A DNA stretch of 43,603 bases from Herbidospora cretacea. GTDB lineage: Bacteria; Actinomycetota; Actinomycetes; Streptosporangiales; Streptosporangiaceae. A program made the translations under genes and the position numbers. The DNA lies in NCBI RefSeq assembly GCF_001570605.1, contig NZ_BBXG01000032.1, positions 1-43,603 on the forward strand, read 5' to 3'. The notes beneath the pieces are model-generated. The model had not been told where the DNA came from. It made no database searches and worked only from the letters and a program-made list of their open reading frames with translations. This document shows, one piece after another, positions 1 through 43,603 of the stretch. Every line of letters starts with the position of its first letter. Within the stretch, counting starts at the first letter, position 1.

Positions 1-426
1 CACACCGCCATCGACGACCACACCCGCCTGGCCTACATCGAAGTCCTGACCGACGAGAAAGGCACCACCTGCGCCGCCTTCCTCACCCGGGCCGCGGCCT
101 TCTTCGCCAGCCAGGGCATCACCCGCATTCAGCGGGTGATGACCGACAACGCCAAGAACTACCGGATCAGCCACGCCTTCCAGCAGGCCTGCACCGCACT
201 GGGCGCACGGCAGAAGTTCACCCGCCCGCACTGCCCATGGACCAACGGCAAAGCCGAACGCCTCAACCGCACCATGGCCACCGAATGGGCCTACCGCCAG
301 CCTTACGCCAGCAACCAGCACCGCACCCAAGCCCTCGGCCCCTGGCTGGAGTACTACAACACCAGCCGCCCCCACTCAGCCCTCGGCGGCAAGCCGCCCA
401 TCAGCCGACTGTCACCAAGTTCATGA
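1..426 (+). CDS. IS481-type transposase, C-terminal part (cut by window edge)
   Basis: The frame is open from base 1 and ends at the TGA at 424-426, giving 141 residues of an integrase-core (DDE, RNase H fold) transposase. The three acidic catalytic positions can be placed: Asp in IDDHTRLAY at about residue 5, Asp in MTDNAKNY at about residue 46, and Glu in NGKAERLNRT at about residue 85. The tail LEYYNTSRPHSALGGKPP is the usual IS481/IS3-like C-terminus. The helix-turn-helix N-terminus lies outside the window. The enzyme would cut and join the ends of its own element. It sits tail to tail with the SDR gene, whose stop codon lies only 11 bases further on. The family is sure; whether the full element is intact cannot be judged. 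Confidence 0.9.
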   Translation, partial: HTAIDDHTRLAYIEVLTDEKGTTCAAFLTRAAAFFASQGITRIQRVMTDNAKNYRISHAFQQACTALGARQKFTRPHCPWTNGKAERLNRTMATEWAYRQPYASNQHRTQALGPWLEYYNTSRPHSALGGKPPISRLSPSS

Positions 427-435
427 CCAAGTACA
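411..435. repeat. Putative right terminal inverted repeat of the IS481 element
   Basis: The segment overlaps the transposase 3' end and contains the doubled block ACCAAGT, TCATG, ACCAAGT, then ends in ACA. Read on the other strand it starts TGTACTTGGTC, which fits the TGT-type ends common in IS481 elements. The left end is outside the window, so the match between ends cannot be tested. Confidence 0.45.
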
Positions 436-436
436 T

Positions 437-1255
437 CTAGTCGAAGTCGGTGCCCCGGCTCACCTTCTCCCAGGTCAGCGCCTCGGCCTGGGAGCGGGCG
501 TACGAGCCGAGCACGTTGTCGGCCGCGTCGTTGCCCAGCGCCAGGCGCAGCGGGGTGTCCGGGGCGTCGAGCGCCCGCAGGATGGCGGCGGCCGCCTTGG
601 CCGGGTCGCCGGGCTGCGCGCCGTCGCTGGCGGGGAGGTTCTCGCGCAGCGGGCGGGTGATGGTGTCGTAGGCGGTCAGGCGCGGCGAGTGCAGCAGGGC
701 GGCGGGACCGGCGAACGAGGTGCGGAACGCCCCCGGCTCGACGATCAGGACCTTGACGCCGAACGGCGCGACCTCGCCGTGCAGCGCCTCCGACCAGCCC
801 TCCAGCGCGAACTTTATGGCCGAGTAGCCGCCGACGCCCGGGAACGACATGCGCCCGCCCATGCTGCTCATCTGCACGATCGCGCCGCTGCCGCGCTCCC
901 GCATGTGCGGCAGGACGGCCCGGGTGAGCGCGGCCGGGCCGAAGAAGTGCAGCTCCATCAGGTCGCGCAGCTCGGCGTCGGTGGTCTCCTCGGCCGCGCC
1001 GAGCAGGCCCCGCCCGGCGTTGTTGACCAGGACGTCGATGCGCCCGTGCCAGAGCAGCGCCTCGGCCACGGCGGCGGTGACCCGCGACCGGTCGGTCACG
1101 TCCAGGGCGATGGGGTGGACGTCCGGATGGACGGCGACCTCCTCGGGGCGGCGGGCGGCGGCCACGACGGAGTCGCCCGCCGCGACGGCCGCCTCGGTGA
1201 GCGCCCGGCCGAAGCCCGAGTTGGCGCCGGTGATCAACCACGTTCGATGCGTCAT
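437..1255 (-). CDS. SDR-family NAD(P)-dependent oxidoreductase
   Basis: A 272-residue classical short-chain dehydrogenase. It shows the Rossmann glycine motif TGANSGFG near the N-terminus, NNAGRG at about residue 85, an SSMGG serine segment and the YSAIKFALEG active site (Tyr-x-x-x-Lys). The ATG at 1255 places the glycine motif at the usual distance; an in-frame ATG at 1303 adds 16 residues that do not look like SDR sequence and would run into the LysR operator region. The gene is divergent from the LysR gene at 1338, so it is probably the target of that regulator. Substrate is not deducible. Its stop codon TAG lies 2 bases from the apparent IS end, so the last residues may have been altered by the insertion. 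Confidence 0.9.
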   Translation of the reverse strand: MTHRTWLITGANSGFGRALTEAAVAAGDSVVAAARRPEEVAVHPDVHPIALDVTDRSRVTAAVAEALLWHGRIDVLVNNAGRGLLGAAEETTDAELRDLMELHFFGPAALTRAVLPHMRERGSGAIVQMSSMGGRMSFPGVGGYSAIKFALEGWSEALHGEVAPFGVKVLIVEPGAFRTSFAGPAALLHSPRLTAYDTITRPLRENLPASDGAQPGDPAKAAAAILRALDAPDTPLRLALGNDAADNVLGSYARSQAEALTWEKVSRGTDFD

Positions 1256-1313
1256 GGGATCCGTTATGCCGTCCGGGCGGGCGGGCCGTCCAAGACGAGT
1301 CACCGGGCGGGCG

Positions 1314-1328
1314 ATAAGGCGCGCTTAT
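1314..1328. promoter_or_regulatory. LysR-type operator (T-N11-A palindrome)
   Basis: ATAAG, five bases GCGCG, CTTAT is a perfect inverted repeat with the T-N11-A spacing typical of LysR-family binding sites. It lies in the 82-bp gap between the divergent SDR and LysR genes, 9 bases before the LysR start, which suits autoregulation and control of the SDR gene. Confidence 0.7.
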
Positions 1329-1337
1329 GATCGCAGG

Positions 1338-2198
1338 GTGGAGCTGCGGCAGCTGCGTTACCTGGTGACCATCGCCGAGACCGGCAACCTCGGCCGCGCC
1401 GCCGAGAGGCTCTTCGTGAGCCAGCCCGCGCTGTCCCAGACGGTCCGCGCGCTGGAGAGCGAGCTGGGCGTACGCCTCTTCGACCGCCATCCCGGCGGCG
1501 TCTCCCCCAACACCGTGGGCCGCGACGTCGTCGAGGCGGCCCGGCGGGCCCTCGCGGCGGCCGACGGCGTCCGGGCGGCGGCGGCCCGGGTGCTGCGGGT
1601 GGGGTTCGAGGCCAGCGGCGCGGGCGACCTGACGAGCCGGGTGCGGGCCGAGTTCGCCCGCCGCCATCCCGAGGCGCGGGTGGAGCCCAAACGCTACGAC
1701 TGGGGCGGCGAGACGGCGGCCCTCCACGAGGGCCTGGTCGACGTCGCGTTCGTCTGGCTGCCGGCCGACCTGACCGGTTTCGAGGTGGAGGTCGTCCACC
1801 GGGAGGCCCGGGTGGTGGGGCTGCCCGAGGGTCACCGGCTGGCCGGGCGGGCGGGCCTGACGCTCATGGACGTCCGCGACGAACCCCTCATGTGGACCGA
1901 GCGCGCACCCCGCGCCTGGGTCGACTGGTGGGCGGTGAACCCCCGGCCCGACGGGTCGGAGCCGAAGTGGGGCCCGACCAACGACAACGTCGAGGAGATG
2001 CTCGACCAGGTCGCCGACGGGGTGGCCGTCTGCTTCGGACCGGCCAGCATGGCGCGCTACTACACCCGGCCGGGGCTGGTGTGGGTGCCGCTGACCGACG
2101 CCGAACCGCTGCGGGTGGCGCTGGCGTGGCCGGCCGGCTCGCCGAACCCGCTGGTGGCGGCGTTCGTGGCGGTGGTGCGGGAGCTCAGTCGTCGGTGA
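1338..2198 (+). CDS. LysR-family transcriptional regulator
   Basis: A 286-residue LysR regulator. The N-terminal winged helix-turn-helix begins directly after the GTG start (VELRQLRYLVTIAETGNLGRAAERLFVSQPALSQ...), with the conserved SQPALSQ recognition helix and the LGVRLFDR segment. The rest is the periplasmic-binding-like effector domain. The GTG at 1338 is chosen because family members start 5 to 8 residues before LRYLVTIAE. Divergence from an SDR oxidoreductase and the palindrome at 1314 indicate local control of that enzyme. The inducer is unknown. The 3' end overlaps the convergent gene at 2185 by 14 bases. Confidence 0.92.
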   Translation: MELRQLRYLVTIAETGNLGRAAERLFVSQPALSQTVRALESELGVRLFDRHPGGVSPNTVGRDVVEAARRALAAADGVRAAAARVLRVGFEASGAGDLTSRVRAEFARRHPEARVEPKRYDWGGETAALHEGLVDVAFVWLPADLTGFEVEVVHREARVVGLPEGHRLAGRAGLTLMDVRDEPLMWTERAPRAWVDWWAVNPRPDGSEPKWGPTNDNVEEMLDQVADGVAVCFGPASMARYYTRPGLVWVPLTDAEPLRVALAWPAGSPNPLVAAFVAVVRELSRR

Positions 2199-2619
2199 CG
2201 ACGGCACGCGGGACGTCGCCCTCGCAGTGGGTCTCGACCTCGACCTCCAGCTCGCCCGACTCGAACTTCACCTTGGCCCGCTCGCCGGGGCCGGGTTCGA
2301 CGTCGTCGGTCTGCCAGCCCTGGGCGGGGGTCCAGGAGGTGAGTTGCGCGCGGCCCGCCGTACAGAAGACCACGACCGTGCCCCCCTCGGTGGACACGAC
2401 CCGGCTGGCCGTCGCGGCGGCCGAGGGGCGCGGGGTCGGCACGGTGACCGGCGGGGCGGGCAGCGCCAGTTCGCGGCGGACCGCCTCGGCCGAGAGTGCC
2501 TGGTCGCCCGGACCTCGGAACGCGCCGCCGAAGGAGCCGATGACGACCAGGCCGGCGACGGTCGCCGCGAGCGCCGCGACGAGCCAGCCCGCGACCGCGA
2601 GGACGAGACGCCGATCCAT
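2185..2619 (-). CDS. Small membrane-anchored protein of unknown function
   Basis: About 144 residues: a short basic start (MDRRL), one hydrophobic helix at roughly residues 5-30, a Pro/Thr/Ala-rich linker (PAPPVTVPTPRPSAAA) and an extracytoplasmic C-terminal domain with two cysteines (VFCTAG and ETHCEG) that could form a disulfide. The tail is acidic. A GTG at 2628 is an alternative start adding three residues. It is convergent with LysR and divergent from the response regulator at 2716. I do not recognise a family. The layout resembles small secreted or membrane sensors that sit beside two-component systems, but no function can be assigned. Confidence 0.6.
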   Translation of the reverse strand: MDRRLVLAVAGWLVAALAATVAGLVVIGSFGGAFRGPGDQALSAEAVRRELALPAPPVTVPTPRPSAAATASRVVSTEGGTVVVFCTAGRAQLTSWTPAQGWQTDDVEPGPGERAKVKFESGELEVEVETHCEGDVPRAVVTDD

Positions 2620-2715
2620 GGAGGCCACCTTCCCCTTCGAAGGGCTAAGGCCGGGTTAACGCGACGATAAGCCCCTTCGCTTGCGAATCGGACATTGGCT
2701 AGCGTGTCGGGCACC

Positions 2716-3396
2716 ATGGCCAGTCTGCTGCTCATCGAAGACGACGTGACGATCCGGACCGCGCTGGTCCGGGCCCTCCGCGACAAGGGACACGCCGTCG
2801 CGTCGGCGTCGGGTGCGCTCGACGGCCTGCGGATGGCCCTCGACGACCGGCCCGACCTGGTCGTGCTCGACCTCGGGCTGCCCGACCTCGACGGCGCCGA
2901 GCTGCTGCGGATGCTGCGCGCGGTGTCCTCGGTGCCGGTCATCGTGGCGACGGCGCGCGACGGCGACGCCGAGTCGGTCCGGGTGCTCGACGCCGGGGCC
3001 GACGACTACCTGGTGAAGCCGTTCACGGCGGCGCAGCTCGACGCGCGGGTGCGGGCGGTGCTGCGGCGGACCGGCTCGGTCTCCGGCGATCCGACCGTGA
3101 CGGTCGGCGGCCTGCGGGTCGATCCGCGCGGCCGGGAGGCGGTCCTGGACGGCCGGACGCTCGACCTGACGCCGCGCGAGTTCGACCTGCTGCTCTATCT
3201 GGCGTCCCGGGCCGGGCACGTGGTGACCAAGCGCGAACTCCTCATCGAGGTGTGGCAGCTCCCCTACGGCGGCACCGACAAGACCGTCGACGTGCACCTG
3301 TCGTGGCTGCGCCGCAAGCTCGGCGAGACCGCCCAGGAGCCGCGTTACCTGCACACCATGCGCGGCGTGGGGGTCAAGCTCGTGAGCCCGGCGTGA
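2716..3396 (+). CDS. OmpR/PhoB-family response regulator
   Basis: 226 residues. The receiver domain shows the acidic pair (IEDD, residues 8-10), the phospho-acceptor Asp52 in VVLDLGLPD, and the Lys of YLVKPF. The C-terminal winged-helix domain carries LTPREFDLLLYLASRAGHVVT and the final VDVHLSWLRRKLGE and TMRGVGVKL motifs. The ATG at 2716 is preferred over the upstream in-frame start at 2695 because receivers begin just before the LLLIEDD strand. The stop overlaps the start of the kinase gene (GTGA), so the two are translated together and form a two-component system. Genes that follow, especially the PepSY protein, are candidate targets. Confidence 0.95.
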   Translation: MASLLLIEDDVTIRTALVRALRDKGHAVASASGALDGLRMALDDRPDLVVLDLGLPDLDGAELLRMLRAVSSVPVIVATARDGDAESVRVLDAGADDYLVKPFTAAQLDARVRAVLRRTGSVSGDPTVTVGGLRVDPRGREAVLDGRTLDLTPREFDLLLYLASRAGHVVTKRELLIEVWQLPYGGTDKTVDVHLSWLRRKLGETAQEPRYLHTMRGVGVKLVSPA

Positions 3397-4613
3397 GACG
3401 GCGGCTGGCGCTGCTGGTGGCGGCGACGACCTCGCTCGTGCTGGTGGCGATGCTGGTCCCGCTCGCGCTGCTGGTCCGGGCGACGGCCGAGAACGGCGCG
3501 ATCACCCAGGCGACCGCCGAGGCCCAGTCGGTCGGCGCGGTGATCGGCACGGTCGACGAGGCGACCCTGGCCCTCACGATCAGCCGGGCCGAGGCGACCG
3601 GCGGCCACGACATCGCCGTCTTCCCTCCCGGCGCCCGGACCGTCTCGGCGGCCGTCGAACTGGCCCGGCGCGGCCGCAGCTTCACCGCCGTCTCCCCCTC
3701 CGGCGGGCGCGAGATCCTGGTGGCGGTGCAGGGGCCCGACGGGACGAGCGTCGTCCAGGTCACCCTGACCGCCGACGACCTGACGCGCGGGGTCGGCGAG
3801 ACCTGGCTGGGGCTGCTGCTGCTCGGGATCGTCCTGATCGGCCTCGGGGTCGCCCTGGCCGACCGGCTGGCCGTGGCGATCACCCGGCCGACGACGGCGC
3901 TGGCCCGGGTCTCCCACCGGCTGGCCGGAGGCGACCTGGAGGCCCGCGCGGTTCCGGGCGGGCCGCCGGAGGTGCGGTCGGCCGGCCTGGCGCTCAACCA
4001 CCTGGCCGGGCGGATCGGCGAACTGCTCGCCGAGGAGCGGGAGACCGTCGCCGACATCTCCCACCGGCTGCGCACCCCGCTGACCGGGCTGCGCCTGGAG
4101 GCCGAGTCGCTGCGGGACCCCGCCGAGGCCGACCGGATCGCCGCCCGGGTCGACGCGCTGGAGAAGGCCGTGACCTCGGTCATCCTCGACGCGCGGCGGC
4201 GTACGCGGGAGAAGGGCTCCTGCGACGCGGCCGTGGTGGTGCGCGACCGGGCCGAGTTCTGGTCGGTGCTGGCCGAGGAGCAGGAACGCGCGTTCGCGGT
4301 GTCGGTCCCCGAGGTCCCGGTCGAGGTGCCCGTCTCCGCCGCCGACCTGGCCGCCGCCCTCGACGCGCTGTTCGAGAACGTGTTCGCCCACACCGACGAG
4401 GGGGTTCCGTTCTCCGTACGGCTCACGCCCGCCGAGCTGGTCGTGGAGGACGACGGCCCCGGCTTCGGCCCGTCCGCGGCGGCGCGCGGCCACAGCGGAG
4501 CGGGGTCGACCGGGCTGGGCCTGGACATCGTGCGGCGGACCGTGCCCGGCATGCGGCTGGAGAGGTCGGCCGGGGGCGGCGCGCGGGTGGTGCTGACGTT
4601 AGTGACGTCTTAG
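3393..4613 (+). CDS. Sensor histidine kinase, partner of the response regulator
   Basis: 406 residues from the GTG that overlaps the regulator stop codon. Two membrane helices (about residues 5-30 and 130-152) flank an extracytoplasmic sensor of some 100 residues. A HAMP linker follows (ADRLAVAITRPTTALARVSHRLAGGDLEAR), then the H box DISHRLRTPLTGLRLE with the phospho-accepting His, an N box (ALFENVFAHT) and the G boxes (VEDDGPGFG, STGLGLDIV). In the H box the usual Glu after His is replaced by Arg (HRLRTPL), a variant seen in actinobacterial PrrB-like kinases. In the N box the usual second Asn is His or Thr. The signal is unknown. Confidence 0.93.
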   Translation: MRRRLALLVAATTSLVLVAMLVPLALLVRATAENGAITQATAEAQSVGAVIGTVDEATLALTISRAEATGGHDIAVFPPGARTVSAAVELARRGRSFTAVSPSGGREILVAVQGPDGTSVVQVTLTADDLTRGVGETWLGLLLLGIVLIGLGVALADRLAVAITRPTTALARVSHRLAGGDLEARAVPGGPPEVRSAGLALNHLAGRIGELLAEERETVADISHRLRTPLTGLRLEAESLRDPAEADRIAARVDALEKAVTSVILDARRRTREKGSCDAAVVVRDRAEFWSVLAEEQERAFAVSVPEVPVEVPVSAADLAAALDALFENVFAHTDEGVPFSVRLTPAELVVEDDGPGFGPSAAARGHSGAGSTGLGLDIVRRTVPGMRLERSAGGGARVVLTLVTS

Positions 4614-4648
4614 CGTGGCGCTATCGGGCCTGTCGCGAAGCTGAGGGC

Positions 4649-4930
4649 ATGAGAATCCGCTACGCGGCAGCCGCCGCGGTCACCGTTCTCGGCCTGACCG
4701 CCGCCGCCACCCCCGCCGTCGCCTCGACCACCGCCGTCAGCAAGGCACAGGCCGTGAAGATCGCGAAGAAGAAGGTGCCCGGCGCGCACGTGAGCGACGT
4801 CGAGCGCGAGTACGAGCACGGCCAGAGGACCTGGAAGATCGAACTGGAGAAGGGCCACTGGGAGTACGACGTGTACGTCGCCGTCTCCAGCGGGCGCATC
4901 GTCAAGTTCAAGCGTGACTACGACGACTGA
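4649..4930 (+). CDS. Secreted PepSY-domain protein
   Basis: 93 residues: a signal peptide (MRIRYAAAAAVTVLGLTAAATPAVA, likely cut after AVA or AST) followed by one PepSY unit (VSKAQAVKIAKKKVPGAHVSDVEREYEHGQRTWKIELEKG...YDVYVAVSSGRIVKFKRDYDD). PepSY domains are small extracellular modules often found beside two-component systems, where they are thought to modulate peptidases or act as sensors. It starts 35 bases after the kinase stop and so is probably either in that operon or its regulatory target. The name is safe; the role is not known. Confidence 0.85.
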   Translation: MRIRYAAAAAVTVLGLTAAATPAVASTTAVSKAQAVKIAKKKVPGAHVSDVEREYEHGQRTWKIELEKGHWEYDVYVAVSSGRIVKFKRDYDD

Positions 4931-4948
4931 CCCCTTCACACTGGGGGC

Positions 4949-5488
4949 ATGGCGAGCCCGAGGCTGATCGGCGAACGGTTCAACCTCCCTTTGGTCCTCG
5001 ACCGGCTGGCCGCCCCCGACGCCCATTCCCCGGACAACCCCGTGCTCATCCGCCTGTTCGCCGAAGACCAGGCCGACCGGGTCGGCGACGTCCCGGCCGA
5101 CGGCCACGACGAGCGCGACCGGGCCCGCCGGGCCAAGGTGATGCGGTTGCTGGGGAGTGGGCACGTCAGATCGCCGCGCGACTACTACAACGCGGCGATG
5201 GTCCTGCAGCATTCGCGGCTCGTGGAGCACTTCCACCTCGGCCACGTGCTGGCCCGGCTGAGCGCGCTGGCCGGATACGGCCCGGCGAAGTGGCTGGCCG
5301 CCGCGGCGATGGACCGGTGGCTGATGCACCAGGGCCTGCCGCAGCACTACGGCACCCAGTACGTGGAGGACGGCTCGGGCTTCCGGCTCTGGGAGGTCGA
5401 GCCGGAGACCACCGACGAGGAGAGGGCCGAGTGGAATGTGCCGCCGCTGGGCGAGGCGGTCAGGAGAGCAGCCGACTTTCCCGTCTGA
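4949..5488 (+). CDS. DUF6624-like protein of unknown function
   Basis: 179 residues, cytoplasmic by composition, no signal peptide. The central part (RDYYNAAMVLQHS..., then GYGPAKWLAAAAMDRWLMHQGLPQHYGTQY) matches my memory of the DUF6624 family, helical proteins found scattered in bacteria with the PQxYGTQ motif. No catalytic function is established for it. It starts 18 bases after the PepSY gene, so it may be co-transcribed, and it is convergent with the AraC gene, leaving only 4 bases between stops. Confidence 0.65.
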   Translation: MASPRLIGERFNLPLVLDRLAAPDAHSPDNPVLIRLFAEDQADRVGDVPADGHDERDRARRAKVMRLLGSGHVRSPRDYYNAAMVLQHSRLVEHFHLGHVLARLSALAGYGPAKWLAAAAMDRWLMHQGLPQHYGTQYVEDGSGFRLWEVEPETTDEERAEWNVPPLGEAVRRAADFPV

Positions 5489-5492
5489 CCGT

Positions 5493-5855
5493 TCAGGCGG
5501 CCGTCCGGGCCGACCACTGCTTCCGGTAGGCGGCCGGCGACTCACCGAACTCCTCCAGGAACACCCGCGAGAAGTGGGAGCACGACCGGAACCCCCACCG
5601 CTGCGCGATCACCCCCACCGGCACCCCCGCCGTGGACGGTGAGACCAGCTCGGCCCTGCAGCGCTCCAACCGGCGCGTCCGGATGAAGCGCGCCGCCGAG
5701 ACTCCCCGCGCCTCGAACATCCGGTAGAGCCCCCGGATCGACAGGTAGTGCGCCGCGGCGATGGACGGCGGGCACAGGTCCGGGTCCCCGAGGCGGTGGT
5801 CGATGTAAGCCACGATGCGTGCCATCAGGTGATCATCCATGGTCATCCGCGACAT
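5493..5855 (-). CDS. AraC-family protein reduced to its DNA-binding domain
   Basis: 120 residues that contain just the AraC/XylS double helix-turn-helix: first helix pair around SIAAAHYLSIRGLYRMFEARG, second around VIAQRWGFRSCSHFSRVF, ending with GESPAAYRKQW. Most members are near 300 residues and carry an N-terminal effector domain, which is absent here; upstream of the ATG at 5855 the frame has no such sequence. The protein could be a stand-alone regulator like SoxS or MarA, or the surviving end of a longer gene. Three direct repeats at 5873-5903 just upstream suggest it binds its own promoter, which favours a working gene. Confidence 0.85.
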   Translation of the reverse strand: MSRMTMDDHLMARIVAYIDHRLGDPDLCPPSIAAAHYLSIRGLYRMFEARGVSAARFIRTRRLERCRAELVSPSTAGVPVGVIAQRWGFRSCSHFSRVFLEEFGESPAAYRKQWSARTAA

Positions 5856-5872
5856 ACGGCCAACGTAGGAGG

Positions 5873-5903
5873 CGCGTGTATAGCCGCCGTATATCCGGCG
5901 TAT
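5873..5903. promoter_or_regulatory. Three direct repeats with 11-bp period, probable AraC operator
   Basis: CGCGTGTAT at 5873, CCGCCGTAT at 5884 and CCGGCGTAT at 5895 are head-to-tail 9-mers spaced exactly 11 bp apart, about one helical turn. AraC proteins typically bind such direct repeats. The array begins 18 bases upstream of the araC start and lies between it and the amidotransferase gene. Confidence 0.6.
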
Positions 5904-5995
5904 GGCCGCGGCTTGACCTCACCCATGGTGCCAGGTGGGCAAACCGTTGTCCGTGCCCATCCGTGCCGGTTTCCGGCGAAGGGGATAAGCACCTC

Positions 5996-6844
5996 ATGTG
6001 CCGCCTCTTCGGCTTGACCGCCGCCCCGCACCGCACCAAGGCCACGTTCTGGCTGCTGGACGCCCCCGACTCGCTGACGGCCCAGAGCCACCGCGACCCC
6101 GACGGCGCGGGACTGGGGTACTACTCCGGCGGAGAGGCCCGCACGCACAAGGCCCCGATCGCCGCCTACGAGGACCGCTGTTTCGCCGAGGAGGCCAAGC
6201 AGGAGGTGTCGGCGACGTTCATCGCCCACGTGCGCTTCGCCTCGACGGGCGGCCTGGAGCGCAAGAACACCCACCCGTTCGAGCAGGACAACCGGCTGTT
6301 CGCGCACAACGGCGTGGTCGAGGGCCTCGACCGGCTGGAGGCCGAGCTCGGCCCCGACCGGAGCCTGGTGCAGGGCGACACCGACTCCGAACGCGTCTTC
6401 GCCCTCATCACCAGGGAGATCCGCGCCAACGGCGGCGACGTCAGCGCGGCCATCGCGTCGGCGACCCGCTGGATCGCCGCCGAACTGCCGCTCTACGCGC
6501 TCAACATCATCCTCATCTCGGCCTCGCAGCTGTGGGCGCTGCGCTATCCGGAGACCCATGAGCTGTACGTCCTGGAACGCCTCCCCGGCCGTCTCCGGCA
6601 CGAGGGGTCCCACGGCAGGATCCGGGTGCAGAGCTCCGAGCTGGCCAAGATGAAATGCCTCGTGGTGGCCAGCGAGCGGATGGACGACGACCCCGGCTGG
6701 CGGCTGATGGAACCGGGTGAGCTCCTGCATGTCGACAGGAGGTCGGCCGTGCACCGGAATCTGATCCTTCCCGACCCGCCCAGGCACCGGATGACCCTCG
6801 CGGACCTGCGGCCCGAGGCGGCGGCGTCGCAGCATTCCGCCTAG
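5996..6844 (+). CDS. Class II glutamine amidotransferase (Ntn hydrolase)
   Basis: 282 residues. The start is fixed by the family: after Met removal the second residue Cys (MCRLFGL) becomes the N-terminal nucleophile of Ntn-type glutaminase domains. Other signatures visible are HVRFASTG (Arg and Ser of the glutamine pocket), THPFEQDNRLFAHNGVV (the HNG oxyanion motif) and QGDTDSERVFALI (GDTDSE). These fit the stand-alone YafJ/EgtC-like group that releases ammonia from glutamine or hydrolyses gamma-glutamyl amides. No egtB, egtD or other ergothioneine gene is nearby, so EgtC is not supported. Its end overlaps the convergent monooxygenase by 4 bases. The acceptor substrate is unknown. Confidence 0.9.
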   Translation: MCRLFGLTAAPHRTKATFWLLDAPDSLTAQSHRDPDGAGLGYYSGGEARTHKAPIAAYEDRCFAEEAKQEVSATFIAHVRFASTGGLERKNTHPFEQDNRLFAHNGVVEGLDRLEAELGPDRSLVQGDTDSERVFALITREIRANGGDVSAAIASATRWIAAELPLYALNIILISASQLWALRYPETHELYVLERLPGRLRHEGSHGRIRVQSSELAKMKCLVVASERMDDDPGWRLMEPGELLHVDRRSAVHRNLILPDPPRHRMTLADLRPEAAASQHSA

Positions 6845-7992
6845 ACCGGCTCCTCCCAGGTGATGCGGTGGTCGTACATCCAGGAAAGGGCGTTGCGCTT
6901 GGCCACCTGCCGCAGCACCACCGGCAGGAAGAGGTCGCGCAGGTAGGCGCCGACCGGGCCGGGGGCCTTTCCGTCGCCGTTGCGCTTGCCCTGCGCGACG
7001 ATCCGCTCGACGCGGGCCCGGCGCAGCCGCTCGTAGACGGCGAACGCCTCCGGCGTCTCGTGGTCGCGCAGGCACTTCGCCAGGACGACGGCGTCCTCGA
7101 TCGCCATCGACGCGCCCTGCCCGGATGACGGCGAGGTCGCGTGGGCGGCGTCGCCGACGATCACCATGTGGGAGTTCGACCAGGTCGGGACGGTCGGCAG
7201 GTCGTAGGTGTTCCAGGCGGGCATGACGTGGGGCGTGGCCGCGACGATGTCGCGCATCGGCCCGGCGTCGTCGCGGAACAGCTCCATCAGCGCCGCCGGG
7301 GTGACGGCGGCCAGATCGGCGGGCGTGGGCTCCCTGGGGCTGGCCGGGTTGGCGAACCACCAGACCTCCCCGTCGGGGTGGATCAGGTATCCGAAGAAGC
7401 AGCGGCGGCCGAAGACGAAGTGGCTCACGCCGGGCCGGCCGGGCACCTTCAGCCCTTCGGCGTATCCGCCGGTGTTGAGCAGGCCCAGGTGGCGGGGCCT
7501 GGGCGCGCCGGGATCGATGATCGTGCGGGTCCGCGACCAGAGGCCGTCGGCGCCGATGAGCAGCGCGCCGCCGGCCGTGGTCCCGTCTTCGAACCGGGCC
7601 TGTACGCCGCCGTCGACGACGGCCGCGTCGGTCAGCCGTCTGCCGTATTCGACGGTGACCCCGCGCCGGACCGCCTCGTCGCGGAGCGCCCGGTAGAGGT
7701 CGCCGCGCCGCAGGGTCCGGCTCGGCTGCGGGATGACGGCCAGTTCGCGGCCCTTGGCGTTGACCATCACCCCCTCAGGGGTGTCCATCCCGAGGTCGGC
7801 CACGAGGTCGTGGAGGTCGAGGACCTTCAGCGCCTCCAGCCCGTTGCGCGCCAGCGTCAGGAACGCCCCGACCCCGTCGGAGCCCCTGTCGTAGGCCTCG
7901 AAGAGCCGGACGCCGAGCCCGGCCTTCCGCAGTGCCATGGCCGTGACCGGCCCCGCGATACCGCCACCGATGATCAGCGCATCCTTGGTCAT
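6841..7992 (-). CDS. FAD-dependent aromatic-type monooxygenase
   Basis: 383 residues of the PHBH-like flavoprotein monooxygenase group. The N-terminal GGGIAGPVTAMALRKAG binds the FAD ADP moiety, the DG motif appears as GADGLWSRTR at about residue 155, and GDAAHATSPSSGQGASMAIEDA at about residue 280 is the second FAD motif. The ATG at 7992 puts the dinucleotide motif right at the N-terminus; the longer frame to 8037 would overlap the PadR start. It is divergent from a PadR regulator with a palindrome covering its start codon, a common arrangement in drug-modifying or detoxifying systems. Substrate unknown. Confidence 0.93.
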   Translation of the reverse strand: MTKDALIIGGGIAGPVTAMALRKAGLGVRLFEAYDRGSDGVGAFLTLARNGLEALKVLDLHDLVADLGMDTPEGVMVNAKGRELAVIPQPSRTLRRGDLYRALRDEAVRRGVTVEYGRRLTDAAVVDGGVQARFEDGTTAGGALLIGADGLWSRTRTIIDPGAPRPRHLGLLNTGGYAEGLKVPGRPGVSHFVFGRRCFFGYLIHPDGEVWWFANPASPREPTPADLAAVTPAALMELFRDDAGPMRDIVAATPHVMPAWNTYDLPTVPTWSNSHMVIVGDAAHATSPSSGQGASMAIEDAVVLAKCLRDHETPEAFAVYERLRRARVERIVAQGKRNGDGKAPGPVGAYLRDLFLPVVLRQVAKRNALSWMYDHRITWEEPV

Positions 7993-8000
7993 ACTATGAC
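7988..8000. promoter_or_regulatory. Palindromic operator between monooxygenase and PadR genes
   Basis: GTCATA, C, TATGAC is a perfect 6-1-6 inverted repeat that includes the start codon of the monooxygenase. The 34-bp gap to the padR gene is AT-rich compared with its surroundings (TATACATAAAATGAC), so it probably also carries both promoters. It is the most likely PadR binding site. Confidence 0.6.
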
Positions 8001-8026
8001 TATACATAAAATGACTAACAAATACG

Positions 8027-8596
8027 ATGGCCGTCATGACACCCCGGCGATCACCTCTGGCGATGGCGGTGCTCTCCCTCGTCGTGGAGACGCCGATGCA
8101 CGCCTACCGGATGCAGCAGCTGATCAAGGAGCGCCACAAGGACGACGTCGTCAACGTCGCGCAGCGCAACAGCGTCTACCAGACGATCGACCGGCTGCTC
8201 CGCGACGGCCTGATCGCCGTCCAGACGACGACCCGCGACGAGAACCGGCCCGAGCGGACCGTCTACGAACCCACCGCCGCCGGCCGCGACACGCTCCGGG
8301 AGTGGATGAAGACCATGCTCGCCGCCCCCCGGCGCGAGTTCCCCGAATTCCCGGCGGCGCTGGCCTTCCTGCCGGTGCTGACCATTCCCGAGGCGACCGA
8401 GGCGCTGACCGAACGGCTGACCGCCCTGGAGACCCGGGCGGCGGCCCTCGACGCCGAGCTCACCGACGGGGCGACGTTCCTCCCCCGGGTGTTCCTGGTG
8501 GAGACCGAGTATCAGCAGGCCGTGGTGGCCGCCGAGGCGGAGTACGTGCGGCGGCTGCTCGACGACATACGGATCGGTGACGTCACCTGGTACTGA
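8027..8596 (+). CDS. PadR-family transcriptional regulator
   Basis: 189 residues. The N-terminal winged helix starts SPLAMAVLSLVVETPMHAYRMQQLI, the canonical PadR opening, followed by NSVYQTIDRLLRDGLI as the recognition helix and ERTVYEPTAAGRDTLREWM as the wing and dimer lead-in. The C-terminal half is the long helical dimerisation domain of the Vinculin-like PadR subgroup. Two starts are possible, 8027 and 8036. PadR proteins repress nearby detoxification or efflux genes; here the target is the divergent flavin monooxygenase, a conclusion drawn from the layout and the palindrome. Confidence 0.92.
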   Translation: MAVMTPRRSPLAMAVLSLVVETPMHAYRMQQLIKERHKDDVVNVAQRNSVYQTIDRLLRDGLIAVQTTTRDENRPERTVYEPTAAGRDTLREWMKTMLAAPRREFPEFPAALAFLPVLTIPEATEALTERLTALETRAAALDAELTDGATFLPRVFLVETEYQQAVVAAEAEYVRRLLDDIRIGDVTWY

Positions 8597-8623
8597 CCCG
8601 GCTTCTCTCCGTAAAGTGGCGGT

Positions 8624-9736
8624 GTGGACAAGCCCGAGATCAGGGTCGGCAGGAACGTCAACGGCCCCGTGATCGTGGGCGACGGCAACAGGGTCACCAT
8701 CCACCGGTCGCCCTATCTCTGGATCGTTCTCACGGTCCTGGTGGTCATGGGCGCCGCGACGATCTTCCTTCTTCTCACCGGCGACGACGAGGAGCCTCCC
8801 GCCGCCGCCGACAAGCCCGCCGGGATCCGCCCCGGGGCCTACACGGTGATCCTGGAAGGCAGCGCCGCCGGGGGCGCGCCCTTCACCCGGCAGGGGGAGT
8901 TACGCATCCGGAGATCGGCCGGCGGCCAGCCCTTCGACTGGTGCCTGAAGGTCGGCAACCCGGTCGGCACGCCCGCCCCCGGCGCGATCTGGTTCGCGAC
9001 CAACGCGAGCTGCTTCGGCGGCGGCGAGGACGACGTCTACGCCCGGTGGGAGACCGACGGCACGACCACCGTGCTCACCCCGGTCAGGCAGACCACCAAG
9101 GAGATGAACTTCTTCACCGTGGCCTCCGGCGTGACGGCCACCGCCTACACGCCCGACCAGGGCGAGATCCGTTTCGAGGCCGACGGCGCGAGGCTGGAGG
9201 GCGCCATCAGCCTCCAGGGCGTCGGCGAGATCGGCCCGGCCGAACGCGGCGTCTTCACCGCGACCCTGGACGCCGACCAGATCTCCGACGACCCCGAGGC
9301 GCTGATCTCCTCCCCCGTCGACCCGCCGGCCGCCGAGACCGCCCCCGCCCTGAACGGGTCGGACGCCACCGGCACCCGCTACTCCGTGCAGACCGTGATC
9401 TCCCTCGACCAGCTCAAGGGCGACCCCGACGACGTCGACAGCGCCCGCGCCCGCATCGCCGGAGCGGTCTTCGTCATCGACGAACGCGACGGCGGCGACT
9501 TCGTCTACGCCCCGGCCGACTCCCGCACCGACCTGTTCCCGGTGGAGGGCAGGGTCGCGAGCGCGGAGCCGGTCTACGTGGTGTCGGCCGAGGCCGCGGT
9601 CGAGGGCGCCGAGGTCACCGTCGGGGGCACCTTCGACCGCAGCGGCGCCGAACCGGTGATCACCCTGACCGTGACGTCGACGTTCTTCGCCGGCGTGACC
9701 TCTTACGAGTTCAAGGCGATCCTGCGGCCCGTGTGA
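8624..9736 (+). CDS. Membrane-anchored protein with N-terminal GPVIVGDGN motif, function unknown
   Basis: 370 residues from a GTG start. The cytosolic N-terminus (residues 1-29) has RVGRNVNGPVIVGDGNRVTI, a short beta-like motif that recurs at the ends of various actinobacterial effector and sensor proteins. One membrane helix follows at about 31-50, then an acidic linker and an extracytoplasmic region of about 310 residues with two cysteines (DWCLKV, NASCFGG). It appears to consist of two parts: residues 70-215 and a C-terminal part after a Pro/Ala linker near 235. It begins 27 bases after padR and may share its transcript. I do not recognise the extracytoplasmic domains. Confidence 0.7.
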   Translation: MDKPEIRVGRNVNGPVIVGDGNRVTIHRSPYLWIVLTVLVVMGAATIFLLLTGDDEEPPAAADKPAGIRPGAYTVILEGSAAGGAPFTRQGELRIRRSAGGQPFDWCLKVGNPVGTPAPGAIWFATNASCFGGGEDDVYARWETDGTTTVLTPVRQTTKEMNFFTVASGVTATAYTPDQGEIRFEADGARLEGAISLQGVGEIGPAERGVFTATLDADQISDDPEALISSPVDPPAAETAPALNGSDATGTRYSVQTVISLDQLKGDPDDVDSARARIAGAVFVIDERDGGDFVYAPADSRTDLFPVEGRVASAEPVYVVSAEAAVEGAEVTVGGTFDRSGAEPVITLTVTSTFFAGVTSYEFKAILRPV

Positions 9737-9739
9737 GCG

Positions 9740-11872
9740 TCAGCTCGTCAGGATGACCAGCTCCTGGGTGGCGCGGGTCATGGCGACGTACCGATCGACG
9801 GCTCCTTCGATCCCCTCGCCGAACCTGTCGGGGTCGACCAGCACGACCAGGTCGAACTCCAGCCCCTTCGACAGCTCCGGCGTCAGCGACCGGACCCGCG
9901 CCGTCGGCCGGAACGCCGGGTCGCCGATCACGCACGCGATCCCGTCGCCCCGCCAGCCGTCGAGGACGGAGGCCAGCTCCGACACCGACCCGTGGCGGAC
10001 CGGCACGCCGCCCGTGCGGATCGAGGTCGGCACGTTGGCGTCGGGCAGCGCGGCCCGGATGACCGGCTCGGCCTCGGCCATGATCTCTTCCGGGGTCCGG
10101 TAGTTGACGCTGAGCTGGGCCAGGGTGACCCGGCCGAGGCCGATCCGCTCCAGGCGCTCCTGCCACGTCTCGGTGAAGCCGTGCCTGGCCTGGGCCCGGT
10201 CGCCGACGATGGTGAAGCTCCGCGACGGGCACCGCAGCAGCAGCATCTGCCACTCGGCGTCGGTGAGCTCCTGGGCCTCGTCCACGACGACGTGCGCGAA
10301 CGGCCCGGCGAGGACGTCGGGTTCGAGGCCGGGGGCGACGTTCTCGTCGACCAGGGCGTCGCGCATGTCCTGGTTGTGGAACATCGTGATCAGGCCCTCA
10401 CCGTCGTCGTCGGTGTCGAGCAGCCGGTCGATGACGTGATCGGTCCGTTCGCGTTCGGCCGCGATGGCAGCCTGCCGGCGGCGCTTGGTCGCCGCGGCCT
10501 CCGGGTCGCCGAGCCGCTGGCGGGCGGCGTCCAGGAGAGGCAGGTCGGAGACCGTCCAGGCCTGCGGGTCCGCGCGCTGCATGAGCCGGATCTGCTCGAC
10601 GGTCAGCCACGGGGCGCACAGGCGCAGGTAGGCCGGGACGGTCCACAGGTCGCCGACCAGGTCGGCCGCCTCGATCAGCGGCCACGCCCGGTTGAACGTG
10701 GTGACCAGCTCCCGGTCCTGGAGCAGCGACCGCCGGACCATGTCGCGCGAGGAGTCACCCTCGTACTTGTCGGTCAGGATCGTCAGCAGTTCCTGCCAGA
10801 TGACGTCGCGGGCCTCGTTGTGGGGGGTGCCGGGGTCGGGCGCGTCGAACGCCTCGGCCCAGTCGTCCGGGCTGAGGTGGATCTTGGCGTCGGTGACCTC
10901 CATCGCCGTCGTCGGCCGGTTCTCGTAGAACCGCACGGCGGGCTCGATGGCCTTGACCATCTCGGCCGCCGCCTTCAGCCGCGCCACCTCCGGGTTCGCC
11001 TCGGTCTTCGCGTCCGCGCCCTCCTTGACGAGGTCGCGCAGGGTGCAGGTCCGCACCCCCTCCTCGCCCAGACTCGGCAGTACGTCGGCCACATAGGCCA
11101 GGTAGTGCTGGTGCGGCCCGACGAACAGGACGCCGCCCCGGTGGTGGCCGAGCCGGGGGTCGGAGTAGAGCAGGTAGGCCGACCGGTGCAGCGCCACCAC
11201 GGTCTTGCCGGTGCCCGGACCGCCGTCGACGACGAGCGCTCCCCGCGAGGAGGCGCGGATGATGGCGTCCTGGTCGGCCTGGATGGTGCCCAGGACGTCC
11301 CGCATGCGCCCCGACCGGTTCCCGCCGAGGCTCGCGATGAACGCCGACTGGTCGTCGAGCGCGGCGGCGTGGCCGTCGAACCCGTCCTGGGTGAAGACCT
11401 CGTCCCAGTAGTCGCTGATGCGCCCGGCCGTCCACCGGTAGCGGCGGCGGCTGGCCAGCCCCATCGGGTTGGCGTGGGTGGCCCCGAAGAACGGCTCGGC
11501 GGCCGGCGACCGCCAGTCGAGCAGCAGCCGCCGCCCCGAACTGTCGGTCAGCCCGAGCCGCCCGATGTAGACGGGCTCCTGGTCCTCCTCGGTGACCATG
11601 TGCCCGAGGCACAGGTCCAGCCCGAACCGCCGCAAGGCCCGCAGTCGCGCGGTCAGCCGGTGGACCTCCTGGTCCCGGTCGAACGCGGCCCGCCCCGCGC
11701 CGCCGGGAGCCCTGCGCTCGGCGTCGAGACGTTCGGACAGGTCGGCGATCGACCGCTGGAGGCTCTCGGCGATCGCGGCGAAGTGCTTCTCGTCCCGCGC
11801 GATCAGGGCAGGGTCGGCCTTGGGCGCGAGATGATCGGGAAGGTGGAACGCGCTGGTAGTCAGCGGATTCAC
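9740..11872 (-). CDS. helR: HelD/HelR-like superfamily 1 helicase that acts on RNA polymerase
   Basis: 710 residues with the layout of actinobacterial HelD/HelR: an N-terminal coiled coil (DEKHFAAIAESLQRSIADLSERLDAERR), the segment YIGRLGLTDSSGRRLLLDWRSPAAEPFF that is diagnostic for HelD proteins, Walker A GGPGTGKTVVALHR at about residue 220, Walker B HVVVDEAQELTDAEWQML at about 540, and NYRTPEEIM and GLEFDLVVLVDPD near the end. HelR proteins displace rifampicin from RNA polymerase and give tolerance; HelD proteins recycle stalled polymerase. The rifampicin-associated element at 11934-11950 just upstream argues for the HelR type. The gene is single, followed convergently by the membrane protein gene after 3 bases. 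Confidence 0.85.
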   Translation of the reverse strand: MNPLTTSAFHLPDHLAPKADPALIARDEKHFAAIAESLQRSIADLSERLDAERRAPGGAGRAAFDRDQEVHRLTARLRALRRFGLDLCLGHMVTEEDQEPVYIGRLGLTDSSGRRLLLDWRSPAAEPFFGATHANPMGLASRRRYRWTAGRISDYWDEVFTQDGFDGHAAALDDQSAFIASLGGNRSGRMRDVLGTIQADQDAIIRASSRGALVVDGGPGTGKTVVALHRSAYLLYSDPRLGHHRGGVLFVGPHQHYLAYVADVLPSLGEEGVRTCTLRDLVKEGADAKTEANPEVARLKAAAEMVKAIEPAVRFYENRPTTAMEVTDAKIHLSPDDWAEAFDAPDPGTPHNEARDVIWQELLTILTDKYEGDSSRDMVRRSLLQDRELVTTFNRAWPLIEAADLVGDLWTVPAYLRLCAPWLTVEQIRLMQRADPQAWTVSDLPLLDAARQRLGDPEAAATKRRRQAAIAAERERTDHVIDRLLDTDDDGEGLITMFHNQDMRDALVDENVAPGLEPDVLAGPFAHVVVDEAQELTDAEWQMLLLRCPSRSFTIVGDRAQARHGFTETWQERLERIGLGRVTLAQLSVNYRTPEEIMAEAEPVIRAALPDANVPTSIRTGGVPVRHGSVSELASVLDGWRGDGIACVIGDPAFRPTARVRSLTPELSKGLEFDLVVLVDPDRFGEGIEGAVDRYVAMTRATQELVILTS

Positions 11873-11933
11873 GTCTGCGTCCCCCGTTTTCGCAGGTTGT
11901 GTGCTTGGCCGGACGATTGTGCGGCATGACGGG

Positions 11934-11950
11934 GGGCTTGTGGCAAGCCC
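11934..11950. promoter_or_regulatory. Rifampicin-associated element (RAE)
   Basis: GGGCTTG, TGG, CAAGCCC is a 7-3-7 inverted repeat preceded by three further G residues. It matches the GGGGCTTGnnGCAAG core known as the rifampicin-associated element upstream of rifampicin-resistance genes in actinomycetes. It lies 61 bases upstream of the helicase start. Confidence 0.75.
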
Positions 11951-12013
11951 GGGGGTGCGCTATAGGTTAATAGTGGAGGGGAGTTGGTCCTCCCTCTTCC
12001 CCAGCGAACAGAG

Positions 12014-12043
12014 AACCCCGCCCGCATGATGCCAGGCGGGGTT
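12014..12043. terminator. Bidirectional hairpin terminator
   Basis: AACCCCGCC and GGCGGGGTT form a perfect 9-bp stem with a 12-base loop and a T residue run on the plus side. It lies 19 bases beyond the stop of the histidine kinase gene read on the minus strand, so it most likely ends that transcript and insulates the helR promoter. Confidence 0.75.
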
Positions 12044-12061
12044 TCGTCATGTAAGAGCGCT

Positions 12062-13417
12062 TCACCGGTTGGCGAAGACCATCTCGCCCTTCGGCACGGC
12101 GGGCATGCGGAGGACGAAGCGGGCTCCTCGTTCGCTGTCCTCGATCGTCAGGGTTCCGCCGTGGGCCTCGGCGATCTCGCGGGCGATGGCCAGGCCCAGG
12201 CCCGTGCCGCCCGCGTCCCGGGCGCGGGACGCGTCGAGGCGGGTGAAGCGGTCGAAGACGATCTCGCGGTGCTCCGGGGCGATGCCCGCGCCGTCGTCGA
12301 TGACTTCCATGATCGCTGTTGGGCCGTCGCGACGGACGACCACGGTGATCCGTGAGGCCGCGTGGCGTTCGGCGTTGTCGAGCAGGTTGCCGAGGACCCG
12401 GGTGACGCGCAGGCGGTCGCAGTCGACGAAGACCTCGCGCTCCAGGTCGTGGACGACCTGCCTGCGGCAGCCCCGGCGTTTCAGCTCGCCGCCCACCAGG
12501 GCGCCCAGGTCGGTCGGGGAACGGTCGAGGGGGGCGCGGGCGTCGAGGCGGGCCAGGGTCAGCAGGTCGGTGACGATCGCCTGGAGGCGCTCCACCCCGG
12601 CGAGGACCTCGTTGCTCATGGCGGGCCAGTCGGTGTGGTCGGGGTGCATCAGCGCCTCCTCCAGCTGGGCCCGCATGGCCGTTATGGGGGTGCGCAGGTC
12701 GTGGGAGGCGTCCTGGGTGAAGCGGCGGAGCTGCTGGTAGGCGGTCTCCAGGCGGTCGAGGGTGGCGTTGACGGTCTCGGCGAGGAGCCTGATCTCCTCG
12801 TACTTCTTCGGGACCGGGACCCGGCGGTCGAGGCCGGTGGCGGTGATCTCCGCCATGCGCGAGCGGATGGCGTTCACCGGGACGAGGGCGTTGGTGAGGT
12901 CGCGGAACGTCCACCCGGTGATCACCGCGATGACCAGCAGCGACACCACGACTGCCAGGATGACGGCGTGGCCGCTGCCGTACCAGGCGACCACCGGGGT
13001 CGCCAGGTAGAGGACCCAGAACCCGCCCGGCTGGTAGACCTTGAACGCCAGGACGGTCGAGCACCCCGACAGCCCCTGCGGCGGGCAGAGCACCCGTTCG
13101 GCGCGGACGTTGGCCTTGTCCGCGTGGAAGGTGGCGATCGGCCCCTTTCCGGTCAGCTCGGGAGTGGCCGCCTCGACCTTCCCTTGGGCGTTCACAACCT
13201 GGATGTCCTTGACCGAGTCGTCCGGCAGCATTTTCGGCAGCGGGCCCTCACGGATGAGCGGGACCACGCGGTCCCAGGCCTGGATGGCGTGCGCCATCAC
13301 GCTGTCGTTCTCCTTGTAGCCCGCGAACAGCAGGAAGAGCAGGCTCACTCCGACGCACACCAAGGTGGTCACGAGTGCGGTCGCCACCGTCCTCCTGACT
13401 CGGAACGCTTGCGTCAT
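12062..13417 (-). CDS. Orphan sensor histidine kinase
   Basis: 451 residues. A first membrane helix at about 11-33, an extracytoplasmic sensor of about 100 residues containing two Cys (RVLCPPQGLSGCST) likely to form a disulfide, a second helix at about 148-170, then HAMP. The H box FTQDASHDLRTPITAMRAQ holds the phosphorylated His; N box RVLGNLLDNAERHA and G boxes DDGAGIAPEHREIVFDRF and GGTGLGLAIAREIAEAHGG are all complete. No response regulator gene is adjacent: the neighbours are helR and an HD hydrolase. The partner must therefore be encoded elsewhere or the kinase works across systems. Signal unknown. Confidence 0.92.
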   Translation of the reverse strand: MTQAFRVRRTVATALVTTLVCVGVSLLFLLFAGYKENDSVMAHAIQAWDRVVPLIREGPLPKMLPDDSVKDIQVVNAQGKVEAATPELTGKGPIATFHADKANVRAERVLCPPQGLSGCSTVLAFKVYQPGGFWVLYLATPVVAWYGSGHAVILAVVVSLLVIAVITGWTFRDLTNALVPVNAIRSRMAEITATGLDRRVPVPKKYEEIRLLAETVNATLDRLETAYQQLRRFTQDASHDLRTPITAMRAQLEEALMHPDHTDWPAMSNEVLAGVERLQAIVTDLLTLARLDARAPLDRSPTDLGALVGGELKRRGCRRQVVHDLEREVFVDCDRLRVTRVLGNLLDNAERHAASRITVVVRRDGPTAIMEVIDDGAGIAPEHREIVFDRFTRLDASRARDAGGTGLGLAIAREIAEAHGGTLTIEDSERGARFVLRMPAVPKGEMVFANR

Positions 13418-13614
13418 CCAGAGACCTTTCCGGCACGACGGAACGCGAAGGGGGTGCTCGGGGGGCGGTGATCGCGCGGGGGTGTCCGGGCTTGGGGCCG
13501 GTGTCGTCAGACTGCCGTACCGAGCTCTGGAGAGGCGGACACCCTCCTTGTCCTGCGAGTCTATGACGCGTAGGTTGCCTTACCAAAACCTCGCTGATCA
13601 GGTGAAACGCATCA

Positions 13615-13642
13615 CCCCGCCAGGACCGCGACCCGGGCGGGG
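13615..13642. terminator. Hairpin downstream of the HD gene, possible terminator
   Basis: CCCCGCC at 13615 and GGCGGGG at 13636 pair over 7 bp with a 14-base loop. It lies 26 bases past the HD hydrolase stop on the minus strand. There is no T tract, so it may merely stabilise the 3' end. The remainder of the 250-bp gap 13418-13667 shows no gene; it should contain the kinase promoter. Confidence 0.4.
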
Positions 13643-13667
13643 TTGCCGTGCGGCAAAGTTTTACCTG

Positions 13668-14306
13668 TCAGGTCGGCCAGGGCGAGCCGGTGACGCGCTC
13701 GACCATCGTCGGGCGGGTGATGCCGGGCATGAAGTGGGCGAGCACGTCGAAGTTCACCGTGCCGTACGTGGTCTCGGGGCGGTCCCGCTGCCCCTCGAAG
13801 TAGGCGCGCAGGAAGCCGGTCTTGAAGTCGCCCCTCGGGTGGACCGCGAGGATGTCGTCGAGCTGGTCGTTCGTCATCCCGTCGAGGCCGTGGCCGAACA
13901 CGTCGGTCAGCACGCCGAGGTTCAGGGTCGCGATCTCCGGGGCCATCCGGCCGGGGATGCCCGGCGTGGTGTGGAGGGCGATGGCCGTCCAGACCGTCTC
14001 GGCGGCGGCCGCCGGGAAGCCCCGCTCCCGCAGGAACCGGCGCGCGTGGTCGGCGCCGTCGAGCTCGAAGCGCTGCACCGTCCCGGAGAAGGGGGTCGCC
14101 AGGCCGGTGTCGTGGAACACAGCCGCCAGGTAGAGCAGCTCCGGATCGGGATCGACCCCGAGTTCGCGGGCGTGCACGAGGGCGAAGAGGAAGACGCGCC
14201 GGGAGTGGTGGTAGATGAGAGGACTGGTCGTCTCCTGAGCGAGCCGGGTCGCTTCGGCGACCGCCACCGTGTCAGGGATCTCCAGCCCCGCGATGACCTC
14301 TGCCAT
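13668..14306 (-). CDS. HD-domain metal-dependent hydrolase
   Basis: 212 residues. The HD superfamily metal ligands are visible in order: His in IYHHSRRVFLFA at about residue 33, the HD pair in AAVFHDTGLATPF at about 63, and His in ALHTTPGIPG at about 111, with a later Asp in LGVLTDVFG. The overall sequence resembles the cyanamide-hydratase-like HD group (names in databases vary), which often act on small amides or nucleotides, but the actual substrate here is not known. Preceded by an 79-bp gap from the ArsR gene on the same strand. Confidence 0.8.
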   Translation of the reverse strand: MAEVIAGLEIPDTVAVAEATRLAQETTSPLIYHHSRRVFLFALVHARELGVDPDPELLYLAAVFHDTGLATPFSGTVQRFELDGADHARRFLRERGFPAAAAETVWTAIALHTTPGIPGRMAPEIATLNLGVLTDVFGHGLDGMTNDQLDDILAVHPRGDFKTGFLRAYFEGQRDRPETTYGTVNFDVLAHFMPGITRPTMVERVTGSPWPT

Positions 14307-14385
14307 GCCTCCATGCTGCCCGGGGCGCCGCCTTCGTCCGGCCAGGAAACGTCCTGGATGTCTTTGAGGAGCCGCGGGGCCGTCG

Positions 14386-14742
14386 TCAGTCGTGGCGCGG
14401 AATCCCCGACACCTCGTGGCCGGCGTGGAACAGGGCTTCTCCGATGAGCCTGCGGACGTGGGCGTCCCGCGCCCGGTAGAGCACCCGCCTGCCCTCTCTG
14501 CGGGTGCGGACCAGCCCCGCCAGCCGGAGTTTGGCCAGGTGCTGGGAGACCGACGGCCTGGGGGCCGCGATCGCCTCGGCCAGGGAGTTCACGTCGTACT
14601 CGCTGGCCGAGAGCAGCCACATCAGGCGCAGGCGGGTGGCGTCGCCGAGCATGCGGAACGCCTCCACGGCGAGCTCCACCTGGGCGCTGGTGGGTTGCTC
14701 CTGCGGTGGCTTGGCACCTGCTTCGTTGTCGCGTGCGTACAT
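14386..14742 (-). CDS. ArsR/SmtB-family zinc or cobalt sensor of the CzrA type
   Basis: 118 residues with the ArsR winged helix (FRMLGDATRLRLMWLL, then AAPRPSVSQHLAKLRLAGLVRTRREGRRVLYRA). The cysteine metal site of arsenic or cadmium sensors (ELCVCDL) is absent. Instead helix alpha 5 has Asp-Ala-His, ten residues, His-Ala-Gly-His (from DAHVRRLIGEALFHAGHE), which is exactly the D-x-H-x10-H-x2-H ligand set of Staphylococcus CzrA and close to SmtB. Such proteins release DNA when zinc or cobalt binds. It is divergent from a CDF exporter with 11 bp between starts, so metal excess would induce the exporter. The start codon lies inside the apparent operator. Confidence 0.9.
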   Translation of the reverse strand: MYARDNEAGAKPPQEQPTSAQVELAVEAFRMLGDATRLRLMWLLSASEYDVNSLAEAIAAPRPSVSQHLAKLRLAGLVRTRREGRRVLYRARDAHVRRLIGEALFHAGHEVSGIPRHD

Positions 14743-14758
14743 GAATACATATATTGGC
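14741..14758. promoter_or_regulatory. Probable ArsR/CzrA operator over both start codons
   Basis: ATGAATA, CAT, ATATTGG is an imperfect inverted repeat (TGAATA against ATATTG) in an otherwise GC-rich setting. It covers the arsR start and the TTG start of the CDF gene. The position suits autorepression and exporter control. Confidence 0.55.
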
Positions 14759-15788
14759 AGACGTGGGCTCCGACATCGAACACGGGCACGGGCACGGGCG
14801 GAAGGGTCCCCTGTCCGCCCTGCGCCACCTGATCACACCGCACAGCCACGACTCGGCCGACAAGACCGACGACGCGCTCGAATCGAGCACGCTCGGGCTC
14901 CGGGTCCTGGGGATCTCCTTCGCCGTCCTCATCGTCACCGCGATCGTCCAGGCGGTCATCGTCGCGTTCTCCGGATCGGTCGCGCTGCTCGGCGACACCC
15001 TGCACAACTTCGCCGACGCGCTGACCGCGATCCCGCTGGCCATCGCGTTCACGGTCGGCCGCCGCGCGGCCACCCGCCGCTTCACCTACGGCTACGGCCG
15101 GGCCGAGGACCTGGCCGGCATCGCCATCGTGGCGCTGATCGCCGCATCGGCCCTGTTCGCGGGGTACGAATCCATCCAGCGCCTGTTCCACCCGCAGGAC
15201 GTGACGGCCCTCGGCTGGGTGGGCGGCGCGGCCCTGGCCGGGTTCCTCGGCAACGAGTGGGTGGCGCGCTATCGCATCAGAGTCGGGCGGAAGATCGGCT
15301 CGGCGGCCCTGGTGGCCGACGGGCTGCACGCGCGCACCGACGGGTTCACCTCGCTGGCCGTGCTGCTCGGCGCGGGCGGGGCGGCGCTGGGCTTCCCGAT
15401 CGCCGACCCTATCGTGGGCCTGCTGATCACGGTGGCCATCCTGTTCGTGCTGCGTGACGCCGCACGCGAGATCTACCACCGGCTGATGGACGCCGTCGAC
15501 CCCGCCCTCGTCGCCCGGGCCGAAGAGATCATCGCCACGACGCCGGGCGTCTCCCGGGTCGGATCGGTGCGGCTCCGCTGGATCGGCCACTCCCTGCGGG
15601 CCGAGGTGGACATCCTCGTCGACCAGGGGATGTCGGTCGTCGAGGCCCACCAGGTCGCGGTCGACGCCGAGCACCGGCTGATCCACGATCTTCCGAGGCT
15701 GGGCGCGGCGACCGTGCACACCGATCCGGACGGACCCGGACTGGCCCACGCGCACGCACCGCTGGTGAGACACCACCGTGGACGTTGA
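14754..15788 (+). CDS. Cation diffusion facilitator, zinc-type
   Basis: 344 residues, six membrane helices between residues 45 and 235 and a C-terminal cytosolic domain (VARAEEIIATTPGVSRVGSVRLRWIGHSLRAEVDILVD). The transport site can be read: helix 2 has HNFAD and helix 5 has HARTD, both H-x3-D, the His/Asp pairs associated with zinc-selective ZnT-type exporters. The N-terminus is His-rich (EHGHGHGRKG and TPHSHDS) and probably a cytosolic zinc collector. The start is a TTG at 14754 without an evident ribosome binding site, possibly leaderless. Controlled by the divergent CzrA-like gene. It is the efflux arm opposite the zinc-uptake genes further right. Confidence 0.92.
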   Translation: MADVGSDIEHGHGHGRKGPLSALRHLITPHSHDSADKTDDALESSTLGLRVLGISFAVLIVTAIVQAVIVAFSGSVALLGDTLHNFADALTAIPLAIAFTVGRRAATRRFTYGYGRAEDLAGIAIVALIAASALFAGYESIQRLFHPQDVTALGWVGGAALAGFLGNEWVARYRIRVGRKIGSAALVADGLHARTDGFTSLAVLLGAGGAALGFPIADPIVGLLITVAILFVLRDAAREIYHRLMDAVDPALVARAEEIIATTPGVSRVGSVRLRWIGHSLRAEVDILVDQGMSVVEAHQVAVDAEHRLIHDLPRLGAATVHTDPDGPGLAHAHAPLVRHHRGR

Positions 15789-15859
15789 TCACCTGAAACG
15801 GTACGGTCTGCGCACATAACCGACCTTGCTGTGCCACCCGGGTGATCGGAGCCTGTCAC

Positions 15860-16537
15860 ATGCCCCCCAAGACGGCCAGACCAGCTCGCCCTCTGCCCGC
15901 CCGGGAGACGCCTCGCCCGGCACGCTCGCGATACGCGGCCGGGCTGGTCGTCGCCATCCTGGTCGCCGGCTCCCTGGGATATCTGTTCGGGTCCCCGGAC
16001 GCCACCGAGACCTCGGTCGCCGAGATGCGGGCGGCGGAGATGAGACGCGACGCACAGCAGATCGTCGAGCTGACGGCCGGCGCGCGTACCACGGCCACCG
16101 ATCTGACCAAGGTCATGGCGGCCCTGGGCGAGGCGCTTCCGCCCGGCGGCGCGCTCGCCGCCCGGACCCCCACCGACGCGGAGCTCGGCGAGTGGCAGCG
16201 CGTCATGAAGCAGGCGGTGGACCGTCACTCCGTCACGCCGTCCGGCACGACCTCGACCAACGTGGCCCGCGCCGGTTTCCGCAGCGCCGTGGACGCCATG
16301 GCGGTCGCGGTCGACGGTTACGCGTACTGCCGGAAGGTGCCCACCGACGTGCGGCAGGGATGCCTGGACGTCGCCCGCCGGCAGCGGACGGTCGGCCTGA
16401 TGACCTGGTCGGTCGCGGCCACCCAACTCGACCAGATCAACGTCGACGCCGGCCACGGTCACCAGCACGTCTACCTGACGAGCGCGCCCGGCGGGGGAGC
16501 CATGACGGCCGACGGCGTGCCCGAGGGCACGAACTAG
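15860..16537 (+). CDS. Membrane-anchored protein with His-rich C-terminal segment, unknown function
   Basis: 225 residues from the ATG at 15860 (a GTG at 15842 is possible). Basic Pro-rich N-terminus, one helix at about residues 25-45, then an extracytoplasmic region that begins with a coiled-coil-like helix (SVAEMRAAEMRRDAQQIVELTAG). Two cysteines (YAYCRKV and RQGCLDV) sit close enough for a disulfide. Near the end is GHGHQHVYL, a short His cluster that could bind metal. The stop TAG shares its bases with the stop of the convergent importer ATPase gene (CTAG). I do not recognise a family; the position between a zinc exporter and the metallophore-like cluster makes a metal-linked role possible but unproven. 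Confidence 0.7.
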   Translation: MPPKTARPARPLPARETPRPARSRYAAGLVVAILVAGSLGYLFGSPDATETSVAEMRAAEMRRDAQQIVELTAGARTTATDLTKVMAALGEALPPGGALAARTPTDAELGEWQRVMKQAVDRHSVTPSGTTSTNVARAGFRSAVDAMAVAVDGYAYCRKVPTDVRQGCLDVARRQRTVGLMTWSVAATQLDQINVDAGHGHQHVYLTSAPGGGAMTADGVPEGTN

Positions 16538-17292
16538 CCGGCCAGGGGCAGGTTGATCCTGGGCAGCCCGTCGGGGCCGTGGGTCACCTCCGCCTCCACG
16601 CCGTACACCTCGGCGAGCAGTTCGGCCGTGACCACCTTCGCGGGCGGGCCGTCGGCGACCAGACGGCCACCGCTCAGCACCGCCAGCCGGTCGCAGGCCG
16701 CCCCGGCGAGCTGGAGGTCGTGCAGCGCGGCGACGACGGTGACGCCCAGGGAGCGCACCAGCCGCAGCAGTCCCACCTGGTGACGCAGGTCCAGGTGGTT
16801 GGTGGGTTCGTCGAGCAGCAGCAGGCCGGGCTGCTGGACCAGCGCCCTGGCCAGGTGGACCCGCTGCCGTTCGCCGCCGGACAACCGCGCGTACGGCCGG
16901 TGGGCCAGCGTGCGCACCTCGCAGCGCTCCATCGCGTCTTCGATCAGGTCGTGCTCGGCGGCGGTGAGCCGCCCCAGACCGCCCAGGTACGGCACCCGTC
17001 CCAGGGCGACGATCTGCTCGACGCTGTTCTCCAGGTCGGCCGGTGAGTCCTGGGTGACGACGGCCACCCGGCGGGCGACCTCACCGGCCCCGGCGGCCCA
17101 GACGTTCAGGCCGTCGACCAGGATCCGCCCCCGGTCGGGGCGCTGACGCCGGTAGACGCACCGCAGCAGGCTCGACTTGCCGCTGCCGTTGGGCCCGATC
17201 AGGCCGAGGATCTCTCCCGGCGTCACCGACAGCGTGATGTCGTGGAGCACGGGCTCCCAGGCGACGTCCTCGATCTCCAGGGACAGGCTCAC
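16534..17292 (-). CDS. Siderophore/cobalamin-type ABC importer, ATPase (FecE/BtuD-like)
   Basis: 252 residues with Walker A GPNGSGKSS (about residue 35), Q loop VTQDSPADLENSV, signature LSGGERQRVHLARAL, Walker B LLLLDEPTNHLD and the switch His in AALHDLQLA. The Walker B region with NHLD is typical of the FecE/FhuC/BtuD group that powers uptake of metal chelates. The GTG at 17292 overlaps the permease stop codon. Last gene of the long minus-strand operon that begins at 29930. Together with the next two genes it forms a complete uptake system, which in this operon is expected to bring back the modified peptide, free or metal-bound. Confidence 0.93.
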   Translation of the reverse strand: MSLSLEIEDVAWEPVLHDITLSVTPGEILGLIGPNGSGKSSLLRCVYRRQRPDRGRILVDGLNVWAAGAGEVARRVAVVTQDSPADLENSVEQIVALGRVPYLGGLGRLTAAEHDLIEDAMERCEVRTLAHRPYARLSGGERQRVHLARALVQQPGLLLLDEPTNHLDLRHQVGLLRLVRSLGVTVVAALHDLQLAGAACDRLAVLSGGRLVADGPPAKVVTAELLAEVYGVEAEVTHGPDGLPRINLPLAG

Positions 17293-18335
17293 GACAGCGC
17301 CCTCCGGTTGGCGCGGGCGAGCAGGACCAGGAAGAACGGCGCGCCCAGCATCGCGGTGATGACCCCGATGGGGATCTCGTCGGGCTGGTTGAGCAGGCGT
17401 GCCCCGACGTCCACCCACACCAGCAGCAGCGCTCCGGCCACGGCGCTGAGCGGGACCACCCACCGGTTGTCGCCGCCGACCACCATCCGCACGGCGTGCG
17501 GCACCATCAGCGCCACGAAACCGATGCCGCCGCTGACCGACACCACCGCGCCGACCGTGATCGCCGAGCCGATGACGAGCCGCACCCGCAGCCGGTTCAC
17601 CTCCACACCCAGGCTCGTGGCGCCCTCCTCCCCCAGGACGAGGGCGTTGAGCCCGGCCGACCGCAGCCAGAACCACACCACGAAGATCGCGACCACGGTC
17701 GCCGGCACGGGCAGGTCGCCCCACTGCGTCCCGGACAGGCCGCCGAGGCTCCAGAACAGCGCGGACCTCAGCTGGGAGTCGGGTGAGTTGAGGACGATGA
17801 AGTTGGTCGCCGCCTCCGCCAGCGCGGCCACGGCGACACCGGACAGGATCAGCCGGGTGACACCCAATTGGCCGCCGTCGCGCGCCAGCAGCAGCACCAC
17901 GGTGAAGGTGAGCATGGCGCCGGTGAAGGCGGCCAGCGGGAGCAGCCACGACAGGCCGGACATCAGCGCCAGGACCGCGCCCAGCGACGCCCCCGAACTG
18001 GCTCCGATCAGATAGGGGTCGGCCAAGGGGTTGCGCAGCACCCCTTGGAGCACCGCGCCGGTGACGGCCAGGCCCGCGCCGACGATCGCGCCGAGCAGGA
18101 CCCGGGGCAGCCGGATGTCGCGCACGATCACGGCGAGCGGTCCGGCGGGGGCGTCCCGCGTGCCGAGGACGATCCGCCACACGTCCGCGAACGGGATGTC
18201 GACCGGCCCGAGCCCGACGGCCGCGACCAGCGACAGCCCGAGCAGCATGGCCAGCAGCGCCACCGCGCCCGCCAACGTCACCCGGCGGCCCGGCCGGCCT
18301 GACGAGACCCGCCGGGCGGCGACCCGGACCGTCAA
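17289..18335 (-). CDS. Siderophore/cobalamin-type ABC importer, permease (FecCD family)
   Basis: 348 residues from a TTG that overlaps the lipoprotein gene stop (TTGA). About ten membrane helices. Family marks: DVWRIVLGTR...RLPRVLLGAIVGAGLAVTGAVLQGVLRNPLADPYLIGASSGASLGAVLAL, the near-invariant FecCD block, and GGIGFVALMVPHAVRMVVG, GALLLVWVDVGARLL and EIPIGVITAMLGAPFFLVLLAR towards the C-terminus. A GTG about 50 bases downstream is a weaker alternative start. A single permease gene implies a homodimer, as in BtuC. Substrate is expected to be a metal complex or related small molecule. Confidence 0.95.
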   Translation of the reverse strand: MTVRVAARRVSSGRPGRRVTLAGAVALLAMLLGLSLVAAVGLGPVDIPFADVWRIVLGTRDAPAGPLAVIVRDIRLPRVLLGAIVGAGLAVTGAVLQGVLRNPLADPYLIGASSGASLGAVLALMSGLSWLLPLAAFTGAMLTFTVVLLLARDGGQLGVTRLILSGVAVAALAEAATNFIVLNSPDSQLRSALFWSLGGLSGTQWGDLPVPATVVAIFVVWFWLRSAGLNALVLGEEGATSLGVEVNRLRVRLVIGSAITVGAVVSVSGGIGFVALMVPHAVRMVVGGDNRWVVPLSAVAGALLLVWVDVGARLLNQPDEIPIGVITAMLGAPFFLVLLARANRRALS

Positions 18336-19276
18336 CGGGCGAAGCCCTCGGCCAGCGCCCTGAGCGCGCGTCCGCTGCGGAGGCCGGGCTGCAGGTCGTT
18401 GACGGGGATGACGACGAAGCGGTTCTCCTTGACCGCGGTGACGTCCTTGATCGGGGCGTGGGAGCGCATCCAGGCGATCGCCTCGTCGGCCGGTTCGAAG
18501 GCCTGGTCCTCGACCACGATCACCTGCGGGTCGCGCTTGACCAGTTCCTCCCAGGAGACCTGCCCGAACTCCTTGGTCTCGGGGAAGATGTTCTCCCCGC
18601 CGGCCCGGCGGAACAGGTCGAACGCCAGCGTGTTCGCGCCGCTGGTCAGCGGCTTGTCCTTGCCGCCGGCGTAGTCGAAGACCCGCAGGGCGGGAGCGGC
18701 CGGGGTGACGGCGTCCACCTCGGTCCTGAGCGCGGCGACGAGCTGCTCGGCCCTGTCCTGGACGCCGAAGACCCGGCCCAGGGCGCGCAGGTCCTCGTAG
18801 GTCTGCTCGACGGTGGCGGTCGCGCCGGGGCAGCTCGCCGACAGCAGGTGGCTGTTGACGCCCTCCTTCCGAAGGACGGCGCGGTCGCCCAGGGCCTTGG
18901 GTCCGTAGTCGTCGGGGTAGCCGCTGACCACCAGGTCGGGGGCGGCGGAGTAGACGACCTCCTTGGACGGGGGCGGGAAGGCCGATTCGGAGATCACTTC
19001 GACGCCGGTCAGGTCGGCGGCGTACTCCCGCATGATGTCGCCGGCGGCGACGGTGCCGGCCAGCCGGTCCTTCAGGCCCAGGGCCAGGACGACCTCGGTC
19101 GCGACCGTGCTGGAGGTGACGATGCGCTGCGGGGCGGTGTCGTAGGTGTAGACGGCGCCGCAGTTGGTCACCTGGATCGCGGCGGGAGCGGAGGCGGTGG
19201 GAGCCGCTGCCGGGGTGGGGGTCGCGCAGCCGGTCAGCAGGGCGAGCGTGGCCAGCGCCGATATCGGTCTCTTCAT
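18332..19276 (-). CDS. Siderophore-type ABC importer, substrate-binding lipoprotein (FecB/BtuF-like)
   Basis: 314 residues. The signal peptide MKRPISALATLALLTGC ends in a lipobox (LLTGC), so the mature protein is anchored through the lipidated Cys. The PF01497-type fold is indicated by PQRIVTSSTVATEVVLALGLKDRLAG at the start of the first lobe, PDLVVSGYPDDYG, the long connecting helix (YEDLRALGRVFGVQDRAEQLVAALRTEVD) and DPQVIVVEDQAFE. The ATG at 19276 overlaps the TfuA stop (ATGA), so it is translationally coupled to the biosynthetic genes. This coupling suggests that the ligand is the product of the cluster. Confidence 0.93.
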   Translation of the reverse strand: MKRPISALATLALLTGCATPTPAAAPTASAPAAIQVTNCGAVYTYDTAPQRIVTSSTVATEVVLALGLKDRLAGTVAAGDIMREYAADLTGVEVISESAFPPPSKEVVYSAAPDLVVSGYPDDYGPKALGDRAVLRKEGVNSHLLSASCPGATATVEQTYEDLRALGRVFGVQDRAEQLVAALRTEVDAVTPAAPALRVFDYAGGKDKPLTSGANTLAFDLFRRAGGENIFPETKEFGQVSWEELVKRDPQVIVVEDQAFEPADEAIAWMRSHAPIKDVTAVKENRFVVIPVNDLQPGLRSGRALRALAEGFAR

Positions 19277-20316
19277 GGTTTCTCCTTGGGGGCGACGCGT
19301 GCGGCGTACTCGCCGCGGACGCGCAGGGTGTCGAGGATCGCGGCGGGGACGTCGCCGGCGACTTCGGTCGTGGCGGCCACCAGGCAGGCCTGGTCGGCGG
19401 CGAAGGCCGCGAGGTCCGCCGGGCCGAGGTCGGCCAGTTCGGCGGCCGGGACGCGCTCGGCCACCAGAGCGATCCACTCCGCCAGGGCGGCGCCGTGCGG
19501 GCGGGCACCGGTGGCCGCGGCCACCAGGCGGAGTGTGGCCGCGCGTTCCAGCTCGTCGTAGCGGCCCTCGGCGCGAAGGTCGTCCAGGATGCTCCGGGTG
19601 ACGGCGGGCGCGAGCGCGGTGCGGCCGACCGGCCGCACCGCGCGCCACTGGGAGGTCTGCTCGAAGTGCCAGGCGCGCTCGGCGGGCCGGATCTCGTCCC
19701 GGGCCAGCAGGTCCAGCAGCGCGAGGGCGTCGGCGCGTTTGACGTCGCGCCGCCCGGTCGGCAGCCAGTCCCGCAGGCGGCCCGCCGCCAGGTCGGGCCA
19801 TCGCCGGTCGGGATAGTGCAGGTTCTTCGCCGTGGAGATCAGGTCGGCCGCCTCGGCGGCCGTGATCACCTCTTCCTGCACGGCATCGCGCAGCGTGGCC
19901 CTGATGGTGACCATCGCCTCGTTGACCGGCCGGTAGCCCTGTTCGGCGTCGAGGTGGGCGACCGCGACCTCGTCGTCGTCGGTGAGTTCGCCGGTGACGA
20001 TCGCCCGGTAGACCTCGCCGACGCCGGTCATGCCGTAGGGGGCGAGTTCGGCGGCGCGCAGGGCGCCCATGCTGGCGGCCCCGGCGACGGCGACGCCCTC
20101 GGACATCGCCCAGAGGATCTCCTTGTGCCAGACGGCGGGGACGCGCTCGTACACCCCGTCGACGACGGCGATCACGCGGGGGCGTCCGGCGGCGACCAGC
20201 GCGGCCACATCGCCCTGCCCGGCGGGCGGCAGCACCAGGACGTCGCGGCCCGGCAGGCGGTCCCGCACGAGGTCGGCCGGGATGGTCGGACCGGCGAAGA
20301 CGGCGATCTCAGGCAT
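19273..20316 (-). CDS. tfuA: TfuA-like protein, partner of a YcaO enzyme
   Basis: 347 residues. The N-terminal 170 residues are textbook TfuA: VFAGPTIP, VIAVVDGVYERVPAVWHKEILWAMSEGVAVAGAASMGALRAAELAPYGMTGVGEVY and LTDDDEVAVAHL. The C-terminal 170 residues are a helical extension. TfuA proteins accompany YcaO enzymes; in methyl-coenzyme M reductase maturation and in thioamide-containing RiPPs the pair installs backbone thioamides, TfuA being thought to help deliver sulfur. Here it overlaps the start-proximal YcaO gene by 8 bases, so the two form a pair. Thioamidation is therefore the expected reaction but has to be shown. Confidence 0.93.
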   Translation of the reverse strand: MPEIAVFAGPTIPADLVRDRLPGRDVLVLPPAGQGDVAALVAAGRPRVIAVVDGVYERVPAVWHKEILWAMSEGVAVAGAASMGALRAAELAPYGMTGVGEVYRAIVTGELTDDDEVAVAHLDAEQGYRPVNEAMVTIRATLRDAVQEEVITAAEAADLISTAKNLHYPDRRWPDLAAGRLRDWLPTGRRDVKRADALALLDLLARDEIRPAERAWHFEQTSQWRAVRPVGRTALAPAVTRSILDDLRAEGRYDELERAATLRLVAAATGARPHGAALAEWIALVAERVPAAELADLGPADLAAFAADQACLVAATTEVAGDVPAAILDTLRVRGEYAARVAPKEKP

Positions 20317-21559
20317 CGGCGGTCTCCGGTCCGAGCGCCAGCGCCCTGGGTCCCGGCAGGGTGGGCTCGCCGGTCAGCGCTCCCGCCCCCTCCAGCCCGG
20401 GAACCAGCACCTTGACCACGGGGACGCCCAGGGACGCCCGGGTCAGCTCGACCGCGATCACCTGGTCGAGCCCCGCTCCGGCGAGCCGGTCGAGCAGCCA
20501 GTCGAGGTCGTCGCCGAGCAGCTCGTGGTCGGCGCCCGCCGCCTCGAAGGGGCGGGCGTACGGCAGGCTCTCGCGGAGCGCGTCGCGCAGTTCCCCGATG
20601 CCGTCGAGGTCGGTGGTCTCCGCGTAGCGTTCACGGGTGATGTCGTCGCGGGCTCCGGAGACGGTGATCAGCCGGGACTGCGCCGCCTCGGTCAGGGCCC
20701 GCTGGACCGCTATGGCCGGATGGGGGTGGCAGCCGAGCCCCGTGGCGGCGGGCAGAGGGCGGAACGGGTCGGGTTCGGCCTCCACGATGTGGCACAGCAC
20801 GGCCGGGACGCCCAGGTCGGAGGTGATGTCGAACAGCGCCGCCTCGACACCCGCCCGGTCGTAGCGTTCCAGCAGCCGCGCCGTCTCCGGATCGGTCAGG
20901 GTGGACGGGTCGATCCGTGCCTCGGCCTGGGTCAGGCCGTCGCGGAGGTCCCAGAGAGCCGCCGCGTCCCGTTCGATCAGCTCGCACAGCGCGTGGACCA
21001 GCGCCTCCAGCGCGCTGTTGCCCCCGGCCAGGCCGTTGCTGTCGCGGGACAGGCCGTGCCCGGTCAGCGCGGGCGGCAGCGTGAAGTCCAGGCTGACCGC
21101 CTCGTACGGCACCGCTCTCGGCTCGCCCGTACGCACGTCGACACCGTCGATCCACAGCAGAGGCGTGACCTCGTCGAGCACCCCGTCGGCGGTGCGCGGC
21201 AGCCGACGGGGGTCGAGTGCCGCCGCGCCCAGTTCGGCGGGCCGGGCCAGCCGTAACGGACGGTCGATCACTTCGGCGTGCGCGTGCTCGACGGCTTCCA
21301 TGGCCGCCGACACCCGGCTCGCCTCCCGGCTGACGCCCTTGCCCTGGCTGACCGACAGGCTGCGGGCGTTGGGCCGGTAGGCGGTGGCGACCGGGATGCC
21401 GATGAGGTCCAGGCCGGTGACGTCGCAGACCCGCGTCACCCCGCAGGCGGCCAGCGCCGGGCCGAGCCGCCGCCAGGTCTCCTCCAGGGTGGCGGCGCGG
21501 TGTGTGCCCGTCGTGGCCAGTTTCCGGCCGGGACGGTCGAGGTTCCACGGTTCAGACAT
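20309..21559 (-). CDS. YcaO enzyme of the TfuA-associated type (probable thioamide synthetase)
   Basis: 416 residues. ATP/Mg ligands of YcaO proteins are recognisable as SAAMEAVEHAHAE at about residue 84, ALCELIERDAAALWDL at about 190 and RALTEAAQSRLITVSGARDD at about 289. The C-terminus (ALALGPETADA) lacks the Pro-rich tail of azoline-forming YcaOs. This and the adjacent tfuA gene point to the thioamide branch, in which the enzyme phosphorylates a backbone amide and exchanges oxygen for sulfur. The stop overlaps the tfuA start by 8 bases and the start overlaps the preceding ycaO by 8 bases. The peptide at 26249 is the only candidate substrate in the cluster. Confidence 0.93.
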   Translation of the reverse strand: MSEPWNLDRPGRKLATTGTHRAATLEETWRRLGPALAACGVTRVCDVTGLDLIGIPVATAYRPNARSLSVSQGKGVSREASRVSAAMEAVEHAHAEVIDRPLRLARPAELGAAALDPRRLPRTADGVLDEVTPLLWIDGVDVRTGEPRAVPYEAVSLDFTLPPALTGHGLSRDSNGLAGGNSALEALVHALCELIERDAAALWDLRDGLTQAEARIDPSTLTDPETARLLERYDRAGVEAALFDITSDLGVPAVLCHIVEAEPDPFRPLPAATGLGCHPHPAIAVQRALTEAAQSRLITVSGARDDITRERYAETTDLDGIGELRDALRESLPYARPFEAAGADHELLGDDLDWLLDRLAGAGLDQVIAVELTRASLGVPVVKVLVPGLEGAGALTGEPTLPGPRALALGPETADA

Positions 21560-22724
21560 GGGGCACCGGCAGCGTCTCGACGGGGCTGGGCAGCGGGTCG
21601 GCTCCCGCGCCCAGGAAGGGATAGGCGGCGGGACCGGTGGAGCGCAGTCCGGGCACCACGACCCGCGCCACGTGGAGTCCCAGGGCGGCCAGGTCGGGGG
21701 TGGTGAGATCGACTGTGATCACTTCGAGGTCGAGGGACGGCCTTCCGGGCGGCGCGCCCCCGTCGAAGCGGTCCCGGACGGCCGTGGCGACGCGTTCGTC
21801 GGCGAGGAGCTGCACGGTGCAGAGCAGGTCGGTGGCGTCGCTCAGGTCGGGGGCGTAGGAGTCGAGGTAGCGGCGGTCGCTCCGGTGCGGCATCAGCGGG
21901 CCGGCCGGTCGTTCCCATTCCGGCACCCCGTCGATGACCTCGGCGAGGGCGTCCAGCGAACGCAGCGCCTCGGCGGCGGCCGACCGGGCCGACCCGGCCG
22001 CGCAGCCGACACCGATCAGCCCGTCCGGGGACGACGCGACGCACAGCACCACCGGCGCGCCCAGCGCGTTCGGCACGGACCGCCACACGAGTTCGGCCCC
22101 CGCCGGAACCGGCAGCGGCGGCCCCTCCACCAGCGGGAACGCGGCTCCGCCGTACCAGGCGGTGGCCAGGGCGTGCCGTTCCACCACCTCGGCGAGTGCC
22201 GAGGCCCTGGCCGCCTCCGGGGTGGGCCCGGCCGCGATGCCGGCGGCGATCGGCAGGTGCGCCGGGCGGGCCCGGACCAGCGTGTGCGCACCGGAGGACA
22301 GCCAGACCAGCGAGGCGGGCACCCACACCTGACGCCCGTCATCGGAGCGACCGGCCACCCAGGCGAGCACGTCGTCGCGGCGCAGGCCCGCGAACGGGAA
22401 GCCGGGCCGGTCGTGCTGGGCCGGCGAGTAGAGGGCCAGCCGGTCGGGGTCGACGGCGTCGTCGAGGTCGTGCCAGGTCGCGTGCCTGAGTCTCGCCTCC
22501 GGGACCAGGTGGCCGGCGTAGCGCTCCACGGCCTCACCCAGCGCTCTGCGCCGGGCGCGGCCGGGGTCGCCGAACGACGCGCCGCCGACGAGAGGGTTGC
22601 CGAGGGGGTGGGCGAACCGGCCGGTGGCGGCCAGTTCGGCGGTCACGGTGTGGAGCACGGCGTGGCTGCGCCGGGTCTCCACGCGGGTGATCAAACCGGT
22701 GCGGGGGTCGAGCGATGCGTCCAT
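21552..22724 (-). CDS. YcaO cyclodehydratase, azoline-forming type (second of three)
   Basis: 390 residues beginning MDASLDPRTGLITRVE, an opening shared with TOMM D-proteins. YcaO ligand motifs: RRRALGEAVERYAGHLVPE at about 73, ARASALAEVVERHALATAW at about 175 and ARSAAAEALRSLDALAEV at about 255. It ends LPVPHV, a P-x-P tail like the C-terminal proline motif needed by azoline-forming YcaOs. The enzyme class uses ATP to cyclise Ser, Thr or Cys onto the preceding carbonyl. The frame can be read open to 23765 but the extra part is antisense to nothing known and out of frame with the next gene, so the ATG at 22724 is used. It shares layout with the next YcaO, probably a duplication. Confidence 0.92.
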   Translation of the reverse strand: MDASLDPRTGLITRVETRRSHAVLHTVTAELAATGRFAHPLGNPLVGGASFGDPGRARRRALGEAVERYAGHLVPEARLRHATWHDLDDAVDPDRLALYSPAQHDRPGFPFAGLRRDDVLAWVAGRSDDGRQVWVPASLVWLSSGAHTLVRARPAHLPIAAGIAAGPTPEAARASALAEVVERHALATAWYGGAAFPLVEGPPLPVPAGAELVWRSVPNALGAPVVLCVASSPDGLIGVGCAAGSARSAAAEALRSLDALAEVIDGVPEWERPAGPLMPHRSDRRYLDSYAPDLSDATDLLCTVQLLADERVATAVRDRFDGGAPPGRPSLDLEVITVDLTTPDLAALGLHVARVVVPGLRSTGPAAYPFLGAGADPLPSPVETLPVPHV

Positions 22725-22732
22725 CGGATCTC

Positions 22733-24112
22733 TCAGGTGTGCGGGAGCGGGACGAGGTTGACGTCGGCCTCCGCGAGCGGGGCGGCGCGCAGCCCGAGCC
22801 GGACCGGGTCGGTGTAGAGCCGGTCGCCGCCGAGGAAGGGGAAGGCGGCGGGCGGGTTGGAGTAGGCGCCGGGGACCACCACGCGGACCACCCGGGCTCC
22901 GGTCACGGCCACGTCGGGGGTGGTCAGATCGACGGCGTGGGCGCGCAGTCCCCGCGCTTCGATCCGGTCGAGGTAGGCCCGGCAGACGTCGCCGGTGATC
23001 GTCGGCAGGTCGTCGAGGGTCACCGGATCGGCCGGGCCGGTGATGGGTTCCAGCTCCTTCGCCATCGCCGGGTCGAGCCAGATCTGGCTGTGGCAGGCCA
23101 GATCCACCACGTCCCTGAAGTCGCTCCGGTAGGAGGCGGCGTAGGCGCGGTCGGGGCGGTGCGGCTTGAGCATGTCCGGGCTGAGCACGCCGTCCTCGAC
23201 GGCCTGGTGGATCGCGCCGTCGGGCTCCAGGAGGCCGACGGAGTAGATCCGCAGGGTGACCGCCTCGGCCATCGCCTTCGCCACCGCCGGCACGGGATCG
23301 GGCCGGGCGGCGACGCCGAAGGTGTGAATGCCGAGGGCCGGGTCGTGGAGCAGGACACCGATCACCGCGACGTCGAACGTCGTGGGCACGCTCACCACGC
23401 GATAACGCAGATCTCCTGACGCGCGCCCCCAGCCGGGACCAAGGTCCGCGTCGGGGCGCAGCAGATGCGCGAGGCGCGCGTCGGCCACGTCCACCGGAGC
23501 GGCCGGAAGGCGGTTGGCCCACCAGATGACGGTGGCGTCCCTCTCGATGATCTCCTCCAGCCCCGAGGTCAGCGCGAAGCGCAGATCGGGGCCGGCCGCC
23601 AGACCCGCCAGCATGGCGTAGTTGGTGGCGGGCTCGGCCGCGCGCGGCGGCACGAGGTAGTTGACGAAGACCAGGGACGCGGGCACCCACACCGGCGGCC
23701 CGTCCAAGGTGGTTCCCCGCATCCAGAGCACCGGCAGGTCGGCGGTGAAGGGGACGAAGGGGCACCCCGGTTCGGCGTACTGGCTCGCGGAGTACAGCGC
23801 GAACGTCGCCGGGTCGAGGGCGTTCTCACCGGCGGCGGCCAGTTCCCGGTGGCTCGCCCGGCGCAGGTCCGCCGGGACGAAGTTGCCGCAGTAGCGTTCG
23901 ATCGCCTCACCGGCCGCGCTCATCAGGGCTCGTTCAGGATCGTGGAAGGCGGTGCCGGTCGCCACCCGGTCGGCGGGCCAGGGCAGGAGGTCGGAGATCG
24001 CCGCGACCGAGGCCGTGCACACGTTCAGCCCGGACGGCCACCAGGGCTCAGCCTCCACCTGGTCGAGGCGGGTGATCAGTCCGGTACGGGGGTCGAGCAG
24101 CGGATGGTTCAT
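22733..24112 (-). CDS. YcaO cyclodehydratase, azoline-forming type (third of three)
   Basis: 459 residues from an ATG that overlaps the hydrolase stop codon (ATGA). Opening MNHPLLDPRTGLITRLDQ and ending NLVPLPHT, again a P-x-P tail. Ligand motifs: ALMSAAGEAIERYCGNFVP at about 62, ALTSGLEEIIERDATVIWW at about 170 and AVAKAMAEAVTLRIYSVG at about 255. It is closest in layout to the neighbouring YcaO at 21552 but about 70 residues longer, with an insertion after the third motif (PDGAIHQAVEDGVLSPDMLKPHRPDRAYAASY). Likely the main D-protein that works with the E1-like protein at 25437; substrates would be Ser and Thr because the candidate peptide has no Cys. Confidence 0.93.
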   Translation of the reverse strand: MNHPLLDPRTGLITRLDQVEAEPWWPSGLNVCTASVAAISDLLPWPADRVATGTAFHDPERALMSAAGEAIERYCGNFVPADLRRASHRELAAAGENALDPATFALYSASQYAEPGCPFVPFTADLPVLWMRGTTLDGPPVWVPASLVFVNYLVPPRAAEPATNYAMLAGLAAGPDLRFALTSGLEEIIERDATVIWWANRLPAAPVDVADARLAHLLRPDADLGPGWGRASGDLRYRVVSVPTTFDVAVIGVLLHDPALGIHTFGVAARPDPVPAVAKAMAEAVTLRIYSVGLLEPDGAIHQAVEDGVLSPDMLKPHRPDRAYAASYRSDFRDVVDLACHSQIWLDPAMAKELEPITGPADPVTLDDLPTITGDVCRAYLDRIEARGLRAHAVDLTTPDVAVTGARVVRVVVPGAYSNPPAAFPFLGGDRLYTDPVRLGLRAAPLAEADVNLVPLPHT

Positions 24113-25440
24113 CGACGGCTCCCCGGGACCAGCAGGTCGACGCCGGAGATCGTCACCGTGACCGGCGTTCCCGGCGCGGTGTGGCGGGGGTGCCGTCCGA
24201 CGGTGAGCTCCAGGTGCAGGGTGTGACCCGGCGGGAGATCGACCGCGACGGGCGCGCAGCGGATCTCCGCCACCCCGCGTCCGGAGGTGATCGGCGTCGT
24301 GCCGTCGCTCAGTCGCGTTCGGACGCCCTCGGGGGTCTCGTGGACGAGAGTGGCGACCAGCTCGGCGGGCCGGTCGGCCTCGGCGCGGCAGCGCACCCGC
24401 GCCACCCCGTGCCACTCGGCCCGGCCCGTCGCGGTGAGACGCACGACGTCGGTGCGCGGCCCGATGACCGACAGGTCGGCCGAGTGCGGCAGCGACGGGT
24501 GAGGATCGGCCGGATCATGGGCGATGACCAGGTCGGGCCGCTCGGGAGTCAGCGCCAGCGACCGCCGCGCCGGACGCGCCGGAGGGCGCGGGTCCACCGG
24601 CTCCCAACGGCTGGTTCCCAGCACGAGGCAGCCGTGCCGCCACTCCTCCGCGGCCGCGGCGGGATCGGTGGCGAGCGTGGCGAGCCAGGAGAGCGCCAGT
24701 TCGGTGGGGTCGGGCTCGGCCGGGACGTCGATCGCGCATTCGGGCTGGAGCCGGTGTGTCAGCGGGGAAGCCCAGCCGCCCATCACCACGGTCGCCCGCC
24801 GGGCCAGGCTCGCCTGGCGCAGCGTCGTGGCGGCCGAGCCGCAGTACCAGCTGCCCAGGTGCAGGGTCGGGACGTCCACGGCGCGGATCCGTGCGCCGGT
24901 TCTCCGGGCCTGCGGTTTCCAACTGCTCGGCGTGGGCGGCCAGGTTCCCAGGGGCACCGGCCAGGCCTTCTGGGTCAGCGCGAGGTCGTAGAGCCCGGGG
25001 CGGAGCTGGCGTCCGCCGCCGATCTCGGTACGCCACCACAGTTCCTCGTCGACTGCCACGGTGGCCGGCGGCCAGGGCTGGCGGCTGGCCACTCCCCTCA
25101 CCGACGGGTGGGCCACGGCGCACCAGGCGGCGTAGGCCTCGTAGGAGGTGCCGTACAGGAACGTGGCGCCGTCGGACCACGGCTGGGCGGTGATCCAGTC
25201 GAGCGTGGCGTGACCGTCGGCCCGCTCGTCGGCGCCGGGTTCGAACTCGCCTGGGGAGCGGTGGCGTCCGCGCAGGTCCTGGAGGACCACGGCCAGGCCC
25301 GCGCCGGTCAGCGCGTCGGCCTCGGGCCACAGCCCCGGCGTTCCGTAGGGGGTGCGGACCACGACGGTGGGGGCCGGGACGCGTTCCGGCAGGAAGACGT
25401 CGGCCACGAGCCCGCCGACCGGGACGTCGATCATGATCAC
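24109..25440 (-). CDS. CocE/NonD (peptidase S15-like) alpha/beta hydrolase with altered catalytic Asp
   Basis: 443 residues from the GTG at 25440, which overlaps the preceding stop (GTGA) and has GGAG five bases before it; an ATG at 25434 is the alternative. The fold is clear: VVVRTPYGTPGLW, LQDLRGRHRSPGEFEP, the nucleophile motif GTSYEAYAAW with Ser, a lid region, and a C-terminal jelly-roll (VARVRCRAEADRPAELVATLVHE...HLELTVGRHPRH). Where CocE-type enzymes have GWYD, supplying the catalytic Asp, this protein reads LHLGSWYCGSA, so Asp is Cys. A His follows in GGWASPLTHR. It may still hydrolyse through Ser/His, act on leader peptide or imported product, or be non-catalytic. Family is sure, activity is not. 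Confidence 0.88.
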   Translation of the reverse strand: MIMIDVPVGGLVADVFLPERVPAPTVVVRTPYGTPGLWPEADALTGAGLAVVLQDLRGRHRSPGEFEPGADERADGHATLDWITAQPWSDGATFLYGTSYEAYAAWCAVAHPSVRGVASRQPWPPATVAVDEELWWRTEIGGGRQLRPGLYDLALTQKAWPVPLGTWPPTPSSWKPQARRTGARIRAVDVPTLHLGSWYCGSAATTLRQASLARRATVVMGGWASPLTHRLQPECAIDVPAEPDPTELALSWLATLATDPAAAAEEWRHGCLVLGTSRWEPVDPRPPARPARRSLALTPERPDLVIAHDPADPHPSLPHSADLSVIGPRTDVVRLTATGRAEWHGVARVRCRAEADRPAELVATLVHETPEGVRTRLSDGTTPITSGRGVAEIRCAPVAVDLPPGHTLHLELTVGRHPRHTAPGTPVTVTISGVDLLVPGSRR

Positions 25441-26165
25441 GGCTGCTCCACCATCAGCCCGCCGGGCACCGGCAGCACGAGATGCCGGTTCAGCAGCCCG
25501 GTCGCGGGGTCGAAGCCCGCCTGGACGCCCGTTCCCGGAGCCTCCCGGTCGTGGAGGTAGGCCCAGACGTCCGCGACGATCAGCGCGGCGGCGACGTGCG
25601 CCCCCACGGCCGGCGACGGGCCGGCTTCCGGAGCGCCGCCGGAGTCGAGCCACGCCCAGTGGGCGGCCAGTTCGTCCGGCCACGGCGAGGCGGCCAGCCT
25701 CCTCGACCGCAGGTCCTCGTAGGAGGCGGTCGCGGGGCCCGTCCAGAAAGGGCCGGTGTACCAGCGCCGCCCTTCGGCGAACCCGAGGTGCAGCGCGGCG
25801 CCGGTGTCCCGGGCCTCGGCGTCGAGCCGCCGGAACAGCTCGTCGCGCAGCCACGAGGAGACCGCGATGCGCACCGCGACGTCCTGGTCGCCGGTGGTCA
25901 GACCTGCTCCTTCGAGCAGGAGGCCGACCGCCTCGAACAGCGGCCCGTCACCGGTCAGGGCGACCCGGCCCGGTCTGCGGACCGGGATCGGCTCCAGCAC
26001 GCCCTCTTCCGTGAAGACCTCCGTCAGGTCGGGGTCGTCGAGCGGCGGACGATCCGGGCGGGCGCCCTCGGGCGCGGACACGGCGAGGAAGTCCTCTCCG
26101 GGGGTGTGCACCAGCCAGCCGTCGTCCCTCGGGACGAACGACACCCCGCCGGCGTACCGGCTCAT
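25437..26165 (-). CDS. E1-like (ThiF-type) YcaO partner with putative leader-recognition domain
   Basis: 242 residues. The middle (VALTGDGPLFEAVGLLLEGAGLTTG...VRIAVSSW) looks like a reduced Rossmann-type ThiF fold. The segment LHLGFAEGRRWYTGPFWTGPATASYEDLRSRRLAASPW corresponds to the GP...PG-t-Cy-Cl--R block of TOMM ocin-ThiF proteins, though its Cys residues are replaced. The first 80 residues (GGVSFVPRDDGWLVHTPGEDFLAV) could form the winged-helix leader-binding element. Such C-proteins bring the precursor leader to the YcaO and stimulate cyclodehydration. It has its own strong ribosome binding site (AGGAAGGAG) and lies just past a hairpin that follows the peptide gene. Confidence 0.75.
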   Translation of the reverse strand: MSRYAGGVSFVPRDDGWLVHTPGEDFLAVSAPEGARPDRPPLDDPDLTEVFTEEGVLEPIPVRRPGRVALTGDGPLFEAVGLLLEGAGLTTGDQDVAVRIAVSSWLRDELFRRLDAEARDTGAALHLGFAEGRRWYTGPFWTGPATASYEDLRSRRLAASPWPDELAAHWAWLDSGGAPEAGPSPAVGAHVAAALIVADVWAYLHDREAPGTGVQAGFDPATGLLNRHLVLPVPGGLMVEQP

Positions 26166-26199
26166 GGGCTCTCCTTCCTGCTCTACGCTGCGAGGACCG

Positions 26200-26234
26200 C
26201 GGGCGGGGACGCGATAGGAGCACGTCCCCGCCCG
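26200..26234 (-). terminator. Strong hairpin between peptide gene and biosynthetic genes (attenuator or stabiliser)
   Basis: CGGGCGGGGACG and CGTCCCCGCCCG are perfect complements: 12 bp, 9 or more G-C, with an 11-base loop. On the minus transcript it lies 14 bases after the peptide stop codon and 34 bases before the next start. There is no T tract. It is the only sizeable gap in the operon. Such hairpins after RiPP precursor genes usually let the precursor RNA accumulate above the enzyme RNA. Confidence 0.8.
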
Positions 26235-26248
26235 TGGCTCAGGACCGG

Positions 26249-26344
26249 CTAGCGCCAGGCCACGCTGGACCGGGTCACGGTCGAGTGGTTGTTGGAGTGC
26301 ACGCTCGCGCGGACCTGCGCGACCTTCAGCTTCGTCACCTTCAT
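26249..26344 (-). CDS. Candidate RiPP precursor peptide, 31 residues, Ser/Thr/His-rich
   Basis: Read from the minus strand: a leader-like start MKVTKLKVAQVRA, then a core-like half SVHSNNHSTVTRSSVAWR before TAG. It has seven Ser/Thr in the last 18 residues, two His, two Asn, no Cys, one Trp. The start ATG shares its A with the stop of the preceding transporter gene (TGATG) and is preceded by GGGAGGTGAT six bases upstream, a near-ideal ribosome binding site, so heavy translation is expected. It lies in the centre of a YcaO/TfuA/E1-like gene set that otherwise has no substrate. Ser and Thr are substrates for cyclodehydration to oxazolines, and any backbone amide for thioamidation. Leader and core boundary is a guess. 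Too short for routine gene finders. Confidence 0.8.
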   Translation of the reverse strand: MKVTKLKVAQVRASVHSNNHSTVTRSSVAWR

Positions 26345-28191
26345 CACGAATCACCTCCCTGCGTCGTCGTCGGGACGGGCCGCCCGGCCAGGAGCGCGGC
26401 GGCGTCCGCCTGCGCCTGGACGAGACGTCGGTAGGGCTCGCATCGCGCCATGAGTTCGGCGTGGCCGCCGATGCCGGCGATGCGGCCGTGGTCCAGCACG
26501 GCGACCAGATCGGCGTGCCGGAGAGTGGAGAGCCGGTGGGCGATGACCAGCGTGGTGCGCCCGTTCCTGACCCGGTCGAGCGCGGTCTGCATCTCGTGTT
26601 CCGACAGGGCGTCGAGCTGGCTGGAGGACTCGTCCAGGACCAGCACCGGGCAGTCGCGCAGCAGGGCTCTGGCGACGGCGACCCGCTGACGTTCGCCGCC
26701 CGACAGGGCGGCTCCCCGCTCGCCGACCACGGTGTCGAGGCCGTCGGGCAGCCTGTCCAGGAACGGGGTGACCTGGGCGTCGTCACAGGCGCGGGCGATC
26801 CGCTCGGCGGTCGCCTCGGGATCGGCCAGCTCCAGGTTGGCGCGCAGGGTGTCGTGGAAGAGGAAGGCCTCCTGCGGCACGTGGCAGACCAGCCGGGGCA
26901 GGTCGTCGACCGGCAGGTCCCGCACGTCGGTCCCGCCGATCCGGACGGCGCCGGACGCCGGGTCGAAGTGGCGCAGCAGCAGGTGGGCCAGGGTCGACTT
27001 GCCCGCGCCGGTGGCCCCGGCCAGGGCGAGGGTGGTCCCGGCGGGAACGGTCAGCGAGACGCCGTGCAGCACCGGACGCCTCTCGTCGTAGCCGAAGACG
27101 ATCCGGTCGAACTCCACCGCCGGAGCCCCGGTCGGGGCGGGGGACGCGGCGGAGCCGGTGTCGGCGACGGCGGCCGGTTCCTCCAGGAGGTCGAAGACCC
27201 GATCGGCGGAGGAGGAGGTGATCCCCCACACCCGCGTGACGTTGAGCAGCATGGCGAGGGGGGTGAAGGCGGCGCCCGCGAGCGCCACCGAGGCGAGCAG
27301 GGCGGGCGTGCTGAGCCCGTTGTCCAGCCCAGTGTCCAGCCCAGTGTCCAGCCCGATGACCAGGACGCTGAGGGTCGCGCCGCCGACCGCGATCCCGCCG
27401 GTGACGGTCTCCATCCCGGCGCGGAGGGTCTGCCGGCGCTGCGCCGAGGCCAGGCGGCGGTCGGCCTCCCGCAGCCGGTCGAGACGGTCGGGGCCGCGGC
27501 CGAACGAGATGACCTCCCGCAGGCCCTGCACCAGGTCGGTGACCTCGACGTTCATCTCGGAGAGCGCGCGGTTGAGGTCGCCGCCGTGACGCGTCCCCGC
27601 CCGGCGCAGAGCCAGCGGCAGCGCGAGCGAGGCCGTCAGCCAGAGGGCCAGCGCGAGGGCGGCCCAGCCGCCGCCGATCAGGGCCATCGCCACGACCGCC
27701 GCCGGGGTGACCACGACCGCAGCCGCGATGTAGATCGAGGTGTGCGCGTAGAAGATCTCCAGGCTCTCGCTGTCGCGCAGCGCCCGGACCACGAGGTCGC
27801 CGCCGCGCCTGCGGACCAGCCCGCCGGGGGCGATCCGGGCGAAGGCCAGGTAGAGCCACTGGCGCACCTGGGCGAGGATGCGGAAGGACAGCTCGTGGGA
27901 GATCCACGACTCGACCCAGTTGGCCACCGCCCGCAGGGCCGTGAGCCCGAGGGCCCACCAGAACACGGGCCACAGGTCCGCGGCTCCGGAGAGCGCCCGG
28001 CCGACGGCGGCGGCGGCGAGCACGACCGCCGCCATCCCGGCCGCCTGGTTGACGACCGCGAACAGGACCGAGATCCCGAACGGGCGTAGGTGCCCGGCCA
28101 GCACGTGGAGCAGTCCCTTCGTGCCCCCGCCCCGCATCGACGCGGGCCGGCCGTCCTCCCAGGCCGCCACGGCTTCGGACGCGGACGTCAT
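26344..28191 (-). CDS. ABC half-transporter, membrane and ATPase domains fused (ABCB-like, first of pair)
   Basis: 615 residues. Six membrane helices in residues 30-330, then the nucleotide-binding domain: Walker A LAGATGAGKSTLAHLLL, Q loop CHVPQEAFLFHDTL, signature ALSGGERQRVAVARAL, Walker B VLVLDESSSQLDALSE and switch VIAHRLSTL. In a predicted loop between helices 5 and 6 is GLDTGLDTGLDNGLS, a short in-frame repeat. It overlaps the other half-transporter by 4 bases, so they should make a heterodimer. Members of this fold export peptides, but IrtAB and YbtPQ of the same fold import metal-siderophores, so direction is open. The start ATG at 28191 overlaps the preceding stop. Confidence 0.93.
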   Translation of the reverse strand: MTSASEAVAAWEDGRPASMRGGGTKGLLHVLAGHLRPFGISVLFAVVNQAAGMAAVVLAAAAVGRALSGAADLWPVFWWALGLTALRAVANWVESWISHELSFRILAQVRQWLYLAFARIAPGGLVRRRGGDLVVRALRDSESLEIFYAHTSIYIAAAVVVTPAAVVAMALIGGGWAALALALWLTASLALPLALRRAGTRHGGDLNRALSEMNVEVTDLVQGLREVISFGRGPDRLDRLREADRRLASAQRRQTLRAGMETVTGGIAVGGATLSVLVIGLDTGLDTGLDNGLSTPALLASVALAGAAFTPLAMLLNVTRVWGITSSSADRVFDLLEEPAAVADTGSAASPAPTGAPAVEFDRIVFGYDERRPVLHGVSLTVPAGTTLALAGATGAGKSTLAHLLLRHFDPASGAVRIGGTDVRDLPVDDLPRLVCHVPQEAFLFHDTLRANLELADPEATAERIARACDDAQVTPFLDRLPDGLDTVVGERGAALSGGERQRVAVARALLRDCPVLVLDESSSQLDALSEHEMQTALDRVRNGRTTLVIAHRLSTLRHADLVAVLDHGRIAGIGGHAELMARCEPYRRLVQAQADAAALLAGRPVPTTTQGGDS

Positions 28192-29930
28192 CGCGCACCT
28201 CCGTGCTGGGCCGCCACCAGGTCCGACCAGGCTCCCGCGTGGGCGGCCAGGTCGGCGGGGCTGCCGTGCTCCACCAGTTCGCCGCCGTCGAAAACGGCCA
28301 CCGCGTCGGCGCTGACGAGGCTCGACAGGCGATGGGCGATCATGATCGTGGTGCGGCCGGCGCGCAGTTCGTCGAGCGCCTCGCGCAGGGCCGCCTCGGT
28401 CTCGCCGTCGACCGCCGAGGTGGCCTCGTCGAGGATGAGCACCGGCGCGTCCTTCAGCAGGGCCCGCGCGATGGCGATCCGCTGCCGTTCGCCGCCTGAC
28501 AGCCGGGCTCCGCGTTCGCCGACGACCGTGTCGAAGCCGTCCGGCAGGCCGTCGACGACATCGAGGATCCTGGCGCGGCGGGCGGCGTGCCGGAGGGAGG
28601 CGAGGTCGGCGTCCGGCCGCGCCAGGCGCAGGTTCTCCGCGATCGTGCCGTGGAAGAGGTGGGTGTCCTGGCTCACCACGGCGGTCATGGCCCGGACCGC
28701 GTCGCGGTCGAGGTCGCGCAGGTCGACGCCGTCGGCGAGGATCTGCCCGGTCTGCGGGTCGAAGTGACGCTGGAGCAGGTTGACCAGGGTCGACTTGCCC
28801 GATCCGGAGCGTCCGGAGATCGCGAGCGTCGTCCCGGGTTCGACGACCAGGCAGACGTCGCGCAGCGCGGGCCGGGCCGCGCCGGGGTAGGTGAAGGTGA
28901 CCTCGCGCAGGACCAGCCGGGGTGGCCGGTCAGCCGTTCGGCTCGTCACAGGCGCGGCCGGCGCCGGGGCGGGCGCGTCGGCGTCCAGCAGGGCGAAGAC
29001 GCCCTTGCCTGCGGCCAGGCCGTGGAACCCCTCGTGCCAGTAGTTCTGCAGTTCGAGCAGCGGGCGGAAGGCCTCGGCGGTCAGCCAGGCGATCAGCAGC
29101 AGACCGGCCGCGTCGAGGTGGCCGGTGGAGTGGCGGATGGCGGCCACCACCACCGACAGGCTGGTGCCCGCCGTCATGAGGAACGCGCTGATCACGTAGA
29201 CGGAACTGGAGGCGGCGAGGTCGCCCATGGTCGCCCGGTAGAGCGCGAGGGCGTCGCGCCGGAGCCGGTGGCCGTAGACGCCGGTCGCGCCCAGCGCCTT
29301 CAAAGTGGTCATGCCCTGGAGGGCGTCGAGCACCCGGGCGGCGAAGTTCTCGTACGCGGTCCAGTGCCGCTGGGACCGCGCGCCCATGATCCGCCGCCAG
29401 AACGGCCGGGACGCCGGCACCAGCACCACGCAGACCCCAGCGAGCACCCCTGCCACCGGGTCCTGCCAGGTCAGCACGGCGACGATCACCAGTGGACCGC
29501 CGACGCTCACGACGACCTGCGGCAGGTAGAAGCCCACGTAGGCCCTGACCGCCTCCACGCCGTCGGCGATCGTGGTCCGCAGCGTCCCGGCCGATCCGGT
29601 GACGGTGTAACCAGGCCCGAGGTCGAGCAGCCGCTCTGCCAGCCGGATCCGCAGGCGGGCCTGGACGAGCGACGCCGTCCAGTTCGCCGACTGATCCCGG
29701 GCCCATAACAGCAGGCAGCGCAGGACGACGAACAGCCCCGTCACCGCCAGCGGCCCACCCACGCCGGCCGGATCCGGCGCGCCGGAGATGAGGGCGCGCC
29801 GGATCGTCTCGACGAGCGCGACCGCCTGCCCCGCCCCCGCCGCCGTGGCCAGGAGCGAGAGCAGGGCGGTCGACGCCATGGGACCCGAGGCGCCACGTGC
29901 CAGACCCAGCATTCGCCGCTGAACGAGCAC
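28188..29930 (-). CDS. ABC half-transporter, membrane and ATPase domains fused (ABCB-like, second of pair)
   Basis: 580 residues from a GTG preceded by AAGGAGGTG five bases upstream, a very good ribosome binding site. First gene of the operon. N-terminal LARGASGPMASTALLSLLATAAGAGQAVALVETIRRAL recalls the opening of IrtB, YbtP and CydD-type half-transporters. NBD: LAISGRSGSGKSTLVNLLQ, VVSQDTHLFHGTIAENLRLARP, RLSGGERQRIAIARALL, VLILDEATSAVDGETE, MIAHRLSSL, all intact. Together with the next gene it would form a heterodimer. Its promoter region contains two Zur-like boxes, so expression of the complete 13.4-kb operon is expected under zinc shortage. Confidence 0.93.
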   Translation of the reverse strand: MLVQRRMLGLARGASGPMASTALLSLLATAAGAGQAVALVETIRRALISGAPDPAGVGGPLAVTGLFVVLRCLLLWARDQSANWTASLVQARLRIRLAERLLDLGPGYTVTGSAGTLRTTIADGVEAVRAYVGFYLPQVVVSVGGPLVIVAVLTWQDPVAGVLAGVCVVLVPASRPFWRRIMGARSQRHWTAYENFAARVLDALQGMTTLKALGATGVYGHRLRRDALALYRATMGDLAASSSVYVISAFLMTAGTSLSVVVAAIRHSTGHLDAAGLLLIAWLTAEAFRPLLELQNYWHEGFHGLAAGKGVFALLDADAPAPAPAAPVTSRTADRPPRLVLREVTFTYPGAARPALRDVCLVVEPGTTLAISGRSGSGKSTLVNLLQRHFDPQTGQILADGVDLRDLDRDAVRAMTAVVSQDTHLFHGTIAENLRLARPDADLASLRHAARRARILDVVDGLPDGFDTVVGERGARLSGGERQRIAIARALLKDAPVLILDEATSAVDGETEAALREALDELRAGRTTIMIAHRLSSLVSADAVAVFDGGELVEHGSPADLAAHAGAWSDLVAAQHGGAR

Positions 29931-29974
29931 GTCGCACCTCCTTCCGAACGGGTGAGCCGGGAGAGACGCTAGGC

Positions 29975-29993
29975 GATAATGATTTTCATTGTC
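29975..29993. promoter_or_regulatory. Zur-like box 1 (cluster promoter, operon side)
   Basis: GATAATGA, TTT, TCATTGTC is an 8-3-8 inverted repeat with one mismatch. It includes AATGATTTTCATT, close to actinobacterial Zur boxes (TGAAAATGATTTTCA type). It lies 44 bases upstream of the exporter start at 29930, in an AT-rich island of a GC-rich genome. Confidence 0.75.
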
Positions 29994-30007
29994 AACAGAT
30001 CTTTGGG

Positions 30008-30024
30008 GATGGTTTTCATTTCCA
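30008..30024. promoter_or_regulatory. Zur-like box 2 (cluster promoter, MFS side)
   Basis: GATGGTTTTCATTTCCA shares the ATGrTTTTCATT core with box 1 and box 3, and has TGG/CCA ends. The TTTTCATT cores of boxes 1 and 2 are exactly 30 bp apart, so the two dimers would lie on one face of the helix. It lies 20 bases before the MFS start. Confidence 0.7.
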
Positions 30025-30044
30025 ATGGACGGTACGTTCCTCGC

Positions 30045-31298
30045 GTGACCGACATCAAGGAGCAGAGCGCCACCGGATTGGGGTCGTTACTGGCCGGCAA
30101 CCAGGACTTCCGGCTGCTGTGGCTGGGCAACCTGGTCAGCGTCTGCGGCGGCTGGTTCACCGCCGTCGCGGTCTTCGCGATGCTCTACGAGCACACCGGC
30201 GCCGCCGTGGCGGCGGGCGCTTCCCTGGCCATGCGCTACCTGCCCGGCGTCCTGTTCGGAACCTGGGGCGGGGTGCTGGCCGACCGGCTCGACCGCCGCA
30301 CGATCATGCTGGTCGGCGACGGCGTGCTCGCGGTGCTGGCGCTGGCGTTCCTGCTGGCCGACAGCCCCGGCACGATCTGGCTGGCCTACCCGCTCACCTT
30401 CGCCTCGGCCGCCGTCGGCTTCGTCTTCCAGGCCGCGCGCAACGCCTGGATGCCCTCCCTGGTCCGGCCGGAGGAGGGCGTCCTGTACGCGGCGGCGGTC
30501 CAGGTCAACGGCCTGCTGTTCCAGGCGGTCGGCGGCCTGGCCGGGGCCGCCGCCGTCACGCTGGTCGGTTGGCGCTGGGCCTTCGTGGTCAACGCGGTGT
30601 CGTTCCTGGTCTCGTTCCACTTCACCGCCAAGGTCCGGCGCGGTGACCGGCGCGGCGACACCCGACCCGAAGCGGCGCGCGGCTTCCGGGCCTTCCGCGA
30701 GGGCCTGCGCGCGGTCCGGCGCAGCCGGCTCGTCTCGGCCCTGCTCATCCTGGAGGCCGTGTTCTGCCTGGGCCTGGGCGGGTCGATCACGGCCATGACG
30801 GCGCTGGCAGTGCAGGTCCACGACCTGGGCGACGGCGGCACCGGCTGGTTCTACGCGGTGCAGGGCCTGGCCGGGGCGGTCGTGCTGCTCATCGCCGCGC
30901 CCCGGCTGAAGAGGCTCCCCGAGGAGAGGCGGCTGGTCGTGCTCGGGCTGTCCTGTCTCGGGGAAGGGCTGTTCACCGCCGCACTGGGCCTGCCGTCCGG
31001 CGCGCTGTGGGCGCTCGCGCTCTGGGGAGCCGCCGCCTGCGTGGACGTGGTCTACGGACCCGTGTCGATGGCGATCCTTCTCGGCCACTCCCCCAACGAG
31101 CTGCGCGGCCGGGTGGTGTCGTTGTGGAGCGCGACGGCGACGGCCTCACTGGGCGTCTCGGCCGTCGTCTCCGGAGCCCTCCTCGACACGCTCGGACCGG
31201 CGGCGCTGCTGCCGATCCTCGGCGCCTGCATGGCTCTTCCCGGCGCGGCCTGGCTGGTGGCGTTACGAGCCGGCCTGCTGCTGCCCTCGCGCGCATGA
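30045..31298 (+). CDS. MFS transporter of the EntS/YbtX-like (MFS_3) group
   Basis: 417 residues with about 12 membrane helices. The first helix follows FRLLWLGNLVSVCGGWFTAVAVFAML, the family motif A region appears as GGVLADRLDRRTIMLVGD, and PSLVRPEEGVLYAAAVQVNGLLFQAVGGLAGAA is typical of the EntS/TIGR00900 group that exports enterobactin and related siderophores; YbtX of Yersinia belongs near it and is linked to zinc. The GTG at 30045 is used because the longer frame to 29979 runs through both Zur-like boxes. Likely role: secretion of the peptide product. The 3' end overlaps the convergent regulator gene by 36 bases. Confidence 0.9.
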   Translation: MTDIKEQSATGLGSLLAGNQDFRLLWLGNLVSVCGGWFTAVAVFAMLYEHTGAAVAAGASLAMRYLPGVLFGTWGGVLADRLDRRTIMLVGDGVLAVLALAFLLADSPGTIWLAYPLTFASAAVGFVFQAARNAWMPSLVRPEEGVLYAAAVQVNGLLFQAVGGLAGAAAVTLVGWRWAFVVNAVSFLVSFHFTAKVRRGDRRGDTRPEAARGFRAFREGLRAVRRSRLVSALLILEAVFCLGLGGSITAMTALAVQVHDLGDGGTGWFYAVQGLAGAVVLLIAAPRLKRLPEERRLVVLGLSCLGEGLFTAALGLPSGALWALALWGAAACVDVVYGPVSMAILLGHSPNELRGRVVSLWSATATASLGVSAVVSGALLDTLGPAALLPILGACMALPGAAWLVALRAGLLLPSRA

Positions 31299-31649
31299 GG
31301 CGCAGATGCCGTAGACGGCCTCGACCGTGAAGCCGTCCGGGCGGCCCTCTTCCTCCTGCTCGACGACGAGGCCGCAGTCGCGGCAGATCAGGTGATGGTG
31401 CCTGGTGGGGCCGCAGGCCCTATAGGTCGCCTCGCCCGCCTGGCTGAAGACGTGCACGAGACCCGCCGCCACCAGCGAGGACACGGCGCGGTAGGCGGTC
31501 GTCAGCGCGATGGGCTGACCCCGCCGGGAGAGCTCGTCGTACACCTGCTTGGTCGTGATGGGGCGGTCCTGGGCCAGGAGCACGTCCAGCACCAGGACGC
31601 GCTTCCTGGTCGCCCGGATCCCGGCCTGCCATCGCTGCGCATCGGGCAT
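31263..31649 (-). CDS. zur: Fur-family regulator, probably the zinc sensor Zur
   Basis: 128 residues from the ATG at 31649 (a GTG at 31658 is possible). Winged helix: ATRKRVLVLDVLLAQDRPITTKQVYDELSRRGQPIALTTAYRAVSSLVAAGLV. C-terminal dimer and metal domain: CGPTRHHHLICRDCGLVVE and AVYGICASCARG, with the His cluster and the two C-x2-C pairs that bind structural zinc. Adjacent znuABC genes and boxes of the Zur type in the shared promoter argue for Zur rather than Fur or Nur. With zinc bound it would repress znuABC, the RiPP operon and the MFS gene; in shortage these are released. It is divergent from znuA, 104 bases between starts. Confidence 0.9.
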   Translation of the reverse strand: MPDAQRWQAGIRATRKRVLVLDVLLAQDRPITTKQVYDELSRRGQPIALTTAYRAVSSLVAAGLVHVFSQAGEATYRACGPTRHHHLICRDCGLVVEQEEEGRPDGFTVEAVYGICASCARGQQQAGS

Positions 31650-31673
31650 GGCGGTCACTCCCACGTCTTGACA

Positions 31674-31688
31674 ATGGTTTTCATTTTC
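31674..31688. promoter_or_regulatory. Zur-like box 3 (zur/znuA divergent promoter)
   Basis: ATGGTTTTCATTTTC repeats the core of box 2 base for base over ATGGTTTTCATTT. A TTGACA hexamer at 31668 overlaps it, consistent with a -35 element blocked by a repressor. It lies 24 bases upstream of the zur start. Confidence 0.75.
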
Positions 31689-31715
31689 TACATGGTTGCC
31701 CACGAAAGAACCAGA

Positions 31716-31731
31716 TTGAAATGAAAACCGT
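31716..31731. promoter_or_regulatory. Zur-like box 4 (znuA side, opposite orientation)
   Basis: ATTGAAATGAAAACCG, read on the other strand, contains GGTTTTCATTTC, the same core as boxes 2 and 3. It lies 22 bases before the znuA start at 31754, a position where binding would block transcription or elongation. Confidence 0.7.
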
Positions 31732-31753
31732 TATTGATCTAGGAAGGCCCGGC

Positions 31754-32674
31754 ATGCATCCCCTGCGCTCTGCCGCCCTCTGCTCCCTTGCCCTGCTCGC
31801 CGCGGCCTGCGGCGGCACCACGACGACGCCGGCCTCGGCCCCCGCTTCCGCTTCCGCTCCGGAATCCATCACGGTCGTCGCGTCCACCAACGTGTACGGG
31901 GACATCGCCCGGCAGGTGGGCGGCGACCGGGTCGACGTGACCTCGATCATCTCCGACCCCGGCCAGGACCCCCACTCCTACGAGGCCAGCACCCAGAACC
32001 AGCTGACGCTCTCCAAGGCCAAGGTCGTCATCGAGAACGGCGGCGGCTACGACGACTTCGTCGACACCATGCTCAAGGCCAGCGGCAACACCTCCGCCCA
32101 GGTCATCAACGCGGTCACCGTCTCCGGCAAGACGGCCCCCGACGGCGGGGAGCTCAACGAGCACATCTGGTACGACCTGCCTTCGGTCGCCAAGATCGCC
32201 GATCAGGTCTCGACGGCCCTGGCCACGGCCGACCCGGCCGGCGCCGCCACCTTCACCGCCAACGCCGAGGCGTTCAAGGGCAGGCTGAAGCCGCTGGAGG
32301 AGCGCATCGCCGCCATCGCCGCCGAGGCCCAGGGCACCGCGGTGGCCATCACCGAACCCGTCCCCCTCTACCTGCTGGACGCGGCGGGCCTGAAGAACCT
32401 GACCCCCGAGGAGTTCAGCGAGGCCGTCGAAGAGGGCGACGACGTCTCCCCCGCCGTCCTGGCCGAGACGACCGCCCTGTTCACCGGCAGGAAGGTGGAA
32501 GCGCTGGTCTACAACGAGCAGACCAGCGGGCAGCAGACCGAACAGCTCAAGAAGGCGGCGGCCGACAGCGACGTCGCGGTGGTCCCGGTCACCGAGACCC
32601 TGCCCGAGGGCAAGGACTACGTCGCCTGGATGACCTCCACCGTCGACGCCCTCCAGGGCGCGCTCGTCCCGTGA
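31754..32674 (+). CDS. znuA: Zinc ABC transporter, substrate-binding lipoprotein (ZnuA-like)
   Basis: 306 residues. Signal peptide MHPLRSAALCSLALLAAAC with the lipobox LAAAC; the ATG at 31754 has AGGAAGG at the right distance, while an ATG at 31721 lies within Zur box 4. Cluster A-I fold marks: VVASTNVYGDIARQVGGDRVDV, DPGQDPHSYEAS with the first ligand His, and ELNEHIWYDLPSV with the second. At the place of the third His, many ZnuA proteins have a His-rich segment; here it reads AITEPVPLYLLDAAG with Glu, and the fourth ligand may be Glu in VYNEQTSG. The H/H/E/acid set also occurs in manganese binders such as PsaA, but regulation by Zur-like boxes favours zinc. The charged His loop of ZnuA is absent. 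Confidence 0.9.
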   Translation: MHPLRSAALCSLALLAAACGGTTTTPASAPASASAPESITVVASTNVYGDIARQVGGDRVDVTSIISDPGQDPHSYEASTQNQLTLSKAKVVIENGGGYDDFVDTMLKASGNTSAQVINAVTVSGKTAPDGGELNEHIWYDLPSVAKIADQVSTALATADPAGAATFTANAEAFKGRLKPLEERIAAIAAEAQGTAVAITEPVPLYLLDAAGLKNLTPEEFSEAVEEGDDVSPAVLAETTALFTGRKVEALVYNEQTSGQQTEQLKKAAADSDVAVVPVTETLPEGKDYVAWMTSTVDALQGALVP

Positions 32675-33444
32675 GCGCGACGATCGGCCTGAGCGGCGCC
32701 GGGCTGGCGTTCGGCGACCGGGTGCTGTGGCAGGACCTGGACCTGGAACTGGGCCGGGGCGAGTTCGTCGCCGTCCTCGGCCCCAACGGCTCGGGGAAGA
32801 CCAGCTTCCTGCGCGTCCTGCTGGGCCGGCAGCAGCTGAGCTCCGGCGCCCTGCTGACCGGGGGAGGCCCGCTCGGCTACATCCCGCAGCATCGGGCGGT
32901 CGCCCCGCAGACCCCCCTGCGTGGCCGCGACCTCATCCGGCTGGGACTCGACGGTCACCGCTGGGGCCTGCCCCTCGGCACCCGCCGGATCCGGCGGCGG
33001 GTCGGCGAACTGCTGGAGGCCGTGGGCGCGGCCGGTTACGCCGACCGCCCGCTGACCCTGCTCTCGGGCGGTGAGCTGCAGCGACTGCGGGTCGCCCAGG
33101 CCCTGGCCGCCGATCCGGCGGTCCTGCTGTGCGACGAGCCGCTGCTGTCCCTGGACCTGCACCATCAGAAGGTGGTCGCCGAACTCGTCGACGAACGGCG
33201 GCGCACCCACGACACCACGGTGGTGTTCGTCACCCACGAGATCAACCCCATCCTGGACATGGTCGACCGCGTCCTGTACCTCGCGCAGGGGCGATTCCGC
33301 TTCGGCTCCCTCGCCGAGGTCATGACCTCGGCGAGCCTGTCCGACCTGTACGGCAGCCCGGTGGAGGTCGCCCGGATCAACGGCAGGCTCGTGGTCGTCG
33401 GAGCCCCGGGCGCGCACGACCACGGCGGAGAGACCACGGTATGA
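32671..33444 (+). CDS. znuC: Zinc ABC transporter, ATPase (ZnuC-like)
   Basis: 257 residues from a GTG overlapping the znuA stop (GTGA). Walker A LGPNGSGKTSFLRVLLG, Q loop YIPQHRAV, signature LLSGGELQRLRVAQAL, Walker B VLLCDEPLLSLDLHHQ and switch VFVTHEINPILDM. The Q loop and the HHQ after the D loop are typical of the ZnuC/MntB group. The C-terminus ends in a small His-containing tail (GAHDHGGE). It energises uptake through the next gene product. Confidence 0.93.
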   Translation: MSATIGLSGAGLAFGDRVLWQDLDLELGRGEFVAVLGPNGSGKTSFLRVLLGRQQLSSGALLTGGGPLGYIPQHRAVAPQTPLRGRDLIRLGLDGHRWGLPLGTRRIRRRVGELLEAVGAAGYADRPLTLLSGGELQRLRVAQALAADPAVLLCDEPLLSLDLHHQKVVAELVDERRRTHDTTVVFVTHEINPILDMVDRVLYLAQGRFRFGSLAEVMTSASLSDLYGSPVEVARINGRLVVVGAPGAHDHGGETTV

Positions 33445-34310
33445 CCGGCGACGTCTGGCAGCAGATCTTCAGCTTCGACAACTACGGCGAACTGCTCGTC
33501 CTGGTCCAGAACTCCCTGATCGCCGGCGCGGTGCTCGGCCTGGTCGGCGGCGTCATCGGCACCTTCGTCATGATGCGCGACCTCGCCTTCGCTGTGCACG
33601 GTGTCGCCGAACTGTCCTTCGCGGGCGCCTCGGCGGCGCTGCTCCTCGGCGTCGACGTCGCGGCGGGTTCGCTCGTGGGGTCGATCGTCGCCGCACTGAT
33701 CATCGGAGCCCTGGGTGTACGGGCCAAGGACCGCAACTCCGTCATCGGGGTGCTCATGCCCTTCGGTCTCGGCCTGGGCGTGCTGTTCCTGGCCCTGTAC
33801 AAGGGGCGTGCGGCCAACAAGTTCGGCCTGCTCACCGGTCAGATCGTGGCCGTCGACACGGTCCAGACGGGCTGGCTGGTCGGCACGTCCGCCGTGGTGC
33901 TCCTCGCGCTCGCGGTGATCTGGCGGCCGCTGGTCTTCGCCAGCCTGGACCCCGACGTCGCCGCCGCGAGAGGCGTGCCCGTCGGGATCCTCTCCCCCGT
34001 CTTCATGGTGCTGCTCGGCCTGACGGTGGCCGTCTCCATCCAGGTCGTCGGCGCGCTCCTGGTCCTCGCGCTCCTGGTCACCCCCGCCGCGGCGGCGATG
34101 CGGGTCACCGCCTCGCCGCTGCGGGTGACACTCCTCAGCGTCGCGTTCGCGGTGACCTCGGTCGTCGGCGGCATCCTGCTCGCCCTGGGCGGCAGCGTGC
34201 CCATCAGCCCGTACGTCACCACGATCTCCTTCACCCTCTATCTGGCCTGCCGGGCCGTCGGCGGGGCGCGGGCTACTCGTAGGGTTCGACCGGCTGTGGG
34301 ATCGGCGTGA
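33441..34310 (+). CDS. znuB: Zinc ABC transporter, permease (ZnuB-like)
   Basis: 289 residues, about eight membrane helices, ABC-3 family. Typical stretches: FVMMRDLAFAVHGVAELSFAGASAALLLG, NSVIGVLMPFGLGLGVLFLALYKG, FASLDPDVAAARGVP and VSIQVVGALLVLALLVTPAAAAMRVT. The ATG overlaps the znuC stop (ATGA). Its 3' end overlaps the convergent TIGR03943 gene by 38 bases, an uncommonly deep overlap that could produce antisense effects between two genes that probably share the same zinc control. Confidence 0.95.
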   Translation: MTGDVWQQIFSFDNYGELLVLVQNSLIAGAVLGLVGGVIGTFVMMRDLAFAVHGVAELSFAGASAALLLGVDVAAGSLVGSIVAALIIGALGVRAKDRNSVIGVLMPFGLGLGVLFLALYKGRAANKFGLLTGQIVAVDTVQTGWLVGTSAVVLLALAVIWRPLVFASLDPDVAAARGVPVGILSPVFMVLLGLTVAVSIQVVGALLVLALLVTPAAAAMRVTASPLRVTLLSVAFAVTSVVGGILLALGGSVPISPYVTTISFTLYLACRAVGGARATRRVRPAVGSA

Positions 34311-35016
34311 TGGAGGTGACGTTCAGTTCGGGGGCGACGGTCCCGGGTTCGAGCTCTCCGGACGGGGGCCGCTTCCACGTGCCGACCACCTCGACCCAGG
34401 TGTTCTCCGGCGGCATCTCGGCGTCCAGCACGGCCACCTTCAGGGCGACGCCGTCGGCGGCGCAGCAGGCGATCTGGATCCGGGCCAGGTACCACCGGTC
34501 CTTCTTCTTCGCCGACGGCACGGAGAACCCGGTGAGCCTGACCTGCCGGCCCGCCAGCGAATCGGCCTCGCCCCAGGCCCGGCCGACGAACTCGCCGATG
34601 GTCATCTCGTTGACCTGACCGGCGGACAGCGTGTCGTAGGACTCGGCGGCGGCCACGGGTCTGGCCGGAGCCTCCTCCGACCTCGCCGAGAAGGCGCCGA
34701 GCGCGGGCGGCGCGACCAGGAAGATCGCGAACACGGGAAGGGTCAGCAGCCAGGCCACCCGCGGCGCGTGCGCGTGGTCGTGCCCATCGTGGTCGTCATG
34801 GTCGTCGTGGTCGTCATGGTCGCCGGGCTCGGTGGACCCGCGCCATTCCTGGACGAGCCCGATCACGCCCAGCGCGACGACGACCACGCCCGCCGCGATC
34901 AGGAAGGGCCGGAACCCGGGCTTCACGTAATTCAGGTAGGTGGTGGACACGGTGGTGATGCGCAGCACCGCCCCACCGAGAAGGACGAGGACCATGCTCT
35001 GCGTCAACCGGTTCAC
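34273..35016 (-). CDS. TIGR03943/DUF1980 (YcgQ-like) protein with His/Asp-rich loop
   Basis: 247 residues from a GTG overlapping the preceding permease stop (GTGA). Two membrane helices in residues 5-55 and one at about 85-110 flank a loop made of HDD repeats ending HDHAHAP, with some ten His, a probable metal-collecting segment. The C-terminal domain (YDTLSAGQVNEMTIGEFVGRAWGEADSLAGRQVRLTGFSVP...IQIACCAADGVALKVAVL) is the COG3689 core with the conserved CC pair. These proteins always occur with a COG0701 permease and were linked to zinc homeostasis by genome comparison; biochemical function is unknown. Confidence 0.88.
   Translation of the reverse strand: MNRLTQSMVLVLLGGAVLRITTVSTTYLNYVKPGFRPFLIAAGVVVVALGVIGLVQEWRGSTEPGDHDDHDDHDDHDGHDHAHAPRVAWLLTLPVFAIFLVAPPALGAFSARSEEAPARPVAAAESYDTLSAGQVNEMTIGEFVGRAWGEADSLAGRQVRLTGFSVPSAKKKDRWYLARIQIACCAADGVALKVAVLDAEMPPENTWVEVVGTWKRPPSGELEPGTVAPELNVTSITPIPQPVEPYE
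34783..34823. repeat. Short tandem repeat coding for the HDD loop
   Basis: Units like TGGTCGTCA and TGGTCGTCG repeat four to five times. They encode the His-Asp-Asp loop of the TIGR03943 protein; unit number probably varies between relatives. Confidence 0.75.
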
Positions 35017-36026
35017 AGCAGAACCTCTCCGGCCGCCATGCTGACGACCACCGCGAGGACGAAGGTCAGCGGGATGAACCGGGCGGCGAACCGCCGTCCG
35101 AAGGTCCCCGTCTGAAGGGCGATCAGCTTGAGGTCGACCATCGGTCCGACCACCAGGAACGCGAGCTTGGCCGTCGGCGAGAAGGCGGTCATCGAGGCCG
35201 CCACGAACGCGTCGGCCTCCGAGCAGATCGACAGGATCACCGCGAGCAGCGCCAGCGTCAGCACCGACACCACCGGGATCCCCGCCACCGACTCCAGCCA
35301 CGAGCGCGGCACCACCACGTTCATCGTCGCCGCGGTGGCCCCGCCGACGACGAGAAAGCCGCCGGCGTGCAGGAAGTCGTGCCGCATCGCCTCGACGAAG
35401 GACCGCCACCGCGGCCCGTCACCCACCGGACGCGAGGGGATCCGCAGCCAGTCGGCGCGGCCGAACCGCAACCACACCCACCCGGCCACCACCGCCACCG
35501 CGAGCGAGGCCCCGAACCGGGCCACCGCCATCATCGGCTCGCCCGGGAACGCGACCACGGTGGCGACGACCACCACCGGATTGATCGCCGGGGAGGCCAG
35601 CAGGAACGCCAGCGCGGCGGCGGGCGTCACTCCCCGCGACATCAGCCCGGAGGCGACCGGCACCGACGCGCACTCACACCCGGGCAGCACCGCCCCGGCC
35701 GCCCCCGCCACCGGCACCGCCAGGAACGGCCGCCTCGGCAGCGCCCGGGTCCAGAAGGAGGCGGGGACGAACGCCGTGATCGCAGCCGACAGCAGCACCC
35801 CGAACGCCAGGAAGGGCAGCGCCTGGACGCAGATCGCCACGAAGATCGTCGCCCACGCCTGCAGCGCCGGGGCGGTCAGGTAAGGCGTGAACACCAGCCG
35901 CCCGAGCAGCAGCAGGCCCAGGACCAGGACGAACACCCATGGACTGAAAGATCCCAACGGCTGCCGCCGCCCCCACTCCGACGGCGGCACCTCCTGGGAG
36001 GTGCCGACCTCGACCCGCTCAGACAT
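35013..36026 (-). CDS. COG0701 (DUF318, YcgR-like) permease
   Basis: 337 residues, eight or so membrane helices. Signature LPGCECASVPVASGLMSRGVTPAAALAFLLASPAINPVVVVAT at about residue 100 carries the conserved GCEC; a second family block, ICSEADAFVAASMTAFSPTAKLAFLVVGPMVDLKL, lies near the C-terminus. The ATG at 36026 is preferred over 36071, which lies in the palindrome. Forms an operon with the TIGR03943 gene. Substrate unknown; relatives accompany zinc-limitation genes, and a Zur-like palindrome precedes this gene, so a zinc-linked transport role is likely. Confidence 0.88.
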   Translation of the reverse strand: MSERVEVGTSQEVPPSEWGRRQPLGSFSPWVFVLVLGLLLLGRLVFTPYLTAPALQAWATIFVAICVQALPFLAFGVLLSAAITAFVPASFWTRALPRRPFLAVPVAGAAGAVLPGCECASVPVASGLMSRGVTPAAALAFLLASPAINPVVVVATVVAFPGEPMMAVARFGASLAVAVVAGWVWLRFGRADWLRIPSRPVGDGPRWRSFVEAMRHDFLHAGGFLVVGGATAATMNVVVPRSWLESVAGIPVVSVLTLALLAVILSICSEADAFVAASMTAFSPTAKLAFLVVGPMVDLKLIALQTGTFGRRFAARFIPLTFVLAVVVSMAAGEVLL

Positions 36027-36050
36027 ACGCCGCCGCTCCCGAAATTCCGC

Positions 36051-36075
36051 GAAAACGGTGATAATTACCATCTTC
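36051..36075. promoter_or_regulatory. Zur-like palindrome upstream of the COG0701 operon
   Basis: A 25-base imperfect inverted repeat centred at 36063: GAAAACGGTGAT on the left, TTACCATCTTC on the right; 9 of 12 pairs match. It is a looser match to boxes 1-4 but retains TGATAAT. It starts 25 bases upstream of the permease start. Confidence 0.55.
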
Positions 36076-36172
36076 GTTCGGCGCTGATTGTAGGGAGGAG
36101 AGCGACGACCCGACTAGATGGCAACGTCGACCCGTTCGGCCTTCCGTGTCCCCTGTTGTTAGAGTTCCTGCC

Positions 36173-36197
36173 AGGTGAGCCGGGAAGTCTGGTCGGC
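36173..36197 (+). promoter_or_regulatory. Shared leader element, copy 1 (before the CBS/antiporter operon)
   Basis: AGGTGAGC followed by CGGGAAGTCTGGTC and GGC. The same 25-base element recurs at 39281-39305 and 40486-40510, each 33 to 66 bases before an annotated start codon in the sense direction. Could be part of a structured RNA leader, or a conserved upstream start (GTG at 36175 reads V-S-R-E-V-W-S-A in frame). Confidence 0.7.
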
Positions 36198-36228
36198 ACA
36201 GTCCTCGCCGTCTCCGAAGGGCCGGGCC

Positions 36229-36672
36229 ATGCGTGCTCGCGATCTGCTCACCGACTTCCCCACCGTCGCCCTCGACACCCCGATCAGGGAAACCGCCCGG
36301 TTGATGGCCGAGCTCGACCTCGCCGGGCTGATCGTGCTCGACGACGACGGCCTCCCCCACAGCGTCCTGCCGGGGACCCAGGTCCTCGCGCTCGCGGTGC
36401 CCGGCTACTGCCAGGACGACCCGGCGCTGGCCCGCGTCGTCGACGAGGCCCACGCCGACCGCTTCCTCGACGACGTCGGCGACCGGACCGTCCGGGACGC
36501 GCTGCCGCCACGACCGAGAGAACTTCCCGTGACCGATCCCGACGCCACGATCCTGGAGGTGGCCGCGCTGATGGCCCGTACGAGAAGCCCGCTGGTCGCC
36601 GTCGTCGAGGACGATCGTTATCTCGGGGCGATCACTCTGACGGTGCTGTTCGACCGGGTCACCGGCGCGTGA
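36229..36672 (+). CDS. CBS-domain pair protein
   Basis: 147 residues made of two CBS modules: MRARDLLTDFPTVALDTPIRETARLMAELDLAGLIVLDDDGLPHSVL and the second from VRDALPPRPRELPVTDPDATILEVAALMARTRSPLVAVVEDDRYLGAITLTVL. Such stand-alone pairs bind adenosine nucleotides and gate partner proteins. The stop overlaps the start of the antiporter gene, so the CBS pair is probably its regulatory subunit. A GTG at 36175 would add 18 residues starting inside the leader element; the ATG at 36229 fits the domain border better. Confidence 0.88.
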   Translation: MRARDLLTDFPTVALDTPIRETARLMAELDLAGLIVLDDDGLPHSVLPGTQVLALAVPGYCQDDPALARVVDEAHADRFLDDVGDRTVRDALPPRPRELPVTDPDATILEVAALMARTRSPLVAVVEDDRYLGAITLTVLFDRVTGA

Positions 36673-37961
36673 GCGCCCTCGCCTGGCTGTCGCTGGCGGT
36701 CTTCCTGGGCGTCTACGCCCTGATCGCCACCGAGCGCGTCCACAGAGTGGCCGCCGCGCTCGGCGGGGCGGGGATCATGCTCGGCATCCACGCCACCGAC
36801 GCGGGGGCGGCGTTCTTCTCCGAGGAGACGGGGATCGACTGGAACGTCGTGTTCCTGCTGCTCGGCATGATGGTCATCGTCGGGGTGCTGAAACAGACGG
36901 GCGTCTTCGAATACCTGGCCATCTGGGCGGCCAAGCGCGCCAGGGGCCGCCCCTACCGGCTGATGGTGCTGCTCGTCCTGATCACCGCCGGAGCCTCGGC
37001 GCTGCTCGACAACGTGACCACGGTGCTGCTGATCGCGCCGGTCACGTTCCTCGTGTGCGCGCGGCTGGGGTTGTCGGCGGTGCCCTATCTGATCGCCGAG
37101 GCGCTGGCCTCCAACATCGGCGGCGCGGCCACGCTGGTGGGCGACCCGCCGAACATCATCATCGCCAGCCGGGCCGGCCTGTCGTTCAACGACTTCCTGG
37201 TGCACATGGCGCCGATGGTGGTGGTGCTGGTCGTCGTCTTCCTCGGCCTGTGCCGGGTGCTGTTCCGCAAGGCCTTCGTGTACGACGAACAGCGCGCCGC
37301 CGAGATCATGCAGCTCGACGAACGGGAGGCCATCTCCGACCGCCGCCTGCTCTGGCAGAGCCTCGTGGTGCTCGGCCTGGTCCTGGTGGCGTTCGTGCTG
37401 CACCCGGTGCTGCACTACGAGCCCTCGGTCGTCGCGATCCTGGGAGCCGGGATCCTGGTGGCCGCCACGAAGGTCACCACGGAAGAGGCGATCGCCGAGG
37501 TCGAGTGGCCGACCCTGGTGTTCTTCGTCGGCCTGTTCGTCATGGTCGGCGCCCTGGTCGAGACCGGCGTGATCGGCCAGGTCTCCCGCCTGGCCGTCGA
37601 GGCCACCGAGGGCCGTCTCGGGCTGGCCACGATGGTCATGCTGTGGGGCTCGGCCGGGATCTCGGCGATCGTCGACAACATCCCGTACGTCGCCACGATG
37701 AGCCCCATCGCCGCCGACCTGGTCCAGGCCAACGGAGGCAACGAGCACGCCCAGGTGCTCTGGTGGGCGCTGGCCTTCGGCGCCGACCTGGGCGGCAACG
37801 CCACCGCCGTCGGAGCCGCCGCCAACGTGGTCGTGATCGGCATCGCCGCCCGCAACGGCCAGCCGATCAGCTTCTGGGAGTTCACCAAGTACGGCCTGGT
37901 CGTCACCGTGATCACCGTCGCCCTGGTCACGCCCTACCTGTGGCTGCGATACCTGATGTAG
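36669..37961 (+). CDS. ArsB/NhaD-type ion transporter (IT superfamily)
   Basis: 430 residues from a GTG overlapping the CBS stop. About eleven membrane helices. The characteristic duplicated half-motifs are clear: ASALLDNVTTVLLIAPVTFLVCARLGL with EALASNIGGAATLVGDPPNIIIASRAGLSFNDFL in the first half, and ISAIVDNIPYVATMSPIAADL with WALAFGADLGGNATAVGAAANVVVIGIA in the second. These place it in the ArsB/NhaD/P-protein family, which exchanges Na+ or carries oxyanions. No arsenic genes are near, and NhaA follows, so Na+/H+ exchange is the better guess. Confidence 0.9.
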   Translation: MSALAWLSLAVFLGVYALIATERVHRVAAALGGAGIMLGIHATDAGAAFFSEETGIDWNVVFLLLGMMVIVGVLKQTGVFEYLAIWAAKRARGRPYRLMVLLVLITAGASALLDNVTTVLLIAPVTFLVCARLGLSAVPYLIAEALASNIGGAATLVGDPPNIIIASRAGLSFNDFLVHMAPMVVVLVVVFLGLCRVLFRKAFVYDEQRAAEIMQLDEREAISDRRLLWQSLVVLGLVLVAFVLHPVLHYEPSVVAILGAGILVAATKVTTEEAIAEVEWPTLVFFVGLFVMVGALVETGVIGQVSRLAVEATEGRLGLATMVMLWGSAGISAIVDNIPYVATMSPIAADLVQANGGNEHAQVLWWALAFGADLGGNATAVGAAANVVVIGIAARNGQPISFWEFTKYGLVVTVITVALVTPYLWLRYLM

Positions 37962-37971
37962 GAGAGCGGCC

Positions 37972-39243
37972 TCACTCGTAGCAGTCGGGGACGCCGTCGC
38001 CGTCGGAGTCGCGGGTCTCGGCGGCGTGCAGCCGCCGGTAGACGCGGGCCCGCATCCGCAGGATCACCGCCGCGGCCAGGGCGGCGGCCAGTGACCCGGC
38101 CAGCACCGCGACCTTGACCCCGCTCTGCCCGTCGAAGGCCAGCTCCCCGATCAGCAGGGAGACGGTGAAGCCGATCCCGGCCAGCACCGACAGGCCCACC
38201 AGGTCTATCCAGGCCAGCCCCTCGTCCAGGCTCGCCCGGGTGAAGCGGGCCACCAGCCAGGTCGCCAGCAGGATGCCGACCGGCTTGCCCACCACCAGCC
38301 CGGCGACCACGCCCAGGGCGATCGGGTCGCTCAGGGTGCCGGCCAGGCCGCTGAGGCCGCCGAGCGCGACCCCGGCGGAGAAGAAGGCGAAGACCGGCAC
38401 CGCGATCCCGGCGGAGATCGGCCGGAACCGGTGCTCGAAGTGCTCGGCCAGCCCCGGGCCCTCCCCGCCGTCGCGGCGGGGCACCGGGACGGTCAGCGCG
38501 AGCAGCACCCCGGCCACCGTGGCGTGCACCCCGGAGGCGTGCACCAGCGCCCAGGTGGCGAACGCCAGCGGCAGCAGCAGCCACCAGGTGCGCACCCGCC
38601 GCCGTACCAGCGCGGCGAAGACCGCCAGCGGCGCCAGGGCCAGCAGCAGGGGCAGGACCGACAGGTGGGCGGTGTAGAAGACGGCGATGATGACGATGGC
38701 GATCAGGTCGTCGACCACCGCCAGCGTCAGCAGGAACGTGCGCATCCCGGCGGGCAGGTGCCGGCCGACGACGGCCAGCACGGCCAGCGCGAAGGCGATG
38801 TCGGTGGCGGTCGGGATCGCCCACCCTCGCGCTCCGGCCTCGCCCGCGATGGCCAGGTAGAGCAGGGCGGGGATCAGCACCCCGCCGAAGGCCGCCGCCA
38901 CGGGCACGGCCGCGCGCCGGACATCGCTCAGGTCACCGGCGACGAACTCGCGCTTGAGCTCCAGCCCGGCCACGAAGAAGAAGATCGCCAGCAGGCCGTC
39001 GGCCGCCCAGGCGGCCAGGTCGAGGTTGAGGTGCAGCGCGGCGGGCCCGATCTCGACCGCGCCGAGGTCCCGGTAGGCCTGCGCCCACGGGGAGTTGGCC
39101 CACAGCATCGCGGCCAGCGCCGCCGCGAGCAGCAACGCGCCGCCGATGGTCTCCTTGCGCAGGATGTCGGCGATCCGCCTGGCCTCGGGCCAGGTGCTGC
39201 GGTCGAACAGTCGAGGGGCACGACGAATCTCGGTGCCGGGCAT
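37972..39243 (-). CDS. nhaA: Na+/H+ antiporter NhaA with calcium-loop-like tail
   Basis: 423 residues from the ATG at 39243, twelve membrane helices. NhaA marks: [97 protein letters not shown], which includes the double Asp of the ion site (VVDDLIAI), and [27 protein letters not shown]. The C-terminus is unusual: after the last helix it ends [17 protein letters not shown], which matches the D-x-D-x-D-G-x-x-D calcium loop of thrombospondin type 3 repeats. An in-frame start at 39348 would include the leader element in the coding frame. Convergent with the IT-family gene, 10 bases apart. Confidence 0.93.
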
Positions 39244-39280
39244 GGATCTCCGCTCTGATAGCAGGAACGCGTCGAATTCC

Positions 39281-39305
39281 GCCGACCAGACTTCCCGGCA
39301 CACCT
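39281..39305 (-). promoter_or_regulatory. Shared leader element, copy 2 (before nhaA)
   Basis: On the minus strand: AGGTGTGC then CGGGAAGTCTGGTC and GGC, 23 of 25 bases as copy 1. It ends 37 bases before the nhaA ATG. The 3' flank (GCGTTCC, CAGAGCGG) also resembles the flank of copy 3. Confidence 0.7.
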
Positions 39306-39566
39306 TCTCCGATCGTATCAATACGCCCATCGCGGGACACTTGGACAACGGCTGAACACGCGTCCGTCGACGAGGACGGCGAGGTCTTCCGGCACCGATG
39401 CCTCCAGAAACCGATCGAGCAGAACGTCTGGCGTTGGGGTGTGCCGGGAAGCCACAGAGACGGAGCCGACCGCCGGGCGGCTTCCTCGAAGAGCCCCGGT
39501 GCGGACAGAAGCCTCACCACAGCCGAGCTGCACACCGCCGCGCGGGCATCCGTGTAGAAACTCCTC

Positions 39567-40055
39567 ATGAGTGATGAGCGCGCCGGCGAGGGTGATCTCG
39601 ACGCCGTCGTCTCCGCGGTGCTGACCGGGTCGCGGCTGCTGGTGTCGATCGCGGCCCGCTCCCTGGGGTCGGTCGACGAGGCGGTCACGCTGCCGCAGTT
39701 CCGGATGCTCGTGGTGCTGGCCGGGCGGGGTGAGGCCAAGCTGGTGACACTGGCCGAGGCCCTGGACGTCAACCCGTCCACGGCGATGCGCATGGCCGAC
39801 CGGCTGGCCGGCGCGAACCTGGTCGTGCGGGCGACCAACCCGGGCAACCGGCGGGAGAGCCTGATCCGGCTCAGCGTCGAGGGCAGGCGCATCGTCGACG
39901 AGGTCACCGCCCGCCGCAGCGCCGAGATCGAGAAGATCGTCTCCCGCCTCTCCCGCGACCAGCGGCAGGCGCTCGTACGAGCCATGGCGGCGTTCAACGA
40001 AGCAGGCGGCGAACCACCGGCCGCCGCCCATCCTCTCGGCTGGCCCTCCCTCTAA
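39567..40055 (+). CDS. MarR-family transcriptional regulator
   Basis: 162 residues. MarR winged helix: VTLPQFRMLVVLAGRGEAKLVTLAEALDVNPSTAMRMADRLAGANLVVRATNPGNRRESLIRLSVEGRRIVDEV, with the wing Asp/Arg region as NPGNRRES. The N- and C-terminal helices form the dimer part. It is convergent with the STAS gene (4-base stop overlap), and no divergent target gene is evident, as the 261 bases to the nhaA leader hold nothing I can recognise. Ligand unknown. Confidence 0.9.
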   Translation: MSDERAGEGDLDAVVSAVLTGSRLLVSIAARSLGSVDEAVTLPQFRMLVVLAGRGEAKLVTLAEALDVNPSTAMRMADRLAGANLVVRATNPGNRRESLIRLSVEGRRIVDEVTARRSAEIEKIVSRLSRDQRQALVRAMAAFNEAGGEPPAAAHPLGWPSL

Positions 40056-40420
40056 CCGTCCGGCGAGGACATCCGCAGTTCGGCGACGGCCTCGCTCACC
40101 GTTCCCCGGAGCATGAGCATCGCCTCCAGACCACGCCTCCGCAGTTCCACCCGGAGCTCCCCCGCGGCGCCCGCGACGAGCATCCGGCCCTGCGTCTCCC
40201 GGACATACCGATCGGCCCCCAGGAAAGCGGCGAGTCCGTAGGAGTCGGAGGAGGACAGTTCGCTCACGTCGACGACGAGGCGAGGCGGGTCATGGACGGC
40301 CAGGGCGCGGGCGAGGCCCTGCTGGACCACGGCGCAGTTGTCCGCGTCCAGGTCGCCGCTGATCCGGACGATGACGACCTGGCCAACGATCATGAACTGG
40401 GAAATCGACACCTCAGCCAT
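40052..40420 (-). CDS. STAS-domain anti-sigma factor antagonist
   Basis: 122 residues, a single STAS domain of SpoIIAA/RsbV type: ISGDLDADNCAVVQQGLARAL, then RLVVDVSELSSSDSYGLAAFLGADRYVRETQGRML. The phosphorylatable Ser would be within SELSSSDSYG. When dephosphorylated these proteins bind anti-sigma kinases and free a stress sigma factor. The SpoIIE-type phosphatase encoded divergently at 40894 is the natural partner. Kinase and sigma genes are not in the window. The ATG at 40420 has no evident Shine-Dalgarno, but a 12-codon upstream frame starting at 40451 ends across this ATG (ATGGCTGA), so translation may be coupled. Confidence 0.88.
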   Translation of the reverse strand: MAEVSISQFMIVGQVVIVRISGDLDADNCAVVQQGLARALAVHDPPRLVVDVSELSSSDSYGLAAFLGADRYVRETQGRMLVAGAAGELRVELRRRGLEAMLMLRGTVSEAVAELRMSSPDG

Positions 40421-40485
40421 GACAGACCAGGAGATGACCGGGGATACGCATGGGCGGCCTCTGCACGGAGCGCGAACACGGACTC

Positions 40486-40510
40486 GCGGACCAGACTTCC
40501 CGACCCACCT
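40486..40510 (-). promoter_or_regulatory. Shared leader element, copy 3 (before the STAS gene)
   Basis: Minus strand: AGGTGGGT then CGGGAAGTCTGGTC and CGC. The 14-base core is identical to copies 1 and 2. It ends 65 bases before the STAS ATG and faces away from copy 4. Confidence 0.65.
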
Positions 40511-40540
40511 GCCGCTTACGCCAGCATACAGATGCCATGT

Positions 40541-40551
40541 GCAATATTTGC
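40541..40551. promoter_or_regulatory. AT-rich inverted repeat in the STAS/phosphatase divergent region
   Basis: GCAA, TAT, TTGC, within the only AT-rich stretch between leader copies 3 and 4; probably the divergent promoter or an operator in it. Confidence 0.35.
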
Positions 40552-40571
40552 TACCACAACCAATCGTCCGC

Positions 40572-40593
40572 AGGTCGGGAAAGCCTGGTCGGC
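40572..40593 (+). promoter_or_regulatory. Shared leader element, copy 4 (degenerate, before the phosphatase gene)
   Basis: AGGT, CGGGAAAGCCTGGTC, GGC: as the other copies but with a 4-base loss near the start and one extra base in the core. It faces the phosphatase gene but lies 300 bases from its start. Confidence 0.45.
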
Positions 40594-40893
40594 AAGGTTC
40601 GAGTCGTCCGATCTGCTGCTCGCGGTACTGCTGTCCGGCCTGGCGGAACCGCACGATCCTTTCGAGGGCGACGCTGTTCCGCCGAACTCCTGAAACCCGC
40701 CGCCCCGCTTGTGTCCGGCACACTGGTCAGCCTGCCTCCGCTGAGCTCCGTCGACTGGTCGGGCTGGCTGTTGATCTCCTTCCCGCGCTTGGGGCTGAGC
40801 GTGCGCGACAGAACCGGCATTCAACACCATTGCAGTATGCAATCGTCTTGAGTGGGCAGAACATCGGCGCAGCGCGGGGAAGAGGAGCGTGAG
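40594..40893 (+). other. 300-bp leader or gap before the phosphatase gene
   Basis: No convincing gene. Open frames cross it but have no family resemblance or ribosome binding site. It may be a long 5' leader beginning with leader copy 4. At 40829-40843 there is a perfect palindrome ATTGCA, GTA, TGCAAT, likely an operator or promoter element close to the phosphatase gene. Confidence 0.4.
40829..40843. promoter_or_regulatory. Perfect 6-3-6 palindrome upstream of the phosphatase gene
   Basis: ATTGCA, GTA, TGCAAT, 51 bases before the ATG at 40894. Sequence is AT-rich against its surroundings. No regulator can be named. Confidence 0.5.
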
Positions 40894-41925
40894 ATGAGGC
40901 CGCAGACGGTCCTGGCGGCACTGCCGTTCACGGTGATGCTCGCCGTCGCGATCGCCGACGTCATGGCGGGCCCCACCCTGGGATTCCTCCCCCTCCTGAC
41001 CCTCGGCCCGACGTTCGGCGCCGCGGTGGGCAGCGTCCGGCGCACGGCCCTGACCGGGCTGGTGGCGCTCGCCCTGTGCCTGCCGCTGGCGGCCTACAAC
41101 GACCTGCTGTTCACCCGCCAGAACAACGTCACCCTGGCGACGATCGCCGGGGTGACCTGCGCCGCCGCCGTGGTCAGCCACCTGCGGCTCAAACGGGAGC
41201 GGGAACTGGCCAACCTCCGGCTGGTGGCCGAGGCGGCCCAGCGCGTCCTGCTGCGGCCGGTCCCGCGCCGCGCCGGCGATCTGCGGGTGGCGCTGTCCTA
41301 CACCTCCGCCGCCGCGGAGGCCCAGATAGGAGGCGATCTCTACGAGGTGGTAACCACCCCCAAGGGGGTCCGCCTGCTGATCGGCGACGTCCAGGGCAAA
41401 GGACTGGCGTCCGTCGAAACGGCCGCCTGGGTGCTCGGGGCCTTCCGCGAAGCGGCCTACGAGGAGGACGACCTCTCCGGCGTCGGCGAGCGTCTGGAGG
41501 CCAGCCTCGCCCGGCATCTGAGCGGAGAGACGTTCGTGACCGCCGTCATCGCCGAAGCCCACGACGGCGAGATCTCCGTCCTGAACTGCGGACATCCCCC
41601 GCCCTTGGTGGTCCGCCACGACGGACGGGCCGAGCTGCTCGAACCCGAGGAGGACAGCCTTCCCCTCGGCCTGGCCGCCCTGGGACTCCCCGGCCCCAAA
41701 CCGTTGCGGGTGCCGTTCACGGAGGGCGACCAGATGCTCCTCTACACCGACGGCGTGATCGAGGCCCGCGACGGAGGCGGGGCGTTCTACCCGTTGACCG
41801 ACCGCCTCGCCCTGCTCGGCCACACCGATCCCCAGAGAGCACTGGACGATCTGCGCGCCGACCTCCTCGACCACGTCGGCGGCCCGCTGCCCGACGACGC
41901 GGCCATGCTGCTGGTCCGACGATGA
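40894..41925 (+). CDS. SpoIIE/RsbU-type PP2C phosphatase with N-terminal membrane part
   Basis: 343 residues; ATG with AGGAG eight bases upstream. Residues 1-95 contain three or four membrane helices (LPFTVMLAVAIADVMAG, FLPLLTLGPTFGAAVG, LTGLVALALCLPLAAY). A short coiled linker follows (LKRERELANLRLVAEAAQRVLLRPVP), then the SpoIIE phosphatase: AAEAQIGGDLYEVV with the metal Asp, VRLLIGDVQGKGLASVETAA, ISVLNCGHPPPLVVR, LLYTDGVIEARD and LPDDAAMLLVRR with the last metal Asp. It would dephosphorylate the divergent STAS antagonist and so switch on a sigma factor. The small membrane part may sense an envelope or ionic state. Confidence 0.93.
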   Translation: MRPQTVLAALPFTVMLAVAIADVMAGPTLGFLPLLTLGPTFGAAVGSVRRTALTGLVALALCLPLAAYNDLLFTRQNNVTLATIAGVTCAAAVVSHLRLKRERELANLRLVAEAAQRVLLRPVPRRAGDLRVALSYTSAAAEAQIGGDLYEVVTTPKGVRLLIGDVQGKGLASVETAAWVLGAFREAAYEEDDLSGVGERLEASLARHLSGETFVTAVIAEAHDGEISVLNCGHPPPLVVRHDGRAELLEPEEDSLPLGLAALGLPGPKPLRVPFTEGDQMLLYTDGVIEARDGGGAFYPLTDRLALLGHTDPQRALDDLRADLLDHVGGPLPDDAAMLLVRR

Positions 41926-42117
41926 GTCACGGTGCCGCCCCTATCAACGCTGCGCGTCGTCGACCTTCCGGCTCCGCAGGAGAGGGGTCGGTGGTACGCC
42001 CACCTGATGCCCGGTTCCTACGACCGGCCCCCGCGAGGCGATCGACGATCGCCTGTTCCGCCCGCCTGTCATCTCTCGCAGAACAGTGAGCGTTCAAGCA
42101 GCCTGAGCCGAACAGCG

Positions 42118-42153
42118 AAAACCCCGCCACAGAGCCATCCAAGGCGGAGTTTT
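42118..42153. terminator. Bidirectional hairpin terminator
   Basis: AAAACCCCGCC and GGCGGAGTTTT pair over 11 bp (one mismatch) with a 14-base loop and A/T runs on both sides. It is placed past the phosphatase gene on the plus strand and past the acyl-CoA dehydrogenase remnant on the minus strand. The 192 bases between 41925 and the hairpin show no gene. Confidence 0.75.
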
Positions 42154-42166
42154 CACCGTTCAAGCC

Positions 42167-42232
42167 CTACTTGAGGAGCTGCCGCGCAGTCACCATCCGC
42201 TGGATCTGGTTGGGCCCCTCGTAGATCTGGGG
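42167..42232 (-). pseudogene. Acyl-CoA dehydrogenase, last 21 codons only
   Basis: The minus strand encodes PQIYEGPNQIQRMVTARQLLK and a TAG stop, the classic C-terminus of acyl-CoA dehydrogenases (IYEGTNQIQRMVIARQLL). Nothing further upstream continues the family: the frame runs into unrelated sequence. The remainder was lost by deletion, with a terminator left intact behind it. Confidence 0.85.
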
Positions 42233-42239
42233 TGATCTT

Positions 42240-42567
42240 CTCGTGGGGAAACGGCCACCTGGCAAAAGATGCCGGAGTCGCCGGCACAGCGCCGCCAGTC
42301 GGCCACCGGTCAGGTCCACGAAGTGTTCCCCGCCCGCATCGCTCAGCTCCCGCACGCAGACCGCCACCGGCCCGTAGATGGACCGCCACGCCTCGCCGCT
42401 CAGGTCCGCGGCCGCCGCGTCGGCCGGTCCGAGGTACGACCCGGCGCCGATCCCCAGGTCCAGGCCGCGCCGATCAGCCCGTCGACCAGCGCGGCGCGTT
42501 CGGCCGGATGAAACGGGAGGACGACCTCCCGCGAGCTGCCGTCGACGTCGATCAGCAGACAGATCAT
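42240..42567 (-). pseudogene. Small gene of unknown function broken by a frameshift
   Basis: From the ATG at 42567 the frame reads MICLLIDVDGSSREVVLPF, then HPAERAALVDGLIGAAW, after which it degrades. A shift of one base near 42460 continues as LDLGIGAGSYLGPADAAAA and then DLSGEAWRSIYGPVAVCVRE and HFVDLTGGRLAALCRRLRHLL, protein-like sequence without stops. Joined, they make about 105 residues. The family is not recognised. The break could be a real mutation or a sequencing error. Its end is merged with the acyl-CoA dehydrogenase remnant, which favours real decay. Confidence 0.55.
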
Positions 42568-42853
42568 GGCGCTCCGTTCGCGGGCCGCCGGCGGGGGCGG
42601 GGCGGTTCCAGAAATCAGCCCGGCCGCGAGGCGCGGCGATGCCCGCGCTCATCATCCTCGGGTGACTCCCGGAAGCGATCTTGTACGTAAATGGATGCCC
42701 CACCGTCGCTGGGAGGGCCACCGAGGGTTGCCGAGACACCCCTCCCTTGCCTGTTTGATCCAAAAATGGATATTTGGGGGTTTCGGGAAGCCATTCGGAC
42801 CCCTTGAATGAATTTATAGATTCAGACCGGGGGGTTCATCTTAGGGATTGCGC
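42568..42853. other. Gene-free AT-rich stretch
   Basis: Contains runs such as AAAAATGGATATTTGGGGG and TGAATGAATTTATAGATTCA. A GGGG/CCCC hairpin around 42775-42802 is possible. No coding signal seen; may carry the promoter of the small membrane peptide that follows. Confidence 0.4.
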
Positions 42854-42982
42854 ATGTCCGAGACTTCTCGGTCACCCACCGGCGGAGGCACCGGTGTCTG
42901 GATGGATCTGCTGGTCAGCCTGGTGTTCCTGATCGTCAGCCCTTGGTCGTGGCAAACCCTGGGCTCCGCGATAGCGGCCTGA
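42854..42982 (+). CDS. Possible 42-residue single-span membrane peptide
   Basis: Starts MSETSRSPTGGGTGVW, continues with one hydrophobic helix MDLLVSLVFLIVSPWSWQTL and ends GSAIAA before TGA. The region before it is AT-rich, as promoters are in this genome. There is no strong ribosome binding site (AGGGATTGCGC ahead of ATG). It could be a small membrane protein or an accidental frame. Too short for routine gene finding. The 237 bases between it and dnaK show no gene. Confidence 0.4.
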   Translation: MSETSRSPTGGGTGVWMDLLVSLVFLIVSPWSWQTLGSAIAA

Positions 42983-43219
42983 TTCGGCCGGCGATCGGCT
43001 ACGGCATTCAGCGCAGGGCATTCGCGCCGCCCCCCGCGATCGCCGTCGGCTGGCGAGCCCGAAATTCACCCCACGACAAATTCAGAAAGGCCGGTGCAGA
43101 CGGTCGCGGAGTCGTGTTCGACCTTCTGGCTGGGAAAGTCCGACGGCGCATCGCGGCCGAGATCAGCGAAACCCGGCAGGGATGGGCCAGACCACGCGGA
43201 ACCGTGAGGGGACATGGCG

Positions 43220-43603
43220 ATGGCGAAGGCAGTAGGCATCGATCTGGGCACGACGAACTCCGTGATCGCGACGACCGAGGACGGCCATCCATCAGTCATC
43301 CCGAATGCCGAGGGGTCGCGGACCACACCATCGGTGGTGGGTTTCACCGACCAGGGTGAGGTCCTGGTCGGCCAGATGGCCCGCCGTCAGGCGATCCTGA
43401 ATCCGAAGGGGACGATCTATTCGGCCAAGCGGTTCATGGGCCGGCGCTTCGACGAGGTTCACGACGAGACCAAGGCGGTCTCGTTCGACGTCGCGGCGGG
43501 TCCCGACGGGGCCGTGCGGTTCAAGGTCAAAGACAAGCAGTACGCGCCGGAGGAGATCTCGGCGTTCGTGCTCAGGAAGCTGATCGCCGACGCGGCGAAG
43601 TTC
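43220..43603 (+). CDS. dnaK: Chaperone DnaK (Hsp70), N-terminal part, cut by window edge
   Basis: 128 residues of the ATPase domain: [24 protein letters not shown] (phosphate 1 loop), [50 protein letters not shown] and [22 protein letters not shown], all standard. The ATG at 43220 is preferred to that at 43214 because GAGGGG then lies at a normal distance. No HspR-type (HAIR) operator was seen in the preceding 230 bases, and the gene before it is not a chaperone, so it may be a second dnaK copy. The remaining two thirds lie beyond the window. Confidence 0.93.

Follow-up and report, generated by a model that had tools for sequence, protein, structure and literature searches.

The locus described here raises the question of what a gene cluster for a YcaO-modified ribosomal peptide might do for its host when it lies beside a Zur-like regulator and a znuABC operon. 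It is found in a stretch of 43,603 nucleotides of the soil bacterium Herbidospora cretacea (contig NZ_BBXG01000032.1), which was analysed at its full length and is called the window. A sequence-only reading had proposed a zinc-starvation-controlled RiPP cluster in this stretch, and the gene set that it listed (a short peptide, three YcaO proteins, a TfuA protein, an E1-like partner, a hydrolase, an ABC pair, an importer and a divergent MFS gene) was recovered where it had been placed. The same reading had held that no RiPP of such architecture was described. This did not stand for the core, which is that of the streptamidine-like (ami) family published by Russell et al. in 2021 without an assigned function and spanning more than 230 species (PMC8442711), but no paper on a TfuA-bearing variant was found in literature searches judged partly by title and abstract. 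This widespread family had a product without a function, and a suspected role in metal import was unsupported in the published tests (PMC8442711). A conserved Zur operator before the precursor gene would point to severe zinc starvation as the inducing condition that had been missing, and to a definite function that can be put to the test; a zinc-carrying product, if that is what the cluster makes, would be a zincophore of ribosomal origin, equipped with export and import genes of its own. The whole proposal, namely a Zur-repressed ami-family variant whose product is exported, binds zinc and is re-imported, is given a probability of roughly 0.65.

The operon occupies the minus strand between 16534 and 29930 (13,397 bp, about 13.4 kb), and its genes overlap or lie 2–8 bp apart, with the sole exception of an 83-bp gap behind the peptide gene. 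Judged by sequence comparison, it belongs to the ami family, as a variant whose precursor is of a third class and which has a YcaO-TfuA pair. The first gene and its neighbor encode two AmiT-like ABC exporter halves, as the amiT1/amiT2 pair of that family (half A, 28188..29930, CydD/MsbA-like; half B, 26344..28191, CydC/MsbA-like; both with ABC_tran and ABC_membrane matches). Downstream of the precursor gene stands an AmiB-like protein (25437..26165), with an RRE and a putative E1-like (ocin-ThiF-like) domain, and with homologues among the AmiB-like proteins that accompany motif A and motif B precursors. No Pfam match was obtained for it and TIGR03882 reached E 0.002 only, a model that passed E ≤ 0.001 for 24 of the 33 homologues aligned; though Pfam was silent, the AlphaFold model (pLDDT 93.8) matched the LynD, TruD, McbB and MccB folds, in agreement with the E1-like partner proposed earlier. 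The CocE/NonD (S15) hydrolase (24109..25440; AmiC-like; PF02129 E 6e-22 on a longer ORF, TIGR00976 over cut-off) sits between the AmiB-like gene and the YcaO genes, has homologous counterparts in clusters of motif A and of motif B, and is probably the leader protease.

The three YcaO proteins are of two types. YcaO-3 (22733..24112) is an AmiD-like, cyclodehydratase-type protein (TIGR03604 275 bits, above the cut-off of 219; closest solved structures TruD, LynD and MusD) that shares 41–43% identity with the YcaO of an ami-ordered cluster (L062) and has the proline-rich C-terminus ..VPLPHT. YcaO-2 (21552..22724; PF02624 E 2e-34), ending in ..LPVPHV, is also of cyclodehydratase type, with TIGR03604 at 152 bits, under the cut-off of 219. 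YcaO-1 (20309..21559; PF02624 E 1e-80; closest solved structure MJ1094, 6pe3) is of thioamidation type, its best NCBIfam model being TIGR03266 for McrA-glycine thioamidation (226 bits vs a cut-off of 365), and it adjoins the TfuA protein (19273..20316; PF07812 E 3e-46; TfuA 6xp8 E 3e-25), the arrangement of YcaO-TfuA RiPPs, with NCBIfam scores below the curated cut-offs. TfuA is probably the sulphur-delivery partner of YcaO-1, and the two are predicted to add, probably, a thioamide to the product. The operon closes with a substrate-binding lipoprotein (SBP) of siderophore/B12 type (18332..19276; PF01497 E 6e-25; closest solved structures the periplasmic binding proteins 4mlz and 4n01), a FecCD-type permease (17289..18329; PF01032 E 3e-89 on a longer ORF) and a FecE-type ATPase (16534..17295; ABC_tran E 9e-32 on a longer ORF), so that the uptake system proposed earlier was found in its three components, with one permease gene only.

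The window and the published ami cluster have in common the precursor, the AmiB-like RRE/E1 protein, the hydrolase, a YcaO, the ABC pair and a FecBCD-type importer, and the ami paper describes peptides from 31 residues up as well as members with two YcaOs (PMC8442711). The window differs in its third precursor class (HSNNH..AWR), which has neither motif A nor motif B, in having two cyclodehydratase-type YcaOs, an additional YcaO with TfuA and an MFS exporter, and in an importer of three genes (SBP, one FecCD, FecE) instead of four. The absence of both motifs bars it from subgroups A and B only, because the same paper lists 22 family peptides with neither (PMC8442711). An AmiE flavin dehydrogenase gave no Pfam match among the operon ORFs, and many family members are reported without AmiE (PMC8442711). 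The RiPP reading is supported since the homologous family has a characterised RiPP product, streptamidine, and the AmiB-like partner a predicted E1-like fold. A plasmid origin of the cluster was considered and rejected: plasmid searches with the precursor gave nothing better than E 7, and YcaO-3 returned 36 records, each below 60% identity.

The precursor gene (26249..26344), preceded by the Shine-Dalgarno sequence GGAGG and with a start that overlaps the exporter stop, encodes the 31-residue peptide MKVTKLKVAQVRASVHSNNHSTVTRSSVAWR, with a core around HSNNH. The genome search that had been suggested for this peptide yielded 15 distinct window-type peptides in relatives, chosen by likeness (14 of 31 aa and one of 33 aa cut to 31), in which K5, L6, H16, N19, H20, W30 and R31 were invariant, and this conservation ruled out a chance ORF. 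The stretch around which fragments of the Herbidospora product are of interest is HSNNHSTVTRSSVAWR. The 83-bp gap that follows the gene (26166..26248) holds a hairpin of –45.6 kcal/mol (z –3.48; none of 200 shuffles equally stable), both arms of which were retained in seven aligned rows representing five distinct loci of close relatives; it is a candidate attenuator or processing site.

Putative Zur-type boxes (29974-29988, 29980-29994 and 30004-30018; span 29974..30018), recognised by consensus and matrix and kept in relatives, lie in the promoter shared with the divergent, EntS-related MFS exporter gene (30045..31298, plus strand; PF07690 E 3e-26 on the ORF from 29979; EntS model E 5e-20, under cut-off), whose start is probably the GTG at 30045, since the ORF start at 29979 falls within a box. 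The adjacent Fur-family gene and znuABC reported by the sequence-only reading were both present, the coordinates of the former being corrected to 31263-31649 (minus strand). Its Zur-like product (PF01475) had M. tuberculosis Zur/FurB as best solved match (2o03, E 1e-20), followed by S. coelicolor Zur. Further boxes, found by consensus and matrix (31669..31734), separate this gene from those on the plus strand for a ZnuA-like zinc-binding protein (31754..32674; PF01297 E 6e-58), a ZnuC-like ATPase (32671..33444; profile matches) and a ZnuB-like permease (33441..34310; PF00950 E 5e-42 on the longer ORF 33129-34310). Beyond them, on the minus strand, profile matches identified a permease pair (34273..36071) of TIGR03943 (34273-35040) and ArsP_1/SO_0444 (35013-36071); among 27 non-fused relatives, eight had such a pair no more than 20 kb from the cluster, and in Paenibacillus it neighbours cobW and Zur-type boxes.

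The published Streptomyces Zur consensus TGANNATSATNNTCA, with 11 scored positions (PMC5472717), matched the window 14 times at up to two mismatches, against 1.57 expected and with none of 100 shuffles giving as many. Three of the four one-mismatch matches (29974, 29980 and 31669) fell in the two divergent promoters and the fourth at 6501. A 13-mer drawn from the window boxes, AATGAAAAYSRTT, occurred exactly four times in the 8.28-Mb host genome, three times in the window and once upstream of a znuA near another zur. Allowing one mismatch, it was found at 11 places vs 5 for the reversed control; the seven inexact places included one in the operon promoter and one upstream of a CobW-type gene, and no zinc gene was recognised near the other five in the host genome. 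Iron control was rejected, as no DtxR/IdeR-type box with at least 14/19 positions of the consensus was present in the window or in 34 loci, three of which reached 13/19.

The box extends far beyond the window. From 80 named loci, 15 without a precursor by motif search were set aside, and 47 of the remaining 65 clusters carried the Zur consensus at 9/11 or more positions within 300 bp upstream of the precursor, against 71/1300 random and 85/650 GC-matched segments, while a perfect box preceded 19 of the 65 (1/1300 and 2/650 in the controls); the compared loci are not mutually independent. One of the 47, L123, has its box at the start codon, where chance is possible. Among the 18 clusters below 9/11, all five of window type carried a Zur box upstream of the first gene of the operon instead; of the motif B clusters, just 7/16 passed. 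In one genus, which we take to be Streptomyces partly from the exact streptamidine core, 34/35 clusters reached at least 9/11 (2/700 random, 0/350 GC-matched), 20/35 had a perfect box, 33/35 had it 75–95 bp upstream of amiA, and all 16 with the exact core HLSATH scored at least 10/11. A plasmid search with one locus of this genus gave a single longer match, to a Streptomyces plasmid (79% over 14%). Similarly, a 17-mer matrix derived from the window reached at least 18 bits in 27/27 non-fused Streptosporangiales loci, 24 of them at 20 bits or more, and 20 bits in 42/80 named loci vs 0.3 expected. The Paenibacillus oralis relative has a different, Bacillus-type box with 25 genome places (control 3), five of them within its 21-kb locus and others upstream of cobW and znuCBA.

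Adjacency to zinc genes was exceptional: any of nine zinc-linked queries was matched at 11/80 named and 8/27 non-fused Streptosporangiales loci. For example, zur, znuABC and a CobW gene adjoin a Frankia cluster (L145), and znuABC adjoins an Arthrobacter cluster (L155). The family itself occurred in 5/396 genomes of a phylum-wide sample, the host included (E ≤ 1e-30). YcaO and importer genes are also found in the fused E1-YcaO class, which was ruled out as Zur-controlled, with a Zur-type box at 18 bits in 0/7 loci and a palindrome of its own, unlike the Zur box; TTGCGAANNNTTCGCAA is there a candidate site of the adjacent Fur paralogue. No paper joining YcaO or streptamidine with Zur was found, judged partly by title and abstract, and a term search of the main text of the streptamidine paper did not return "Zur" (PMC8442711); the finding that the published consensus precedes the precursor in most streptamidine-like clusters examined appears to be new here. 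The proposed zinc-starvation control was strongly supported, and Zur control through these putative operators is very likely. A Zur-type switch before most of the related clusters that were examined suggests that the family serves zinc supply.

It is unlikely, in our estimate, that the cluster is Zur-controlled while its product serves a different metal (copper, cobalt, nickel or iron) or a metal-bearing cofactor of use when zinc is short, taken up by an importer of the B12 or F420-0 kind. Thioamide and azole donors prefer soft metals. The models that fitted the importer parts best were those for F420-0, corrinoid/BtuC and heme (for the ATPase, F420-0, corrinoid, heme and FecE ATPases), all under cut-off, and B12- and heme-binding proteins are among the solved relatives of the SBP; given such relatives, a metal complex is a putative substrate that B12 or F420-0 might replace. 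Streptamidine bound no zinc in the reported assays, but these covered seven metals, with cobalt, nickel, copper and iron among them, and none was bound; the amiD mutant likewise had no reported phenotype in metal starvation (PMC8442711). The zinc-type operator, moreover, was found in two phyla and in two different box grammars, which speaks against another metal.

Slightly less probable still is a peptide released in zinc starvation as an antimicrobial or signal, with the importer serving immunity or recycling. Many YcaO RiPPs are antibiotics, and the locus has two export systems, the ABC pair being found in only part of the relatives. Against this, streptamidine was reported to act against neither bacteria nor fungi, and deletion of importer genes abolished the compound (PMC8442711); genes for importers of SBP/FecCD/FecE type turn up repeatedly in the family, with FecCD/FecE uptake genes in 25/25 non-truncated non-fused relatives. 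A further alternative, in which the cluster is ordinary secondary metabolism and its boxes are AT-rich palindromes arisen by chance or sites of a different Fur paralogue, is very improbable: Fur-family operators are alike, the host genome has five Fur-family genes and five one-mismatch boxes lack a recognised zinc gene, but the random and GC-matched counts contradict it, the same box stands at znuA and a CobW gene, and the fused class, despite its shared genes, has no such box.

In the preferred reading of a re-imported zinc carrier, a drop in zinc would release Zur from the boxes at 29974-30018, and the operon, the MFS gene and znuABC would be expressed together. The AmiB-like protein would bind the 31-residue precursor and hand it to YcaO-3 and YcaO-2, which would cyclise the backbone at the HSNNH core to an azoline or amidine; YcaO-1 and TfuA would probably introduce a thioamide, the hydrolase would cut off the leader, and the ABC pair and MFS protein would export the product, which would bind zinc outside and be brought back by the SBP/FecCD/FecE system. 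Gene content, the conserved precursor and the putative Zur-type operators with their family-wide conservation are read directly from sequence, and the E1-like fold is predicted; from the named protein families we infer cyclisation, thioamidation, leader removal, export and import. A zinc-carrying product, and with it a putative zincophore, is likely; the negative metal-binding and starvation tests on streptamidine (PMC8442711), the scarcity of adjacent zinc genes and the B12 and F420-0 systems among the importer's relatives count against it. A broader reading, to which we give an even chance, would make the whole non-fused family, from Actinobacteria to Paenibacillus, a Zur-kept ribosomal system of zinc acquisition, in which streptamidine would have bound no metal because the isolated form was incomplete or degraded; the Herbidospora-Acrocarpospora-Thermocatellispora variant would add a thioamide ligand, and the fused E1-YcaO class would be a sister system that serves a different metal and is governed by a second Fur paralogue.

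Several known systems share parts of this arrangement. MNIO-type ribosomal metallophores, such as bufferins and thiooxazole metallophores, are likewise metal-binding ribosomal peptides, but they are made by other enzymes (MNIO, without a match among the operon ORFs of the window) and are tied to copper or metal stress. Coelibactin, ethylenediamine-disuccinate and pseudopaline are not known to be ribosomal. Their biosynthesis is under Zur, as proposed here (PMC6103462, PMC5472717), whereas the metal binding of the Herbidospora product is putative. The thioviridamide-like compounds, thiovarsolins, thioamidated thiopeptides and StdGH (PMC13174530) present a YcaO beside TfuA, as in the window, with other precursors and partners, the thioamide of the Herbidospora product being a prediction. 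Among them, StdGH is reported to thioamidate the backbone of Asn (PMC13174530), and the core of the window peptide contains Asn.

The sequence-only reading had placed an E1-like partner in the minus-strand operon (16534-29930), and this assignment held. The Pfam search of this protein returned no match and NCBIfam gave only a weak one (E 0.002); the TOMM leader-binding model TIGR03882 was matched at E<=0.001 by 24 of its 33 aligned homologues, and its AlphaFold model (pLDDT 93.8, 33-row alignment) found the best solved folds in LynD, TruD, McbB and MccB (E 2e-10 to 2e-7, query-normalised TM 0.52-0.67). For AmiB, a TruD-like RRE together with an E1-like fold was predicted with Phyre2 by the streptamidine authors, according to the available text of their paper (PMC8442711). 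When the 297 genomes of the order were searched with the E1-like protein, 30 gave matches, H. cretacea among them. Thirty-four of the 38 listed places were fetched with 20-kb surroundings, leaving out the window itself, the places on G210:C1 and G195:C1 (genome:contig) and the second piece of one gene (G033:C45:91721). Non-fused loci made up 27 of the 34, including two cut by contig ends (L044, L052), and in the other seven the match lay inside a 667-748-aa frame also containing YcaO. One core order recurred in relatives: first the peptide, then E1, the hydrolase, two YcaO genes and the importer, the MFS gene being divergent. As to conservation of the peptide beside YcaO/TfuA and zur, YcaO-1 and TfuA were present in 7 of the 27 non-fused loci (L036-L040, L048, L058) and zinc genes adjoin only a minority of clusters.

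The main reading, to which we assign a probability of about 0.95 from the promoter sequences, is that Zur would control this cluster. The S. coelicolor Zur motif, as given in the accessible part of its source, is tGaNNatSatNNtCa and was derived from ChIP regions (PMC5472717). The Zur-like boxes noticed earlier were confirmed with this consensus, which was matched 14 times in the window at <=2 mismatches versus 1.57 expected; of the four one-mismatch sites, three fell within the two divergent promoters and one elsewhere, at 6501. In the same genome, where gene names at box places follow our own reading of translations, an exact copy of the box also stands upstream of znuA, close to the other zur (contig C6), and a one-mismatch box precedes the gene of a CobW-type GTPase that has an L28-like gene nearby (contig C5); at five other one-mismatch places the neighbouring translations contained no zinc gene. 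A YcaO-alignment scan of a named genome collection supplied the best 80 of 308 loci, at least 12 of which are the same contigs as in the order search. A matrix built from four window boxes, partly circular in that close relatives are among the loci tested, reached at least 18 bits in 27/27 non-fused loci (lowest 18.0) and at least 20 bits in 24/27, reached 18 bits in 0/7 fused loci, and reached at least 20 bits in 42 of the 80 named loci versus 0.3 expected from dinucleotide shuffles.

The fused loci, a related class in which a single long frame holds both E1 and YcaO, comprise L065 (C5:343557-363556 of the same genome), L060, L063 and L066-L069, a precursor example being MAHPTFEELAESSVCIRSHTPAVDEAFTWHEDDAE. 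Lacking the Zur box, they carry a different palindrome, TTGCGAANNNTTCGCAA, which is reminiscent of the box of the nickel regulator Nur. At <=3 mismatches this pattern, drawn from the same promoters on which it was tested, occurred in 7/7 fused loci, at no site in the 27 non-fused loci and at 0.17 per shuffled locus. The H. cretacea genome holds it at nine places (<=2 mismatches) versus five for the reversed control; three lie in L065, where the precursor has two of them upstream and the third immediately precedes the neighbouring Fur-family gene. Despite the Nur-like palindrome, the product of that gene has M. tuberculosis Zur as its closest solved protein. A Fur-family gene also stands alongside L060, with a weak palindrome site nearby, behind that gene.

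Relatives consistently devoid of a Zur box were not what was found. With the published consensus only, searched over 300 bp before the precursor in 65 of the 80 named loci (the motif search called no precursor in 15), a box at >=9/11 positions was present in 47/65, versus 71/1300 random and 85/650 GC-matched segments, and a perfect box in 19/65, versus 1/1300 and 2/650. By precursor class, >=9/11 was reached in 29/30 motif A, 3/4 HPTCNH, 7/16 motif B and 8/13 window-type loci, and in neither of the remaining two. In all five window-type failures (L137, L139, L156, L157, L161) the box stands before the first gene of the operon instead, and in the HPTCNH failure (L092) a perfect-scoring box lies just inside a start codon called too far upstream. 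In the genus taken to be Streptomyces, 38/295 genomes gave a match, and 35 of the 38 loci had a precursor, three being cut by contig ends; the box reached >=9/11 in 34/35 (random 2/700, GC-matched 0/350), >=10/11 in 33/35 and was perfect in 20/35, lying 75-95 bp upstream of amiA in 33/35. All sixteen loci with the exact HLSATH of streptamidine had a box at >=10/11.

The association extends to a second phylum. Paenibacillus oralis locus L144 encodes a hydrolase, YcaO, an AmiB-like protein, an ABC exporter and FecCD/FecE. What we take to be the Bacillus-type Zur consensus occurs at 25 places in this genome versus three for the reversed control, five inside the 21-kb locus and seven more within a nearby 20-kb stretch with znu, cobW-like genes and Fur-family genes (28% identity to the window's own Zur); further copies precede cobW and znuCBA. 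Locus L164 of P. campinasensis has five boxes at >=16/20 positions. The precursor search found none in L144 or L164. Together, L144 and L279 (7384000-7403999) form a zinc island of about 44 kb. It holds two Fur-family genes, znu and cobW-like genes and another SBP/FecCD/FecE set, and 12 of the 25 boxes fall within it. In Paenibacillus, a TIGR03943 and ArsP_1/SO_0444 permease pair is transcribed divergently to cobW, and Zur-type boxes occupy the space separating them; the same pair, at 34273-36071 in the window, lies near the cluster in 8/27 non-fused loci and is probably part of the zinc response.

Box counts are not independent trials because the loci are related to each other (one precursor is common to L100, L102 and L104); as read from the DNA, the stronger argument for the Zur link is that it recurs in many genera and with two types of box. 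For the proposed zincophore the outcome is mixed. Zur boxes across the family favour it, but streptamidine bound no metal in the tests reported in the available text (PMC8442711) and the importer has relatives among siderophore systems and equally among those for B12, heme and F420-0; both points count against a metal carrier, as does the minority share of clusters with zinc genes alongside. We still consider it fairly probable that the product binds metal and is taken up again, and, with slightly less confidence, favour thioamide formation by YcaO-1/TfuA. Redundancy with znuABC could mask a mutant phenotype.

Precursors in the named loci took motif-A-like (..HNSASHSNALVENPF), motif-B-like (..GPGTNALVHNPFAW..), HPTCNHALVADLF and window (HSSNHAT..AWR) forms, their matching to published motifs A and B being our own equation; the available text of the streptamidine paper gives only ALV as shared, with HLSATH as the streptamidine core (PMC8442711). 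Because motif-B-like precursors (L154, L141, L142, L146-L150 and others) carry two tandem units like GPGTNALVHxPF, four in L154, one gene may yield several product units. A very stable hairpin at 26166-26248, between the precursor and the amiB-like gene, is kept in close relatives and possibly sets the precursor:enzyme ratio.

L059, L061, L062 and L064 have the gene order of the ami BGC, and on these sequence features the window cluster is assigned to the streptamidine-like family described by Russell et al. 2021. In the part of the paper available, the authors suspected metal import, saw neither metal binding nor a phenotype and left the function open (PMC8442711). The statement that no RiPP of this architecture had been described thus does not stand at the level of the gene cluster family. 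In the literature searched, we found no published description of the TfuA-bearing variant with its third precursor class and no report of a Zur operator across the streptamidine-like family; compared with the known family, that variant and the family-wide Zur operator are the new part.
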